Assembly: GCA_963377175.1 (NCBI GenBank) | Contig: CAUJNA010000473.1 | Location: 1-64,000 of the forward strand | DNA from: Effrenium voratum | Taxonomy: Eukaryota > Sar > Dinophyceae > Suessiales > Symbiodiniaceae | DNA length: 64,000 bases | Reading direction: 5' to 3' | Part shown: piece by piece, positions 1 through 64,000 of the stretch | Layout: the number at the start of each line of letters is the position of its first letter | Numbering within the stretch: position 1 is the first letter of the stretch | Made by a program: the position numbers and the translations under genes | Notes under the pieces: generated by a model | The model's database searches: none | What the model was told of the DNA's origin: nothing | What the model saw: only the letters and a program-made list of their open reading frames with translations

Positions 1-30
1 AGCAAGGACCCCGGGGAGAGTGGATGTTCA

Positions 31-175
31 GTGGCTTGCCTTGTGAGATATAGCACATATAGTACATATAGCAAGGAACCTGGGGAGAGTGGAGGTTCAG
101 CGGGTTGGCGTCCATATAGCACATATAGCACATATAGCATGGAGCTGGGGGAGAGTGGAGCCAAACCCAGGGACA
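31..175. repeat. short tandem repeats (CATATAGCA type)
   Basis: Two blocks of a 9-10 base unit reading roughly AGCACATAT alternate with a longer repeat containing GGGGAGAGTGGAG, which also occurs at the very start of the window. Open frames through it are only translations of the repeat. No gene is seen. Confidence 0.7.
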
Positions 176-180
176 TTTGT

Positions 181-420
181 GCGGTTTTGCGCCACGAAAT
201 GCTATTCCTCCAGGGTGTATATTCATATACGGCCTGTAAGAATAGCTCGTTTTGCACGGTTTTGCGCCACAAAATGCTATTAGTCCAGGGTGTACATGTA
301 TGTCCTGGAATAAGCTCGTTTCGCACGGTTTTGCGCCACAAAATGCTATTAGTCCAGTGTCTATATTGATATAGACACTGGACTAATAGCTTTTGCACGG
401 TTTTGCACGGTTTGCCCATG
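181..420. repeat. three tandem hairpin units
   Basis: A unit with TTTTGCGCCACAAAATGCTATT recurs three times, and each copy runs straight into an inverted repeat (201-246, 276-315, 345-390). The third is a perfect 22-bp stem around a central TG. The first two have the same outline with mismatches and different inner sequence, so the palindromic form seems to have been kept or renewed. Function is unknown; fold-back or MITE-like elements are possible. Confidence 0.7.
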
Positions 421-639
421 CCAGCCCCGCTCATTTGATTGGTTCGCCCAACCCGTTGGTTTCCTTTCGAGGACCCCAAACCCAAGGAGCTGAGCAGGCT
501 CCGGGAATTCCCCAGCCTGCGCAATGTCTCAAAACCCTTTTTTCTAGTTTTTTTTTGCGCGAAAAGGGGCTTTCTTCATGCTTCCTCGGAAACGGGGAGG
601 CCTGAAGAGTGCCTCAAAAATCATTTTCAAACTAGTCGA

Positions 640-1032
640 GGGTCCTGGGCCTCGAAGGCTCCAGGAAGTCGTCCAGCTGCCTCACAGCCGCCGGCCTGCC
701 CCGTCTCGTCAGCCGGCCCGCCGCGTTGCCGCTGCCCTGCGGCGCCGGCAGCGCCAGCTTCCTCCGTGCTGCGGACGGTCATGGAGTCCACGGCCCCCAG
801 CTGCTGCACGTCGTCGTACTGAGGGTTGGAGCTCCTCGCCGCGTTCGTCGGCGCTCGGAAGGCGCCCGCGTCCTCCACCGCCTTCACGCGCCGGTCGGTG
901 AGGTCCTTGTTGCGCTGGAACTTGTCGGCGTTGTCTTGGAGGACCCTGAACTCCGTGGCCGGCTGCTTCTCCACGTCCTCGGGCGCGCCGTGCACCGTCT
1001 CGTGGGGCCGCGCGTTGTAGGCCCTGGCCGCC
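640..1032 (-). pseudogene. retroviral/Polinton-type integrase, C-terminal fragment
   Basis: Read on the minus strand, the frame contains YNARPHETVHGAPEDV, followed about 40 residues later by GAFRAP and NPQYDDVQ. A Y-N-x-x-x-H-x-x-(I/V)-x-x-x-P motif just before a small beta-barrel end is how rve-type integrases of LTR elements and Polintons close after the catalytic core. The DDE catalytic core is absent: homology stops near 1032, where a polymerase-like gene begins on the opposite strand, so the junction is a rearrangement. If it belongs to the viral element next to it, it would be the enzyme that inserted the element into host DNA. An origin from an unrelated LTR element cannot be excluded. 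Confidence 0.55.
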
Positions 1033-1051
1033 CGCTCGAAGCCTGAATCTG

Positions 1052-2713
1052 TTGCCGTACGTGGGGCCCGGCTGGTACCCGCTGGCCGCGATGCTGGACC
1101 TGGGCGTCTGCCGCTGGGACCACATTGTGTTGGGCGTCTCCGCGCGGAGCCACGTGGACGCGGCGACGCTGCGGCGCGCGCTGGAGCGCATGGACGCCGC
1201 GTGGCAGGGCGAGGAGCACATGGCCAAGCTCAGCGTGAACGCGATGATAGGCCTGTGGGCGCGCAGCATGGAGGTGGTCTACAGCGTGCGCAGCAGCAGC
1301 AGCGAGCTGGACGGCGCGGGCGCGGACTTCTCTCAGGCCTTCGCCTACGAGGGGGGCATGGTGTGGGACTTCGTCTACGCCAGGAGGCTGCTGAGCAACG
1401 GCATCTACCGCCCCATCCACGACGCGGTCCTGGGCTTCGAGCACTGCATGGTGGCCAAGGCCCGGCGCATCCTGGACGCGCCGCCGCGGTACCTCGCGCA
1501 GGTGAAGACGGACTGCCTGCTGACGCAGCGGCTGCCGAAGCGCTTCACGGAGCGGCTGCGGGCGCTGGAGGCGCTGCGCCACCCGGACGGCACGCCGGTC
1601 TACCGCGTGGAAGAGACGAAGCCGTTGCTGGGTAGCAGGGGAGGCGGAGCGCCCCAAACAACGGAGGTGGAACGGGGTGGACGGGGCCACTGCCTGGCGG
1701 GCAACTCCCTGCTGCTCACGGGCCTGCCGGGCACCGGAAAGACGCACCTGGCCCGGACCATTGTGGCGAGGCTGCGAGAGCAGGGCGAGGCGGTGCGCCT
1801 GGTGTCCAAGACGCACTGCTCCGCGCAGAACCTGGGCCTGGGGGCGCAGACGGCCGACCACTGGGTGCGCAGGTACGTGCGCGGGGGCAGCGCGCAAAAG
1901 CTGGACTGGTTGGTGGTGGAGGAGATCACGCAGCTGGACATGGCGCTCTGGGCGGACCTGGCCTGCGTGGGGCTGAACGCCGACGTGAAGTTCCTGCTGC
2001 TGGGAGACTTCCGGCAGTTGCCGGCCGTGCTGGACTGGGCCGGGCGGCCCATCAGCGCGCCGTTGGAGCACAGCCAACTCATCCGCGACCTGGCCGGCGG
2101 GCACAGGCGCGAGCTCACGGAGAACATGCGCTCCGACCCCGGCATCTTCGACTTCGTGAAGTGGCTGCGGGTCGGCGAGGAGGCGTGCCCCACGCTGGAG
2201 CAGGCCAAGGCGAGGCTGAGGGAGCTCTACCCCTCCAAGCCCGGGTGGCCGGACACCACGCTGGTCATCAGCCACAGCAAGCGCATGGCTGTCAACGCAG
2301 CGGCGAACCGGGCCCTGGCGCCGGAGGCCTCAAAGCTGCTCCAATTGGAGACACAAGTCATCCACATAGATTTGGGTGAGACCCAAAATGGCAAACACAG
2401 AACAGCCCGCAGAGCATGAGGGTGGCCGGGGCTGCGCCTCATCGGGGCCGGCGGGAAGATACCCAAGGGCGTCTTTGTGGCCGTGGCGGAAGTGGAGCCG
2501 GACGGAGTGAGGCTGGACAACGGCATGCGGCTGAAGAACCAGGAGCTGCTGCGGGCCACCCGGCCGAGCCACGCAGTGACCTACGCCAGCTGCCAGGGCC
2601 TCACCCTCCACAACCGCATCCGCCTGGACCTGGAGTCCTGCCACCTCACGCTGCGCCACCTGTACGTGGGCGCCTCGCGGGCCACGAGCTCCGAGCTGCT
2701 GGAGGCGGCCTAG
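1052..2713 (+). pseudogene. polymerase-like domain fused to SF1 helicase
   Basis: The first ~195 codons look like a family B polymerase palm/thumb: AKLSVNAMIG resembles motif B (K-x3-N-x3-G), and YLAQVKTDCLL lies where motif C (DTDS) would be, with TD-C in its place. The same frame continues into a helicase of the Pif1/RecD type: GLPGTGKTH (Walker A, ~2 o'clock of the fold), WLVVEE (Walker B), LLGDFRQLP (motif III), then ENMRSD. A frameshift and short inserted stretch near 2340-2430 break it; the 3' part (2430-2713) in another frame carries SHAVTYASCQGLTL and YVGASRA, the usual helicase motifs V and VI. No start is visible because the gene begins at the junction near 1040. A replicative role in copy A is inferred. 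Confidence 0.7.
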
Positions 2714-2775
2714 AACGGGCAGCACGGCGCCTCCAGGGGCTCCAGCATGAGGTGGCGCACCTCGAAGAGCACGCC

Positions 2776-3240
2776 CTACTGCCTGCCCATCAGCCACACG
2801 TGCCGGGCCTCCACAAGCGCGCGGCCCCTGCGGCGCGCGAACTCCGCGGGGCGCGGCACGCGGTTGCCGGCCGGGTCCCAGAAGAGGCAGCGCTCCAAGT
2901 CCATCTTGCACTTCACGTGCTTGCCCTTGGCGCTCACCTTGACGGCGCGCTGCAGCTGGCTCTCAAGCTCGGTGCGGGCGGCCCCCGGAAAGGGCTTCTG
3001 GAAGATGATCATGTTGTCGATGACGCCCTGCTCCACCTCCTCCGTCCACAGCTCCAGGTTGGTGTTGCTCGCAAAGCACACGCCCACCCTCTTGGCCCCG
3101 TCGTCCTGGAAGTTGCCGGGCCCCCACAGCACCTCCACGTCCACCTTGCACACCAGCGCGCCCTGATGGGAGTCCTCTATGGACATGAACTTTCCCCCCT
3201 TGGCATTGGTCTGAACGTCCAGCCCGAGTGCAAGCTTCAT
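2776..3240 (-). CDS. conserved viral protein with NAKGGKF motif
   Basis: An uninterrupted 154-codon frame starts at ATG 3240. I do not recognise the family with certainty. It opens with NAKGGKF, is rich in alternating hydrophobic residues (KVDVEVLWGPGNF, RVGVCFASN), and ends basic (ARRRGRALVEARH). A second, broken copy lies at 13850-14182 in the same position, upstream of the C5 methyltransferase and divergent from it by about 100 bp, so it is a stable member of the element. The fold pattern and small size would suit an OB-fold single-strand DNA-binding protein, but that is a guess. It is one of the few undamaged genes of copy A. Confidence 0.6.
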   Translation of the reverse strand: MKLALGLDVQTNAKGGKFMSIEDSHQGALVCKVDVEVLWGPGNFQDDGAKRVGVCFASNTNLELWTEEVEQGVIDNMIIFQKPFPGAARTELESQLQRAVKVSAKGKHVKCKMDLERCLFWDPAGNRVPRPAEFARRRGRALVEARHVWLMGRQ

Positions 3241-3339
3241 TGCGAAGTTCGGCTTTTTATCTCGCGGAGAAAAAATCCGGTCCGACGAACGTGCGAGTTT
3301 TCTTGGTCGTCGCAGTGGCGGTGATCTTGCTCTTTAAAA

Positions 3340-3980
3340 ATGCCGAGACTCCTGGAGCTTTTCTGTGGCACCAAGTCGGTGGGCAGGGCCTTCGAGGCGG
3401 CGGGCTGGGAGGTCGTCTCCCTGGACATCGTGTCGAAATTTGAGCCCACCATCCTGTGCGACATCCGGAGCTGGGACTACACTACGTTTCCGGGGCACTT
3501 CGACATGGTTTGGGCCCCGTCTGCACGGAATACAGCCGCGCGCTGACGACGCGCCCGCGGCGGCTCCTGGAGGGCGACGCGCTGCCCAGCGCCCTTTGAG
3601 ATCATTGCGCACTTTGACCCCTTGATGTGGGTCATAGAGAACCCGGCCACCGGGCTGCTGAAGACCCGGCCGTTCATGGAGCGTCTGCCCTGGGACGTGA
3701 CCTACTGCAAGTACGGAACTCCGTACAGGAAGCAGACGCGGCTGTGGACCAACATGCGCTGGAGGCCGAGGCGAGGCCTGCGCAGGCCTGGCAGCCGCTG
3801 CGAGGCGTGGCAGGACGGCAGGCAATTGCGGGCCGCGCAGGGCCGCGGCTGATGGAGGGGCAGTACGAGAGGGTCAGCCAATCACGCGAGCTGCTCTACA
3901 GCGTTCCTGCTGCGCTGCGCGAGGAGATTGCGCGCGCGGCCACGGAGGAGCTTGCGGAGCGGCTGAGCATTCCGGACTAG
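3340..3980 (+). pseudogene. cytosine-C5 DNA methyltransferase, copy A
   Basis: The gene starts at ATG 3340 with LLELFCGTKSVGRAF, the AdoMet-binding motif I of C5 methyltransferases, followed by VVSLDI (motif II). Near 3515 a small deletion shifts the frame just where the catalytic Pro-Cys is expected; CTEYSR is still readable in the shifted frame. [11 protein letters not shown] (motif VI, the ENV/ENP loop) follows in a third frame from about 3594, then [17 protein letters not shown]. The C-terminus (LYSVPAALREEI...) is in a further frame to 3980. The enzyme would methylate cytosine in viral or host DNA. It is divergent from the NAKGGKF gene and convergent with MCP. At least three frame breaks make it non-functional as read. 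Confidence 0.85.
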
Positions 3981-4043
3981 GTGGCTTCCTCCAAGGGGCC
4001 TGGAACAAGTCCATTTTTCCATGTTTTTGCATGTTTTTTTTGC

Positions 4044-4243
4044 GGTGTCCCTCTGCACCAAAAATGGTGAAGAGGGACACCGGGCCTTTTTTTGTCATTT
4101 TTGTGGCGCATTCAAAAGCGGTGCCGCTCTGCATCAAAAATGAAGCAGAGTGGCACCGGGCCTTTTTTTGTCATTTTTGTGGCGGTGTCCCTCAACTTCA
4201 AAAGCGGTGTCACGCTGCATCAAAAATGATGCAGAGGGACACC
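4044..4243. terminator. three tandem stem-loops with T tracts at convergent gene ends
   Basis: Between the end of the C5 methyltransferase (plus) and the end of MCP (minus) lie three stem-loops (4044-4081, 4120-4157, 4206-4243). Each has an 11-17 bp stem built on GGTG-C/T-C...GGACACC, an A-rich loop (CAAAAATG), and then GGGCC and seven Ts; the first two T tracts lead into GTCATTTTTGTGGC. The stems differ in sequence but pairing is mostly kept. Position and shape suggest bidirectional transcription ends; this is inference, since eukaryotic viruses use varied termination signals. Confidence 0.6.
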
Positions 4244-4253
4244 GGGCCTTTTT

Positions 4254-5169
4254 TTAGTCAAGCACAGAGACGCCCGTGCCGGAGAGCGTCACCAGCTGGT
4301 AGGCCACCAGGTGGATGAACAGGTCCGTCATCGTGCCGTCCAGGCCCTTGAAGGTGAACCGGGCAAGGTCGCCCGAGCGGGTGCTGACGCCACTCAGCGG
4401 CATCTTGGGCACGCGCTCGGTGGGAAAGCCGGCAATGAAGCTGTGGCGCAGGCAGCCCACGCGGCCGATGTCGATGTTGCGCACCGTGTCGTCGTAGGTG
4501 CCCGCGAGGACGGAGAGGAAGTGGAAGTGCTCCGAGGCTCCCTTCATGGGGTTGTGAGGGTACTGCAGGCTGCCCAGCTGCATCTGAGACTCCAGGAGGC
4601 TGTCCTCCTGCCTGGCCGCGCTGATGGGGGCCACGTCCTGCCCCGGGTTGGCCAGCAAGTGGATCTTGGAGCCCGCGTCGTTGTCCCAAAAGGTCACAAA
4701 CGCGCCCATGAGTTTCGTGAAGGCGCGCGCCACGGTGACGTTGTGCTCCGCCACGCCGTTCGGGACGCTGGACTGCTGCGTGTGCACCGTGGGGTAGCTG
4801 AACACCAGGGACCTTCCTGAGAGGAGCACCCGGTTGAAGGACTCTACCAGCGCAGAGTCCAGGACGACCTGGGAGGCCAGAACTCGGACGTTCTGGATTT
4901 CAAAGTCGGTGCTCAGCGTGGCCCCCGCCGGGTGCGCCCCGGCGTTCTCGGACCACAGCGCAGTCGTGGCGTCCGCAAACTCAATTTCTATCACCAGGTT
5001 CAGCTGCGGCGGCAGCATCTTCCCGCAGCGCAGGATGCCCACCATGGTGGGGCGCAGCAGCACGTCCGCGTAGCCGCCCTTAGTAGTTGATGTCGTCGCA
5101 GCGCTGGCCGTTGGCGAAGACCTGGACGCGCTGGACGAAGTTGCGGCTGTCCACATAGATAGTCGTCAT
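4254..5169 (-). pseudogene. major capsid protein (double jelly-roll), copy A
   Basis: About 275 C-terminal residues are open to the TAA at 4254. PQLNLVIEIEF, then VLDSALVESFNRVLLSG, then FTKLMGAFVTFW is the strand pattern I associate with double-jelly-roll capsid proteins of Polinton-like viruses and related algal viruses. Upstream, an ATG at 5169 opens MTTIYVDSRNF and the conserved NGQRCDDINY, which hits a stop before GGYADVLL: a stretch present in copy B (18301-18430) is deleted here. Copy B is about 94 percent identical over the last 180 residues, with many more silent than replacement differences. It would form the hexameric capsomers. It is the first gene of the minus-strand morphogenesis block. 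Confidence 0.8.
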
Positions 5170-5339
5170 CCTTTTTCTAAGGAAGCCGCCCGTTCTGCGG
5201 ATGACGGGCGGCTGGACGGCTGCGACGGAGGTGCAGCAGGAGATGTTCTCGCAACAGCTTCTGGCCCAGGAAGCTGAGCGCCGCTCCCATCGGCTTCTCT
5301 TCTTACAAGGGAGAACTCAGAACAGGAGACTCCAGAGAC

Positions 5340-6046
5340 ATTCTCATTCCGGTTTGCGGGGCTATGGGACCCATCTTTCACCTGTTTTCGCCTGTTCATA
5401 CACCAGGCGTTGTTCTTCAGGCGCTTCGAGCTCCTGCAACGATTCGCGTCCAGCTCGTGCTGGTTGCGCAGCCTCCGTTGCTAAGAGGAAATTGGTTGGA
5501 TCTGCACGGCTGCGCTGATGAGCCGCAGCTTCTGCGAGCTCACCCAGGTGCTTATCTGCATGTGCCGGCCCTGATGAAGAGAGTGTTCAGGGCGCCGTGA
5601 GGCTTGTGCAACTGCGGCGTGTCAGCAAAGTCGTCGATGACTACAAGCACCTGGTACAGTTTCTTCATTTCCAACTTCTTGGACGCCTCCGTGATCTTGC
5701 GCTGCTGCTGGATGATGCGCCGCAGCGCCGCCTCGTCCCACTCGTCCCAGTACGCTTGCTCCCGTTCGGTATTCACCCCCAGGTCCTCCTCGATGTACTT
5801 CTTGACGGGGATCCAGCCGTCATCGATGTCGATGGACGGGCTAAAGATGTAGATCCTTTCGAAGACGCCCCTGTACTGCTCCAGAATCAGGCTGATCAGA
5901 GTCACGGTTTTCCCCGATTTGGAAGGTCCGAGGAAGATACCTGTGCATGGGACCAGGGGCACCACGGGGTCCGAGGGCTGTTTGCTGCTGTATTCTGGCG
6001 TGGGGAAAAGCTTGATCTTTCCCACACCTTTGTTTTTACTTCCCAA
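5340..6046 (-). pseudogene. A32-type genome-packaging ATPase, copy A
   Basis: GIFLGPSKSGKTVTLISLIL is a P-loop of the FtsK/HerA (poxvirus A32-like) class, and VLVVIDDFAD is its Walker B. The frame shifts near 5556; the next frame gives STWVSSQKLRLISAA, and a later one LQELEAPEEQRLVYEQ, both matching the C-terminal order of the AT-rich ATPase at 27643-28407. The intact copy B starts MGKIKLFP; here the ATG has become GTG (KGVGKIKL), so even the start is lost. The enzyme pumps viral DNA into capsids. In full elements penton and pVI-like genes should sit between it and MCP; in copy A they are deleted. The 170 bp left of it (5170-5339) hold no recognisable gene. Confidence 0.85.
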
Positions 6047-6059
6047 ATTCGACGCAGGG

Positions 6060-6586
6060 AACCGGGCGGCGAGTCCGACAGCGCGCTGCTATACAGCAGG
6101 GCGCTGACGGAGTTTTCCGGGCAATCCGGGCGACAAGTCCGGGAGTGCGTCTCTGTGTAACGACGCTCTCACGGAGTTTTCCGCGCAATCGCAGCGAGTC
6201 TGGGAGTGCAGCGCTGTACAGCACTGCGCTTCCAGCGTTTTCTGGGAGACACCGGGGCAATCCTGTGCCCGCGCCAGGATTGACGGCTGGGCGTGTGAAT
6301 GGTGAAAAAAACACTCCGCCAGTGGCACCCGCGAGGACCGCCTCGCTGACAGACCTCCGGCGCTGGCCCGGTGATGGGTTTTTCGGGCAAAATACCGAAG
6401 TCGGAATTCCGACCTCGGTGTAGAGCGAAGTCGGAATTCCGCCCTCGGTGTGGTGCGGCCGGGGAGGCTTCTATGCCGGGCAGGTGGCGCGGCCGGGGTG
6501 TCCACGAGATCAGACGATGATCCTCCACGCTGTGCTGGGAACCTTGCATTTGTGACATTGGTGCCACCAATGTCAAGGAAACGAGG
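6060..6586. other. non-coding spacer with near-palindromes
   Basis: No gene is seen. The stretch contains repeated half-sites of GAGTTTTCCG(G/C)GCAATC (6111-6190), and an almost perfect palindrome around GTCGGAATTCCGAC (6400-6425) that is repeated in part at 6428-6450. The same palindrome family lies at 7722-7765 and 22310-22362 next to both Dam genes, so it belongs to the element rather than to the host. Confidence 0.5.
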
Positions 6587-6716
6587 TTGGGCGAACCCGT
6601 ACTCATTGGGCAAGCCAGTACTCATTGGGCGAGCCAGTACTAAGGGGCCGTTGGGCGAGCCCGTACTCATTGGGCGAACCCGTACTCATTGGGCGAACCC
6701 GTACTCATTGGGCCAG
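6587..6716. repeat. 20-bp tandem repeat
   Basis: Six to seven imperfect copies of GGGCGAACCCGTACTCATT, with GGGCGAGCCAGTACTCATT variants. Confidence 0.85.
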
Positions 6717-6775
6717 CCACTCAACCACTTTCACAGTGGCCCACAACGCCTGCGCCTGCTTGGCGCTGTCCTACG

Positions 6776-6985
6776 CTGCCTGCTCGGCACATCTACAAGT
6801 GCCTGCTCGGCACGTCTACTTACAAGTGCCTGCTCGGCACTGCAAGTGCCTGCTCGGCACTGTGCCTGCTCGGCACTGTGCCTGCTCGGCACGTCTGCCT
6901 AAGTGCCTGCTCGGCACTGTGCCTGCTCGGCACGTCTACCTAAGTGCCTGCTCGGCACGTCTACCTAAGTGCCTGCTCGGCACTC
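6776..6985. repeat. tandem GTGCCTGCTCGGCAC hairpin repeat
   Basis: About a dozen copies of GTGCCTGCTCGGCAC are joined by short spacers (GTCTACCTAA). Each copy is itself a small inverted repeat: GTGCC and GGCAC pair around TGCTC. The array directly precedes the broken start of Dam copy A. Confidence 0.85.
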
Positions 6986-6999
6986 TACGGCCTCGACGC

Positions 7000-7541
7000 T
7001 CACAACTCACGCCCGCTGGGACACTGACGCAATCTGGAGCAGCTGCGGATGCTGGGCGCAGCTGAGCCCTTCGACCAGCTCTAATGAAATCCGCCGCAGC
7101 TGCAAAAGATGGGCGCCGGGCCGCATGCTCACACGTTCTGTGCGCAACAGCTTCTCGGGAAAGTGGGGCTCCTTCACACAGCAGCGGCCGCTGGGGCTGA
7201 GCGGCGTGCGCGTGTGCAGCGGCCACCGCGCAATGTGACCGTGCGATGCCAGGACGCACTGGCCTATCTACGCGCTCTGCCCCGCCAGGCACCCCGACAA
7301 GCCATATATGCCGACCCACCCTACATCTTCCCACACCGCAGCACGAACCACGGTGGCACGAGAGGCGGGGGCATGACCTGGCCTCCACTCGGAGCTCCGA
7401 GACGCGCTCTTCGCAAGCGGCCTGCCCTTCGTCCTGAGCATAAACGACGTGCCTGAGGCCTGGGAGCTCGGGCCGGCTCCACCACGAGGCTGTGCTCGGG
7501 CAAGAACGGCTCCAAGCCCGAGCTGCTGGTAGTGCACAGGG
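7000..7541 (+). pseudogene. Dam-type (D12 class) adenine-N6 methyltransferase, copy A
   Basis: The catalytic motif is intact as ADPPYIF (about 7310-7330). Just upstream VRNSFSGKWGSF, in another frame, and NVTVRCQDALAYLR match copy B. Downstream, in a third frame, GLPFVLSINDVPEAWEL matches the region where Dam enzymes have their FVLSYND-like strand, and SGKNGSKPELLVV closes the protein. The N-terminal AdoMet-binding part present in copy B is missing or unreadable, and a tandem hairpin repeat abuts the gene. Role: adenine methylation of viral DNA, often paired with or protecting from a nuclease; no nuclease gene is seen here. At least two frameshifts. Confidence 0.8.
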
Positions 7542-7716
7542 CAATCCTGCTGTGAGCGCAGGAAGGGGTGGAGCAATCCTGCGCCCACAGCAGGATTGAA
7601 GCTGCAATCCTGTGCAGCAGGATTGCCAGCCCGCACCAGGCCCGCACCAGGCCCGCACCAGGCCCGCACCAGGCCCGCGCCAGGCCCGCACCAGGCCCGC
7701 ACCAGGCCCAACGGCC
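7542..7716. repeat. inverted CAATCCTGC repeats and CCCGCACCAGG tandem repeat
   Basis: CAATCCTGC and GCAGGATTG alternate as inverted repeats (7543-7628), followed by about nine copies of an 11-bp unit CCCGCACCAGG. The same two blocks, in the same order, follow Dam copy B at 22150-22310, so they are part of the element. Confidence 0.85.
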
Positions 7717-8092
7717 CGCATCCAATCCGACTTTGGTATGGAGCGAGGTCGGATTTCCAACTTTGGAGAAGCTTTCAGACCGAAGCCCGGAACTGGCGAC
7801 AGGCATGTACCAAATTTTGGTACATGCCCGCGTAGTTCACGTAAAGTTCCGCTGCAGACTGGCCGCTGCTTTTGCGCACATTTCGGCCCCAAAGAGAGCG
7901 GTGACAAAGCAGTGACAAGCGGTGACATGCTCGGCAGGCCCGAAAGCGGAAAACTGAGCAAAGTGGTCGTGACCTTGATTTCCGGGCGGGTCACCTTGTG
8001 CTTGGCCCTGCGCTCGGTTGCGCAGAGCAATCTCTGCCATTTCTGGGTCAGAGTAGGCGAGGTTCGGCGCCGCCTGTGGTAGCCCGCTTCCT
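7717..8092. other. non-coding spacer with dispersed repeat
   Basis: No gene is seen. 7800-7960 is the reverse complement of material at 22925-23330 (GTCACCGCTTGTCAC..., TGCGCAAAA..., CGGGCATGTACCA), and part of it recurs at 30185-30220, just left of another viral scrap. It is probably an intergenic module of the viral element. Confidence 0.55.
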
Positions 8093-8111
8093 TCCGTTGA
8101 TTTGGCTCAAG
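8093..8111 (+). other. degenerate dinoflagellate spliced-leader relic
   Basis: TCCGT, a short altered middle, then TTTGGCTCAAG. The conserved dinoflagellate spliced leader ends in ATTTTGGCTCAAG and begins (D)CCGTAG. An 11-base 3' match plus the matching 5' end is unlikely by chance in 64 kb. It overlaps the stop region of the S74 fibre frame on the other strand. Confidence 0.5.
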
Positions 8112-9060
8112 ATGGCCAGATGAGGTGCACTGCGGTGCTCAGGCGTTCGGAGGCGAAGCCCAGCCTCAGGTCCTCATTCATGTCCGGGCGCTTGTGCTGC
8201 TTGGCCTCCACGGAGTTGCACAGCTGGTGGAGCTCTGCCACGTCGGCCTCGGCCATCTCCGTCTTCACCCTGCTGTCCGACAAATTCGTGAAGCTCGTGT
8301 TGCAGACCACGTTGCCCGTGTTGCCTGCGATCACGAGGCAGCCGGGGTTCAAGGACATCTGCGTCGAGAGGGTCTTCGTCTGTATCAGCGCCTCGTTGTT
8401 GATCATGATGAGCTCGCACTGGTGCGTCCCACCGTCCCGCTCCAGGAAGACCCTGGCGCTCTGATTGCCCACAGCCGCAGCTCCGGGCCGCTGTCGGAGG
8501 CCGCGCTGTTGTTGGAAATCTCAGCTTGCTCCAATCCGCCCAGTTCTTCGTCAGGAAGAGATCGTCCGAGAAGTCGGAGGTGTTTGGTCACGATGAGCGT
8601 GTTGGAGTCACGACCACGCTGCCCGTCGACTCCGCCGCTCGTGCCGTGAAGGTGCAGTCCAGGCTCTTGCAGTCCAGCGGGCCCGGAGCCTTGCGCCGAG
8701 GCCCAGCGTGCCCGTAGACACGTCGCCCACCATGGTGAAGTTCCCGGCGTTGGCCGTGTTGTTGATGAGCGTGCTGCCCGTGATTCCGGTGGCTGAGCTC
8801 AGCAGGCCCACGCTGGCCGCCTGGTGATGCTCAGCGACTGCCGACACCCGAACGGCCCCTGTAAACGACAGCGTGGCTCCGGCGACGGTGCCAGTGGCTG
8901 TGAGCGCTGCGCAGGAAACGGCCCGAGGCGTCACGCCCGTTGTGAACACGCCCGTGCAGTTCACGTCGTTGCACAGCAGCTTAGGTCCGTCACGAATGCA
9001 ATGCGTGCAGCAGGCTTCTGGAGAAGCCCGCCGCGTGGGTGGCCTTGCGGCTGCTTGATG
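8107..9060 (-). pseudogene. fibre protein with S74 intramolecular-chaperone end
   Basis: The last ~120 residues (8472-8107) are one open frame with NLSDSRVKTEM, the SD-x-R-x-K signature at the start of Peptidase_S74 chaperone domains, then RLGFASE where these domains carry their second conserved block. This C-terminal piece trimerises phage and virus fibres and cuts itself off at the Ser-Asp. Upstream, in other frames, TGSTLINNTANAGNF and VSTGTLG are low-complexity Thr/Asn/Gly beta-repeats typical of fibre shafts. The shaft is broken by several frameshifts and its start cannot be placed. It would be the host-recognition spike of the capsid. Only copy A retains it. Confidence 0.7.
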
Positions 9061-9639
9061 GCTCATACGCAAGCGGCCTTGCGAGGACGCGCTGCTCGAG
9101 GCCGAGCGCTCCAGCGGCATATATCGCGCAGCTCGATAAAACCCTGCGCTGCAAGGAGCGGGAGCTGGATGCTGGAGCGCAAGAAAGTACCTTGGCAAAC
9201 CCGGCAAGCGAGCGGAGGCGGGAGCGTTGCGGAGCCGGCCACGCGCTCCCTGCGCTGGTTTAGGATTATGAGACATGGGCGGAAAGTGGGACGCGTGGGA
9301 CGCGGTCTTTTTTCGGGGCCCGTCCAAGCCCCGCTCCGACCCGACGTGAAGTCAGTGAGTGGCGGGCCACCTGCGTGGCAAGCTTCACGGCTTGTCGGAT
9401 TGCCGAGGCAACGTGGCTGAGCTCCAGCAGCTCTTCGGCTCCGTGGGCCCAGCAGTACAAGGCCCGGACAATGGGAACCTGAGGCTGACGACTTTGCAGA
9501 AACAAAGTGGAAGAATTTGACGGGGAGTGTTGCAGACCACGTTGTGTTGCCCCTCTAGAGGGCGTTTCCCAAATGGATTCTGTTCTACCTGGCTCGCACT
9601 CGTCCGTCCACATTGACCTCGTGCGAAGAATTTGAAGTC
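9061..9639. other. no clear gene; decayed minus-strand coding traces
   Basis: Short open minus-strand stretches (for example HNVVCNT near 9540 and AEELLELSHVASAIRQ near 9420) faintly resemble the S74 region (NVVCNT, ADVAELHQL), as if a second, older fibre end lay here. It is too broken to call. Confidence 0.3.
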
Positions 9640-12600
9640 TAAAAACGCTGCGTGCAGGCGTGTGGCTGCAAAATAATGACTCTTAGGGTCCTTGGACTTG
9701 CCGGCCACGTCGAAGAGGGTGGCGCTCAGGTGCCTCGGCCATGGCGTGGAGCGGGTCCGCAGCACCATCACGGAGTCGGTGTCCGTGGCCTTCGTGGAGA
9801 CGCTCAAGACGGACCGCAGCAAGGCCTGCATGAGCGTCCCACACAAGTCGGCGCCCGCACGCTGCAGCTCTCCAAGCTCATGATGGGAAGGCCTACTACG
9901 GGTCCACTAGGCGTTCGTGTTCCTGAACTTGTCGGGGTTCATGCAGCAGGCCGAAGATGGCGTTCTGGGTGAGCTTACGCACGAGACGTGGTTTTCGGGG
10001 CTGAGCTGGGAGTCGACTCCGAGGAAGTGAGCTTGGACTACGACTCCCCGAGCTGCGTGACCACTTGGACTGGGCTCCCCCCGCGCGCATGAAGGTTGGG
10101 AAGGGCCTGTACGGGCGCACACCGCGGACATGGCAGAGCGCCTCGGCCTCTCCCCGTCGCTCTGCGAGAAGCTCGTGCCCTTTCTCGGCATGCGCGTAGA
10201 GGAGGCGTGGACGGCAAGCGGCTCAAGTTCCTGCGGGACGTGCTGGGCGCAGGGTCTGGAAGCTGCGCAGGGCCTACCGCTTCGCCTCCCTTCATGGCGG
10301 CTTCATGGAGCTCAAGCACAGCGAGCGGAGGCAGCTCAAGACGGCGGGGAGCGTGGTCGCGAGAAGGTTTTCTTCTGGCAGGACCGTCACGCAGGGGCCG
10401 TTGGGCATGGGCAGCGTCATTGCGGCCGGGTACATGGCCTTGAAGTCCAAGTGCGAGATCCAGCTGACGGGCTCCTCGGTTGTAGTCCTCCTCGCCAGCT
10501 CGTTGTTGGCTTGAGCGAAGGGCTGGAAGATGCAGCTCAGCCCACCCATGACGGAGGACCGCACATCCTTGTTGGCCTGCTCGTCGGTGATGGGTGAATG
10601 GGAGTCTCGCGATCCGAGTGCCGCAGCATGCGTCCCAGGCGGCCCGTAGTGGATGGGGTCGAGCCCCGACTGCGCCCGGAAGGAGTCCCTGTAGCTCTCC
10701 ATCACGTCCGCCAGGCCAGGACGTCGGTGTGGAGGTAGCAGTCGTGGAACTCGCGGCCCATGAGATAGGCGGTGTTGACGGCCAGCCGGTGGTCCTCTGC
10801 GCTCACCGCTTTTCCTGCCAGCACGCTGTCGTAGCAGTGCTGCTCCCCACCGCACGCATCTCCCACGCCTCGGCGCCGCAGAAGTGCTCGAAGGGCATGG
10901 GCAGCTTGCGCAGGATGCAGTCCCACGCCTGCTCCAGGTCGCAGTGCGTCCGCCGCTGTTTGAGAGGCCGTCTTTGGGGCGGAGAGTCGGTCGGCGTGCT
11001 GCAGCTCGGGGTGAAGCGAGGCCATCAGCGGGAAGAGCTCCGGCAGCTGCTTGTGGGTGCAGGCCCTGAGGTCGTCGATCATGCTGGCCAGGCTCGTGGG
11101 GAAGACGTTCATGCTGTCCACGAACCTCAGCGGGCTCCAGCCCATCTGCAGACACTTCTCGCCCGACTTGCAGAGGACTCGGAGGCAGAGGTGGCTGTAG
11201 TCGCGGCTGGAGGGCGCACCAGCCGGTGAGGGGCCTTGGCGCGGCCTTGGCCCTGCCCTTGGGTGCGGCCTTTGGCGCAGCCTTGGCCATGGGCATGGGC
11301 CTCTCGGACTCGCTGCCGCTTCCTTCTGCCTCGCTCTCGGTGCCCTCGTTGTCGCTGTCCTCGCCGAGCTCTTCGCGCGGTGCCCTGCTGACAGGAGAGC
11401 CCATCGTGGCGATGTAGCGCAGCAGGAAGTGGAAGTCATAGCCGCCCCCGTTGTGAAAGACCACTGGGATGGTCTTGGGCGTCTGGGCCGCGATGTTGCA
11501 GCCCGAGATACTGCCCGGTGCCGTGGCAGTGGTGGAGCTTCTTCTCAGCGGTCTCGAAGGACGCGAGGCACTCCCTGCAGTGAGTGGCGGCCCTGTGCTC
11601 CAGCTCCTCCCTCCGGGTCATGCTGACGGGCCGAGTTCGGCGTCTCCAGGTGAGGTAGTGGTCGGCCAGCTTGAGCAGGTCGTTCAGCATGGTGCGGACG
11701 GCGTGGTACTTGTCGCTGTCCCGCTCGTGGTGCGTGAGCCTCAGCCTCAGCTCCTCGGGTGGCACGTAGCCGCAGCGCCCGACGGCGACGTAGCTGGAAG
11801 AAGCCGCGACGGTCTGGCGCGCCGGCTGCTGCTGCGCTACGTGGACCGTCGGGGCGGGCGTGCTGTAGACCTCGAGGTCCGCGTAGCACGTCAGGGGCGC
11901 GAGCTCTGCGGAGGCCTTGCCCCTGTAGCGCAGCAGGCTCTTCTCGGGCCCGGGCAGCGGCGCTTTCCGAGTGCGCTCGGCTATCTCTCGATAGCGCTGG
12001 GAGGCGCGGTGGCGCTGCCACGAGGCCTTCTTGGCGAAGCGGGCCATGCACCTCGGGCACTTGTACTCCATGCAGCCGCCGGTGTTGGTCCCAGGGTCAG
12101 CCCCTGCCTGCCGGCCAGCGCCTGGAAGTTGTGGATCAGGCTGTAGTCGCTGTGCAGGAGAAGCAGCACGGTGTGCTGGACGACGCCCGTGCCGCTCGGG
12201 GCGCGCTGCTGGAGGACGTGGTAGCACTCCAGCCCGTCCGCCCACAGGGTTTGCTGCCACACGAGGACGAAGACCTCCACCCGCCCGGCGTTGCGGAGCT
12301 CGAAGGCCTATGTCGTCGGCGGTCCGTCGGCAGGCCAGAGAAGTCCACCCCCGCGTCGGCCAGAGCGGGCTGCCAGCCCGGGGGGCGCGGTCCTCGGCGG
12401 CTCGGGGTAGAAGAAGGAGCCCGAGCAGCTTGTGGCCTTTGACCGCTGCCACCAGGTGAGCCCTGAGCAGTGGGCGAGGACGCACCACATGAAGCAGCGG
12501 TGGTCCTCGTTCTGAGGGTTCCAGGGTCTCGGGCAGCTCCTTCCAGCAGCCTCCCGCCTCGTTGGGCGGCGGGGGCGCGGGCATGTCGGCCAGCTGCGAG

Positions 12601-13062
12601 GGCGCGGTCAGCAAATACGCCGCCGTACGGTCCAGTCGGACTTGGGGAAGCGGGAGCGCTCGAGCGCGACCTCGAACTTCGTCCTGATGGCCGCCATCAT
12701 GGTTCCGGCGCGGGCCGACGGAGGCGCGGGCCTCACGATCCACGGCGCCAGCCTGAGGAAGTAGAGCGTGAGCTCCACCCTGTCCTCGTCCTCATCGTTC
12801 GCAGCTGGGCGCGCTGACCTTGGCGAGGAAGGGCAGCCGAATTGCCAGCAGGTCTTGGAGCCGGTCCACCAGCAGCCGCATGGCATCGATGGTGAAGACC
12901 TGCTGCGCGCAGCCGCAGCTCGTGGGTCCAAGCAGCCCCGCGCGGGTGCAGTTCTGTCACGGCGGCCTCGGCGCTAGGAGCGCGCGGCTCCTCCAGAGGC
13001 ACCGCCCGGACGGCGCTGAGCCCCAGGCGGCCCCAGATGCGATCGGACAGCTCGGAGGTCAT
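9640..13062 (-). pseudogene. protein-primed family B DNA polymerase
   Basis: Starting at ATG 13062, frames in succession give ENEDHRCFMWCVLAH-like and DFSGLPTD blocks of Polinton-type polymerases, HTVLLLLHSDYSLIHNF, and a zinc finger (CPRCMARFAKK...). Then come CYADLEVY (Exo I, D-x-E), a second zinc-binding stretch (CRECLASFE), FHNGGGYDFHFLL (Exo II), DSMNVFPTSLASM (Exo III area), LADVMESYRDSF, HLDFKAMYPA (motif A), KLTQNAIFG (motif B, near 9965) and TDTDSVMV (motif C, near 9790). Homology fades at LFDVAGKSKD near 9650. The part between motifs A and B lies inverted at 9987-10352. Many frameshifts. This enzyme replicates linear viral or Polinton DNA using a terminal protein; it defines the element's class. 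Confidence 0.88.
9987..10352 (+). other. inverted internal segment of the PolB gene
   Basis: On the plus strand, against the direction of the surrounding polymerase, frames read VFGAELGVDSEEVSLDYDSP, then ELRDHLDWAPPARMKV, then SPSLCEKLVPFLGM, and finally FASLHGGFME. In Polinton-type polymerases the equivalent order (EVDLEYP, LHD..PL.PE, KL...L, F.Q..FM) lies exactly between motif A and motif B. Motif A on the minus strand ends at about 10360 and motif B begins at about 9985, so the block is in place but flipped. Confidence 0.65.
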
Positions 13063-13186
13063 GGCGCGAATTGGTTTGAGCTGAATAAATTGCTTTCTAT
13101 AGAAAAATAAAAAAATATACAGTCGGTCGGACGAGCGCTTCTTTTTTCTGTCGCGTTCTGTCCTGGCTTCTGTTCTGTCCCGGATT

Positions 13187-13771
13187 CTACCGCGTCACAG
13201 CGAGTCGGTGGCGCTGCCCTGCAGGTTCAGCGCAGCGAGGAGCTCTCTGGAGGCCTCGTCCAGCGGCGAGGGTTGCGCTCTTGGCAGCCAGCGAGACCGG
13301 CAGCCGCTCAGCGATCTTCTTGCTGACGGGCTGCTTGTCCACCTCGAAGAGCTCCCTCTCGATCTGGGCCAGCGTTGCGACATCGCGCGTGCGAATGCGG
13401 CGCTGCCTCAGGGCCTCGCGCTTCTCGCGGAGCGCTTCCATCGGCGCCCAGCTCTCCTCCCCGCGCTCGGCCATGGCGGGAGCTGCGCTGCGAGCCGCGC
13501 GCTGGTTCAAGCGCTTGCGAAGCTTAAGCTGCAGGTCTTGCGCCCGCTTCAGCATCTCCTTCCAGTCCTGGATGTCGACCTCCTCCGCCGGGAACCTGCC
13601 GGCGAGCCCGTCAGCTATCAGCCGCTCCAGCACGGGCGCTCCCCGAGCGAGCTCGTTGCGCAGGCGGCTCACCTCCTCCAGAGAGGCTCCCCGCTTCAGC
13701 GCCTCGGCATCAACGGCGGCCTTCAGCACAGGCCTCAGCTGCTCGCGGCGCTCCAGGACGTGGGTGGCCAT
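13187..13771 (-). CDS. coiled-coil protein of the viral element
   Basis: ATG 13771 opens about 180 residues dominated by charged helix: LERREQLRPVLKAAVDAEAL, ASLEEVSRLRNELAR, DWKEMLKRAQDLQLKLRKR and LREKREALRQRRIRTR. A one-base slip near 13270 then moves the natural end into another frame (ASRELLAALNLQGSATDSL, stop near 13195). It lies between the polymerase, 125 bp away on the same strand, and the NAKGGKF gene. I do not recognise the family. Candidates are a terminal protein for protein-primed replication, which would suit its place beside PolB, or a structural coiled coil; neither can be shown. Copy A lacks it. Confidence 0.55.
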   Translation of the reverse strand: MATHVLERREQLRPVLKAAVDAEALKRGASLEEVSRLRNELARGAPVLERLIADGLAGRFPAEEVDIQDWKEMLKRAQDLQLKLRKRLNQRAARSAAPAMAERGEESWAPMEALREKREALRQRRIRTRDVATLAQIERELFEVDKQPVSKKIAERLPVSLAAKSATLAAGRGLQRAPRCAEPAGQRHRLAVTR

Positions 13772-13849
13772 TCTGAATTTTTTTAATGAGCAAAAAAAAG
13801 GCTGCGGCATCGGAAGAAACAACACTCTCGAGAAGGTGGCTCCACGCGC

Positions 13850-14182
13850 AGATCTGTGACCTCAAGACTCAACCCGCACATGCCGCTCATCAGCCACAAG
13901 CTGCGCGCTCTCAGCCTAACGCGCGCGGCGCAGTGAGCCAGCTCAGCGGGGCGGTCCGCACACGTGCCGCTGGCGTTCCAGAAGCGCGCGTGGGCCGGCA
14001 GCTTGGCTTTCAGCATCCAGCTGCTCGACCAGATCGGTCTCGGCCCGCTCCCAGAAGAGCCTCGCGCGCTCGTCGGGCTCCCAGGGGATTTGCAGCGAAG
14101 CTTCGCTCTGCCAAAACAGAGGCTCCATGCACAAGAATTTGCCACCCTTAGCATTGGAGCGCACCTCGCCCAACTTCCACAT
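13850..14182 (-). pseudogene. NAKGGKF viral protein, copy B
   Basis: ATG 14182 opens MWKLGEVRSNAKGGKF, matching the start of the 2776-3240 gene; the middle (ERARLFWERAETDLVEQL) is shorter and more acidic, and the end (ALLERQRHVCGP, then LVADERH-like) is readable only across a frameshift. The reduced middle suggests an internal deletion. It is divergent from the C5 methyltransferase, as in copy A. Confidence 0.55.
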
Positions 14183-14304
14183 GCTAGCCTGGCTCGTCAT
14201 CCTTTTCTGTCTCCGATTAAAAAAGATTGGTCCGAGCATGCGAAACTGCTTGAGCCGCGCCCTTGCCTGTGCGTGCTTTGTTGTGCTGGTGGTAATTGTT
14301 AAAC

Positions 14305-14807
14305 ATGCCGAGACTGCTGGAGCTGTTTTGCGGCACAAAGTCGATTGGCCGAGCCTTCGAGGCGGCAGGGTGGGAGGTCGTCTCCCTGGACATCGTGTCG
14401 AAATTTGAGCCCACGATCCTGTGCGACATCCGGAGCTGGGACTCCGCCGGGGCACTTTGACATGGATAGAGAATCCGGCCACCGGGCTGCTGAAGACCCC
14501 GTTCATGGAGCGCCTACCCTGGGTGGACGTTACCTACTGCAAGTACGGGACTCCGTACAGGAAGCAGACCCGGCTGTGGACCAACATGCGCTGGAGGCCG
14601 AGCCGAGGGCTGTGCAGGAGCGGCAGCCGGTGCGACGCGTGGGAAGACGGGAGGGCGCTCAAGGGGGGCCTCGACTCATGGGGGGCCAGCGCGAGAGGGT
14701 CAGGGGGCAGTCGCGCGAGCTGCTTTACAGCATTCCTGCGGCGCTGTGCGAGGAGATTGCGAGCGGCCACGGCAGAGCTTGCGGATCGGCTGAGCATCCC
14801 GGACTGA
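14305..14807 (+). pseudogene. cytosine-C5 DNA methyltransferase, copy B
   Basis: The first 45 codons (LLELFCGTKSIGRAF... to IRSWD) differ from copy A by one residue, although many bases differ. After GHFDM about 130 bp are deleted, removing the catalytic PPC loop; the text resumes at [10 protein letters not shown] (motif VI) and [17 protein letters not shown]. The C-terminus again ends LYSIPAALCEEI...LSIPD in a shifted frame. The enzyme cannot be active without the catalytic cysteine. Confidence 0.85.
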
Positions 14808-14862
14808 AGCGAGGAGCATTTCTTATAAGATTTTTTAATGACCCTAACGAGCTCATTTTTTC

Positions 14863-15549
14863 CTAGCAGGCACGCGCTCCGACGGCGGCCACGCCCCACG
14901 TGGCATAGCGCCACTGCCCGAAGACTGCGCCTCCACACTTTGGGCAGGACTTGCAGCTGACGCGGCACCCATCTATCTCCTGCGTCACTCTCAGCAGGAG
15001 CGGGTTGCCACAGCTGCAGCTCCTCCAAAGTGCGCGCGGCATCTTCGATCAGCAGCCGCGCGGCGTGCAGGCAGCGCATCAGCGGCTCGCTGCAGGGCTT
15101 CTCAGCGCAATCCAGCACCTGCGCAGCCGCGGCCAGGGTCAGCTGCCCAAGCGAGGGCTCGGGAGCCAGCCAGTCGAACGTCTGCGACCAAAGATCGTCT
15201 CCGGGATCTCTGGTCATCGCACGGCATCCGTCCTTCGTGAGGTAGGACTCCAAAGCGCCGTAGGGGCAGGGGAATCCGAAGTCAAGTCCGCTGACTCGGA
15301 TGCCCCCCGTGTAGGACAGGCTTGTCTCTGCGAGGGTGCAGCAGCAGCGCCGAGAACAAGCCGCTCAGATCCAGCAGCTCGGAGATGCGCTCCACCGCTT
15401 CCAGCGCATCCGGAAGGGCGGCAGGCTGCTTGGCTGCCCACTCCTCCATGGTGACCAGCAGGCTCTCGGTCAATGCGTGCTGCATGGCGACGGTGCAAGC
15501 GCTTCGACCCACGCTCGATCCACTCAAACACTTCGGTCCATGCGAACAA
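14863..15549 (-). pseudogene. zinc-ribbon protein of unknown function
   Basis: Successive minus-strand frames give WTEVFEWIERG, then MQHALTESLLVTMEEWAAKQP (ATG 15485), then GLDFGFPCPYGALESYLTKDG, then LTLAAAAQVLDCAEKP. The end carries two cysteine pairs, CKSCPKCGGAVFGQW, before stop 14863. The C-terminal C-x2-C-P-x-C-GG pattern suggests a zinc ribbon. The gene sits between the C5 methyltransferase and a satellite, in the slot that copy A has lost. No family is recognised. Three frameshifts. Confidence 0.45.
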
Positions 15550-15569
15550 ATAATTCCCTAGGGATGGTC

Positions 15570-17460
15570 TGGAGGCGACAAGATCCGTCTCTCCACAATG
15601 ATCCGTCTCGGACCAGGATATGTTTTTTTATCCTCAGGAGAGGCGCTCACCGGGCTGGCGGCGGAAAGATCCGTCTCTCCACAATGATCCGTCTCGGACC
15701 AGGGTAATTTCCCACTCTAAAAAAAGGCGGTCACCGGGCTGGAGGTGGAAAGATCCGTCTCGGACCTTGGAATAAAAGCCCTCTAGGTAGAGGCGCTCAC
15801 CGGGCTGGAGGCGGAAAGATCCGCCTTCTCCACAATGATCCGTCTTCCACGATCCGTCTCGACTGCGGATAAGCGTTTTTTAGATCCGTCCACAATGATC
15901 CGTCTCTCCACAATGATCCGTCTCGGACCAGGATATGTTTTTTTATCCTCAGGAGAGGCGCTCGCCGGGTTGGAGGCGGAAAGGTCCGTCTCGGGCCTTG
16001 GAATAAAAGCCCTCTAGGTAGTGGCGCTCACCGGGCTGGAGGCGGAAAGGTCCGTCTCTCCACTATGATCCGTCTCGGACTATTATAGATTTTTTTTATT
16101 CTAAGGTGAGGCGCTGACCGGGCTGGAGGCGGAAAGGTCCGTCTCGGACCTGGGATAAAGGTCTCCTAGGTAGAGGCGCTCACCGGGCTGGAGGCGGAAA
16201 GGTCCGTCTCGGACCTGGGAATAAAGGTCTCCTAGGTAGAGGCGCTCACCGGGCTGGAGGCGGAAAGATCCGTCTCTCCACTATGATCCGTCTCGGACTA
16301 TTATAGATTTTTTTTATTCTAAGGTGAGGCGCTCACCGAGCTGGAGGCGGAAAGGTCCGTCTCGGACCTGGGAATAAAGGTCTCCGGAAAGATCCGTCTC
16401 TCCACTATGATCCGTCTCGGACTATTATTGATTTTTTTTTATTCTAAGGTGAGGCGCTCGCCGGGCTGGAGGCGGAAAGGTCCGTCTCGGACCTGGGAAT
16501 AAAGGTCTCCTAGGTAGAGGCGCTCACCGGGTTGGCGGTGGAAAGATCCGTCTCTCGGCGATGACCCGTCTCGGGTGGAATCGAGCCCGCGGCCTCCTAG
16601 CTTCAGAGCTGCAACGCCTCTTCCAATTGAGCTATGGATGCTTGCTACGCTTGGATTTATTCCCAGGAGAGGCGCTCACCGGGTTGGAGGCTGGAAGATC
16701 CGTCTCGGGGATTTCTCGCTCCCAGGAGAGGCGCTCGCCGGGTTGGAGGCGGGAAGATCCGTCTCGGACCTGGGAATATAAGTCTTTTAGGGAGAGGCGC
16801 TCACCGGGCTGGAGGCTGGAAGATCCGTCTCGGGGATTTCTCGTTCCCAGGAGAGGCGCTCACCGGGTTGGAGGCGGGAAGATCCGTCTCGGACCTGGGA
16901 ATATAAGTCTTTTGAGGAGAGGCGCTCACCGGGCTGGAGGCGGGAAGATCCGTCTCGGGGATTTCTCGCTCCCAGGAGAGGCGCTCACCGGGCTGGCTGG
17001 AAGATCCGTCTCGGACCTGGGAATATAAGTCTTTTAAGGAGCATAAGCGCTCACCGGGCTGGAGGCTGAAGATCCGTCTCGCGGCTCGATCTGGGGAAGT
17101 CAAGAAGGACTTTTGAAGGAGAGTAGTGCTCACCGGCTGGAGGCGGGAAGATCCGTCTCGACCTGGGAATATGCCTTTTAAGGAGAGCAAGGCCTACCGG
17201 CTGGAGGCGGGAAGATCCGTTCCGGATCTGGGGAATAAAAGTCTTTAAGGAGAGGCGCTTCAATGGGCTGGAGGCTGGAAGATCCGTCTCGGACCTGGGA
17301 AATACAGTCTTTTAAGGAGAGGCGCGCTCACCGGCTGGTCCGAAGATCCGTCTCGGGGATTTCTCGTTCCCAGGAGAGGCGCTCTCCGGGCTGGAGGCGG
17401 GAAGATCCGTCTCGGAGATCCTTCTCGGCTCAAGGAGGAAAAAGAATTCCCAAGGGCACT
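15570..17460. repeat. 1.9-kb imperfect tandem array (about 80-bp unit)
   Basis: The unit contains GAGGCGCTCACCGGGCTGGAGG, GGAAAGATCCGTCTC and GGACCTGGGAATA, repeated more than twenty times with insertions such as CACAATGATCCGTCTC. It separates the methyltransferase/zinc-ribbon genes from MCP copy B, a place where copy A has only three terminator-like hairpins. Open frames across it are repeat translations. Two tRNA-like sequences lie in or at the end of it. Confidence 0.9.
16572..16641 (-). other. degenerate tRNA-like sequence 1
   Basis: On the minus strand it has an A-box-like TAGCTCAATTGGAAGAG and a B-box-like GGCTCGATTCC at normal tRNA spacing, but the acceptor and T stems do not pair well and no clear anticodon arm forms. 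It is probably a tRNA-derived repeat or SINE head. Confidence 0.45.
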
Positions 17461-17480
17461 TGCCTGCAAAAATGATCCGC

Positions 17481-17553
17481 GCCCGGGTGGAATCGAGCCC
17501 GCGGTCTGTAAGCTTCAGAGCTGCAGAGCCTCTTCCAATTGAGCTATGGATCC
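17481..17553 (-). other. degenerate tRNA-like sequence 2
   Basis: Nearly identical to the copy at 16572-16641 (same A-box and B-box), with a different anticodon-arm region containing CTGAAGC. The last bases abut the stop codon of MCP copy B. It is not a convincing functional tRNA because the stems mismatch. Confidence 0.45.
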
Positions 17554-17556
17554 TTA

Positions 17557-18704
17557 CTAGTCAAGCACGGAGACTCCTGTGCCAGAGAGCGTCACCAGCT
17601 GATAGGCTATCAGGTGGATGAACACATCCGTCATCGTGCCGTTGAGCGCCTTGGAAGTGAACCGAGCCAGGTCGCCCGAACGAGTGCTGACGCCGCTGAG
17701 GGGCATCTTGGGCACTCGCTCTGTCGGGAAGCCCGCGATGAAGCTGTGGCGCAGGTAGCCAGCGCGGTCGATGTCGATGTTGCGCACCGTGTCGTCGTAG
17801 GTCCCCGCAAGGACCGAGAGGAAGTGGAAGTGCTCCGAGGCTCCCTTCATAGGGTTGTGCGGGTACTGCAGGCTGCCCAGCTGCATCTGCGACTCCAGGA
17901 GACTGTCTTCCTGCCTGGCCGCTCCGATGGGGGCCACGTCCTGCCCCGGGTTGGCCAGCAGGTGGATCTTAGAGCCCGCGTCGTTGTCCCAAAAAGTCAC
18001 GAACGCTCCCATGAGTTTCGTGAAGGCGCGCGCCACGGTGACGTTGTGCTCCGCCACGCCCGGAGGCACCGTGGACTGCTGCGTGTGCACCGTGGGGTAG
18101 CTGAACACAAGCGACCTTCCTGAGAGGAGCGCGCGGTTGAAGGACTCTACCAGCGCTGAGTCCAGGACTACCTGTGAGGCCAGAACTCGGACGTTCTGGA
18201 TCTCGAAGTCGGTGCTCAGCGTGGCTCCCGGGCGTTCTCAGACCACAGCGCAGTCGTCGCGTCGTTCACCTGCGGCGGCAGGTGGGGCGCAGCAGCACGT
18301 CCGCGTAGCCGCTCTGGTGCACCGCTCGGGGCGTCCGAGAGTTGTTCACCTCGTCGAAGCCCTCCACGGCCTTGTTCTGGTTGTACTCGCGGCCCTTCAG
18401 CAGGTCATGCACGGCCACGGTGCGGCCGTAGTAGTTAATGTCGTCGCAGCGCTGGCCGTTGGCGAAGACCTGGATCGTCTGGATGAAATCGGAGTGGCAG
18501 GCGCCAGCGGGTTGGTGGCGTCCGTGTTTCTGACTCTGAAGGCGATCTTGATAGACTCGGGGTCGATGAACGAGGTGCCGCTGGTCAGCGGAATGCGGCA
18601 GACCCTCCGTGCCGTGCGGTCACGTAGTTGGTGTTGCTGGTTTTCAGCTTGTCGTCCAGGCTCTGCATCAACTCATCCTGTGCTCCGGCCGTGACTACCT
18701 CCAT
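17557..18704 (-). pseudogene. major capsid protein (double jelly-roll), copy B
   Basis: ATG 18704 opens MEVVTAGAQDELMQSLDDKL, followed by RVCRIPLTSGTSFIDPESI and, after a frameshift, FANGQRCDDINYYGRTVAV, YNQNKAVEGFDE and GYADVLLRP. A deletion removes the stretch corresponding to PQLNLVIEIEF in copy A. The final 183 residues are open and nearly identical to copy A, ending VLD at 17557. Together the two copies show the whole protein to be close to 400 residues, within the normal range for double-jelly-roll capsid proteins of small DNA viruses. Neither copy is intact. Confidence 0.82.
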
Positions 18705-18745
18705 GCTTCTTTACATGTATTTTCGTTTGTACGGCGAAGGAGAGT

Positions 18746-19814
18746 CTAGGCCGCCTCGATGTCTTGGGCCAGCTGGTCGTAGCTCGGCGGAGGCAGGCGG
18801 CTCTGACTGAGGCAGAGTCACTGGAAGGGGCGGGGCGTGTGATTGGTCTGCGCCTGGACTCTGAAGCCAGACTGTGAGGAGGCGGCTGCAGTTGTTGGCG
18901 GACCGGACGTCCTGCACGGCTGCGCCTCACTGCCCTGCTGAGGCCGGAAGAGTGTGTTCTCCAGCACCCAGCCCGCCAGGCCGTAGGCTGTGCCGCCTGC
19001 GAGTCCCACAGCCAACCCTGCCGTCGCCGCTGTGCCAACTCCTGCCGTGGCAGCCAGCGTTCCAGCAACCTCGCCCGCCGTGGGTGCGAGGGCTGCTGCT
19101 CCTTCTGCCAGGCCTCCCAGTACGCCCTCTGCGGCAACGGCAACCTCTCCCTCCTCCGCAGCCACTGCTGCCGTCTCCTCTATGGCCTGTGCTGCGCCGC
19201 GCTCCACCTCCTGCGCGCGCTGCCCCGCCTCGTCCGCGCTCTACGTCGTCGGGTCGGCCGATGATCTGCGGAGGTGGCTGCGGCTGCGGCCCTGGTCGGG
19301 GCAATACGTTCTGGCGGACGTACTCGGCAGCGTTCTGGGGGAGCTGGGAGCGGAAGGCCTGCGCCGCCGCGAGCCCTGCCGCTCCTGCGCCCACGAGGTC
19401 CGCTGCTGCCTGCGCTCCGTCGGCCGCGCTGCGCAAGCGGCCCGTGATGGAGGGCCCCTGGCCGTTGTTTGTCAGCGCGTCGGCCTCGGGGTCTCCAGCC
19501 AGGTCGTCCTCGACGAAGCGGGTTCCTCCGTAGCCCTGGTACATCCGGGCAAGTCGCACGTCCTCGTCCGTGGCCTCGGCGGGAGTGCGGAAGCCTTCCT
19601 CCGGAATCGCCCTCAAAGGAGTATGCTGCAGAGGCTGCGGGTTGGGGTCCTCGCTGGACTGCACGAAGTCGTCCAAGTAGAAGTGGCTCGTGATGAACGT
19701 GGTGGCCTTGCGGTCCGGCTGGTCCAGGGGCAGCGGCTCATTCCGCTCCAGGTAGCCCACAACCTGCTCGAAGCGCGGGCGCTGATTGAAGCCGTGGGAC
19801 CGAAGCGTCTTCAT
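18746..19814 (-). pseudogene. pVI-like minor virion protein with PPxY motif
   Basis: ATG 19814 opens MKTLRSHGFNQRPRFEQVVG; residues ~45-120 are acidic (HFYLDDFVQSSED, RMYQGYGGTRFVEDD). A frameshift near 19240 leads to a long Ala/Gly/Thr-rich hydrophobic part (GEVAGTLAATAGVGTAATAG) that could form membrane-active helices. In a further frame the end reads LPPPSYDQLAQDIEAA before stop 18746. A hydrophobic Gly/Ala stretch plus a PPSY motif recalls adenovirus protein VI, which disrupts membranes and binds Nedd4-type ligases; that comparison is analogy, not proven homology. It lies between MCP and penton in the morphogenesis block. A truncated copy is at 30511-30700. Confidence 0.55.
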
Positions 19815-19826
19815 CTCTTTTATCCG

Positions 19827-20012
19827 TTACTGCGCGGCAACTTCGCCCGCTGCGCGTTCGACGCCCCTGCGCTCGGCGCGCGCGTAGCGCAGCTGAGGGA
19901 CCTGGCGGCGCACGGCCTCCGTCAGCAGCAGCGGCTGCAGGTCGTAGCTCGGGTAGGTCTTGCGAAACCACCGGAGCATCTGAGGCTCGTTGCGAGGTTC
20001 AGGGGACATCAT
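19827..20012 (-). CDS. small protein of the virion cluster, copy B
   Basis: About 60 residues from ATG 20012: SPEPRNEPQMLRWFRKTYPSY, then a basic helical end. The copy at 30223-30498 keeps a longer middle (RQRELEEARAFS..., EGQRHLDDVSRLTEAV), so this one has an internal deletion. It sits 12 bp from the pVI-like gene and 18 bp from the penton-like gene, so the block is tightly packed. Function unknown. Confidence 0.55.
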   Translation of the reverse strand: MMSPEPRNEPQMLRWFRKTYPSYDLQPLLLTEAVRRQVPQLRYARAERRGVERAAGEVAAQ

Positions 20013-20030
20013 CTTGCTTTTTACACAAGG

Positions 20031-21260
20031 ACGCTTGCGCCCGCCGTCAGCCGGTCGTACGCCGACTGCCTCTCCAGCATGCGCATGGCGCGCTCGCTCG
20101 GCCGAGGCGCTTTTTCGGGCTCGGGCCGTACCTCGCTGTGTACCTCGGCCTCGGGCTCGGGCTGTGCCTCGGGCTGTACCTCGGGCTCTAGCTGTGGCTC
20201 AGCCTTGGGCGCTGCCTTGGGCTTGGGTGCTGCCTTGGGCTTGGGAGCTGGCGCGGCAACTGGCGGGCGCAGCCTTGCGTGCTGCCTTGGGTGCTGCCTT
20301 GGGCGCTGCCTTGGGTGCTGCCTTGGGCACGGGCGCTGCCTTGGGCGCAGTTGGGTGCTGCCTTGGGCGCTGCCTTGGCCACGGGTGCTGCCTTGGGTGC
20401 TGCCTTGGGCGCCGTCTTGGGCTTTGTGGGAAATCTCACCCTCTTGGGCCGGAAGGGGGAGTCCATTTCATATGCAGGCAGGTCAGGGATTTTTTTTTTG
20501 CTCTTCGGCAGGGGCAGCTCTGGCGGCTTGGGCTTGTTCTTACTACCCGGAGGTCTGCCTCTAGGCCTGGGGATTAGACGTGATCCAAAAACACGAAGGA
20601 CAAGGACGAGCCCCTCAGTCGGACAACTTGCCCTCCGGTCTGTCAGCCGGAAGCGCAGGTGTCTCAGGGTGATGGGGCCCCTAACGGCCATGAAGTGCCC
20701 GTCATCGGAGCCGGTCTCCAGTATGGTGCCCACGCCGCTCTTCAGCGTTATCTTGGACAGGATGTCGTCCCCCAGATTGCCCAACATGCGGCTGGCGTTG
20801 GCCAGCTGGGGGCAGCGCAGGTAGACTCGTTGTAGCAATTCATGCGTACGAACTCGAAGACCTGCTGTCCGCCGGAGACGAAGCTGGGGCCTAGCATGTG
20901 GTCGATGCTGAAGGGCTTGCTCGGAGAGGCGTCCGGTGAGGTGGGGTAGTCCAGCGTCTGGGAACTGCTGCTGCAGCTCCAGATCGTTCAGAATGAGCCG
21001 GTTGCCGTCGTAGGCTACGCTCAGGCTGTTCGTGGTAGGTGGCAGTGGCGAAGTTGGAGCTGATCCAGGCTGCCAGCCGGGAGCCCGTGTAGGCGCCTTC
21101 CGGAAGGAGCGCCCAATTCAGAGTCCCAAGCGCGGCGTCAAGCCAGTACAAGTAGCGGCCCCGGTCTGTCGAGAGGAAGCTGTCGGCGATTCTAATCTTG
21201 TAGACGGCCAGCCTGGCGTCGCTCTGCAGGTGCAGAGACTCTCCCAGGTCTACCTCAAAG
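20031..21260 (-). pseudogene. penton-like minor capsid protein with AT-hook and KAAP tail
   Basis: The N-terminal part (from about 21260) reads DFEVDLGESLHLQSDARLAVYKI and LLPEGAYTGSRLAAWISSNF; after a break come RCPQLANASRMLGN and GPITLRHLRFRLTDR. A single jelly-roll beginning with an ATTG-like strand, a G-x-Y-T loop and a closing strand before a RLTDR-type turn matches minor capsid (penton) proteins of Polintons and virophages. The same frame continues into GRPPGSKNKPK, an AT-hook core, then about ten KAAP repeats (20190-20430) like histone-H1-type tails. A frameshift in the repeats leads to SERAMRMLERQSAYDRL and stop 20031. The N-terminus is fused to the broken ATPase copy B. Confidence 0.6.
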
Positions 21261-21534
21261 TCGGCCTGTTCTTTCTCTGAGTTCACCCCAAGGTCCTGCT
21301 CGATGTACTTCTTGACGGGGATCCAGCCGTCGTCGATGTTGACGCTTGGGCTGAAGATGTAGATTTCTCGAAGACGCCTCGATACTGCTCCAGGATGAGG
21401 CTGATCAGCGCCACGGTTTTGCCGGACTTGCTGGGGCCGAGGAAAATGCCCGTGCGCGGCACCAGGGGCACCACGGGGTCCAAGGGCTGTTTACTGCCAT
21501 ACTCGGCCGTAGGAAACAGCTTGATCTTCCCCAT
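21258..21534 (-). pseudogene. A32-type packaging ATPase, copy B (truncated)
   Basis: ATG 21534 opens MGKIKLFPTAEY; GIFLGPSKSGKTVALISLIL (P-loop) follows. After a frameshift IFSPSVNIDDGWIPVKKYIE matches copy A up to GVNSEKEQA, where the text jumps directly into the penton-like gene. Walker B and everything after it are deleted. Start codon and the 65-bp divergent spacer to Dam (21535-21599) are intact and conserved with copy A (AAATTCGACGC). Confidence 0.85.
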
Positions 21535-21599
21535 TCACTCTTTTCAAATTCGACGCTGGGAAGCCGGGCAGTGAGACCGGGATAAATCTAAAGGCTGGC

Positions 21600-22145
21600 A
21601 TGCGGCTGAAGTACATGGGAAGCAAATCGTGGCTGGCTCCACACGTGGACCGGCTGCTGGGGGACGTCGCTGTGCTTCACTCTCCCTTCTTCGGCTCTGG
21701 AAAGCTGGAGTACTACCTCGCAACCCGGCGTCCGGCCCTGGAGGTGCGTGGTGTCGACGCCTTCGAGCCCGTCGCAAACCTGCACCGCTGCTACTTGAGG
21801 CAAGACCCGGTCTTCCTGCGCTCCTTGCTGCGCCTGGCGGGGCGCAAGGTAGACAGGCGCTTCTACTTCAGTCGCCTCCTGCCGGGCACAGAGAGGGCGC
21901 GCCGGGCGTCGGGCTGCCTGCTCGTACGTCCTGCTGCGCAACAGCTTCTCGGGCGGCGTCTGCAACGGCCGCCCACAAATGTGACCGTGCGATGCCAGGA
22001 CGCACTGGCCTATCTACGCGCTCTGCCCCGCCAGGCACCCCGACAGGCCATATATGCCGATCCTCCCGACATCTTCCCAGGCCGCTCCATCACGAGGCTG
22101 TGCTCGGGCAAGAACGGCTCCAAGCCCGAGCTGCTGGTAGTGCAC
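21600..22145 (+). pseudogene. Dam-type (D12 class) adenine-N6 methyltransferase, copy B
   Basis: ATG 21600 opens MRLKYMGSKSWLAPHVDRLLG; PFFGSGKLEYYL is the FxGxG AdoMet loop, RGVDAFEPVANLHRCY the second strand, all classic for D12-class enzymes. A frameshift near 21900 follows. The catalytic tetrapeptide reads DPPD instead of DPPY, and a deletion then joins it to LCSGKNGSKPELLVV, so the C-terminal half is missing. Taken with copy A, both ends of the protein are visible. It is divergent from the ATPase. Confidence 0.85.
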
Positions 22146-22310
22146 CGGGGCAATCCTGCTGTGAGCGCAGGAATGGGTGAGGCAATCCTGCGCCCACAGC
22201 AGGATTGAAGCTGCAATCCTGCGCTGACGACAGGATTGACAGAAAGGCAGCACCAGGCCCGCACCAGGCCCACACCAGGCCCGCACCACGCACCAGGCCC
22301 GAACCAGGCC
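22146..22310. repeat. inverted CAATCCTGC repeats and CCCGCACCAGG units
   Basis: Same block as after Dam copy A, with fewer and more degenerate CCCGCACCAGG units. Confidence 0.85.
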
Positions 22311-23400
22311 CCAGAATTCCGACTTCGGTGTGGAGCGAGGTCGGATTTCCGACTTCGGTGGAGAGGCTCTGGAGCCGGCCTCGCTCAGACCGAAGCCGCG
22401 GAGCCTTGTGGAACTGGCGACAGGCATCACCCAGATTTTGGGTAGACTGTCGGAACCGAGCTCTCGTTTTCTCGCTTTCTCGCTTTCTCGATAATGATTA
22501 TTCGATCCGCCGCAGCTGCTCAAGATGACTTCCTCAGCGGCCTTCCGATGCGTGCAACGGCTTCTGGAGAAGCCCGCCGCGTGGGCGGACGAGGACGCTC
22601 CTGCCTTGCGGCTGCTCTGATGGCCCAGCGGCCTCCCTGCAAGCGGCCTTGAGTAGTAAGGAAAGGCAGCTTATACCAACCTAATTATTTGTGATTTTTG
22701 GCCAAAAAACGCTCCAAAACTGCCTTTTTTCGCTCAAAAAACGCTTGTCACCAGCGATGTCACCGCTTCGTCGCCGCTCCGTTTTTGGTGCAAAAAGCGC
22801 TGAAAACGGCCAACTCCGAAAAGTGCGTTTTTTCGTGTCAGGCGTCAAATGTGCTGTTTTCCTCCGAAAACCGGCTCCAGGCGTTCGCCGTGCTCCGAAA
22901 TCCGTTTTTCCTGCGAATTCCAGCCCGCTGAGCTCGTCACCGCTTGTCACCGCTTTGTCACCGCTCGCTTTTTGGGTGCAGAAGTGCGCAAAACCGGGCC
23001 CAGTTCTCTCCGCAGGGTTTTTCGCGGCCCGGCAGCCCGCCGAGGACCTGGCTCGGAGCCCGACAGCCAGCCGAGGTTCTCCATGTAACACGTCAGCCTG
23101 CTGAATTAGTCACCGCCGATGTCACCGGTCTCTAACACGTCAGCCTGCCGAGGTGCCAGGGTGGAATCGAACCTCTCAAACGTCGCTCCGGAGACCAACG
23201 CCTAAGTCATCTCACCATCGGCTTTTGTTACCGTCCCAAAACGGCGCTTTTTGGCCCAAAAACGCTCTCACCACGATGTCACCGAGAAGCGTCTGCAGCG
23301 GAACTTTACGTGGAACTCCACGCGGGCATGTACCAGCAGCGGCTCAGCCGCAGCGGCAGTGTCGAAGTGGGCCCCAGAGGCGGGGGCCCCACAACTTGCT
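22311..23400. other. non-coding, dispersed GTCACCGCT repeats
   Basis: No gene is seen. It holds the GTCGGAATTCCGAC-type palindrome (22310-22362), CTCGCTTT direct repeats (22460-22490), and several blocks of GTCACCGCTTTGTCACCGCT (22742-22975, 23110-23125, 23275) that also occur inverted at 7890-7935. A tRNA-like sequence lies at 23152-23222. Confidence 0.5.
23152..23222 (-). other. degenerate tRNA-like sequence 3
   Basis: On the minus strand GCCGATGGTGAGATGACTTAGG gives an A-box-like start, and GGTTCGATTCC is a perfect B-box. The anticodon area contains CTCCGGAG. The 5' and 3' ends pair over only a few bases, so I read it as a pseudo-tRNA or tRNA-derived repeat rather than a working gene. Confidence 0.45.
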
Positions 23401-24245
23401 TGTGCTTAGCTGGGAATGAGGGAATGTGAAGGCTAATTATGCACATCACACTTTAGACTGACCCCAAAAGTTTCACTGTTCCACGCACAGATGTGTTCTT
23501 TGTCATATGTATGCACTGATGTTTTTTGTCGCAGTTTAATTGGACAACAAAACTTGGTGGCCAAGCCTACTTTGCAACTTGATGTGTTGCTACAGTTTCA
23601 TGTAACTAGAAAAACATGCAGTGGCTTAGCCAATTTTGCTTGCGCAATTTGCATGAGCCTGCTGGACAAACTCATGTTCTTCCAGATTTGAACAATCATA
23701 TCCAAACAATCAAGAACAAAAAAGGCATTTTTTTCTCCCAATATTGGCTTGCCCAAGATGGGGCAGAGTGGTGACATCAGTTACACTATTTCACGCTTGA
23801 TTTGTTTTTTGGTGATGGCCAACCCGCGTGCTGTCTCAGATATTACTTTTGAGGGAGAGGGGGGTAGGACGCATAATTCCAGCTGTTTCATGTTGCATTT
23901 TGCTTGCAAACAACATGTTGCTGGTGGTTGTTGAGACGCGCAGTGAGAGCGCCTGCAAGAACAACCAATGCTGTGAGACGATTTCATAGTCCAAAGCAAC
24001 TTGGACGTTTTGCTTTGACATGATGGGTGCATCAACTCAATGCTTTGCCACAGGATTGATCAACATAAGTATGTTTCTGGCTGAAGCATCTTACCAAGAC
24101 AGTTATTGTTTTCATGTGATTAGCATTTGTCTAAGACATTGTTTGCTGCATATGAGTGTGGTGCACTTCTTATCGAGCCATCTATCTGCGTGCCGGTTCT
24201 TGAAGGGAAGCTTCACTCATGAGAGTTGCGCGCAAGTTAACTCAC
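23401..24245. other. no gene seen (lower-GC host-like spacer)
   Basis: Base composition drops to near 40-45 percent GC and reading frames are short. No motif, structured repeat or RNA gene was recognised. Confidence 0.5.
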
Positions 24246-24249
24246 TTGA

Positions 24250-25925
24250 CATCATTAGGGGCAGCCGTGGAGCAGCTGCCGAATGCTACCCCTGCCACAC
24301 AAACACACACCCAGATGCACAGAATGCTGCGCCTGCCACGACTTCGGCAACGGCATCGCTAAAGTGCTGCGCCTGCCACGATTTCGCACGCCCCCCGCTG
24401 CGCGCGCGCCAACATCCTGTCCCTCTAGACAGCTCCCGAATGCTACCCCTGCCACACAAACACACACACACAGATGCACAGAATGCTGCGCCTGCCACGA
24501 CTTCGGCAACGGCGTCGCCAAAGTGCTGCGCCTGCCACGATTTCGCGCGCGCGCGCCAACATCCTGTCCCTTTAGACAGCCGCAAATTTCTGCCCCTGCC
24601 ACACAAACACACACCCAGATGCACAGAATGCTGCGCCTGCCACGACTTCGGCAATGGCATCTCCAAAGTGCTGCGCCTGCCACGATTTCGCACGCCCCCC
24701 GCCGCGCGCGCGACAACATCCTGTCCCTTTAGACAGCTGCCGAATGCTGCGCCTGCCACGATTTCGCACGCCCCCTGCCGCGCGCGCGACAACATCCTGT
24801 CCTTTTAGACAGCTGCCAAATGCTGCCCCTGCCACACAAACACACCCCCAGATGCACAGAATGCTGCGCCTGCCACGACTTCGGCAATGGCATCGCCAAA
24901 GTGCTGCGCCTGCCACTGCGCCTGCCACGATTTCGCACGCCCCCCGCCGCGCGCGCGACAACATCCTGTCCCGTTAGACAGCTGCCGAATGCTGCGCCTG
25001 CCACGATTTCGCACGCCCCCCGCCGCGCGCGCGACAACATCCTGTCCTTTTAGACAGCTGCCAAATGCTGCCCCTGCCACACAAACACACACCCAGATGC
25101 ACAGAATGCTGCGGCTGCCACGACTTCGGCAATGGCATCGCCAAAGTGCTGCGCCTGCCACGATTTCGCACGCCCCCCGCCGCGCGCGCGACAACATCCT
25201 GTCCCTTTAGACAGCTGCCGAACGCTGCGCCTGCCACGATTTCGCACGCCCCCCGCCGCGCGCGCGACAACATCCTGTCCTTTTAGACAGCTGCCAAATG
25301 CTGCCCCTGCCACACAAACACACCCCCAGATGCACAGAATGCTGCGCCTGCCACGACTTCGGCAATGGCATCGCCAAAGTGCTGCGCCTGCCACGATTTC
25401 GCACGCCCCCCCGCCGCGCGCACGACAACATCCTGTCCCGTTAGACAGCTGCCGAATGCTGCGCCTGCCACGATTTCGCACGCCCCCCGCCGCGCGCGCG
25501 ACAACATCCTGTCCTTTTAGACAGCTGCCAAACGCTGCCCCTGCCACACAAACACACACCCAGATGCACAGAACGCTGCGCTGCCACGACTTCGGCAATG
25601 GCATCGCCAAAGTGCTGCGCCTGCCACGATTTCGCACGCCCCCCGCCGCGCGCGCGACAACATCCTGTCCCGTTAGACAGCTGCCGAACGCTGCGCCTGC
25701 CACGATTTCGCACGCCCCCCGCCGCGCGCGCGACAACATCCTGTCCTTTTAGACAGCTGCCACATGCTGCCCCTGCCACACAAACACACACCCAGATGCA
25801 CAGAATGCTGCGCCTGCCACGACTTCGGCAATGGCATCGCCAAAGTGCTGCGCCTGCCACGATTTCGCACGCCCCCCGCCGCGCGCGCGACAACATCCTG
25901 TCTCTTGCGCGACAACATTCAGTCC
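24250..25925. repeat. 1.7-kb GC-rich satellite
   Basis: Long units combine CTGCGCCTGCCACGATTTCGC, CGCCGCGCGCGCGACAACATCC, TGTCCC(T/G)TTAGACAGCTGCC and ACACAAACACACACCCAGATG. TGTC...TTAGACA is a small inverted repeat around the unit border. The array is highly uniform and produces long but meaningless open frames in several phases. Confidence 0.95.
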
Positions 25926-25929
25926 CTTT

Positions 25930-26225
25930 ACACGGTGTGAGTGAAAGCTGAGTGTGAGTGAGTCAGCAAGTGTGAGTGAGTGAGTGAGCGAGTGAGTGAG
26001 TGAGTGAATGAGAGTGAGTGAATGAGAGTGAGTGTGAGTGAGTGAGTGTGAGTGAGCGTGAGTGAGTGAGTGAGTGAGTGTGAGTGAGTGTGAGTGAGTG
26101 AGTGTGAGTGAGTGAGTGTGAGTGAGCGTGAGTGAGTGTGAGTGAGTGAGTGAGTGAGTTGAGTGAGTGAGTAGTGAGTGAGTGAGTGAGAGTGAGTGAG
26201 TGAGTGAGTGAGTGAGTGAGACAGT
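25930..26225. repeat. (GAGT)n microsatellite
   Basis: Nearly pure GAGT/GAGTGT repeats, ending in a purine-rich stretch (GGAGGGAGGGCGAGG) that abuts the AT-rich insert. Confidence 0.98.
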
Positions 26226-26316
26226 GATGAGGAGGGAGGGCGAGGAGGAGGAGAAGGAGACGCGGCGCGCGGACGACGAGCGGTAAAAGTAAGAACCCCA
26301 CACATAGATGTGGGGA

Positions 26317-26475
26317 AATATCAAAATGGTTTCTGTCAAACTGTTTGTAATCCCACTCCAAAATATCAGTGTTGATATCAGCATTTTTCAAGTCTAATGA
26401 TATTACATTAAATCCAAGCGACTTTGCTATGGTTCCGACGCTTTTTGTTCCGCTAAATAATTCTAATAAATTCAT
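26317..26475 (-). pseudogene. AT-rich C5 methyltransferase, N-terminal half
   Basis: ATG 26475 opens LLELFSGTKSVGTI, the same motif I as the two GC-rich copies, then NVISLDL and ILEWDYKQFDRNHFDI. Homology stops at that point, immediately before the catalytic loop, and is followed by a short inverted repeat (CCCCACA/TGTGGGG) and GC-rich DNA. The missing half lies at 53708-54182 on the opposite strand. Codon use is strongly A/T-ending, unlike the copies at 3.3 and 14.3 kb. Confidence 0.85.
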
Positions 26476-26500
26476 ATTATTAGAATTACTTAGATATTAA

Positions 26501-26833
26501 TTATTCAAATAATACATATACTCCATCATCATTTTTTGACATTTTGTAAAATTCTAAAGTGGTGCTTTTAGGTTGTTTGATTTTTCCTGTGTTCAACATA
26601 TCACAGTATTTCCTTTGCTTTGTAGGGTAGTCGCCCGATGGTCTTCCTATAGATTTTGCTTGAAATATCTTTTCGATTTTCTCCTTCTCTTCGTTGCTTT
26701 GTTGTTCGCGTTCAACTGGTTTAAGTTTTTCATGAATGGATTTAATCATATCATTTAAGGTTTTGATATTTTTACCAATTAATGTTATCTTCTGCATTAA
26801 ATCATTAATAGTGTAATTCTCATTTTCAAACAT
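26501..26833 (-). CDS. hypothetical helical protein of the AT-rich element
   Basis: 110 codons from ATG 26833, intact. The first 65 residues look like a coiled coil (NDLMQKITLIGKNIKTLNDM, VEREQQSNEEKEKIEKIF); the end is KMSKNDDGVYVLFE. It lies 25 bp from the methyltransferase on the same strand. Family not recognised. Confidence 0.6.
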   Translation of the reverse strand: MFENENYTINDLMQKITLIGKNIKTLNDMIKSIHEKLKPVEREQQSNEEKEKIEKIFQAKSIGRPSGDYPTKQRKYCDMLNTGKIKQPKSTTLEFYKMSKNDDGVYVLFE

Positions 26834-26868
26834 TACTATATATTTATTTAGATATTTTATTTATTTAA

Positions 26869-27015
26869 TTATATATTTTTCATCATTTGTTTAATAGTTT
26901 CCTGCGTTTCATTATCACCATTTTCCGAGAGTGATGCATCCTTACCCCATTTAAAAGTTATATTATGGACATCAGTTTCTAAATTGATACTGTCTTTGGT
27001 TTTATCAATATTCAT
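26869..27015 (-). CDS. small 48-residue protein of the AT-rich element
   Basis: ATG 27015 to TAA 26869: NIDKTKDSINLETDVHNITF, then KWGKDASLSENGD and a helical end KQMMKN. It is colinear and tightly spaced with its minus-strand neighbours, which supports its being real. No family is recognised. Confidence 0.4.
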   Translation of the reverse strand: MNIDKTKDSINLETDVHNITFKWGKDASLSENGDNETQETIKQMMKNI

Positions 27016-27032
27016 TTTCTTATCATTTTTAC

Positions 27033-27239
27033 TTATTTTGAAACTTGTTGGAACACATGAACATTTACAATTTTTATTATTTTTTCTAATTCATTTTTCA
27101 TTTCTATCATCTTTTTACACATTGGACAAGAAAACTCAATTACTGCTGTTTCTTTAACAATTTCTCCGCTATCTTCATCTGTTGAAGAAGAAACACTTAA
27201 ACCTGTCTTATTGTTGTTTTTCTTTTTCTTTCTCACCAT
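27033..27239 (-). CDS. small protein with CxxC motif
   Basis: 68 codons from ATG 27239. A lysine/asparagine-rich start (MVRKKKKNNNKT), an acidic linker, then FSCPMCKKMIEM: one CxxC pair within an amphipathic helix. It may bind zinc as a dimer. It is in line with the other minus-strand genes 18-40 bp apart. Confidence 0.5.
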   Translation of the reverse strand: MVRKKKKNNNKTGLSVSSSTDEDSGEIVKETAVIEFSCPMCKKMIEMKNELEKIIKIVNVHVFQQVSK

Positions 27240-27642
27240 TTATATTTATATTTACATTTTTATTTTTGATATATTGTATCACAAACTTAATTATTTCTAG
27301 TGAATAATAACAACATTTTTTATTTTATTGTCAGTAATTATTACTTGTTCTATATTTTCTACTTCATCTATTATATTAATATAATTTGAATAACTTCTGT
27401 TCATATAAATAATATGATAAATTATTTACAATTAATCTTATTTTTCATGTATTTTAGAATATTGGGAGGGCTCAGCACTTGGGGTTTTCTTTACAACGCA
27501 TCAAACTAATTAGCTTCAATGCTTATTGATTGAAGTTGATGAAAGAGCCTGTTCTACTACGATAGACACCATTCATATCATAGCAATGCTTTCATACAAT
27601 AAATAATATTAAATTATTTTCTATATATCTTTAATATCAATT
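27240..27642. other. AT-rich divergent promoter region
   Basis: No gene is seen. This 400-bp gap separates the minus-strand block from the plus-strand ATPase and is about 75 percent A+T with several TATATAAT-like runs, so it should hold promoters for both directions. Confidence 0.4.
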
Positions 27643-28407
27643 ATGACAGATGTTCCAATAATAAAACCAATAAACATAACTGAATATGAATTCAAGCAAT
27701 CCAAATATGAGCACGTGCCAAAATTACCATTTAGAAGTATTATAGTTGCTTCTTCGACAGGCGGTAAGACTGTCCTTATTCAAAATCTAATATTGAATGT
27801 TTATAGAAGTTCCTTTGCAAGAATATTTATATTTTCACACAGTGTCCATAACGACCCTACATTTACAGAAGTTAAAAAATACATCAGGGACGAATTGCAC
27901 GTGGATGATGAAAAAGAACAAATTTATTTTGATAATTATAATCCAAGTGATTTAGAAAATGTAATCGAAAGACAGAAGAAAATTATAAAATTATATGAAG
28001 TCTAAAAAGATAAAGAAACTACATTCAACATTAATCGTTATAGACGACCACGCCGACGACCCTAAATTTGTTAGATATAGTAAATTATTACATGGAGTAT
28101 TTACAAGAGGTAGGCACGATGCAGTAAGCGTAATTTGTTCAACACAAAATACAATGTTTTGGCGCCTATCATTCGTTTAAATGCCAGTTCATTAAATATT
28201 TTTAGGTTGAAAAATGCCAGTGAATTAATGAGTTTTATTGAAGAAAATAGTGCCATTGTTGACAAACAGCAATTATTAGATATGTACCATCAAGCCGTTA
28301 ATTTTGCTCCATATTCTTTTTTCTACGTGAATATGAATTCAAAAGACATTAACAAAATGTTTCATATCAATTTTCAACAGGCATTTCAAATTACAAATGA
28401 TGAATAA
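27643..28407 (+). pseudogene. A32-type packaging ATPase of the AT-rich element
   Basis: ATG 27643. IIVASSTGGKTVLIQNLI is the P-loop, ARIFIFSHSVHND follows as in the GC-rich copies (RIYIFSPSIDID), then LIVIDDHADDPKF (Walker B) and GRHDAVSVICSTQN. The order and spacing match copies A and B throughout. Frameshifts near 28003 and 28170 split it into three frames, but every segment is conserved through DMYHQAVNFAPYSFFYVN. A recent or single-base-error origin for the breaks is possible. It is the best evidence that the AT-rich insert belongs to the same virus group. Confidence 0.88.
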
Positions 28408-28443
28408 AGATATTCTAACTTAATGTAATATAATAATACGCCA

Positions 28444-28668
28444 ATGAAACTATGTAGATGTGGTGGGTTGTATCGTAGAGGTAATTATAATTTTCATACT
28501 AATTCTTGGACACATAAACTTTATAAGGCATTGAAGAGGAGGGCAACGGACGAGGCGTTATCAAGATTTCAAAATAATTTTGTTGATGAAGAAGATTTAA
28601 TAGATGAAACAAATAGCACTGTTTCAACATCAACGCCAAAAAGTGAAAGAAGTTGTATAAGCAATTAA
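28444..28668 (+). CDS. small zinc-finger protein
   Basis: 74 codons, 37 bp after the ATPase on the same strand. KLCRCGGLYRRGNYNFHTNSW then H: C-x-C...H...H is a short zinc-finger pattern of the kind seen in many algal and giant virus proteins (C-x-CGG-x-Y...N...H...H). The rest is acidic and Ser/Thr-rich. Confidence 0.55.
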   Translation: MKLCRCGGLYRRGNYNFHTNSWTHKLYKALKRRATDEALSRFQNNFVDEEDLIDETNSTVSTSTPKSERSCISN

Positions 28669-28697
28669 TAATATTGATTTGTTTTAATATTATTAAT

Positions 28698-28925
28698 TTA
28701 AAATAAAGAATAACTACATAAATTCAGAGCAGGTAATTTATAATATATTTTATCTTTTTTACATTCATTAACTTTTTCTAATTTATTTATTATTGCTTTC
28801 AATCCAGATACTTGTATAATATCAATTTTAGACATTTCGCTTATCGTCTCAATATCTATATCTTTTATTACTTTAATTGCTTCATCGTCACCAATTTCTA
28901 CTGGTTTTGATTTACTTGAACCCAT
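28698..28925 (-). CDS. small protein with N-myristoylation-type start
   Basis: 75 codons from ATG 28925. The start MGSSKSKP fits an N-myristoylation signal (G at position 2, S at 6), with a mixed helical remainder (IKVIKDIDIETISEMSKIDI). A membrane-attached virion or assembly protein is possible; not proven. Confidence 0.5.
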   Translation of the reverse strand: MGSSKSKPVEIGDDEAIKVIKDIDIETISEMSKIDIIQVSGLKAIINKLEKVNECKKDKIYYKLPALNLCSYSLF

Positions 28926-28938
28926 TATATATATAATA

Positions 28939-29583
28939 TTACTTAGATTTTATTTTTCCAATATTATCTTTTTGTGGTTCTTCTTCTCCGTCTCCGTCTT
29001 CAGTTGGTGCCGGTATTTCTGTTGGACTTTCAGATGAAGAACTATGGACAGTAATAGGTGAAGAACTATGAACACTAATAGCTTCATTTGATGAATTGCT
29101 ACTGCTACTTTGTGCATTTCCTGCTGTTATCTGATTGACTAAATCTGCAATATTTATAGTTGTTGCAATTGCGCTATGTGATAAGTTTAATATTATATCT
29201 GCTACTGTAGCGCCGTTGTGTAGCATTATTTCTATCATCTTTGTCAGTTTGAATCTTTTTTCTTCTTCGTCGCTGTCCTCCTCTGGTGGTTTCTTTGGCG
29301 GCGGTTCTGGCGGTTTGTTGTTGTCAAGCATTGTAGTAAAGGCTGACACCATTGCATCGCGTTGGTTTTTCAGTGTTTGTGTCGCATGTGTTCTTGTTGG
29401 CTCATTTCTTTTGTATGTGTTGCGCCAAAAGTTGTTAAGCATTATTTGAAACATATTGTCCTGGTGTTCCTTTACCTTAAACGCTTCGAATGTCATATTT
29501 AATTGCTGATTTGCATCATTGTATAACTTTTCTTGAGTCTCTCTGGTTTCTGTGGCGATTGTATCTGTATTGGTTGCAGTCAA
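28939..29583 (-). CDS. hypothetical 214-residue protein, possible virion component
   Basis: Intact from ATG 29583. Residues 10-75 are helical (ETQEKLYNDANQQLNMTFEAF), 90-110 Pro/Glu-rich (PPEPPPKKPPEEDSDEEE), 115-155 a hydrophobic helix (HNGATVADIILNLSHSAIAT), and the tail is Ser-rich and acidic. The largest intact gene of the AT-rich element. Its layout (helical head, hydrophobic middle, disordered tail) recalls minor virion proteins, but no homology to the GC-rich set is visible. Confidence 0.55.
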   Translation of the reverse strand: MTATNTDTIATETRETQEKLYNDANQQLNMTFEAFKVKEHQDNMFQIMLNNFWRNTYKRNEPTRTHATQTLKNQRDAMVSAFTTMLDNNKPPEPPPKKPPEEDSDEEEKRFKLTKMIEIMLHNGATVADIILNLSHSAIATTINIADLVNQITAGNAQSSSSNSSNEAISVHSSSPITVHSSSSESPTEIPAPTEDGDGEEEPQKDNIGKIKSK

Positions 29584-29756
29584 TAAATTCTCTCGGTGTG
29601 CCTTTTTTCATCATTTTCGGTGGTTGTATTGTTGTTGAAGTGTTTGGTTTGGTTATGTATTGAAAAACTGTCGTCATCATATTTATCATGGAATTTCTGC
29701 TTCTTTCTTTTCAGATTTTTTTAGTTAATATTATCATTATTATTATTATGTATATA

Positions 29757-29942
29757 TTATTTCTTACCTTTGCCCTTAAAACTTGCCTTGAGTTCTTCTA
29801 TTCTACCCTTGCTTAAATTTACTATCCACCCGCCATTATCAATAGTGTCTGAAATCATATCCACTAAATATTGTTTGTATGTTCTCGCCTTGCCTCTGCC
29901 TTTGTGTTTCAATTCTTCTTGTATTTCGCTTTCTTCTGGCAC
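29757..29942 (-). CDS. small basic protein
   Basis: 61 codons from ATG 29942, ending KASFKGKGKK. RTYKQYLVDMISDTIDNGGW gives a helix with a conserved-looking GGW turn. It may be a fragment, since 29584-29756 holds only broken frames. The stretch 29943-30044 is the right edge of AT-rich DNA. Confidence 0.4.
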   Translation of the reverse strand: MPEESEIQEELKHKGRGKARTYKQYLVDMISDTIDNGGWIVNLSKGRIEELKASFKGKGKK

Positions 29943-30222
29943 GTGAATTCCTCAAATAAATTGAAATTTACTATCATTTACTGTTAAATTACGGTTTTCT
30001 TTCCAGTAAACAGGACTAATAGTATTATCTATTGTTGTTTTAGCTCAAGCGCTACCTTGTCTCAGCTGTCTCTGCAGCACCCACCAGCGGCCGGGCATTG
30101 ATGAACCAACCTTGCGCATTAATAAATCAAGCCGTTCCATTATTGACTCAAACTTGCCAAGAACGAAGTCCTCTCGGGAACTTGGCCGCTTTTGCGCACT
30201 TTTCGGCCCAAAAGAGAGCAAG

Positions 30223-30498
30223 ATGATGTCCATAGAGCCCCGCAACGAGTCGCAGATGCTCCGGTGGTTCCGCAAGACTTATCCTAGTTACGACCTGCAG
30301 CCGCTGCTGCTGAAGCGCCAGCGAGAACTGGAGGAGGCGCGGGCCTTCAGCGCAGGCTGGCCCAGGAGGGGCAGCGGCACCTGGACGATGTGAGCCGGCT
30401 GACGGAGGCAGTGCACCGCCAGGTACCCCAGCTGCGCTACGCGCGCGGCCGAGCGCCGGGGCGTTGAACGCGCAGCGGACGAAGTTGCCGCGCAGTAA
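30223..30498 (+). pseudogene. small protein of the virion cluster, third GC-rich copy
   Basis: ATG 30223 opens MMSIEPRNESQMLRWFRKTY, matching 19827-20012. KRQRELEEARAFS follows, then a frameshift to EGQRHLDDVSRLTEAVHRQV and the shared C-terminus (VERAADEVAAQ) to stop 30496. This copy is longer than copy B and shows the complete gene to be about 90 residues. It lies on the plus strand, opposite to copy B, between AT-rich viral DNA and a retrotransposon. Confidence 0.6.
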
Positions 30499-30510
30499 CG
30501 GATAACAGAG

Positions 30511-30700
30511 ATGAAGATGAAGGGGCTTCGGTCCCACGGCTTCAACCAGCGCCCGCGCTTCGAGCAGGTTGTGGGCTACATTGAACTTCTACCTGGACGA
30601 CTTTGTGCAGTCCAGCGAGGACCCCAACCCGCAGCCTCTGCAGCACACGCCCCTGCGGGCAATTCCAGAGGAAGGCTTCCGCACTCCCGCAGAGGCCTGC
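30511..30700 (+). pseudogene. pVI-like virion protein, N-terminal fragment
   Basis: GLRSHGFNQRPRFEQVVGY matches the start of 18746-19814; about 50 bp are missing, then YLDDFVQSSEDPNPQPLQH and RAIPEEGFRTPAEA follow in another frame. At 30700 it runs into a retrotransposon reverse transcriptase on the other strand. Confidence 0.75.
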
Positions 30701-30871
30701 CATTTTGAAGTCATCAACATACACAACCAGAACAAGCTGGAGCTTTTCATGAATGTACACTGACGGCCATTCCTCGCCGATTGGTTCAAAACCAACGGCG
30801 CGCACCGATTCGTCACAGTGCTGCTCCCAGAATGTTCCCGCATCTGGGTGTCCGTACAGCGCCTTCCTCAA
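30701..30871 (-). pseudogene. copia reverse transcriptase fragment
   Basis: RKALYGHPDAGTFWEQHCDE and VVYVDDFKMAG: the ALYGL/GHP block and the catalytic YVDD of the RVT_2 family. Everything after YVDDFKMAG is lost and most of the finger domain is unreadable. Confidence 0.88.
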
Positions 30872-31871
30872 TGGGACGACTGGTCTCCTGTACTTACCCC
30901 AATTGTCCCCGATATCGTCTCAGCTTCGTCTCTCTGACGCTCTATGACTGATGCAACTGCCTTCGTCCAATTTGGAGTCGACCTCGACCGCTCCTCAGAT
31001 TTGAACTTCCAGGCGTAAATTACTACCAGACACACAAATTCTTTCTCTTCGTCTCAAAACGTCTTGGGATTGCTTGGAATCCATGAGAACAACCACTCCG
31101 TCAACAGGATTTACAACTATCCTGACCCAATCAAGCTCAGCCAAGTGTTTCCCATCCAGTGGGTTCTTGATCTTTGATATGTTCTTCCGCAATCCCCAAT
31201 TGTACTGCCATTCAACTCCACCCCAGCGGTTTCGAACATTGCTCGAATTCTCTTACCACCGGGCATCTGCAATGTCTGTGCCTCAGCCGGCGCAGAAATC
31301 TCAGATTCCTTACTTTTGGGGCCGTCTTTCTTCTTCTTGCCACCACCCTTCACCTCGGCCTTTTCTTCCTCGGTGTAGTACTTCCTCATCATTGCCCATT
31401 CATCGGGAGTGTACTCTGGAGGTCTCGTCGTCTTCATTAACCTGAAGCTATCTTTCCTGACAGGATATGGTCTTCCGGCCTTATCGATCTTAACCTCCTT
31501 GCCATCATCGTTGATGTACGTCATGCCGTCCCCAGGTAGTCCAGCTGACACATGTGGAAGGTCGGGCTTCGTAACTTCGGTGTCCATCCCCTTTTCCTTT
31601 TGATGAGCTCGGTCTAGCATCCTCTTCTTCTACATGGTCCCCCCGACCTCCGACAAGTACTTCCGGACCATCGTCAAGCAGCAGACCAGCGATCTGATCG
31701 ACCTCATCGTCGAGCAGTCGCTTCCCGTCACTCTGCAATAACTCGGGCTCGTAGTCCTCACAGGCGGTCACGTGCATCCGATTGCATCGACAGACATCTC
31801 AATCCCCTCCAGAGTCTCGTTGGCAGCCTTGTACTTCTGTTGTATTGGGAATGTCAGAGGTGATTTGAGAA

Positions 31872-33402
31872 TCATTTGTGTGTTTGATGCGGCATTCTCA
31901 GTCGAGGTGGAACCTTTGCTTTCTTGATGTTCAACTCTGCACCCGCAAACGCAGTGAGGGCCCAAGCCCGATACTTGTTCGCCCAATGCATCCCGGTGCT
32001 CAACACGTATCCAGCAAATATACCAGTTTCCCCTCTTGGTTCGAATTTCTCCCTCTTCTCCCCTCGTGCTTCACTCGGCTTGAAGTCTACTAGCGCACCA
32101 AAAGGTATCTTCTCGCCTTTGAACTCCTCGCCACGCAGCCTCATCCAAGCGCTCGATCCATTTACTTCTTCAATGTTCATAAGATGGCACAGCGTGGTGA
32201 TGGCCTGCACCCAGTAGCACGTGGGTAGACCGGCATGTACAAGACAAGCCGAAGTCTGGTCAATGATGAATTGGTTTGTTCTCTCAGCAAGGGAATTATT
32301 CTGCGGTCGTCCAGGTAGCGACAGGTCGTGGTTCAGTTTCAGCTCCACGCATGCATTGATCAGTTCCGGGCCATCATCCGAGTATACCTGCTTGATCTTC
32401 CTCCTCCCGCAGAAGTGCTTGATGGCTCTGACAACGGATAATTCCGGTATATATGTCCCGAATAATGAGCGCATACCTGCCTTCCACTTCATGATCTCCT
32501 GATGCCGTCACAAAGTCGAACGTCACCAGGTCCCCGAACGTCTTTACCTCCCTCTTGAAGGCCCCCGTTCGTGATCTGAAGTGTCTCATCTTTGCCTTGA
32601 CGCATGATTCGCAGAAAGGGTTTCGATACCTGTGTGTAAGCAAATGAGCAATGGAGTTGGCGTCCCTCTTGAGGACTCCCACTTTCCTCTTTATTGATGA
32701 CCCTTCGTACACATCAACTTCAATTCCGGCATCTGGATCATCCTCATCAACCTCTTCCTCGTTAGCTTCGGCATCACCATGTCGACATGGGACTGGCCCA
32801 ACGTCTACAGGTGTTTCCTCAGCTACGGGAGGCGGACGCACACAACCGGCTCCTCCGGGTGGTCCGAAGTCAAACGCACCATCATGGCGCTTGCCCTCGA
32901 CCTCTGCGGATTCACCGACAGCGGCGGGTGTGACCTCGTTGTCATCGTCGCCATCCTGATCTGCCTCATCGTTCGTTACCATTGCCAACACTTCCGAAAA
33001 GTGCTCCTTGAGGTCGTCTACCGTAGGGCGACGCCTGTTACTCCGAAGTTTACCATCACTCACGAGGTATGGGATGTCGTCCTTGACTTGTAAGTGCACG
33101 AATCCCTGCTTTGGTGTAACCATGAAAGGTAGTTTACCAGGCATCCAGTGAAATGCATAACCCATCTTCACGCATCTCCTCCCTATTGACAACACCGTGG
33201 GTGTCTCGTCCAACACGTGCGGCTCGACAGTCTTGTCCAACTCGTCCACAACTATCTTGGCCACGTCGGATGTGGAAGTGGAACCATTTGCGGTCTGGAA
33301 CACAATCTCATCATCATCCTTCACAATATCAACACCCAGACTCTTTGCCTTGGCTCGTCCAATGAGATCATGACCACATCCGGTGTCCATCAACCATTTC
33401 AC
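31872..33402 (-). pseudogene. copia protease and integrase
   Basis: KWLMDTGCGHDLIG near 33395 is the aspartic protease active site (D-T/S-G). An acidic spacer follows, then HLLTHRYRNPFCESCVKAKM, the zinc-binding H-H-C-C end of the pre-integrase, and FGDLVTFDFV with the first catalytic Asp. After a frameshift near 32440, VYSDDGPELINACVEL and NNSLAERTNQFI give the second Asp and the Glu of the DDE triad. The enzyme inserts retrotransposon cDNA. The coding layout is that of a typical copia polyprotein, now split over two frames. Confidence 0.85.
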
Positions 33403-33420
33403 CCGTTTGCTGATGCACGT

Positions 33421-35110
33421 TCACATTGCGAACACATTCTTCGGCAAACCATGCTGTTTCTTCCAGTCGACGGCCGATTCCTTGATCTCGTCCTTGTTCC
33501 GATCATATTCGAACATTATGGTGCTCTCCTTGGTTACTGGGAAGTAGTGTTTCTTGTATATGTCGTCTACCACCTCTCTCAGTATTCTCGCTCTTATCAA
33601 TGATCGTTGGACTTGATAGGCTGATAATTCTCGATGATCACTGCTCTTAAACTTCTTCTCATCGACGTGCACGTACTGATAAGGCTCATTCTCATTGTCC
33701 TCATAGCCGTACCACTCCCCTTTTCGTTCCCATTGCCTTCTCTCGTCTTCGAGATAGGTGATCTCCCCATTCTCGTCGACATCGAGTACTTCCTTGAACC
33801 ATACCATTTTCTCGGGGATCTCGGACTCGCCAGACCATCTTGATGATTCGCTCATTGCGTCGTCATCATGCTCGTGGTAGACAGTCTCGGCTTCATCCGG
33901 TTCGACCTGGTCAACGTCCTTCTTGAAGCTGACTTTTCCCGCAGGAGCCGATTGCTTCAAGACTATCGCAGGCATCGCGATGGCCCTTCTTGCAATAGCA
34001 CTCCCCTTGTCGCACTTTCCCTTCTGAAACGCGAAGCCTGCTCCATCATCCCTCTTTGGTGATGATGATCTGGACTTGGACTTACCTTTTCCTTTTTGTT
34101 TGGACATGTTCTCCAGCTTGTGCTCCGTCTTCTTGCTGTGGGAAAATGTGCATTCATTCCCTTTTACGCATCTATCCTTACTTCCGCTCGGACTCTTGCC
34201 TCTATCGCTGGCACCGTCGGACTTGCCGTTCTTACCAGCGTGACCCTTTGCTTTGGCCTTTGGGAGTACAGGAGCAGCATCAAGTCCACTGGGTTTCCCC
34301 TTCCTGCCTTTGCCACCCTGGTTCTCCTGTTTGCCAGTAGCCGGGGCTGCATCTCTGCCGCCCGACTTCATCATTGACTTGACCGATTTCTCCTTCATGT
34401 CAAGCATCAGGTCCTCCCGATCCGCCTTGATTTGATGGTCGATCAATGCCAACAAGAATTCGTACGTCTTTTGAGGACGCTTGTCCTCCATCTTCTTGCT
34501 CCCTTTGATTTTGCTGTAGAGAATATCTCTGAGAGCCAACTTGCTGGGTCTATCTTCGCTCCTCATCTTTAGCAACAAATCATACAACCAAATTCTTGTC
34601 TCCAGGAAAGTCAAGGTTGAATAGGTGCTCGATGTGGTAGACAAGATCCGTTCGATCAGACGTCCTGAATGATTGCATAACCAATGCCACCAACTCTCGT
34701 CCCTTCACGATCACCCCTTGTTGATGTCGTAGTTCCGAATGTCGCGTAGCGTCGAGGTACACGTCTTTGGCTTCGTCAGGTGCTTGTTTCAACATGTTCT
34801 GCATGCCCATGGCCATTTTGATATCTATCGTAGCGAATCTGTCGCCGCCGGAGTCGCTCAGCAGATTTAGGTCTGGGTTTAACCCAAGAGCCTGTTCCAA
34901 CCATTTCGTCCATGTGTCAGTATCTGGATCTGCGCATGCGCTCAGAACATTCATCAGCAATTGCATCTTCCAGTTATCGAGTTGATGGATCTTTGGCCAA
35001 GCAGGAATAGACACCCTCTCGGCTTCTTTCCTCGAAATCCTCGGTCTTTCGCTCTTGATTTCTCGATCATCCCTCGATTCTGCGCCTCCTCCGTGTCCGA
35101 TTGTCATCTG
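33421..35110 (-). pseudogene. copia gag (C-terminal part)
   Basis: From about 35110 the frame gives VSIPAWPKIHQLDNWKMQLL and TWTKWLEQALGLNP, the gag core; a shift near 34600 continues ETRIWLYDLLLKMRSEDRPS, a Lys/Gly-rich linker, then CVKGNECTFSHSKK, a CCCH zinc finger characteristic of dinoflagellate copia gags, and an acidic tail (PDEAETVYHEHDDD). The N-terminal coiled-coil part is absent here but present at 41061-42879. Confidence 0.8.
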
Positions 35111-35539
35111 ATGTAAAGAAGGACTGGATTCCATGCTCCATGATGCGATCGTACAATGGAGCTGTGGCGCGGAGTGCAGGACGTGTGCTCTACTGAAAAG
35201 AAAGCTGAGGACTGTGGTGTTCCTTGATGCCATACTGCCTGAGTTCAACATTTGCACCTTCATCAGAAAAAGGATGCTCAGGACATTTGTGTGTGAGTTA
35301 GTGTGTACGGTTGGCTCGGCTGAGTCTGCGGGTGCTTCATGGTTTGCTGTGTACTTGTCAGGCCGGTGCTGCGTCAAAGCATGACTTCAAGGACCTGACA
35401 ACATGCAAGTGTTGTTCACGTATAGTGTGCTACCTGGCGAACGCAACGCTGCGGTGGGGACCTTGATTACGTGCAGTGTCGTGGCAACAGGTTCCCCCAC
35501 ATGGCGCCATGCATGCATGAGATTCACTCATGCATGTGT

Positions 35540-35612
35540 ATAGCAATGCAACCAGGCACTCATGAACTCATGCATGCATGCATGCATGTGCATGCCCCCC
35601 CCCCCCATGCAT
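35540..35612. repeat. (ATGC)n and poly-C
   Basis: CATGCATGCATGCATGTGCATG followed by a run of C and another CATGCATG. The host DNA from here to 47 kb is unusually rich in ATGCAT. Confidence 0.85.
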
Positions 35613-35644
35613 GGGTTTGCAATATCAAGTCCTACCCTGAGGCA

Positions 35645-36265
35645 ATGATTGCAAAGCAGGAGACGCAACCGGCTAGTGAGACACAGATCGACGACTCGCT
35701 GCGAGCAGAAGAGAGAGAGCTTCAAGAAGCTCTTTCGGTGCTCAATGCAAAGCGAGACATGCTGCGCGTGAACCTGAGCAAGCTTAATGATGAGAAGTCG
35801 CAAGTTGTGCGTGAGTTGAACATGGTGGAAACTTTGGAGCGCGTCGACGAGCTACAGGGGCGTCGCAAAGTTCTTGGCCGCGGCATTGCCGAGAAAACCT
35901 ACCGGCTTTCCCTTTTGGAGGATGAGTTGCAGGATGTGAAAGATGAGCTAGCCCGGTGGCGACATGTGCCTGCACCTGTTACGCCCAGAGATGTGGCCCA
36001 TGGGACACAGCCGGTTGAATCTATTGCTGCGCCTTCTCAAGTCAGGAGGATGCTCAGCTTCCCCGTCTTGGATGCCGCCCAGGTACCTTGTGTGCGCAGT
36101 GGCACGTGCTTCATGTGCGACACTGGAAGGAGTGTCCGACACCATCCGAGCTGTCAGAGCCTACAACTTGCCTCACATGCTTCGATCGCTTCCGAGCCAG
36201 GTGCCAGTCGCAGCTCAATGACAGGCAGTCGGATCACACACCTTCAGAGTCTGGGTCTTTGTTGA
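35645..36265 (+). CDS. possible host coiled-coil protein
   Basis: ATG 35645 opens about 110 residues of charged heptads (REELQEALSVLNAKRDMLRV-like: EERELQEALSVLNAKRDML, LSKLNDEKSQVVRELNMVE, LSLLEDELQDVKDELARW). The remainder is low-complexity and may already be intron: direct repeats of GGATCACACACC...CAGAGTCTGGGTC at 36225-36263 and 36304-36342 follow. No family can be named; it could be one exon of a larger gene. Confidence 0.4.
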   Translation: MIAKQETQPASETQIDDSLRAEERELQEALSVLNAKRDMLRVNLSKLNDEKSQVVRELNMVETLERVDELQGRRKVLGRGIAEKTYRLSLLEDELQDVKDELARWRHVPAPVTPRDVAHGTQPVESIAAPSQVRRMLSFPVLDAAQVPCVRSGTCFMCDTGRSVRHHPSCQSLQLASHASIASEPGASRSSMTGSRITHLQSLGLC

Positions 36266-36475
36266 CCTTTCTTTGCACCATGAGCATGATTCTTCATGAT
36301 GAAAGGCAGCCGGATCACACACCCTCAGAGTCTGGGTCTTTGAAAAGCTTGCTCTGCACCGGCATGACGCTTCTGAGTGAGGGGGGCTATGTCGGCCAAG
36401 GCAGAAAGCCAACCGCTTGGTGGCAAACCTGAGGCAGCACATGTCTGACTGCAACTCTTTCTGTGCACCAGACTG

Positions 36476-36535
36476 GCAGGCGCCCGCTGGTGGGCAGGTG
36501 CCCGCTGGTGGGCAGGTGCCCGCTGGTGGGCAGGG
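36476..36535. repeat. 18-bp tandem repeat
   Basis: Three copies of GCCCGCTGGTGGGCAGGT. Confidence 0.9.
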
Positions 36536-36785
36536 AGCGAGTGGTGGTGCGCCAGTCGCTCGGTGGCTTCTGTCACGTGCAGTTCCTGCCTTCGCGCTGT
36601 GTGCAAATTATAGTTTGTCGATATGCAACGCAACCAGACAAGGCAAGTGGAGGTTCTTTCGGCGCGATGCCCTCAAAATGCGGGCCTGTGCGAGTCAGCG
36701 CAATGTTTGCAACGCCAAGGCCAGTGGTCAAAAAGTACATGGACAGCACAGACTGGCAGACCTGTGACTGAACTTCAGGCAACAT

Positions 36786-37309
36786 GTGCTTTGTAGACTT
36801 GCAATAGCGTTATTTGTGTGCATGCGTGCTGAGGATTCGGCGATACGTGAAGCCTCGAAATGGAGGCCCGTCCAAAGCTTCAAAGGAAGTTCTGGAGATG
36901 TGGGAAGATAAGGATGGGCGCTGCTTGGTTAAGAATTGTGCTTCAGGATGCGCATAGGCCGGTGGTCAGTGTATGTGGCTGTTTTAGGTCGCATGTCTGC
37001 CCTCGGGTTGCTCGCTTGCTTGTGTTTGTTTGATTTGTCTGGTGTGTTTGTTAAATTGCTGCTTGGTTTGTGTGTGTGTGTGTTCTGGCTTGGTGTGGTT
37101 TTGATTGTTTGGGTGTTTGTTGCTTAGGTTGCTTGTTCTTGTTCGTGGTTGTTTTTGCTGGTTTGCTTGCTTCCTTCCTTGCTTGCTTGCTTTGCTTGTT
37201 TGTTTGTTCGTTTGTCTGCTTGTTGTTTGGGTTTTGTTTCTTGGCTGACATTTGTGCGTCTGCTGGCTTGCTTGGCTTGCTTGGCTTGCTTGTCTTGGTT
37301 GGTCGGTCC
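36786..37309. other. no gene seen, TTGCTTG-rich
   Basis: Becomes strongly biased to T and G (TTGCTTGCTT, GTTTGTTTG). No coding or structural signal. Confidence 0.5.
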
Positions 37310-37735
37310 TTGGAGGTGGACTCTAAGATAGCGGCGGCCCTCTTGGGCGCAGTCACCACGGCAGCCCTGGACGCCGCCCTCCTCGGCAAGGCGGACGCCA
37401 GCGCGCTGGCCGCCCTGCTCTCCACGGTGGACGGGCTGGACACACCACTGGAGGTGGACACCAAGATAGCAAATGCCCTGCTGGGTCTCGCCACCGAGGC
37501 CTTCGTCGCAGCGCAGCTTGCTAGCCGCGACGCCAGCATCACGGCGCTCCAGGGGGCCAAGGCCGACGCGACGCTGCTGGCCTCGTACGCCAGGAACGCC
37601 GCGCTCTCAGCCAGCGAGACCAGGCTCCAGAGCGCCCTCGACGCAATCCTCGCGGAGCTCGCCGCCCTGCAGCTTTGCGGCAGCGGCGGAGTTGTTAACG
37701 CGCCGGCCTGGGCGGGCTTCACATATCTGGAGGCT
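37310..37735 (+). CDS. GC-rich helical repeat segment, fibre-stalk-like
   Basis: An island of high-GC coding-like sequence in T/G-rich surroundings. Two units of about 43 residues begin LEVDSKIAAALLG and LEVDTKIANALLG; the text continues SITALQGAKADATLLASYAR and SETRLQSALDAILAELAALQ. Repeats built on TKI...SALDALE-type helices occur in stalks of phage and algal-virus fibres just before S74 or knob domains. No start, stop or knob is visible, so this may be an exon or a captured piece of a viral fibre gene such as the one at 8.1-9.1 kb. Confidence 0.4.
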
Positions 37736-37839
37736 CCTCTCTCTTGGTTGTTGGTTGGCTGTTTGCGCAAGTTTACTGGGGCAGTGCCCTGGCTACATGA
37801 CTCCTGGTCCTCCAAATATGCATGAGGTGAACAGCACTT

Positions 37840-38970
37840 CAAGTTTTGTTTCATGGTGTGTGCGCTTGTTGTTTTGTTTGTTGGCTTGATGTCATGTGCG
37901 TGTGTGTGTGTGTGCGTGTGTCGTGTGTGTGTGTGTGTGTCGGTTTCTTTCTGTGTGTCTATGTTTGTTGTGTGTGTGTGTGTCTGTTTCTTGCATGATT
38001 GTGGTTGATTTGCTGCGGTGGGCTTATTTGTTCGATTGTTTGTTGGTTTGCATGATTGCCTATATATATGTTTGCCTGAACATGGCTTGGCTCCCTGCCT
38101 GCTTTCCTGATGTCAGCAGGCTTGGCCAGGGCTGCTTGCTTGGGTGGGTGTGGGATGTGCTTAGGTGAGAAGCTGAAGGCAATGTTTATCGAACATGGAA
38201 ATTTCAGAGAAGTTGAAGCGCAGGTGCGAAGGTGGCACGAGGTTCGCGAAAGGAAAGAAACCACTGCAAAGCCGGTCTCGAAGCTGCAGCTGAAGAACGT
38301 GTACCACTATGATGAGTCCCCTTTCTGCATTCATTGTGTATACTCAATTTGCGAAAGACCAGCAACCAGCAATGTGCGCTTGTGACCTTGACCAACCATG
38401 GGCGAAGGCGGAGAATAAAATCATCCACGACCCGACCATCAAAGTCGAGTTTGTGGAACTGGATGTTGAAAAAGCTAGAAGACGGCTGGAAGAATCCGGG
38501 GTGGGCTTTTGCCAAACTGCAAGCGGCGAAGTGGAGGCCGGGGTTGTTAATCTGTGCATGTATGTGTGTGAATCATGGCGTGAAGTACATGTGGCCAGGA
38601 CAGTGCTGGCTCCATCATGGACTGGCATGGCATAGATGCGGACCGGCCTGCTTCAGCTGGGGCGCCTGGCTCATCCTCGGAGCAAGGGCAAGGCAACACG
38701 CCTCCTGTGAAAATGCCTGGGTCTTATTTTTGCCTTGTTATTTGCAAGGGTTTCCCATATTTGCACTTAGGAAGGGGCCTCCGGAAAAGTTGTCGTTTCC
38801 GACCATCTCGGAGAACACCAGCCCTTTTTCTGTGCTGCCCGCGTACTTGTTGGTGCTGGGGAGGAAGATCGACTCAGCGACCACCTGCAAGGCATCTCGA
38901 CCCACATGTGTGAGCATGCTCAAACAGGTTGAGCACACTCATGCACTCAGCTCTCACTCACACGCATGAG
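37840..38970. other. no gene seen, TG-rich then mixed
   Basis: 37890-38000 is rich in (GT)n. 38160-38530 has short open frames on both strands without recognisable motifs. Confidence 0.45.
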
Positions 38971-38974
38971 CACG

Positions 38975-39365
38975 TGTGTTCACCAGCATGCATATTTGAA
39001 CATGCCATACCTGACATGCGACGCATGCACTTAAAATGCCACGCATGCAGGAACATGGAGATTTGAGCATGCCACACATGCATGAACATGCAAATTTGAA
39101 TATACCATGCATGCAGGAACATGCATATTTGAGCATGCCACGCATGCATGAACATGCAAAATTGAACATACCATGCGTGCAGGAACCTGCATATTGGAGC
39201 ATGCGAGGCATGCATGAACATGCAAATTTCACACATGCATGAACATGCAGATTTGAACATGCCATGCATGCATGAACATGCATAACATGCATCATGACCA
39301 TTATGAACATATCATGCATGCATGAACATGCAGATTTGAACATGCCATGGATGCATGGCTCACGC
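38975..39365. repeat. ATGCATG-based minisatellite
   Basis: About a dozen imperfect copies of a 28-32 base unit of the form GCATGAACATGCAAATTTGAAC-CATACC. Open frames on the minus strand are repeats of HACS/CMHG type. Confidence 0.9.
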
Positions 39366-39821
39366 ATTCAGTGCCCACGTACATGATCATGCGTGATTGA
39401 CCTGCAGGACAAGTTGGATGAGTACGCTGCGACCAACAAAAGGGCCAAGGAGTCCTAGACCTGGTTTGAAGTTTTTTTGATGTTGATCACGCTTGAAGGG
39501 TTTTTGTGTGGTGTTACCCTAAGGCTGTCGGATGGCATTGCTAAGCCGCTTGCCGAGATGTGCGGCATCAATCAAGTGCTCATCGAGCTTCAAGGGGAGG
39601 CCATAACAGCGACTCCATCTCAGAAGCTTGGCTGTAGAACGTGTTTCGCACGTGTGTGCTTCTTGAATGCGCTAGTGCCCCAGGCAGCAGCGGAACGCAG
39701 TGCTTCAAGCGTTTGTGCAGCTGAGCAAGCATGATGTGCAAATGAACCACTACCTGACGAGAGCAAAGCCGGGGCCTTTAAAGACAACTGAAAGGATCGT
39801 GTTCATTTGTGTGTGTGAACG
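39366..39821. other. no gene seen
   Basis: Unremarkable sequence; reading frames are short and no motif is recognised. Confidence 0.4.
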
Positions 39822-40064
39822 TTGTGTTTGAGGTCCTGGCGTCCCCCGGTGTCGGCTGAAGAAGCCGCTGCAAAGAAGCGCAAGTCGAAAGATGCGGAAG
39901 AAGCAAAAGAGGCCAAAGGGAAAAAATCAAAGAAAGAGAAGCACAACACAAGCCCAGAGCCGAAGAACCTTGGTGTTTTCAGTACACCTATACCCCCGAA
40001 TGAATTAGAGACTGTGTTGCTGGCCACTCAGGAAAAAGGCGAAGAAAGAGCCATCTGCCAGTGA
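39822..40064 (+). CDS. possible lysine/glutamate-rich exon
   Basis: RPPVSAEEAAAKKRKSKDA and EAKEAKGKKSKKEKHNTSPE, then NLGVFSTPIPPNELETVL. The charged low-complexity stretch followed by an ordered one is typical of nuclear proteins, but no start, family or neighbour supports it. Confidence 0.25.
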   Translation: MCLRSWRPPVSAEEAAAKKRKSKDAEEAKEAKGKKSKKEKHNTSPEPKNLGVFSTPIPPNELETVLLATQEKGEERAICQ

Positions 40065-40612
40065 TTCTGAGTAGATATGCATGAGTGGCATCTCGCATCA
40101 ATACGTTTTGGGCGCATGCAGCAATCCAAAATGTGTGTTCACACATGCCTGGCTGCGAAGTTCTGCAATCCAATCTGTTCACCCTTGAACTGACACTGCC
40201 TGCCTGTCCATGCAGGTGTGGACCCAGAGGAGGAAGCTGAAGGTGCAGTCTCCTCAGCATGAGTGTATCAAAGCATTAACGTTCGAGGCAGCAAATCGAA
40301 GAAGCGCAAGCAAGATAGAGGCATGCTGGCCTGTCTCACTTGATTGCCGAGAAACATGAACGTGCTGCATGCTGGCAGGATTGAAACGGAAGTTTCACGA
40401 TGGTGTCATCTTGGAGCCCATGCTCGAAGGGTGTGAGACAGGGGCTCTTAGGTTGCACCTTTGGCTGACTGTGAGCTGAGGCCGCCGCCACTCATGCGCA
40501 GTTTCATGCACGAGCTGCCGCAATCATGCATGAGCAACATGCATGGAACCACATTTGAAAGCATGAATGGAGAAGCGCATGCCATGAACATCACACGCCC
40601 ACGCATGCATGT
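40065..40612. other. no gene seen
   Basis: Host-like spacer with several ATGCATG words (40525-40610), ending at the start of an LTR. Confidence 0.4.
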
Positions 40613-41045
40613 TGTTAAAACCCTCCTGGCCCCGTGCCTAAATTGGGAAGCAGTTCTGAGGTCCGTGTTTGTGTTGCTTACAAGGTTCCATTGATTGCCA
40701 TTTGGCTCAAGTCATAAGTGAGGTTCAAGATCTTATGTGTAGCTGCGTTCATACGTGATCGGCAATTGAGAGCGGAAAACACTTCGCTTGCGCTGCATTT
40801 GTCAGGACCACTGTTGTAACTATTATTCCTTCTCCCTTACAACAGTTACACGGGTTCGGCTATAACGGTTTGACCGTATACACCTTTCTACGTGGTTGGT
40901 TTTACAGCTGGAGGGTTCGGTGGACAGCGTCCCACGGGACGTCACCTTGCCGTCTCTTGACAGGTTATCAGCCGTATCGACAAGCTCTACACTGGACAGA
41001 GAGACAGCTGGTTTATTGCGGGTACAGGGACAATAAAGGAACAAT
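40613..41045 (+). repeat. retrotransposon LTR (5' copy)
   Basis: Begins TGTTAAAACCCTCCTGGCCC and contains GTGGACAGCGTCCCACGGGA and ATTTGGCTCAAG; the last 60 bases have AATAAAGGAACAATAA and end near GGTACA. A related copy lies at 57705-58080 in the same orientation. It is followed at once by a gag-like start at 41061. The TG start and the position before gag support LTR status; the 3' edge is uncertain. It holds a spliced-leader-like stretch at 40697-40711. Confidence 0.7.
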
Positions 41046-41060
41046 AACCTACACGGTACA

Positions 41061-42879
41061 ATGGCATCTTCAGCGAGCCCAAGTACTGCAACTTTTGGGA
41101 ACAGCAGCTCAGAGGGATTCAATGGATTGATGGCTCTTCCTGCGGTGATGGATTTGGTCGCAGATTTACAGGATGAACCTGGGAGCGGAGGATCCGCGCT
41201 ATTCAGCGACATATCCACTCCTACAAGATCATGGAAGCAGATCGATGTGCGTCAGGAGTCGAAGCAAAGAGAATCCCCGCCGAGAAGATCATCATCTTCG
41301 CCTGCGACACCACGGACGTCGCAGAAGGGCGTGAGGTCAACATCAAAAGGTGGGAGGTCTAAGTCACCCACCAGTGCAGAGTTTCGCGCCGCGATTAAAG
41401 AAAAGAACAAGATGGAGATGGAGATCGGGGAATACCAAAAGACACTTGATGAAATGTCGGCAGCAATGGCGAATCTTCATCAAGAAGACCATCCGGATCC
41501 AGGAGCTGGAGAGACGATGCCAAGCAGTCGGGACATCTTGTGAGTCACCACCAACACCACATGGCTGAGGCATGGCGCAAGTTTGAGGAGGAAGCCCAAC
41601 AGATGCGCAAGGTGGAAATGAACGCATATCAGTACGGGGAAAAGAAAGACATGGAATGTTATAATACAACAGATGAGACAAGCTGAAGGAACTATTATGG
41701 AGCAGAAGCGGGAGATTGCAGTGATGAAATCCTACATGGCAAGCAAGAAGTCGGCCGCGCAGGAATCAGCTACACGTGCAAATCAGATACACCGTGAGGC
41801 TTCGCAACAAATATCAGTTTATCAGCAACAGATCAGAGGTATTGAATCGTCTACTTCTATCGAGAAGTTCAACGAGGAGGAGATGGTCCAAAGTCTAAAA
41901 TCACAGTTGGAGCATGCGCTCGTCAAACGCCCCGAGACGTACTCTATGGAGGACTCCAGGGAGCAGCTGATGGCGAGACTGAACGACGTTACAACATTCG
42001 CGGAGCAAGAATCGAAGAGAGCAGAGTGCTTACTTCGGAAGAGATCGTCAAGCAGTACGAATCCGACGTGTTGAAGAAGGACCAGATGATTGCTATCGAG
42101 GGTGGTCATCGTCAAGATGCGATCTTGGAGTTAGCCCAGGTCAGAGAAGCAAAACAAGAAGAGCGGTGCACGATGGACGAGAAATCGAAAGAGGCCGAGT
42201 GCTGGAGATTGACAGCTAAAGGAGTGTATGACCTCGAGGAGATGCGTGAACTTCAGGGACAACTGAAGGATCGGGAGGCGACGCTCAAGCAAGAAGAGAG
42301 TTTTGTTCGTCAACTCGATGCTGACAATGAGGAACTACGAGCACAAGAAGCTGGAAACACAGGAAGCCTCCAGCAGTAAAGATGGACATCGTGAACGAGC
42401 AGTAGTGAAACGCGCTGAGGGAGGACCCCAAGCTAATTCGACTAGGGTAGACAAGAGGGTGACTGGGTTACTCCCGTCATCGTCATCGAATCTGATCCCT
42501 AATGCCAGGTTCGATTCTCTTTCCGTCTTTTGGTGATCCAATGATCGATGTACACCTATCCCAGATGCAAGGGGTTGTTGGGCATGCACAATCCGCTACT
42601 ACAGCTGGTGGTAGTGGTGATGGAGGGGGAAACAATGGTACTACACCCCATTACGGTGGATTCTCGCCCAATGGAAATAGACAAGGGGCAGGTCGACGTC
42701 AGTTGAGCCTCGCAGGTGGCGGAGGAGGACCTCCGGATGATCCACCCGATGATGAGGACGAGGATGACGACGACGAAGAGGATGAAGAGGACGAGGAAGA
42801 AGAAGAGGTCTCCAGCCGATTTCATGTCCTGCCGCTTGATCAGGACACACTTGCAAAAGCCCACACTACTCCCACATGA
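41061..42879 (+). pseudogene. copia gag, N-terminal coiled-coil part
   Basis: ATG 41061 opens MASSASPSTATFGNSSSEG; Ser/Arg-rich text is followed by long coiled coil over four frames (MEMEIGEYQKTLDEMSAAM, MEQKREIAVMKSYMASKKS, RELQGQLKDREATLKQEES). It ends with Gly-rich (AGGGGGPPDDPPDDEDEDD) and Asp/Glu-rich stretches. In dinoflagellate copia elements such a region precedes the gag core that is found at 35110-33421 on the other strand. Frame breaks near 41490, 41670, 42030, 42340 and 42500. Confidence 0.65.
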
Positions 42880-42899
42880 TCCTTGCCAGCACTTGCCGC

Positions 42900-43885
42900 A
42901 GCATGAGCAGGCTCCTGAGAGGAGGTTAGACCAGTTTAAAGGACCCCGCATAGACCAACACGAACAACTCACTTCTTTCAAACGACCCCCGTCTTAGCTT
43001 CCCCACAAGAGAGCATATAGGGGAAACAACAATTGGCAAATCCAAAAGGCTAAGATAGCAAAGCAAGATGTTGCAGTGATTTTCCACATGCATGAACAGA
43101 CACATTCCACGCATGGTGCATGAGGAACTCCAGTTGCATTCTTCGCGCCACACCATGCATGAAGGCAGCAGTCCTTGCCAGTGTCGTTCACAGGTTCTTC
43201 TCCACGTGCCTCCTTGTCGCCAACAACACCCATGAAACAACATATATGTCTAACACAGACACACACCAAACCACACAGCCGAGGTTCTGTGGCGTTGCAG
43301 GCACACCTCGGCTCAAATCCTGCAGGCATCGGGCCATCAATCAGCACACACAAGAATGTCACACATCGTCCTTAGCGCCACATTCACCCAAAGGCTTCGG
43401 CACACTGCCAGGCAAGAAGGCACCCTTTGACTGCGCCTCATAGAATTGACCTTGCACACGCCAATCACGGTTGACATGATGCGGGCATGTGTGTGGGTGT
43501 GGCAAGAGCCTGCAGCTGGTGATGACTGTTCACCAGCAAGGGTCGTAGACGGAGCTGATTGCTGCTTACTTTGGAGCACCCGAATTCAATTGATCTTGTC
43601 CTGGCGATAAGGCGCTTGACAGCAAGCTGAAACTAAGACGTTGTGTGTCCTGGATTTGCCGGTCCAGCTCGACACGGTCCATGCTTGCACTCGTGTTGGC
43701 CCGCATCAAAGCTAGGCCATCACCTAAGGTGCTAGACGACATTTGAGCACGCCTACGACTCACAACCACCTGGTAGCCAATGGTTGCACATGTCATGAGT
43801 GATCACACATCAAGCACATGGTTGCTGCCAACAACCCACACATGAGGGGAGGAGCAACTCGCCAAGTAGAATTGAGCAGATTTTT
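42900..43885. other. no gene seen
   Basis: Mixed host spacer with short frames; AC-rich around 43250. Confidence 0.45.
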
Positions 43886-43887
43886 TT

Positions 43888-43955
43888 TTCGCGCCCGTTT
43901 GCCATTTTTTGCGCCCGCTTTGCCACTTTTTGCGCCCGCTTTGCCACCCCCATCA
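43888..43955. repeat. GCGCCCG(C/T)TTGCCA tandem repeat
   Basis: Three copies of a ~23-base unit TTTTTGCGCCCGCTTTGCCAC. Confidence 0.85.
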
Positions 43956-43980
43956 AAAGCGATATTGCCCGGCGTCCAGA

Positions 43981-44274
43981 TTAACTGGCATGCTGAGACA
44001 TTGCAGCATACTCTTGCCACACAGGCCCACTGACCTGAACCAAGTCGCGGAGTTCCTTGTGGAACTGCGCCATCGAATTTTCCCAAGAGGCTGGGACAGT
44101 GGTGCGAGGGTGACTCATCAAGTAATCAAACACTTGCAGCATACGAGCATCTTCCCAAGCATCTTTCAGGGGCAGAGCATCAAAGATCTCCTTGTCTGAG
44201 AGCCCAGCATCCACAGCAGGCTTCGATCTGGGAGGGAGGAGGACAGGGCCAGCGGGGCAACCAGGCACAGACAC
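43981..44274 (-). CDS. possible exon, unknown protein
   Basis: About 97 codons with protein-like composition: GLSDKEIFDALPLKDAWEDA, MLQVFDYLMSHPRTTVP and QFHKELRDLVQVSGPVWQEY. No start codon context or family; could be an exon of a host gene or part of a retroelement. Confidence 0.3.
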   Translation of the reverse strand: MSVPGCPAGPVLLPPRSKPAVDAGLSDKEIFDALPLKDAWEDARMLQVFDYLMSHPRTTVPASWENSMAQFHKELRDLVQVSGPVWQEYAAMSQHAS

Positions 44275-46440
44275 ACTATCACCCGCCTTAATGGATAAAC
44301 CACTTCCTTATCATTGGCCAGCCATAACTGAAGGAGCTTTTCACCGAACTTCGGAGGATAAGCCCTTGCGATTTCAGGCTAAACATACAAGCAGTATAGA
44401 TTCATGGGTGCCAGGCTGTGTGCTTTTGAGGGCGCGGGTGCCAGTCCATTTCTTCCCTTTCCGGCCTTGTTGCAGGTGTAGCGCCCGAACTCAAATTTCA
44501 CAGCCAGTGCTATACAGCAAGACAAGTTGAACTGGGACTAGCACAGGCAGTTTTCACAGCGGTCAGCTCGCCACGTTTTGGCGAACCAGATCCATACAAT
44601 TGCATCCACCATGAAGTTTTAAACACCTAGGCTGGTCGAAGCTAGACGTCCCAACCAAACCCCAAGCGGTGCATTGTTGGTGAGTTGTTTCACTGTGCAA
44701 CTGAGCCCTGGCACATGCGCCACACAGTTCTCAAGCCATTGCCACCTCTGCGAGGAGAAGAACAGCGACTGCGACGGCTGCTCCACCACAAACAGCGCTC
44801 GGGCAGCCATTGTGCAAATGCACAGCAGCACCAACCTAGGGGATAGGATTGCAATTGGTTTTTTGTCAGGGCTACTTCAAGCAGGAAGCCGGGCGCACAT
44901 TACATTTCCATTGGTCACGAAGCTGTGCCTGATTGACTCATTCTCCAAGCTTTGCAAACATGTACAGAAACTAGCAAGTATGCTGAGGTTCTCGCAGAAA
45001 GCCAGTTGGGCTGTTAACATCATGGCTTTCAGATATCTTAATATCAAATCTGCCAGTACGGAACCCCCTCCTCTTCCTGAGCGAAGCTTTGCGGACTGAG
45101 TTAGTACACATGTTATCACTGCGCCAAGGTACCACACTTTGTGAGCAGCGCCTTCACCGCTGAACAGCCCCAAGAACTCCCAGTGGACATCAAACACAAA
45201 GCGACTGTTCCACTGCATGAGACGAACCTGAGGCGGGCATGAGGAACTTGATTGAAAGCTCACGCATGCGAGACGCTCACGCATGCGAGAGTGGCATTCA
45301 GTGAACACTTGTACATGCGTGTGAGTTCATGCGTGAACAAATGGGTGACCACGTGAGTGACCAACACGCATGTGTGACCAACATGCATGTGTGACCAACA
45401 TGTGTGACCACATGAGTGACCACATGAGTGACCACATGAGTGACCTCATGACCCCATGAATGACTATGCACCAATAACTTTGAACGAAACCACAACCAGC
45501 TGCATGCACGAGCGCATGTGTGACTGCAGGAGTTTCCGACTTGCACACATGGGTGAAGAGGTTCCTGAGCCACCAAAAAGAGCACAGTAAGCCCCCGTGC
45601 AATGGCAACCAAGACCTTGGTACAAGCCAAAACACCAGGCAGAAGCCAAACTCCTGCAAGGAGCATGCTTGACAGGCACCAACAGACCAAGCAAACATGT
45701 TGCAGACACCATGTTTGTAACATATGTGGCAGTCGATGAGGGCACGCATCAACGATCCACATTCATGGCTGCGCAAGCACCTAATTGATTTAATATCAAA
45801 ACCACAGTGGATAAGCTTTTGCTTCCGTTTAGCAAACATTGCTCTAGCAAGGCTAACACACACACTTTGACCTTTGCAGTGATCATGCATGAGTGCCATG
45901 CCAATTGCCGGCCTTGCTGAAGTGCGCCAATCGCCCACCATGGAACCTGCAGAAGCTACAAGCACGCAGTGCATTTACACGGAAAACAAACTAGTGCATT
46001 CAAGAAATTGGACTGACTTACTGAGCATTTTTTCCATCACAGTTTAGATTGATCGGCAGCCGCGGCGATGCATGGCCTGCAGGACAGGGCCTGCAGAACA
46101 GTGGCCAGCAATGGAACCATGCATGCATGCATGCATGCATCAAGATCAATCTTGCAATCAACTATATGCATGCACGTTCCAAACACATGCGCAGCACGGT
46201 GGCTAGCCGGCCCAATGCTAGGCCTGCAGAACAGTGATGAATGCACACTGGACAATAACTGACACACACCAACACGCACTGCAAAAACACGCACGTTGCC
46301 TGAAGGCTAAGATCGCCGACGCATGGCCTGCAGGACAGAGACCAGCAATGGAAGCCAAACAACAGCACACTCATTGCCTGGTTGCTTGCGTTGCTAGCGG
46401 CTGGCTGCCTGCAGAATACGTACTCTTCGGACAACCCCGC
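44275..46440. other. no gene seen; short tandem repeats
   Basis: Includes the 12-bp tandem repeat GTGACCACATGA (45365-45450), (CATG)n at 46118-46142, and repeated CATGGCCTGCAGGACAG words near 46070-46340. No coding signal is convincing. Confidence 0.45.
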
Positions 46441-46444
46441 TGAG

Positions 46445-47621
46445 GCAGCAAGTCCAGGGGGCGCAGGCGGAGGTTGGCTGGCTGCTGGAGAGGAACGGTT
46501 CGCTGCAGACGCAGCAAAGGGAAACCGCCGCGCAGGCCCAGATGCTCAGGCGCGAGATCCTGCTGGTGAGGCAGGCCAACGAGGCAGAGGTTAAGTCTGC
46601 TGCGCTGGAAGCGGAAGAAAGGCAGAGAGACGTCTACTTGCATGACGCGGCGGCGCTTCTAATCGAGCACCAAAATCGGCAGAAAGCAGAAGCCGAGGAG
46701 CACGGGAAAAAGCTCGAAGCTTACCGCTCGAGGATGAGAGCAGAGGTGCTGAAGCTCAACGGCGAGCTGAGGGCCTTGGCGAAGGGACCCAGCAGCAGCG
46801 GCGGCGCCAGGCCTAGCAGCAGCAGCGGCGGCGCCAGCCCAAAGAAGAAAAAACAAGACAAGAAACAAAAGAAGCGTCAAAAGAAGGAGCAGAAGAAGTC
46901 GTTGCCGGCTGCCATGGAAACTGAGGCAAAGGTATCCGGCAGTGCGCCAGACGCAATGGCTCTGGTACGTGGGGCACTGACAGGCAGATGCCTTTTGGTC
47001 TCTGGTTCACCGCGCTCGGGCAAATCTACGTTAGTTGCCCATGCGTTGGACAAGATAGGCAGCTGCTTTGTGAAGGCCGAAGGCAAACTGTGGCGCTACA
47101 GGCGACTTCGTGCGCCACTCCCTATGTCTGGATACATACTGGAAGCGTGAGGCCATTCAGTACGAGGAGGCCCTGGAGGATGTCAAGCAGGTTCGCAAGA
47201 AGACCCCCTCTGCAGTGATCTTCATGGACGGCCATCAGGCCGAGGCTGATCTTTGCATGCCACTTCGGAAATTCGCTTGGCGCGCTCTAAGTTCAAGGTG
47301 AAGGACCTCGAGAAGCACAAGGACTCTTGGGAGCGGCACACAGCCTTCTGCAGGCAGAATGTGGGTGCCATCAATGCGGCGGTCTGTATTCCAGCTGGAA
47401 GCGGGGTGGAGGCGGCGTGCAGGATCCTGCTCGAGGCAGCGCTTGCCGTGGACAAGAAACAAAAGAACCGTCAAATAAAGAAGGAGCAGAAGAAAAAGAA
47501 GGATGGCAAGAAGGCGCCGGGGAAAAATGTTTCGCGGCTTCAAACTTTAAAGCACATTTTCTGTCACGCATCATGGCTTTCCAGTCTGCTGGGCGGCACA
47601 GGAAAAGGAAAAAGACACTGA
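46445..47621 (+). pseudogene. coiled-coil protein with P-loop domain
   Basis: Helical heptads (SLQTQQRETAAQAQMLRREI, VRQANEAEVKSAALEAEERQ) run to a Ser/Gly then Lys-rich linker (GGASPKKKKQDKKQKKRQKK), after which CLLVSGSPRSGKSTLVAHAL is a good Walker A P-loop. A frameshift near 47075 moves the rest: REAIQYEEALEDVKQV and SAVIFMDGHQAEAD, which may be the Walker B strand. A second shift leads to KDLEKHKDSWERHTAFCRQN and another Lys-rich tail. It is an unknown host ATPase with two breaks; its 3' flank is duplicated at 51.2 kb. Confidence 0.4.
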
Positions 47622-48495
47622 TGAGGCTCGCGACCAAGTTGTTGTTTTTTGCGCTTGCGGCATTGCCGCTTCACTGCGCTGTGAAAGCGCTACTTACTTT
47701 GACATCGCGCTGAGAGAGCGCTTGTTGCTAGTACGCATGTTCTTGCTGAAAAGCTGGCGTGTGCGCAGGAGTCGTCCAACACCAAGTGTCTCAAAGAGTT
47801 CGACCTCGACCCTGGCGAGTCTTCGGCTAAGAAGAGGCCGGTTTTGCTTTGATGACAGTCCGTGCATGACGAGCTCGTCATGTCAAGTGTGCATCATATT
47901 ATGACGTCCCTGGCAGGAAGCGAGCATGAGAAGACCGATGCGCTAAAGGCTGTGCAGCCCCGTGCTTGATTCAGAAGCCTGCGCCAACATCTGGGGGCAC
48001 TGGTCAGAACAGGGATTGGTTGTTGATACTCGAGGTTTGGTTTTGGTTTGACCTTCTGTCGCTATATTAGGTTGGTTTACCCCTAGGTTCTTCAAGGTGT
48101 TCACTTTCTCTGACCCTTGCTCATTGCGTTTCACCTGCCTGAAGACGCTGGCGTGGACATCCCCAGTGCTTCTTGCCCCCAACATCTGGAGCCCTCGAAC
48201 ACTTAGCCCAGACAACTTTGAACATCTTGCGCTTGTTCGGGAAAGACTGGCCGAAAGCTTCGACTTGACAGAACAAAATTCGGGCTCGTACACGCGCCTG
48301 CCTGTACCGAGCGGGCAAGACAAAAAACAAGCGTTGCGCACGCATTCATAACACGCTGTGACAGCGTATTGGATGACAACCCACACTTATCAGCCAAGAC
48401 AAGACATCGCCGTGCACTTTCAGCCAAGGTGCAGCACCTCCTGCCGGTTGCCACTGGCAGCCCGGTCGCCGCAGTGGCGACAGCCTGAGACTCAA
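47560..48495. repeat. segmental duplication, unit 1
   Basis: About 900 bp shared with 51190-52135: CACGC-TCA-GGCTTTCCAGTCTGCTG..., CGTGCATGACGAG, CAACATCTGGGGGCACTGGTCAGAACAG, GGTTTACCCCTAGGTTC and CACTTTCTCTGACCC. Each follows a Lys-rich gene end and precedes a microsatellite, so a gene-plus-flank unit was duplicated. Confidence 0.85.
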
Positions 48496-48496
48496 A

Positions 48497-48792
<296 letters not shown>

Positions 48793-48993
48793 CGAAGTGT
48801 TTGCTGCTTGCACGCTCTCACAGCGTGAAGCTACATATTATATGCGCTCTCACAGCGCGTGGTTTTGGCTTCTTGCCGCCAGGTGGTCGTCAAGGCCGTG
48901 GCCGAGGCTGTGGCAACGCCTCAGAACAGCATGGCGCTTTGAGAGCGCACCTTGAGCGCTGTGAGAGCGCTTCTCTGGCTTGTATCATCGCCG

Positions 48994-49129
48994 TTTTCAT
49001 CATCATCATCATCGTCATCATCATCATCATCATGATTCATCACCATCACCAACCACACAAACACACACAAACGCACAACCCACCCACACACACACACACA
49101 CGTACATGCGCACGCACGCGCATGACACC

Positions 49130-49160
<31 letters not shown>

Positions 49161-49400
49161 CACCCACACACACACACACACGCACCCACACACACACAAA
49201 CGCACACCCACACACACATGCACCCACACACACACACACACGCAAACGCACACGCACACGCACACGCACGCAAGCACGGACGCACACACGCACACACACA
49301 CACTCACACACACACACTGACTGTCACGCACACGCACGCACACAACACACGCGCGCACACGCTCACACACACTTACACTCTCACACGCGCGCACGCACAT
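48994..49400. repeat. (CAT)n and (CA)n microsatellites
   Basis: CATCATCAT to 49045, then about 350 bp of CACACA with CACG and CACC variants. Confidence 0.98.
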
Positions 49401-49850
49401 GCGCCTGTAGACTGTAGACTGTGAATGACAATCGCAAAAACGAAAACTTGAAACCATTACGTCACCGAGGCTGCAGCGGACCAGTCGGCGGCTGTGGCCA
49501 CATCTTACCTGAGCTTCGTGGGCGACGCAAGCAAAGCCCTGGCCCCAGCATTTAGATGTCACTGGCACGTCACTTCGGTCTTTGCTGCTTTGACACACGT
49601 GGCGTGCGCTATGAGAGCGCGAGGAGGGCCTGTCCTTGTTATTTAACAGCCGCGCTCGCACTGGCTCAGTGTTCTGAGTCTGGTGGTTGGCAATGTGAGT
49701 GTGCCCTTTGCAGGCTTACTTTGTTGGATTATCAAACGAACAAACAAACACTCACCCAACGCAGCGTTGCAGAGCACAGAACACAACAGCACGCAACGAG
49801 ACAGAGCACGGAGCTCGACCGCACTCAGAGCGCGCAGACGGTGCCGAGCC
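49401..49850. other. no gene seen
   Basis: Spacer upstream of the Q-rich gene; GCGCTATGAGAGCGC at 49607-49621 is one of the dispersed small palindromes of this region. Confidence 0.4.
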
Positions 49851-51272
49851 ATGGCCAGGAGAAGAGTCGAGCTGCCACTTGGGCCGCTGCATAAGTCAGG
49901 ACTGATCCCAGCTCCACCAGCGCCAGAGCAAGAGCAGCCCCCAGGGCCGCCAGACCAGCCCTCACCAAAGCCAAAGGCTGAGCCAAAACCAAAGCCGAAG
50001 GCAGAGCAGCCCCCAGGCACACCAGAGGCCACAAAAAAGAAGAGCCAGAGCTTGCAGCTGCCCCCTCATCCGTCATCCGAACCCACAGCCCTGGGACCCT
50101 GCACGCCCGAGCAAGAGCAAAAGCAACAGCAACCTCAGCAGCAGCCTCAGATGCTGCATGCGCAGACGGTGGCAGCAAGCCGAGATGCTTCAAGCCCAGC
50201 TACTGCAGCAAGCCATGCTTCAAGCCCAGCAGCAACAGCAGCCGCAGCAGCAGCAGGCAATGCATGAGCAACAGCAGTGGCAGGCGACGCTGTTGCAATG
50301 GCAAGCAGCGCAGGCTGGTTACAGTGCTCAGCCACTGCAGCATCAGCAGCCCCAGCAGCATCAGCAGCCCCAGCAGCATCAGCAGCCCCAGCAGCATCAG
50401 CAGCTCCAGCAGCATCAGCAGCCCCCAGCAGCAGCAACCCTGCAACGTGAAGAGGGATCCCCGGCAGTGGGCGGAGCTGAAGGAGCAGGCGCGCGTGGCT
50501 GGCGAGGAAGCTTCGAGGTTGCAGGGCGAGAACCACAGGCTGGAGTTAGCCCAAGTGCAGGAGCAGAGCACCGTGGAGAGGCTGCGACATGAGCTCCAGC
50601 TGCTCCGACATGGCCACGAGGCACGGAAGAAAGCTGCTGTGTTGGAGGCGGAGAACAATTAGAGAAGCAGCCATGCAATGCAGTTGCAAACGATGAGACT
50701 GCGGCACGCAGAGGTGGAAAAGCAAGCAAAGCAGGAGCAGCTGCAGGAGATGGCAAGCCTGGAAGCCAAAGCGGGGAACATAGTGGCGGGTCTCGAACGC
50801 CAGCTGGCCGAGGCGACCAAGGCAAAGACTAGCAGCAGTACCCTCAGTAGCAGCAGCAGTAGCAGCGGCAGCAGGGGCAGCAAAAAGCGTGAGCTCCAGC
50901 AGGCCAACGCAGAAGAGAAAGACAAGAAAGGCGAAAACCAAAAAGCGGATGGCCTTGGCGACAGGCGCCAATCCAAAGAAAGCTGGCGGGATCAAAGGTT
51001 CGAAGCAGGCAGAAGGCAGCGGCAGCAGGGGCGGCAAAAAACGTGAGAAAGCTGCCGGGATCAAAGGTTCGAAGCAGGCAGAAGATGGCGCGACTGCAGA
51101 GTCGAAGAAGGCAAGGAAACGCACAGCCACCAAAAGCAAGAAAACAGAGAAGGAGCACAAGTTAGGAAGAGGCGCTTGGGAAAAACATGCATGGCTTCAA
51201 AGTCCCTTGCTGTCACGCGTTACGGCTTTCAAGTCTGCTGAGCGGCTCAGGAAAAAGAAAAGACAGTGGTGA
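49851..51272 (+). pseudogene. Pro/Gln-rich coiled-coil protein
   Basis: ATG 49851 opens MARRRVELPLGPLHKSGLIP, then Pro/Lys/Glu-rich text, a frame change near 50155 into Gln-rich repeats (QQPQQHQQPQQHQQ), coiled coil (QARVAGEEASRLQGENHRLE), and Lys-rich repeats (AGGIKGSKQAEGSGSRGGKK / AAGIKGSKQAE) to stop 51272. Shares its 3' flank with 46445-47621, and the order coiled coil, Ser/Gly, Lys-rich tail is the same, so the two are distant relatives. Frame breaks near 50155, 50440, 50660 and 51040. Confidence 0.4.
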
Positions 51273-52135
51273 GGCTCGCAACCAGGTCCTTGCTTTGTTG
51301 CGCTTGCTACGTCGCTGCTTGACTGCGCTGTGAAAGCGCTTGCTTTGTCATTTCGCTGTGAGAGCGCTCGCTGCTGATACGCAGTGTATTTGCTGGAAGT
51401 TAGCTTTTGCGCAGGATACGCCCAACACCAACCTCGACCCTGGCGAGCCTTCGGCTAAGAAGAGGCCGGTATGATGATGATGACAGTCCGTGCACGACGA
51501 GTTCATGTCAATTGTGCAGCATATGACGTCACTGGCAGGAAGTGAGCATGAGAAGTCTGACGCGCAAAGGGCTGTAGAGTCCCGCGCTTGCTTCAGAAGC
51601 CTGCGCCAACATCTGGGGGCACTGGTCAGAACAGTTGTTGATACTCAAGGTTTGGTTTTGGTTTGGCCCCCTGATCAACGCTGACCGTTTGATTTTGGCT
51701 TGTCATGATGGTCGCTATATTATAGTCGGTTTACCCCTAGGTTCAGAAGGTGTTCACTTTCTCTGACCCTTGCTCATTGCGTTTCACCTGCCTGAAGACA
51801 CTGGCGCGGACATCCCCAATGGCCCCAGTGCTTCTTGCAGCTTTTGCACCCAACATCTGGAGCCTTCCTATCAAACGCTTAGCCCAGACTTCGAGAAGGC
51901 TTCCGGTTGTTGAAGGGGCTGGAAACATCGACCTGCCTGCGCCAAGTGGGCAAAACACGAAAAAACAAGCGTTGTGAAAGCATCCGTAACACGCTGTGAG
52001 AGCGTATTGACTGACAACACTTGCTGAGGAAACTGCCACGCACATTCAGCCAAGGCGCAGCACTTCTTGCCGCTGGCCACCGGCAGCTGGGTCACCGCAG
52101 AGGCTGGCAGCCTGAGTTTTCCACCAGAAACACAA
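51190..52135. repeat. segmental duplication, unit 2
   Basis: Second copy of 47560-48495; similarity by eye is high, with small indels. It includes four of the small palindromes of the type GCGCTNTNANAGCGC. Confidence 0.85.
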
Positions 52136-52335
52136 GATGATGGCCGCGCTTGCACGCTCTCACAGCGTGAAACTACGTACAATGCGCTCTCACAGCGCGT
52201 CTCTTCAATTCCTTGCACCTTGAATCTCAGCTGCTGTCAAAGGTCTGACGCTCGTCAATGCTGCGGTCGTCAAGGCCGCGGCCGAGGATGCGGCAAACGC
52301 CTCAGAACATGGGCTTCTGAAAGCGCCTTTCTTGC

Positions 52336-52930
52336 TCATATCATCATCATCCTCATCATCAACATCATCATCATCATCGTCATCATCATCATCATCATCA
52401 TCATCACCAACATCGTCATCATCACCAACATCATCATCATCATTATCATCATCGTCACCATCATCAGTATCATCATCAGCATCATCATCATCATCATCGT
52501 CATCATCATCAGTATCATCATCATGATCATCATCATCATCACCCTCCTCACCCTCATCACCCTCACCCCCAACCTCCTCCTCCTCCTCCTCATCATCATC
52601 ATCGTCATCATCACCATCATCATCATCACCAGCTACCAGCGCCACCACCATCATCATCATCATAATCATCCTCATCATCCTCATCATACCCAACCTCATC
52701 CTCATCCTCCTCCTCATCATCATCATCATCCTCATCATCATGATCGTCATCATCATCATCGACGTCAACGTCATGATCAAAGTCACTAAGATATTCAGCG
52801 TCATTATCATCATCATCATCATCATCGTCATCATTATCATCATCACCATCAGCATCAGCATCAGCATCCTCGTCATCGTCACCATCATCATGATTATAAT
52901 CACTGTCATCGTCATCGTTACCCATATCAT
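52336..52930. repeat. (CAT)n microsatellite, 0.6 kb
   Basis: CATCAT with CAC, CGT and CCT variants. Met/Asp/Ile-only frames are artefacts. Confidence 0.98.
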
Positions 52931-53701
52931 CCCTTAAATGCAGCACAGGCACGTTGCAGCCAGGGCACTGCGTGGCGTCATGCTTGTGGAGGCTGGCCAT
53001 GTGATTCTCAATGTTCTTGATGACGCTCTCACAGCGTCTTTGAGGCGCTATCACAGCGCCGCCCACCTCTACCAGCCGCTTCAGCTCGGCCGCAACTGTT
53101 CCTAAGTCCTGCCCTGACAAGGTGGTATGACAGATATGGCGTGACATGAACAAACAATCCAGTGAAACATGGAACAATGTAATTTGTGCCACCACTCCAT
53201 CTCAAACCTGGACTGAACAGCAATTCTTCTTTGGTTCACAATGTAGGCGGAGCGGTCCGCGTTCTGTCGACATTCCAGCCGCAGCACGCACCTTCATTGG
53301 AACCTTTCAGGAAGGCAGGCCCTGCAGGTTCCCCGCGGAGAAGCCTTGAGATGGACATCTGAAAAAGCTTGACTTCATCGTCCAACGGATACCACAGTGC
53401 TATTTCTCTTTGGGAAAGTGTCCAGATCTTCTCCGATGCTGAGCTGCAAGATGACCTCCTGAGATGCACGTGCGGCGCAGCCAATAATCTAACAAGATGG
53501 ACTAAGTTCGAGAATGTCTCGAACTTGCTTTGTTTTGTTGATTAGCGGCTCGGGCTGCAGTAGGTTAGCAACGCCTGCGATGAAAAAAGCGCGCTAGACC
53601 TGCTCTGTAATCGCATCCATACAAGGGGCGCATGGTACATGTGTGTGGGCATTTGAACTCACATCCTTGGGAAAAACATAGCATGTTGGGTTATCCGGTC
53701 C
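52931..53701. other. no gene seen
   Basis: Host-like GC-moderate sequence with two palindromes (ACGCTCTCACAGCGT 53023-53037; GCGCTATCACAGCGC 53045-53059). It ends at the sharp change to AT-rich DNA near 53702. Confidence 0.45.
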
Positions 53702-53707
53702 TTTAAT

Positions 53708-54182
53708 TTTTGGAGTAGTCCCCCATGCACTGAATATAGTGTAGCAAAAACTAGGGGAATTAGGAATATCGAGTATGCAAATAGTATTGTCTTAAAAACT
53801 ATTGATATTATCAAATATTTTAATCCTAAATATTTTGTAATCGAAAATCCACAAACTGGATTATTAAAAAATCAGGAGTTTATGAATGAACTTGACTATT
53901 TTGATATTGATTATTGTAAATATGGTTTTTTAAATACAGGAAGCGCACGAGGTTATGGACGAATATTACAACTTGGAAACCTAGAGATTTATGTAAAAAG
54001 GATTGTTGCAACATCAGGAATAATAAACATATTGAAACAGCACAACGGCTACCATCGGGCACCAAGGAAAAATGGGGAGACAATCCAACAATACATAAAC
54101 AGGAAGATTTATACAAAATACCTAGCGAATTAATTTGTGAAATCTTAGTGAGTTTGACGGATTAAGGATTTTGAGTTTGGGG
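53708..54182 (+). pseudogene. AT-rich C5 methyltransferase, catalytic and C-terminal half
   Basis: Begins WSSPPCTEYS, the catalytic Pro-Cys loop (motif IV), then KYFVIENPQTGLLKNQEF (motif VI) and DYCKYGFLNTG; the GC-rich copies have [11 protein letters not shown] and YCKYGTPYR in the same order. Near 54100 a frameshift moves the natural end (LYKIPSELICEILV, stop near 54170) into another frame, matching LYSIPAALCEEI of the GC copies. No start codon or motif I lies upstream: that half is at 26317-26475 on the other strand. A/T-ending codons throughout. Confidence 0.88.
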
Positions 54183-54331
54183 TTGGGCTTGAAACTTGAA
54201 ATTTCTAAGTTCATCCAACGACAATACAGTAAAAAAATAGGAATTCAAACAAATTGAAAATATTATTTTTTAAGGGGATAACCCATAGTTTATCAAATTT
54301 AGAAAACACCAATATTCATATAGATACATCA

Positions 54332-54383
54332 GGAAACTCTCGCCAATTGCCAAACAGGGCAGGAAAAATTGGCGAGAGTTTCC
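54332..54383. terminator. 17-bp perfect stem-loop
   Basis: GGAAACTCTCGCCAATT and its exact complement flank an 18-base loop, about 150 bp after the methyltransferase end. It may be a transcription end or a terminal repeat remnant of the AT-rich element. Confidence 0.6.
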
Positions 54384-54654
54384 CCTTATATCTTACTATC
54401 AATATATACCCCCACCCACCAGCCCAGCCCCAGACCATACCTAGCAGTTGTCAGTCTCGTAGCCGAAGAAGACCAAGCGAATACCTGCACGGTGCCAAGT
54501 CGCGTGGTGAAAACTGAAAGGGGACAAATGTGTGTTGGAAAAAGGCGCAGTAACACATGCAAGCCCTCCTCACAGATCTCACCTAAGCAGACCTCAGCTC
54601 ATTTTCTACCAGAATGCGGACAGCTAATCAAGCCAAATCTGACAAGTCAAAAGG

Positions 54655-54745
54655 CGGTATCATTTGAACGATGCAGGTGACGATACTGGTGGTATCATTT
54701 GAACGATACTGGTGGTATCATTTGAACGATACTGGTGGTATCATT
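54655..54745. repeat. 23-bp tandem repeat
   Basis: Four copies of GGTATCATTTGAACGATACTG. Confidence 0.95.
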
Positions 54746-54765
54746 TGATGGCTTATGGTCTGGCT

Positions 54766-56062
54766 TCAGGCAATTGAACAGTTGCTAATCTGCTCTGGTG
54801 TATCCATTTGGATACCATGGTCACGGCGGTCCAGCTCACACATCACATCCTTCTTCAGCTTCTCGTTCGTGAAGAAAGCAATGCCATCCTTAACCTCATG
54901 ATACTCATCGGCGTACAGCCCCGCGAAGTCCAACAGCATCTGGTTCTCAAAGTCCGCAAGGGCGTTCTTGGCATCAATGACACTGCGAAGGCGGGAGAAC
55001 AGCAAGGACATAATCTTGACAATCTTCTCCTCTGTGGACTCGCGGCGGGCTGAATTCTCGGTATTCAGCACAGACTGAAGCATGTTCAAGTCTTCGGTGC
55101 TCATCCCGCGGAGCGACGACTTGATGATTGACACTCCCTGTCTGAAGCACCTTCATGCCATCAATGGCGGTCTGGATGCTCTGAACGAAGTTCTGGATGT
55201 GATTTGGTGTCCCCACGTTCTCCTCTGCAACGGTCTTCTTCTTCATCTTGTCCTTGGTCTTGCTCTTCAGCACATTGAGCGCCTCGGCATTGGACACAAA
55301 GCGCCTCAACCCCCCACCCTTGAGCTTGAAGTGGATGAGCGCCTCCAATTTGTTATAGTGCGCGTAGCTCTTCAAGGTCTGCTCCAACTCTTGGTAGTTG
55401 GCCATCAGCTTGAAGTCGCTCACGCCAAGAACAAGCTTGTCCATCACCTCCTTCTGCTTCTCCTGAGTCTTCTGCACGAACCACTCCTTCAACTCCATCA
55501 CCATTGTAGCCGGGCGGAAAGGGCGCTTGAAGACCTCGCGTCCATTGCATGGCTCTCTCATGGACACCTGAACGAGCTCAATCTCCTCACTGTCCAAGTC
55601 CCAAGGGTCGTCCAAGTAGGCTTGGTCGTGGTGGGCTTCATCGTCTTCAAAGATACTGATGAGGTTCTCCACCAACTCTCCTGAGCCTCTTCCTCTCCTC
55701 CTGAGCCTCTTCCTCTGACTCCTCCTGAGCCTCTTCCTCTGGCTCCTCCTGAGCCTCCGTCGCCATTGGTGGGCTGGTGCACGAAGATGGCTCATTGTGC
55801 CATAGTTCTCCAGAAGTAACTTCCAATTCGTCAAGCAGCGGTTGACCGTATCAGAGCGGGACAATCGTGAAGACAAGGTGTGGGCGCAATCTGAAGCGAA
55901 CTTCTGAAGCGTCTGCTTGTTGAGTCCGTCAAGGTCTCCAGCAGTGAGAGGATGGAAGCTCTTGCCCTCTGTGTTGATTGTGGCGCATCCCTTCACCTTG
56001 AAGATTTTGAAAGTGTGCGTGAAGTCATTGCGAACAAACACCAGCGAAGCTGATGAAGCCAT
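54766..56062 (-). pseudogene. unknown ~430-residue helical protein
   Basis: ATG 56062 opens MASSASLVFVRNDFTHTFKI, followed by CATINTEGKSFHPLTAGDLD, a Glu/Arg-rich minisatellite (55680-55760) and a long helical region (VQKTQEKQKEVMDKLVLGVS, YQELEQTLKSYAHYNKLEAL). A single frameshift near 55110 leads into MSTEDLNMLQSVLNTENSAR and the end EQISNCSIA at 54766. Composition and codon use are uniform across the break, which may be recent or a sequencing error. No family recognised. The neat tandem repeat just past its stop, and isolation from other genes, make a mobile or viral origin possible. Confidence 0.5.
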
Positions 56063-56262
56063 GAAGCTAAGTGAAGGATGTTGGGACAACACTTGGACAA
56101 AACAGATGCTACGGTAATTATGTGTTGTTCCAATCCAATGCATAAGCCATACCCACCAACTGCGTCCACTCAAGACACCGACACTAGATGGCGCACTCGC
56201 AGCATCTTGTAGAGGAAGTTCACGAAGCGCGGTGCGGGTAGGCGGTTCCCAGAAAATCACCC

Positions 56263-56715
56263 TAAAATCCTACAAGGGACACCACGCCTAAAACAATATA
56301 TGATAAAAGTGATGAAACGAAGGAGGGGAGTGATGTTGTTGCTGTTCTATTTTTTGCCCGAGAAATGGACAAATCGTTTTTAGACAGTTGGAATATTTTT
56401 TTGATGACAAACTTTTTTTGCAACAAAATTGCAAAATTTATTTTTTGAAATGCATGAGGTGAGGAGATTGAGGAAATGACATTTTGAAAGGTAGTTGGTG
56501 AAATGAATGAGGCGAGGAGGAAGGAGAAAAGGATGGCGAAAATTTTGGAAAAGTGATGAGAAAAACACGGATGAGATGGACAGAAAGGAATGTAGAAAAA
56601 TGATGAAAACAAATAAGGGTAGAAGATGGAAGATGAAAAAAAATGTAGGGGGGGGGGTGTATGTATGAAAGCAATTTATTGCTAGGCGTGGCCCTCGACT
56701 ACTAATACATGGCGG
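56263..56715. other. no gene seen, AT-rich purine-biased spacer
   Basis: A/G-biased with a G run at 56648-56657; frames are short. Confidence 0.45.
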
Positions 56716-56721
56716 GGTTCA

Positions 56722-57030
56722 TTGTTTGAGGCTTGCGAAAAGCGAACAATTGACGCCGCACTCAGAGGGGCTCCCGCATGCCCATACCACAACGACTTGG
56801 CGCGCTATCCCAACGTCACTGAGCTTGATCGTGATGGTATTGTTTTACCATCTTCTGAGGATGTGATATCTCGTTCTCAGAGTGTTCGATCAAGGACTTT
56901 CAGAACAGTCGAGGAGCACATTCGCTATTCGGCGCTCAAATGCAATGGGCTGATTTTCTACAAATTGTGGAGCGCGGCAAAGATTCTCGACATCATTAAG
57001 GAAGAGGTGAAGCTACAATGGCCAGCCTAG
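56722..57030 (+). CDS. possible small host gene or exon
   Basis: About 100 codons: CEKRTIDAALRGAPACPYHN, RYPNVTELDRDGIVLPSSED and FRTVEEHIRYSALKCNGLIF. Protein-like, but the start lies near a repeat border and no family is recognised. The minus-strand frame 56996-57400 (LLDWCIRKGHWLADEHYKKY) is an alternative reading of a neighbouring piece. Confidence 0.3.
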   Translation: MFEACEKRTIDAALRGAPACPYHNDLARYPNVTELDRDGIVLPSSEDVISRSQSVRSRTFRTVEEHIRYSALKCNGLIFYKLWSAAKILDIIKEEVKLQWPA

Positions 57031-57704
57031 TGATACGTCGACGGAATTCTTCGTCCAAGTTGTGTTGGGCGGCTCGTGCTCGGGCATACTTCTTGTAGTG
57101 CTCGTCCGCAAGCCAATGTCCCTTCCGGATGCACCAATCGAGCAGAGGTCCGTCACATTTGCCCGGGTCTGTGGCCGCAATAATAGCGCTCACGTTGACC
57201 TCATACCCATGCTCACCAAGGTTTAGCCCGGCCCTTGAGAAAGATATGTGCTTGCAGTTGAATGCCAGAGAGAAGCGCCTGTAAACAATGTCTCCCACTG
57301 GGTGCTTGCGTTCGCTTTTTTTTTTGTGCATATATACTGCTCGCCAATTTCTTGGCCGGTGATATACAGATGGCTTATGACCATGCGCTGCTATGGAGTA
57401 CTTTGGCCAACCCATTTCGGTGGATGACAGCTGCGTGATGCGCAAATGCGGCAGCTGGGATCTTCGATGGCTTCGTTGTGGCACGAAGTATAAGACCTCA
57501 TGCCTCTGTGTATAGGAGTATACTGTGATCTGCGGATGCACGAGTTTTGATGTAGTCGAACCCGGCTGAGTTTCACAATGAATAGACGGCGATGCAATAG
57601 TGAATGAAGAATATTTCGACACAGTTTCGTAATCCGAGCCGTGGCCATTGGGACTTGTTGTGATGTTTGGACCGCACGATGAACAGTGCGACCCAAATGG
57701 GGGA
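57031..57704. other. uncertain; possible minus-strand coding traces
   Basis: Open minus-strand text such as GLNLGEHGYEVNVSAIIAAT and RARAAQHNLDEEFRRRITRL looks protein-like but has no supported start or family. Confidence 0.3.
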
Positions 57705-58080
57705 TGTTAAAACCCTCCTGGCCCCGTGCCTATACTAGGAAGCCGTTGTGAGGTCCATATTCTCTTTGGTTGAGGTGTTCCAATGGATGCCACATTTGGC
57801 TCAAGATACAAGTGGGGCTTATGGTCTTGCATGAACTTGCGTTTACCTGTGATCGATCCGAGTGAGAGGAAACAGGTGCGATCGCGCTGCTGATCTCGAA
57901 CGTGTGTGTGTGGTTATCGAACAACACCCTTACAACAGTTTGCACTGGTTTGGCTGTATCGGTTTGGCCGTACATCCTCTCTACGTGGTTGAGTACATTC
58001 AGCTGGAAGCTTGGTGGACAGCGTCCCACGGGACGTCATCTTGCGCTCTTGAGAGGAAATAGGAAATGTAAATCTTGCCG
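57705..58080 (+). repeat. solo or truncated retrotransposon LTR
   Basis: Starts TGTTAAAACCCTCCTGGCCC like 40613, and keeps ATTTGGCTCAAG (57794-57805), CCTTACAACAGTT and GTGGACAGCGTCCCACGGGA in order. Overall similarity is about 65-70 percent by eye. No gag follows. Confidence 0.7.
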
Positions 58081-61000
58081 CGGACGACCTGAATCGGCCT
58101 CTTGATAATTATGATCAACCTCGTGCCACGCTGCTTGGAGACGCACATCGTCTTCCACCCAAGATTGTGTTTCATGTGACATGGTGCTGGCGCTGAGAGA
58201 GACCCACCCAGCGTTCCGGCACCGGATGCAGGAGAACCCGTAAGCCGGACGTTTGAGGCTTTTAGGCTTGGGCACACACTGTGACAAAAACAATTGTGAA
58301 CGCGCCCTTACGAGCAGATGTCCAGCAGAAGGACGCGGTGCCTTAGCCAATCGTGGACAGTGGCTGAACCATTGAGGTCAACGCCGTTATAACAACACCA
58401 AGGCGGGGCCATGCAAACCAGGGGCCTGCTTGGGTGGGGGTCAGCTGGACAACTTTACCACCCGCAGGACTGATACCCAGCCTGTCATGTGCAGCAATCA
58501 TCACCTGGGGCAAGAGAACTCCAGCATGGGAAGCAGGCCGTGTCGAAGTGCCCAGGGGCTCGTTTGGGGCTGTGGCTGTAAACCAGAACAGTTTTATTTT
58601 CTTCCGGAGGTCTGATTTCCAGCTCGTTTTGGGCGCGTATATTTCCAGCTTCGCTTTTTGGTCCCGATGATTTGCAGGCGGCGGTTATGTCTGGGCGAGA
58701 GCCCGTGCTAAAGGGTTGCGTTGCCATGAAGTGCAGATTGCGCCAGGACGTAGCCCCGGAAACTGTCGTGCTGGCAGTCACTTTTGGCGCCATTGTGACG
58801 AATCATGCTGGCGTGTGCTGTCTTTCTGCGCAGAGGTGCAGGCGGCTCGCTGTTTCGCCGGTCTGTCATTTGGGCAGAGAAGAGTGGGTGGGTTTCCCGA
58901 ATCATGGCCAGGTATTTGTCCTTGGTGGCGGATGTTCTTGATGGCCTCCCTCAGCTCCTGCCCATTAAAGAACGTGGTCTTTTCCCGTCCAGTGGGCTTG
59001 CTTCTGTCCCAGGACCCTAAGTGAGCAGTATGCAGCTTTTGACTCTCCGACAAGAACTGGCGAGCTTTGAGGTTCGCTCCCGTCCTTTTTCGGCAGACTC
59101 GCAGCGTGGTGGTCGACAACATTTTTCTCCTGGAGTTGCGGCGCACGACCTTTATTTATTTTTTGTCTTCCCGGCCTTTTGCAAGGTGCGCTTTTGTGGC
59201 TCTCACGACTTGACAACATTATTTACAGACACTTCCTGGTGGTTCGCTCGGATGGATGTATCAGCAGTTTGGCGGTTTATCATTTCTTTTTTGCGCGGGC
59301 GGAGAATGGAGGACTTGGGCAACGGTCTGCATTTGCGGTTTCGGTTCGGACTTGCGAGGGCTACGTGTGGTGCTATAGATTTTGTTTCCGATCGTGTTTT
59401 TGCTGGCTTCTCTTTGCCTACGAGCCTCAGCGCGTGGCAGTGCATTTTCATTTGCTTTGCTACAGCATTCTTTGCATCTAGACTGCTGGTTACTACTTGC
59501 ACGCGACTTTCATTCACGACTTCGATGGCCGTGATTTCGGTACTCCTCACACTGATGAGTGAGCGTGGGTGCCTGCACTCATTCGAACTTAGGACATTGG
59601 ACTATTCGATAGGCGTTTCATCCCCTTGCGGGCGTGGTTCCTGCGATGTTGAGCGCAGCCTCCGCCCTTTGTCAACGCATGACGACAGCACCGTCGCATG
59701 TTTGCCGCAGCTTTCGTTTTTTTTTTTTTTTCAGTGTTCTTGGTTGCTGATCTCTTTTGTGTTTGGGTTGTTTATTGCCCCGCCTGGGCCCCTTTTCGCT
59801 GATTTCAGCAACCTTGCCCTACCGCCGCTGGGGCTGTGGCAGCTGTTGGTTGTGTCAGAATTGTATTTTGGGACGGTCGATGTCGACAGTGGCTACAAGG
59901 TGAGAGAAAAGTCGTTGTTCGTGTTGCTCGTGCCGCGTTAGTTGGCCCCAGGCTTTTGCCAGAAAGAATGGTGTGTCCTGGTAGCCAAAGTATTTGCAAT
60001 TTTGTCTTTTCGCTTTTGGCCTGAGGTTTTTGATTACTTGCCTCTCCTCGTCCAACTGAATCTGGTCTGGGAGCAACAACCGGGGGGACAGGCAGAAAAC
60101 ACTCAACTCGTCGAGAGTTTGCGGTTTTTCGTGGTGAAAAGGGAGGGGGTTCCTTGCGGGCGCTGCCATTTATTTTTGGGCGTGTTAGCCCTTCGTGCCT
60201 TTTTTGGCATTGCATACTCTCTCCTTGCGAACCCTCGTTCACCTTTGGCTTCCCTCTGACGCTCCCTTTGGCTCCGTCGCCTTTGGCTCCAAAGTGGGTT
60301 GGCGTTTGGAACGCTTTTCTGGAACCTGCGAGCTTTCCGCAGGTTGTGCAGGCAGGGCACGCGTTTGGGGTTCGTGTTTGCGCGTCGGGCAAGGCTCCTA
60401 ACGTTGCAAGGGTTCCACTGTGAGATATAGGGGTTTGGGTCACTTGCTGTTTCGAGAAATTCATGCTCAGTAGTAACACAAAAATGATTTTTCCATGGTT
60501 TTGATTGTAATTCCCGCAGCAAGACTGCAATCATCTCCAATGCCCGCAAACACAAAGGAGCTGCAAGACCTTCCTACGTTTCTTTTGGGCTTGTAAAAAT
60601 AAATGAGCTTCTTTTAGAAAGGTCGTTGGAGGCATGGTTGTGGGACGTGTGCATTTGGGTTGGCGTGGGGATGGGAATCAACCACTTAGGTCGCACACAG
60701 AAGAGGGGTTGGGTGTCTCAAACCTAGGAATCCCTTGCAAGGTGATAGATAGGTTTCCGTTCTTCTCGTTTTGCATCCAAAACGGTGTTCCCCTTTTCAG
60801 GACGTATCTTTGGGTGGGCAAAACGCCAAGGACTTGTAATGTACGTTGGAGAACGTTTCATTTACTGGAAGCAATGCCGGTTAATTGACATGCTTTTGGA
60901 GGAATTAGGTACGGCTGACATGGTTTGCAAGACGTTGGACACAGCCATTTGAAGCCTCCCGCCATGAGTCACTGACTTTGTCATTGGTGGTCCACGCACA

Positions 61001-61540
61001 ATTTCCCATGCCTTCTTGGAGATAGGATTTGTCGTCCAATGCTCGCCTGGTATCCCAATACTTCCAAATGCAAGACTTTTGTAAAGTGGAGAGGGTCTGC
61101 GCATGGTTTGGATTAGTCCACGCGGCTGGAGAGAAACCAGGCGGGTTGTCAGACGTGCCTGGGGGCCTGTGAAGGTTGGACCCTTTCCACTGCAGAATCA
61201 CGTAGACCTTGTTTTGCTTAGCGTTTCTTTTGGTTTTTTGCGAATCCCGCTTTGAATGTTCGAGGGACATTTGCAAAGGAGAAACGGGGCAATTGTGAAA
61301 CAACCGTTTCACATTGCGGCGAGCAAGTTGTAAAACCGCACGACCCCCATCTGAAGACTCTGGCAAAGTCCACGTTTGCCACACCACAGGCATGTTTCGT
61401 TTTGGTGTTGGCCTTCCTAAGGGGTGCCTGATCTTGGGACAAGGTGTCTTTTTGCCACCAAGTTGGGTTTCGCTTTATTTTTTGAGGATGAATCAAAGGG
61501 CTTCAGCCGGTTAACCGTGTGTTTGGCCCTTGCCTGCTTG
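58081..61540. other. 3.4 kb without recognisable genes
   Basis: Several long but motif-free frames occur (for example 59021-59941). Codon use is erratic, no family is recognised and no conserved start context is present. Runs of T occur (59708-59727). It could contain introns or an untranslated leader of the nucleotidyltransferase gene downstream. Confidence 0.4.
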
Positions 61541-61542
61541 CC

Positions 61543-62604
61543 ATGCGCAGCTCAGAGCCCAGGCAAACTCAGAGGTCTAAGCTCAGAGCCATGGCCTCAG
61601 ATGACGACGCGGAGCCGATCTGCCCCCCGCTACCCTGCATCGCTTGCCCCCCGCGGGTGCAGCAGGTGATGTCGCGGGTGCTGCGGGCGGCCTCCTGCGT
61701 CGAGGGCACGGAGGTCCGGGTCTTTGGCTCCTCAGTGAACGGCTTCGGGGATGGCAGCTCCGATGTGGACGTGGTGCTCTCTGCGGGCAAGGCCCAGCTG
61801 GTGGCGGGCCTGCAATTGGGCAAGTGCAAGCGCAAGGACCTAGCGGCCCAAACCCTGCGGAAGCTCCAGCGGCTGTTGAAGCAGTGCGGCTTCCACATTG
61901 ATCTTTTGATCGCTCGCGCCAAAGTGCCAATCATCAAAATGAGCCTGGACTGTGACGGCGACTACATCGAGTGTGACTTGTCGGTCAACAACCTGTTGCC
62001 GGTCTTCAACACCAAGCTGTTGAGGTGCTACGCAGACCTCGACCCGCGTGTGGTGGATGTGGTCCAGGAATGCAAGCGCTGGGCAAAGGAGCAACAGGTG
62101 CATGGGGCAGACCGTGGCAACCTCTCCTCCTACGCCTTCACGCTTCTGGTCATCTTCTACATGCAGATCCGCGGGGCCCTGCCCTGTCTGCAGTCGGACG
62201 GAAAGCCCTCCTGGTACTCGGAGGGCGCACGGCGCTTCAACGTGGCCATGGTGGAAGCGGCTCCCATCCCCTCCCCAGCGGCGGTGAGCTTTGCGGACTT
62301 TGTGTTTTTCTACTCGGAGGAGTTCCAGTGGGGGGACTGCGTGGTTTCCGTCCGCACCGGACGCTGCGATCCGCCAGAGAAGTATCCCGACTTAAAGATT
62401 AAGGCCAGAACCGGCGTCGAGAAAGAGGAGTTGGACTACTTCCTGCACATAGAGGACCCCTTTGACATCCAGCGGAACCTGAGTTGTGTGTTGGGCCCAG
62501 GCAGCAATTATTCTCTTTGGGAGGCGTTGCGGTCCTTCAAAACAAAGGCTGCTCGCAATCAGAGGCGCTGGGTTGGGCGCATGGGTCCCCGCTCTGCTGC
62601 CTGA
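61543..62604 (+). CDS. Cid1/TUTase-like terminal nucleotidyltransferase
   Basis: Intact. Two in-frame ATGs (61543, 61591); counting from 61591 the protein has 337 residues. VFGSSVNGFGDGSSDVDVVL carries G46-S47 and the first two metal-binding aspartates (D58, D60); the third is D129 in DYIECDLSVNN. The PAP/25A-associated region follows: LSSYAFTLLVIFYMQ, then FADFVFFYSEEFQWG and IEDPFDIQRNLS. This family adds A or U to RNA 3' ends (non-canonical poly(A) polymerases and TUTases); which nucleotide cannot be read by eye. There is no RNA-binding domain and no intron, which is common for retroposed genes in dinoflagellates. High GC and steady codon use differ from the flanks. Confidence 0.88.
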   Translation: MRSSEPRQTQRSKLRAMASDDDAEPICPPLPCIACPPRVQQVMSRVLRAASCVEGTEVRVFGSSVNGFGDGSSDVDVVLSAGKAQLVAGLQLGKCKRKDLAAQTLRKLQRLLKQCGFHIDLLIARAKVPIIKMSLDCDGDYIECDLSVNNLLPVFNTKLLRCYADLDPRVVDVVQECKRWAKEQQVHGADRGNLSSYAFTLLVIFYMQIRGALPCLQSDGKPSWYSEGARRFNVAMVEAAPIPSPAAVSFADFVFFYSEEFQWGDCVVSVRTGRCDPPEKYPDLKIKARTGVEKEELDYFLHIEDPFDIQRNLSCVLGPGSNYSLWEALRSFKTKAARNQRRWVGRMGPRSAA

Positions 62605-63342
62605 AGCACCCGCGATTCGCTGCCTGGAGGAATATGGAAGCGCCTACCATTCAGAGTTGCTAAAGCAAGGGCACCTATTTGCCTTCTTGTCGGACAAGTT
62701 CCTGTCGTATTTTGGTCTCATGGTGGTTTTGGCTTGTAGTGCTGACCGTGGGGTTCTGACAACTGTAAGCTGACAACCTTATGCCATTTGGTATGGTCAA
62801 CCCTGAGACCCATGACAGCACCCGCATGGGGTTTGAGTTGGCACAGCGCAGGTCAACGAAGCTTCCGCGTGGACAGCGCGGTGACGTAGGCGAGAGGGAG
62901 AGGGAGAGAGTTCCCCATGGCCCCTTGACCCGATTTGTTTTTGCTTTTTTTGCACAAAGTGGTGTGTACAGTGTCGTATCAGACGTTTTCAGCTACTCTG
63001 TGAGTTTGGGCAACACGTGGCGGTTCGAAACGGACTTAACAGGCAAGGTAAGCGACTTTGGGCCAAAGCCCGCGTCCCCTTGAGGGTTCAAGGGAGGCGA
63101 GCCCCCCTGCTGGTGATGGCTCAAGCGAATCAAATGTAACGATACAAAAGTAGATACGCTTGCAGTTTCAGAGGCGTTTTTGGCCTGTGGCATCAGATGC
63201 AGTCAGTGCCATTCATGAACACAAAAGCCTTTGTTTTACCTGGCCCGGTCCATGTGAATTCCGGTCCATGGTCCATGTGAATTCTGCTGGGCTTGGTCTC
63301 TTTGAGGGCCCGTGGTCCCCGAATTCGCAGTATCTCACGGCG
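62605..63342. other. spacer between two host genes
   Basis: No gene is seen. The same-strand neighbours are about 740 bp apart, in keeping with unidirectional gene arrays in dinoflagellates. Confidence 0.5.
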
Positions 63343-63884
63343 ATGGACCTGGATCCGCTTCTGCTGCACGCGGAGGCTGGGGATGTGGAGGCGCTCAAGG
63401 CGGAGCTCGAGGGCGAGGGACCGAAGCGCCTGAGGTGCAGGGATCCGGACAGGAGGACCGGGGACATCCTTTTTGCTCCGTGGACTCGTCTTTTTTTGTT
63501 GTTGTTAAATCAAGGTTTTGTTTTGGTGGGCCGGATTTGGGTAGAAGGTTCGGTGACTGGACGGAAATTGAAGCGGCCGCTCTCTTGATTCTTCACATGG
63601 TAGTCCCCCTTAGCACCACGTTAGGTGTGTGTGTGTGTGTGGCTATCAATACACTTTTGGTTGCAATTCGTGAACATTCATGAAATACTTGGGCGACACC
63701 TGTCTTAGCCGCATGAAGTGACACAGGTTCGGACGGATTTTGGTGTCGGACCTGAAAGTTTTTGAATGACCCGGCTTCTTCGGACCACTCCATTTGGTGC
63801 GTCTTCTTTAGGACCGCGCTGCACCGGGCCTGTGCCAACGGCCACGAGGAGGCTGCGAAGCTGCTGCTGGCCCAGGGCGCGCAG
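63343..63884 (+). CDS. ankyrin-repeat gene, 5' part with intron
   Basis: ATG 63343 opens MDLDPLLLHAEAGDVEALKA, then LRCRDPDRR. The frame stops making sense at 63456 and resumes at 63812 with TALHRACANGHEEAAKLLLA and QGAQD, a textbook ankyrin repeat. Splicing at AG/GACC (63455/63456) and AG/GACC (63811/63812) joins the two parts in frame as DRRTALHRA. The implied intron is 356 bp with GA...AG borders. Exon 2 ends at another AG/GACC (63884/63885), where a second intron seems to start and run beyond the window. The gene continues to the right; what it binds is unknown. Confidence 0.65.
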
Positions 63885-64000
63885 GACCCTTGTGGCTCGC
63901 TTGCGGCTCGTGGGGTTTGCTGCGCCTGACAAAATGGCCATGAATTTGAATGGGGAAGCGCCTCAAAAGTGATTGGTGGACACGAATCCCCACCTAAACG

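What the first reader, a model, noticed from the sequence alone, without database searches (positions are those of the whole stretch)
640..22310. Two decayed genomes of an undescribed Polinton-like virus in a dinoflagellate
One region holds the full toolkit of a double-jelly-roll DNA virus: protein-primed PolB, integrase end, helicase, MCP, penton-like protein, pVI-like protein, A32-type ATPase and a fibre, plus two DNA methyltransferases. Both copies keep the same order around NAKGGKF, C5 methyltransferase, MCP, ATPase and Dam. I do not recognise a described virus with exactly this set; no search could be run.
Basis: partly seen in the sequence, partly recalled or inferred. Interest (0 to 1): 0.88.

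Follow-up and report, generated by a model that had tools for sequence, protein, structure and literature searches.

The report
Decayed virus copies in alga genome
Two broken copies of a small DNA virus sit side by side in what is probably a dinoflagellate genome; they appear to belong to an already reported group of genome-inserted viruses, and the same genome holds many better preserved copies.

The parts
635..1040 (-). Copy A: C-terminal part (residues 190-329) of an rve integrase; on the opposite strand relative to MCP compared with loci C3060, C1645 and C3661
   Evidence: 90% to L028:721-1707, PF00665 E 4.4e-8 there
1043..2707 (+). Copy A: 3' half (residues 621-1190) of the palm-like/SF1-helicase fusion
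   Evidence: PF13604 E 7.1e-15; 89% to the open frame L028:4909-8478
2713..3333 (-). Copy A: NAKGGKF gene, SSB-like by eye only
   Evidence: 212 relatives; Pfam and PDB silent
3325..3977 (+). Copy A: C5 cytosine methyltransferase, frameshifted
   Evidence: 79% to L028:9086-9754, PF00145 E 5.6e-4 there, below cut-off
4257..5139 (-). Copy A: MCP, about 94 N-terminal codons of the 426-codon frame missing and a gap at about 128-151
   Evidence: 99% to MCP of L029 over residues 152-426; DJR fold of relative P0001
5134..5253 (-). Copy A: scrap of the penton-like gene (residues 44-83)
   Evidence: tblastn 87.5%
5253..6256 (-). Copy A: A32-type packaging ATPase, broken
   Evidence: PF04665 E 0.002; tblastn with L025 ATPase E 1.6e-104
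7127..7596 (+). Copy A: Dam-type methyltransferase, residues 114-271 only
   Evidence: tblastn E 1.1e-23
8107..9351 (-). Copy A: fibre remnant
   Evidence: blastn 72-87% to L001 fibre ORF; tblastx to the end of the L002 fibre
9600..12800 (-). Canonical pPolB remnant in several frames (zinc finger, exonuclease, palm motifs, DTDS); not found in ten sampled copies of the element
   Evidence: PF03175 E 5.9e-4; frames
13187..13861 (-). 224-codon frame between PolB and copy B, no family
   Evidence: Pfam 0 families; no match in ten loci
13813..14443 (-). Copy B: diverged SSB-like NAKGGKF gene
   Evidence: 40-46% to L028 SSB frame
14299..14749 (+). Copy B: C5 methyltransferase with an internal gap
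   Evidence: 75-96% in pieces
17557..18707 (-). Copy B: MCP in several frames
   Evidence: 84-97% in pieces
18818..19826 (-).
   Evidence: 91% to L025:1830-2780 over 172 residues
20745..21265 (-). Copy B: penton-like gene, broken
   Evidence: 63-91% in pieces to L025:3655-4446
21263..21735 (-). Copy B: A32-type ATPase, broken
   Evidence: tblastn E 4.1e-40
21525..22208 (+). Copy B: Dam-type methyltransferase
   Evidence: PF02086 E 2.3e-6; tblastn over residues 1-271, 59%
26300..30000 (.). AT-rich (29% GC) fragment of a different PLV: C5 MTase piece 26317-26472 (-), A32 ATPase 27628-28401 (+), other frames
30217..30712 (+). Inverted scrap of the pVI-like region of the GC-rich element
   Evidence: 88-91% to 19572-20018
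37054..37822 (+). Fibre-like scrap
   Evidence: 74% to L001 fibre over 272 nt; frame

Best explanation
These are two inactivated genomic copies of a polinton-like virus of the kind published as the dinoflagellate ('Dino') group. The better preserved copies of the same genome suggest that it integrates with an rve integrase, replicates with a fusion of vOTU-like, HNH, palm-like and SF1-helicase parts plus an SSB-like protein, modifies DNA with a C5 and a Dam methyltransferase, and packages DNA with an A32 ATPase into a double-jelly-roll capsid with a fibre. Shown here: gene content and order, abundance, MCP fold, breaks in the window copies. Inferred: integration, protein-primed replication, methylation and virion formation. 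The canonical PolB at 9.6-12.8 kb comes from another polinton-type element or from a swapped replication module.
Against: Palm and vOTU rest on motifs; hhalign against one pPolB failed, the fusion model is poor (pLDDT 57, pTM 0.34), and the motif-A Asp stands in 20 of 32 rows (7 gaps, 5 other residues). The SSB role found no support. In C1017 a fusion fragment is reversed, and in C1080 and the window the integrase piece is reversed relative to MCP.
Confidence: 0.82

Rival explanations
1. The element carries both a canonical exonuclease-bearing pPolB and the palm-like/SF1-helicase fusion; the ten sampled loci lost pPolB or it lies beyond the stretches read.
For: In the window PolB lies between copies A and B; PMC12721341 speaks of a P. 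glacialis polinton with a pPolB.
Against: Five PolB pieces gave no match in 20 stretches around ten MCPs nor in 6 kb more on each of two; the sixth piece matched only inverted-repeat pairs.
Confidence: 0.15
2. PolB and the 224-codon frame are copy B's own replication module: a variant of the element in which a canonical pPolB takes the place of integrase, P-loop ORF and fusion.
For: PolB and the 224-codon frame lie directly left of copy B's SSB, C5 and MCP, where the fusion lies in 9 of 10 loci; copy B is the more divergent one (MCP 90% against 98%) and its SSB is a different type (40-46%).
Against: One decayed example; an unrelated polinton inserted between the copies would look the same.
Confidence: 0.3
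3. The elements are by now transposon-like repeats that spread inside the genome without making virions.
For: 4,715 first-look candidates in one genome; no close MCP relative in the IMG/VR scans.
Against: 128 of 130 scored MCP frames have no stop inside; seven copies differ at 184 synonymous against 6 non-synonymous positions summed over 21 pairs, and five C5 copies have pN/pS 0.27. The MCP sets were picked for protein similarity, which biases these counts.
Confidence: 0.35

Closest known systems
'Dino' group of endogenous PLVs (Bellas et al. 2023, PMC10120064; sections 6 and 9 and passages read)
   Same: Dinoflagellate-type host, very many MCP copies (2,535 reported in Polarella glacialis), PLV genes around MCP
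   Different: Published by MCP clustering; the passages read give no gene-by-gene account with fusion, C5 and Dam. Sequences not compared
Dinoflagellate polintons of Polarella and Symbiodinium kawagutii cited in PMC12721341 (parts 1-4 of 7 and passages read; figures not held)
   Same: Endogenous MCP-bearing elements of dinoflagellates
   Different: A separate pPolB is reported for P. glacialis; here ten sampled copies have the fusion region and no matched pPolB
Tlr1-like helicases (pPolB-S1H fusions) of PLVs and transpovirons (PMC11071308, section 11 and passages read)
   Same: vOTU-like, palm-like, SF1-helicase order; first Asp of DTD replaced (KTD here)
   Different: HNH lies between vOTU-like and palm-like parts; the paper places homing endonucleases at the C-terminus of these helicases
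OmPLV of Oxyrrhis marina (PMC12721341)
   Same: Endogenous PLV of a dinoflagellate with MCP, A32 ATPase and a polymerase-helicase fusion
   Different: OmPLV has helicase before pPolB, tyrosine recombinase and about 25% GC; here helicase last, rve integrase and 62-64% GC. The AT-rich fragment (29% GC) resembles it in GC only
IMG/VR contig L002 (17.4 kb, 32% GC)
   Same: rve integrase, A32 ATPase, MCP (about 26%), S74 fibre; nearest found relative of the AT-rich ATPase
   Different: Canonical 1286-aa pPolB, GIY-YIG, hydrolase-like ORF; no methyltransferase among the nine ORFs scanned

Membership tests
Polinton-like viruses (Preplasmiviricota) | Double jelly-roll MCP | tested here: met
Polinton-like viruses (Preplasmiviricota) | A32-type packaging ATPase | tested here: met
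   PF04665 E 3.9e-9 in L025; 0.002 in the window copy
Polinton-like viruses (Preplasmiviricota) | Integrase (rve or tyrosine recombinase) | tested here: met
   PF00665 E 4.4e-8 in L028; remnant in the window; found in 4 of 10 loci
Polinton-like viruses (Preplasmiviricota) | Jelly-roll penton protein | not tested
   Conserved gene in 7 of 10 loci; no Pfam; not folded, structure jobs spent
'Dino' MCP group (Bellas 2023) | MCP clusters with dinoflagellate endogenous MCPs | not testable with these tools
   Their sequences are not held; indirect support from Symbiodinium-named helicase relatives
Maverick/Polinton proper | Canonical pPolB with exonuclease in the same element | tested here: inconclusive
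   PolB remnant in the window, no match in ten other loci; genome-wide test not run
Tlr1-like pPolB-S1H fusion | SF1 helicase at the C-terminus | tested here: met
   PF13604, Pif1/RecD2 matches, order in L028 frame
Tlr1-like pPolB-S1H fusion | pPolB palm domain upstream of the helicase | tested here: inconclusive
   Motifs A/B/C with KTD 32 of 32 but motif-A Asp 20 of 32; hhalign not significant; no palm match in the listed PDB rows
Tlr1-like pPolB-S1H fusion | vOTU domain before the palm | tested here: inconclusive
   Cys and His motifs at 277 and 355 by eye; Pfam silent on that stretch
OmPLV type | SF1 helicase N-terminal to a full pPolB in one protein | tested here: not met
   Helicase is C-terminal in the single open frame L028:4909-8478

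The most novel reading that the evidence does not exclude
Related dinoflagellate PLVs share one capsid module but swap replication modules: a vOTU/HNH/palm/SF1-helicase fusion without exonuclease in most copies, a canonical exonuclease-bearing pPolB in others, in a genome that also hosts an AT-rich PLV with a related C5 methyltransferase. This would be a record, within one genome, of the polinton-to-PLV replacement so far inferred from distant relatives.
Probability: 0.25. Interest if true: 0.68.

Novelty: new variant of a known kind. Interest (0 to 1): 0.45.

Why it matters
The group is known mainly from MCP counts; here its gene order is read from several copies of one genome. It pairs a polymerase-like helicase fusion that lacks an exonuclease with two DNA methyltransferases, in a host type with unusual chromatin and DNA modification. 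If replication modules are exchanged within one genome, the trade-off between exonuclease and helicase proposed for these viruses (PMC11071308) becomes testable on close relatives. Many open copies also make it testable whether these elements still form particles.

Tried and rejected
Rejected: one region equals one virus. Put in doubt: 'undescribed virus'. Led nowhere: IMG/VR scans with the MCP, the MCP alignment, the copy-A ATPase, the fusion alignment and P0311 gave no relative; the PolB of L002 found only its own contig again, L003. The phage collection gave no match to fusion or MCP. SSB role: no Pfam, PDB or hhalign support; it rests on a recalled sequence pattern. Palm: hhalign not significant; fusion model weak. 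The best BFVD match of that model, H6WBE3, spans 826 columns but is unnamed and TM-scores are low (0.26/0.23); a paper search for the accession found nothing; I recall, unverified, that it may be a transpoviron protein. The P-loop ORF beside the fusion (I called it SF3-like in my notes) found nothing convincing in Pfam or PDB. Exonuclease, PolB, vOTU and methyltransferase motif names are recalled.

Biases: the ten loci come from the first 17 rows, chosen for contig room, so they resemble copy A. The pN/pS 0.011 of seven MCP copies is biased because they were the best protein matches; against copy A it is 0.167 and against copy B 0.083. One search compared MCPs on mixed strands and is replaced; its C5 value (0.271, five copies with equal open frames) stands. 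One search used lengths that I copied from the 120 listed rows of each (of 441, 212 and 306 hits); lengths over 150 kb were dropped.
Full report
What is there. The first 22.3 kb of the window hold two collinear, broken copies of one GC-rich element (64% and 62%). blastn of 1-13900 against 13901-24000 recovers C5 methyltransferase, MCP, ATPase and Dam in the same order. Proteins read from other copies in the same genome place the breaks. In copy A the integrase tail (635-1040) abuts residue 621 of a fusion protein (1043-2707); about 94 N-terminal codons of the MCP frame, the pVI-like gene and most of the penton-like gene are gone; Dam starts at residue 114. Copy B has a diverged SSB-like gene, a C5 gene with an internal gap, an MCP in several frames and a Dam that matches over its length. 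As they stand both copies look inactive.

The genome. The window is contig C473:1-64000 of an assembly of 1,155,904,702 bases in 3,699 contigs. The MCP query had 4,715 first-look candidates; 130 were scored (the window's own among them), all at E<1e-173, and 128 have no stop inside. Pairwise DNA identity of seven of them is 98.1-99.8%; copy A is 97.6-98.5% and copy B 90.3-90.8% identical to them. So copy A is a close member of the abundant family and copy B an older or divergent one.

Anatomy from ten loci. Twenty stretches around ten of these MCPs were searched with pieces of the window genes. SSB-C5-MCP is present in 10 of 10; the fusion in convergent orientation beside SSB in 9 (in C1017 a fragment is reversed); pVI-like in 9; penton-like in 7; ATPase in 7; integrase in 4 (in C1080 a small reversed piece); Dam in 3; fibre in 3. 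A P-loop ORF of 555, 831 or 645 codons lies beside the fusion in 3 (C1645, C3008, C3060). In C3060 the integrase (329 codons), P-loop ORF (645), fusion (1,190), C5 (223) and MCP (426) are all open. Shared contig lengths in an independent protein collection link MCP, SSB and helicase.

The fusion. The 1,190-codon frame shows in order LCVPRQL (277) and FDGHCY (355), which I read as vOTU Cys and His; an HNH motif (482); GVDVVRCR (570), KLSVNA (686) and KTDCL (779), which I read as PolB motifs A, B and C; Walker A (857); and the helicase end (1178). Pfam supports HNH in six of seven relatives (E 1.8e-4 to 0.01, three above the cut-off) and the helicase; the PDB search of the model gives Pif1 and RecD2. 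Palm and vOTU have motif support only: the profile comparison with a pPolB failed, the model is poor there, and the motif-A Asp stands in 20 of 32 rows, against 32 of 32 for the Asp of KTD. PMC11071308 (section 11 and passages) describes TP-vOTU-palm-S1H fusions in PLVs whose first Asp of DTD is changed; KTD fits that, so I favour a Tlr1-like fusion with HNH in an unusual place.

The PolB. Frames at about 9.6-12.8 kb carry a zinc finger, exonuclease and palm motifs including DTDS (motif names recalled), PF03175 E 5.9e-4 and a tblastx match to the pPolB of L002 (E 1.7e-6). Five PolB pieces matched none of the ten loci; the sixth matched only inverted-repeat pairs. PolB and the neighbouring 224-codon frame lie beside copy B's SSB, where the fusion lies in other loci. 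That permits a swapped replication module, but one decayed example cannot separate this from an unrelated insertion, and the genome-wide test did not complete.

The AT-rich neighbour. 26.3-30.0 kb has 29% GC. It encodes an A32-type ATPase 40% identical to copy A's and 39-69% identical in pieces to that of L002, and a C5 methyltransferase N-terminus 47% identical to the GC-rich one. This is a different PLV. Its GC resembles the about 25% reported for OmPLV (PMC12721341); membership was not tested.

Literature. Bellas 2023 (sections 6 and 9 and passages) reports 2,535 MCPs in Polarella glacialis and a Dino MCP group. PMC12721341 (parts 1-4 of 7 and passages) describes OmPLV and refers to dinoflagellate polintons. 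PMC11071213 (passages) reports Maverick elements enriched at dinoTAD borders and in 5-hmU in Breviolum. In the searches I saw no gene-level account of a dinoflagellate element with this fusion plus C5 and Dam; figures and supplements were not seen, most hits only as listings, and PMC11426020 and PMC5499653 are not held.

How it works, most likely. Integration by the rve integrase; replication by the fusion with the SSB-like protein, probably protein-primed; methylation by C5 and Dam, perhaps for protection or to match host DNA; packaging by A32 into a DJR capsid with fibre. The C5 gene looks under purifying selection (pN/pS 0.27 over five equal-length open copies). The functional steps are inferred from families.

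Verdict. A real and mostly correctly read endogenous PLV, very probably of an already reported group, with a replication fusion and a mosaic neighbourhood worth following up.

Noticed in passing
window 26300-30000: AT-rich (29% GC) fragment of a different PLV with A32 ATPase frames, a C5 methyltransferase piece and other AT-rich ORFs; nearest found relative IMG/VR contig L002.
   Followed up: partly
window 53711-54132 (+): Another C5-methyltransferase-like stretch (47% and 38% in two pieces), away from the PLV copies.
   Followed up: no
window 32377-34704 (-): Frames that look like a copia-type retrotransposon (by eye).
   Followed up: no
window 15560-17440: Long array of 60-66-base tandem repeats between C5 and MCP of copy B.
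   Followed up: no
L001: A 4.9-kb contig filed as an alphaproteobacterial MAG encodes an MCP 86% identical to this family and a fibre ORF of over 1,000 codons; probably eukaryotic or viral DNA binned with bacteria.
   Followed up: partly
L016, L018, L020, L022, L023, L031: Pairs of inverted repeats that match the 9.5-9.7 kb stretch of the window, recurring near the element in six stretches.
   Followed up: no
L028:2947-4881 (-), L017:6524-8188 (+), L024:5003-7495 (-): P-loop ORF of 555-831 codons beside the fusion in 3 of 10 loci, without a convincing family; not found in the window by tblastn.
   Followed up: partly
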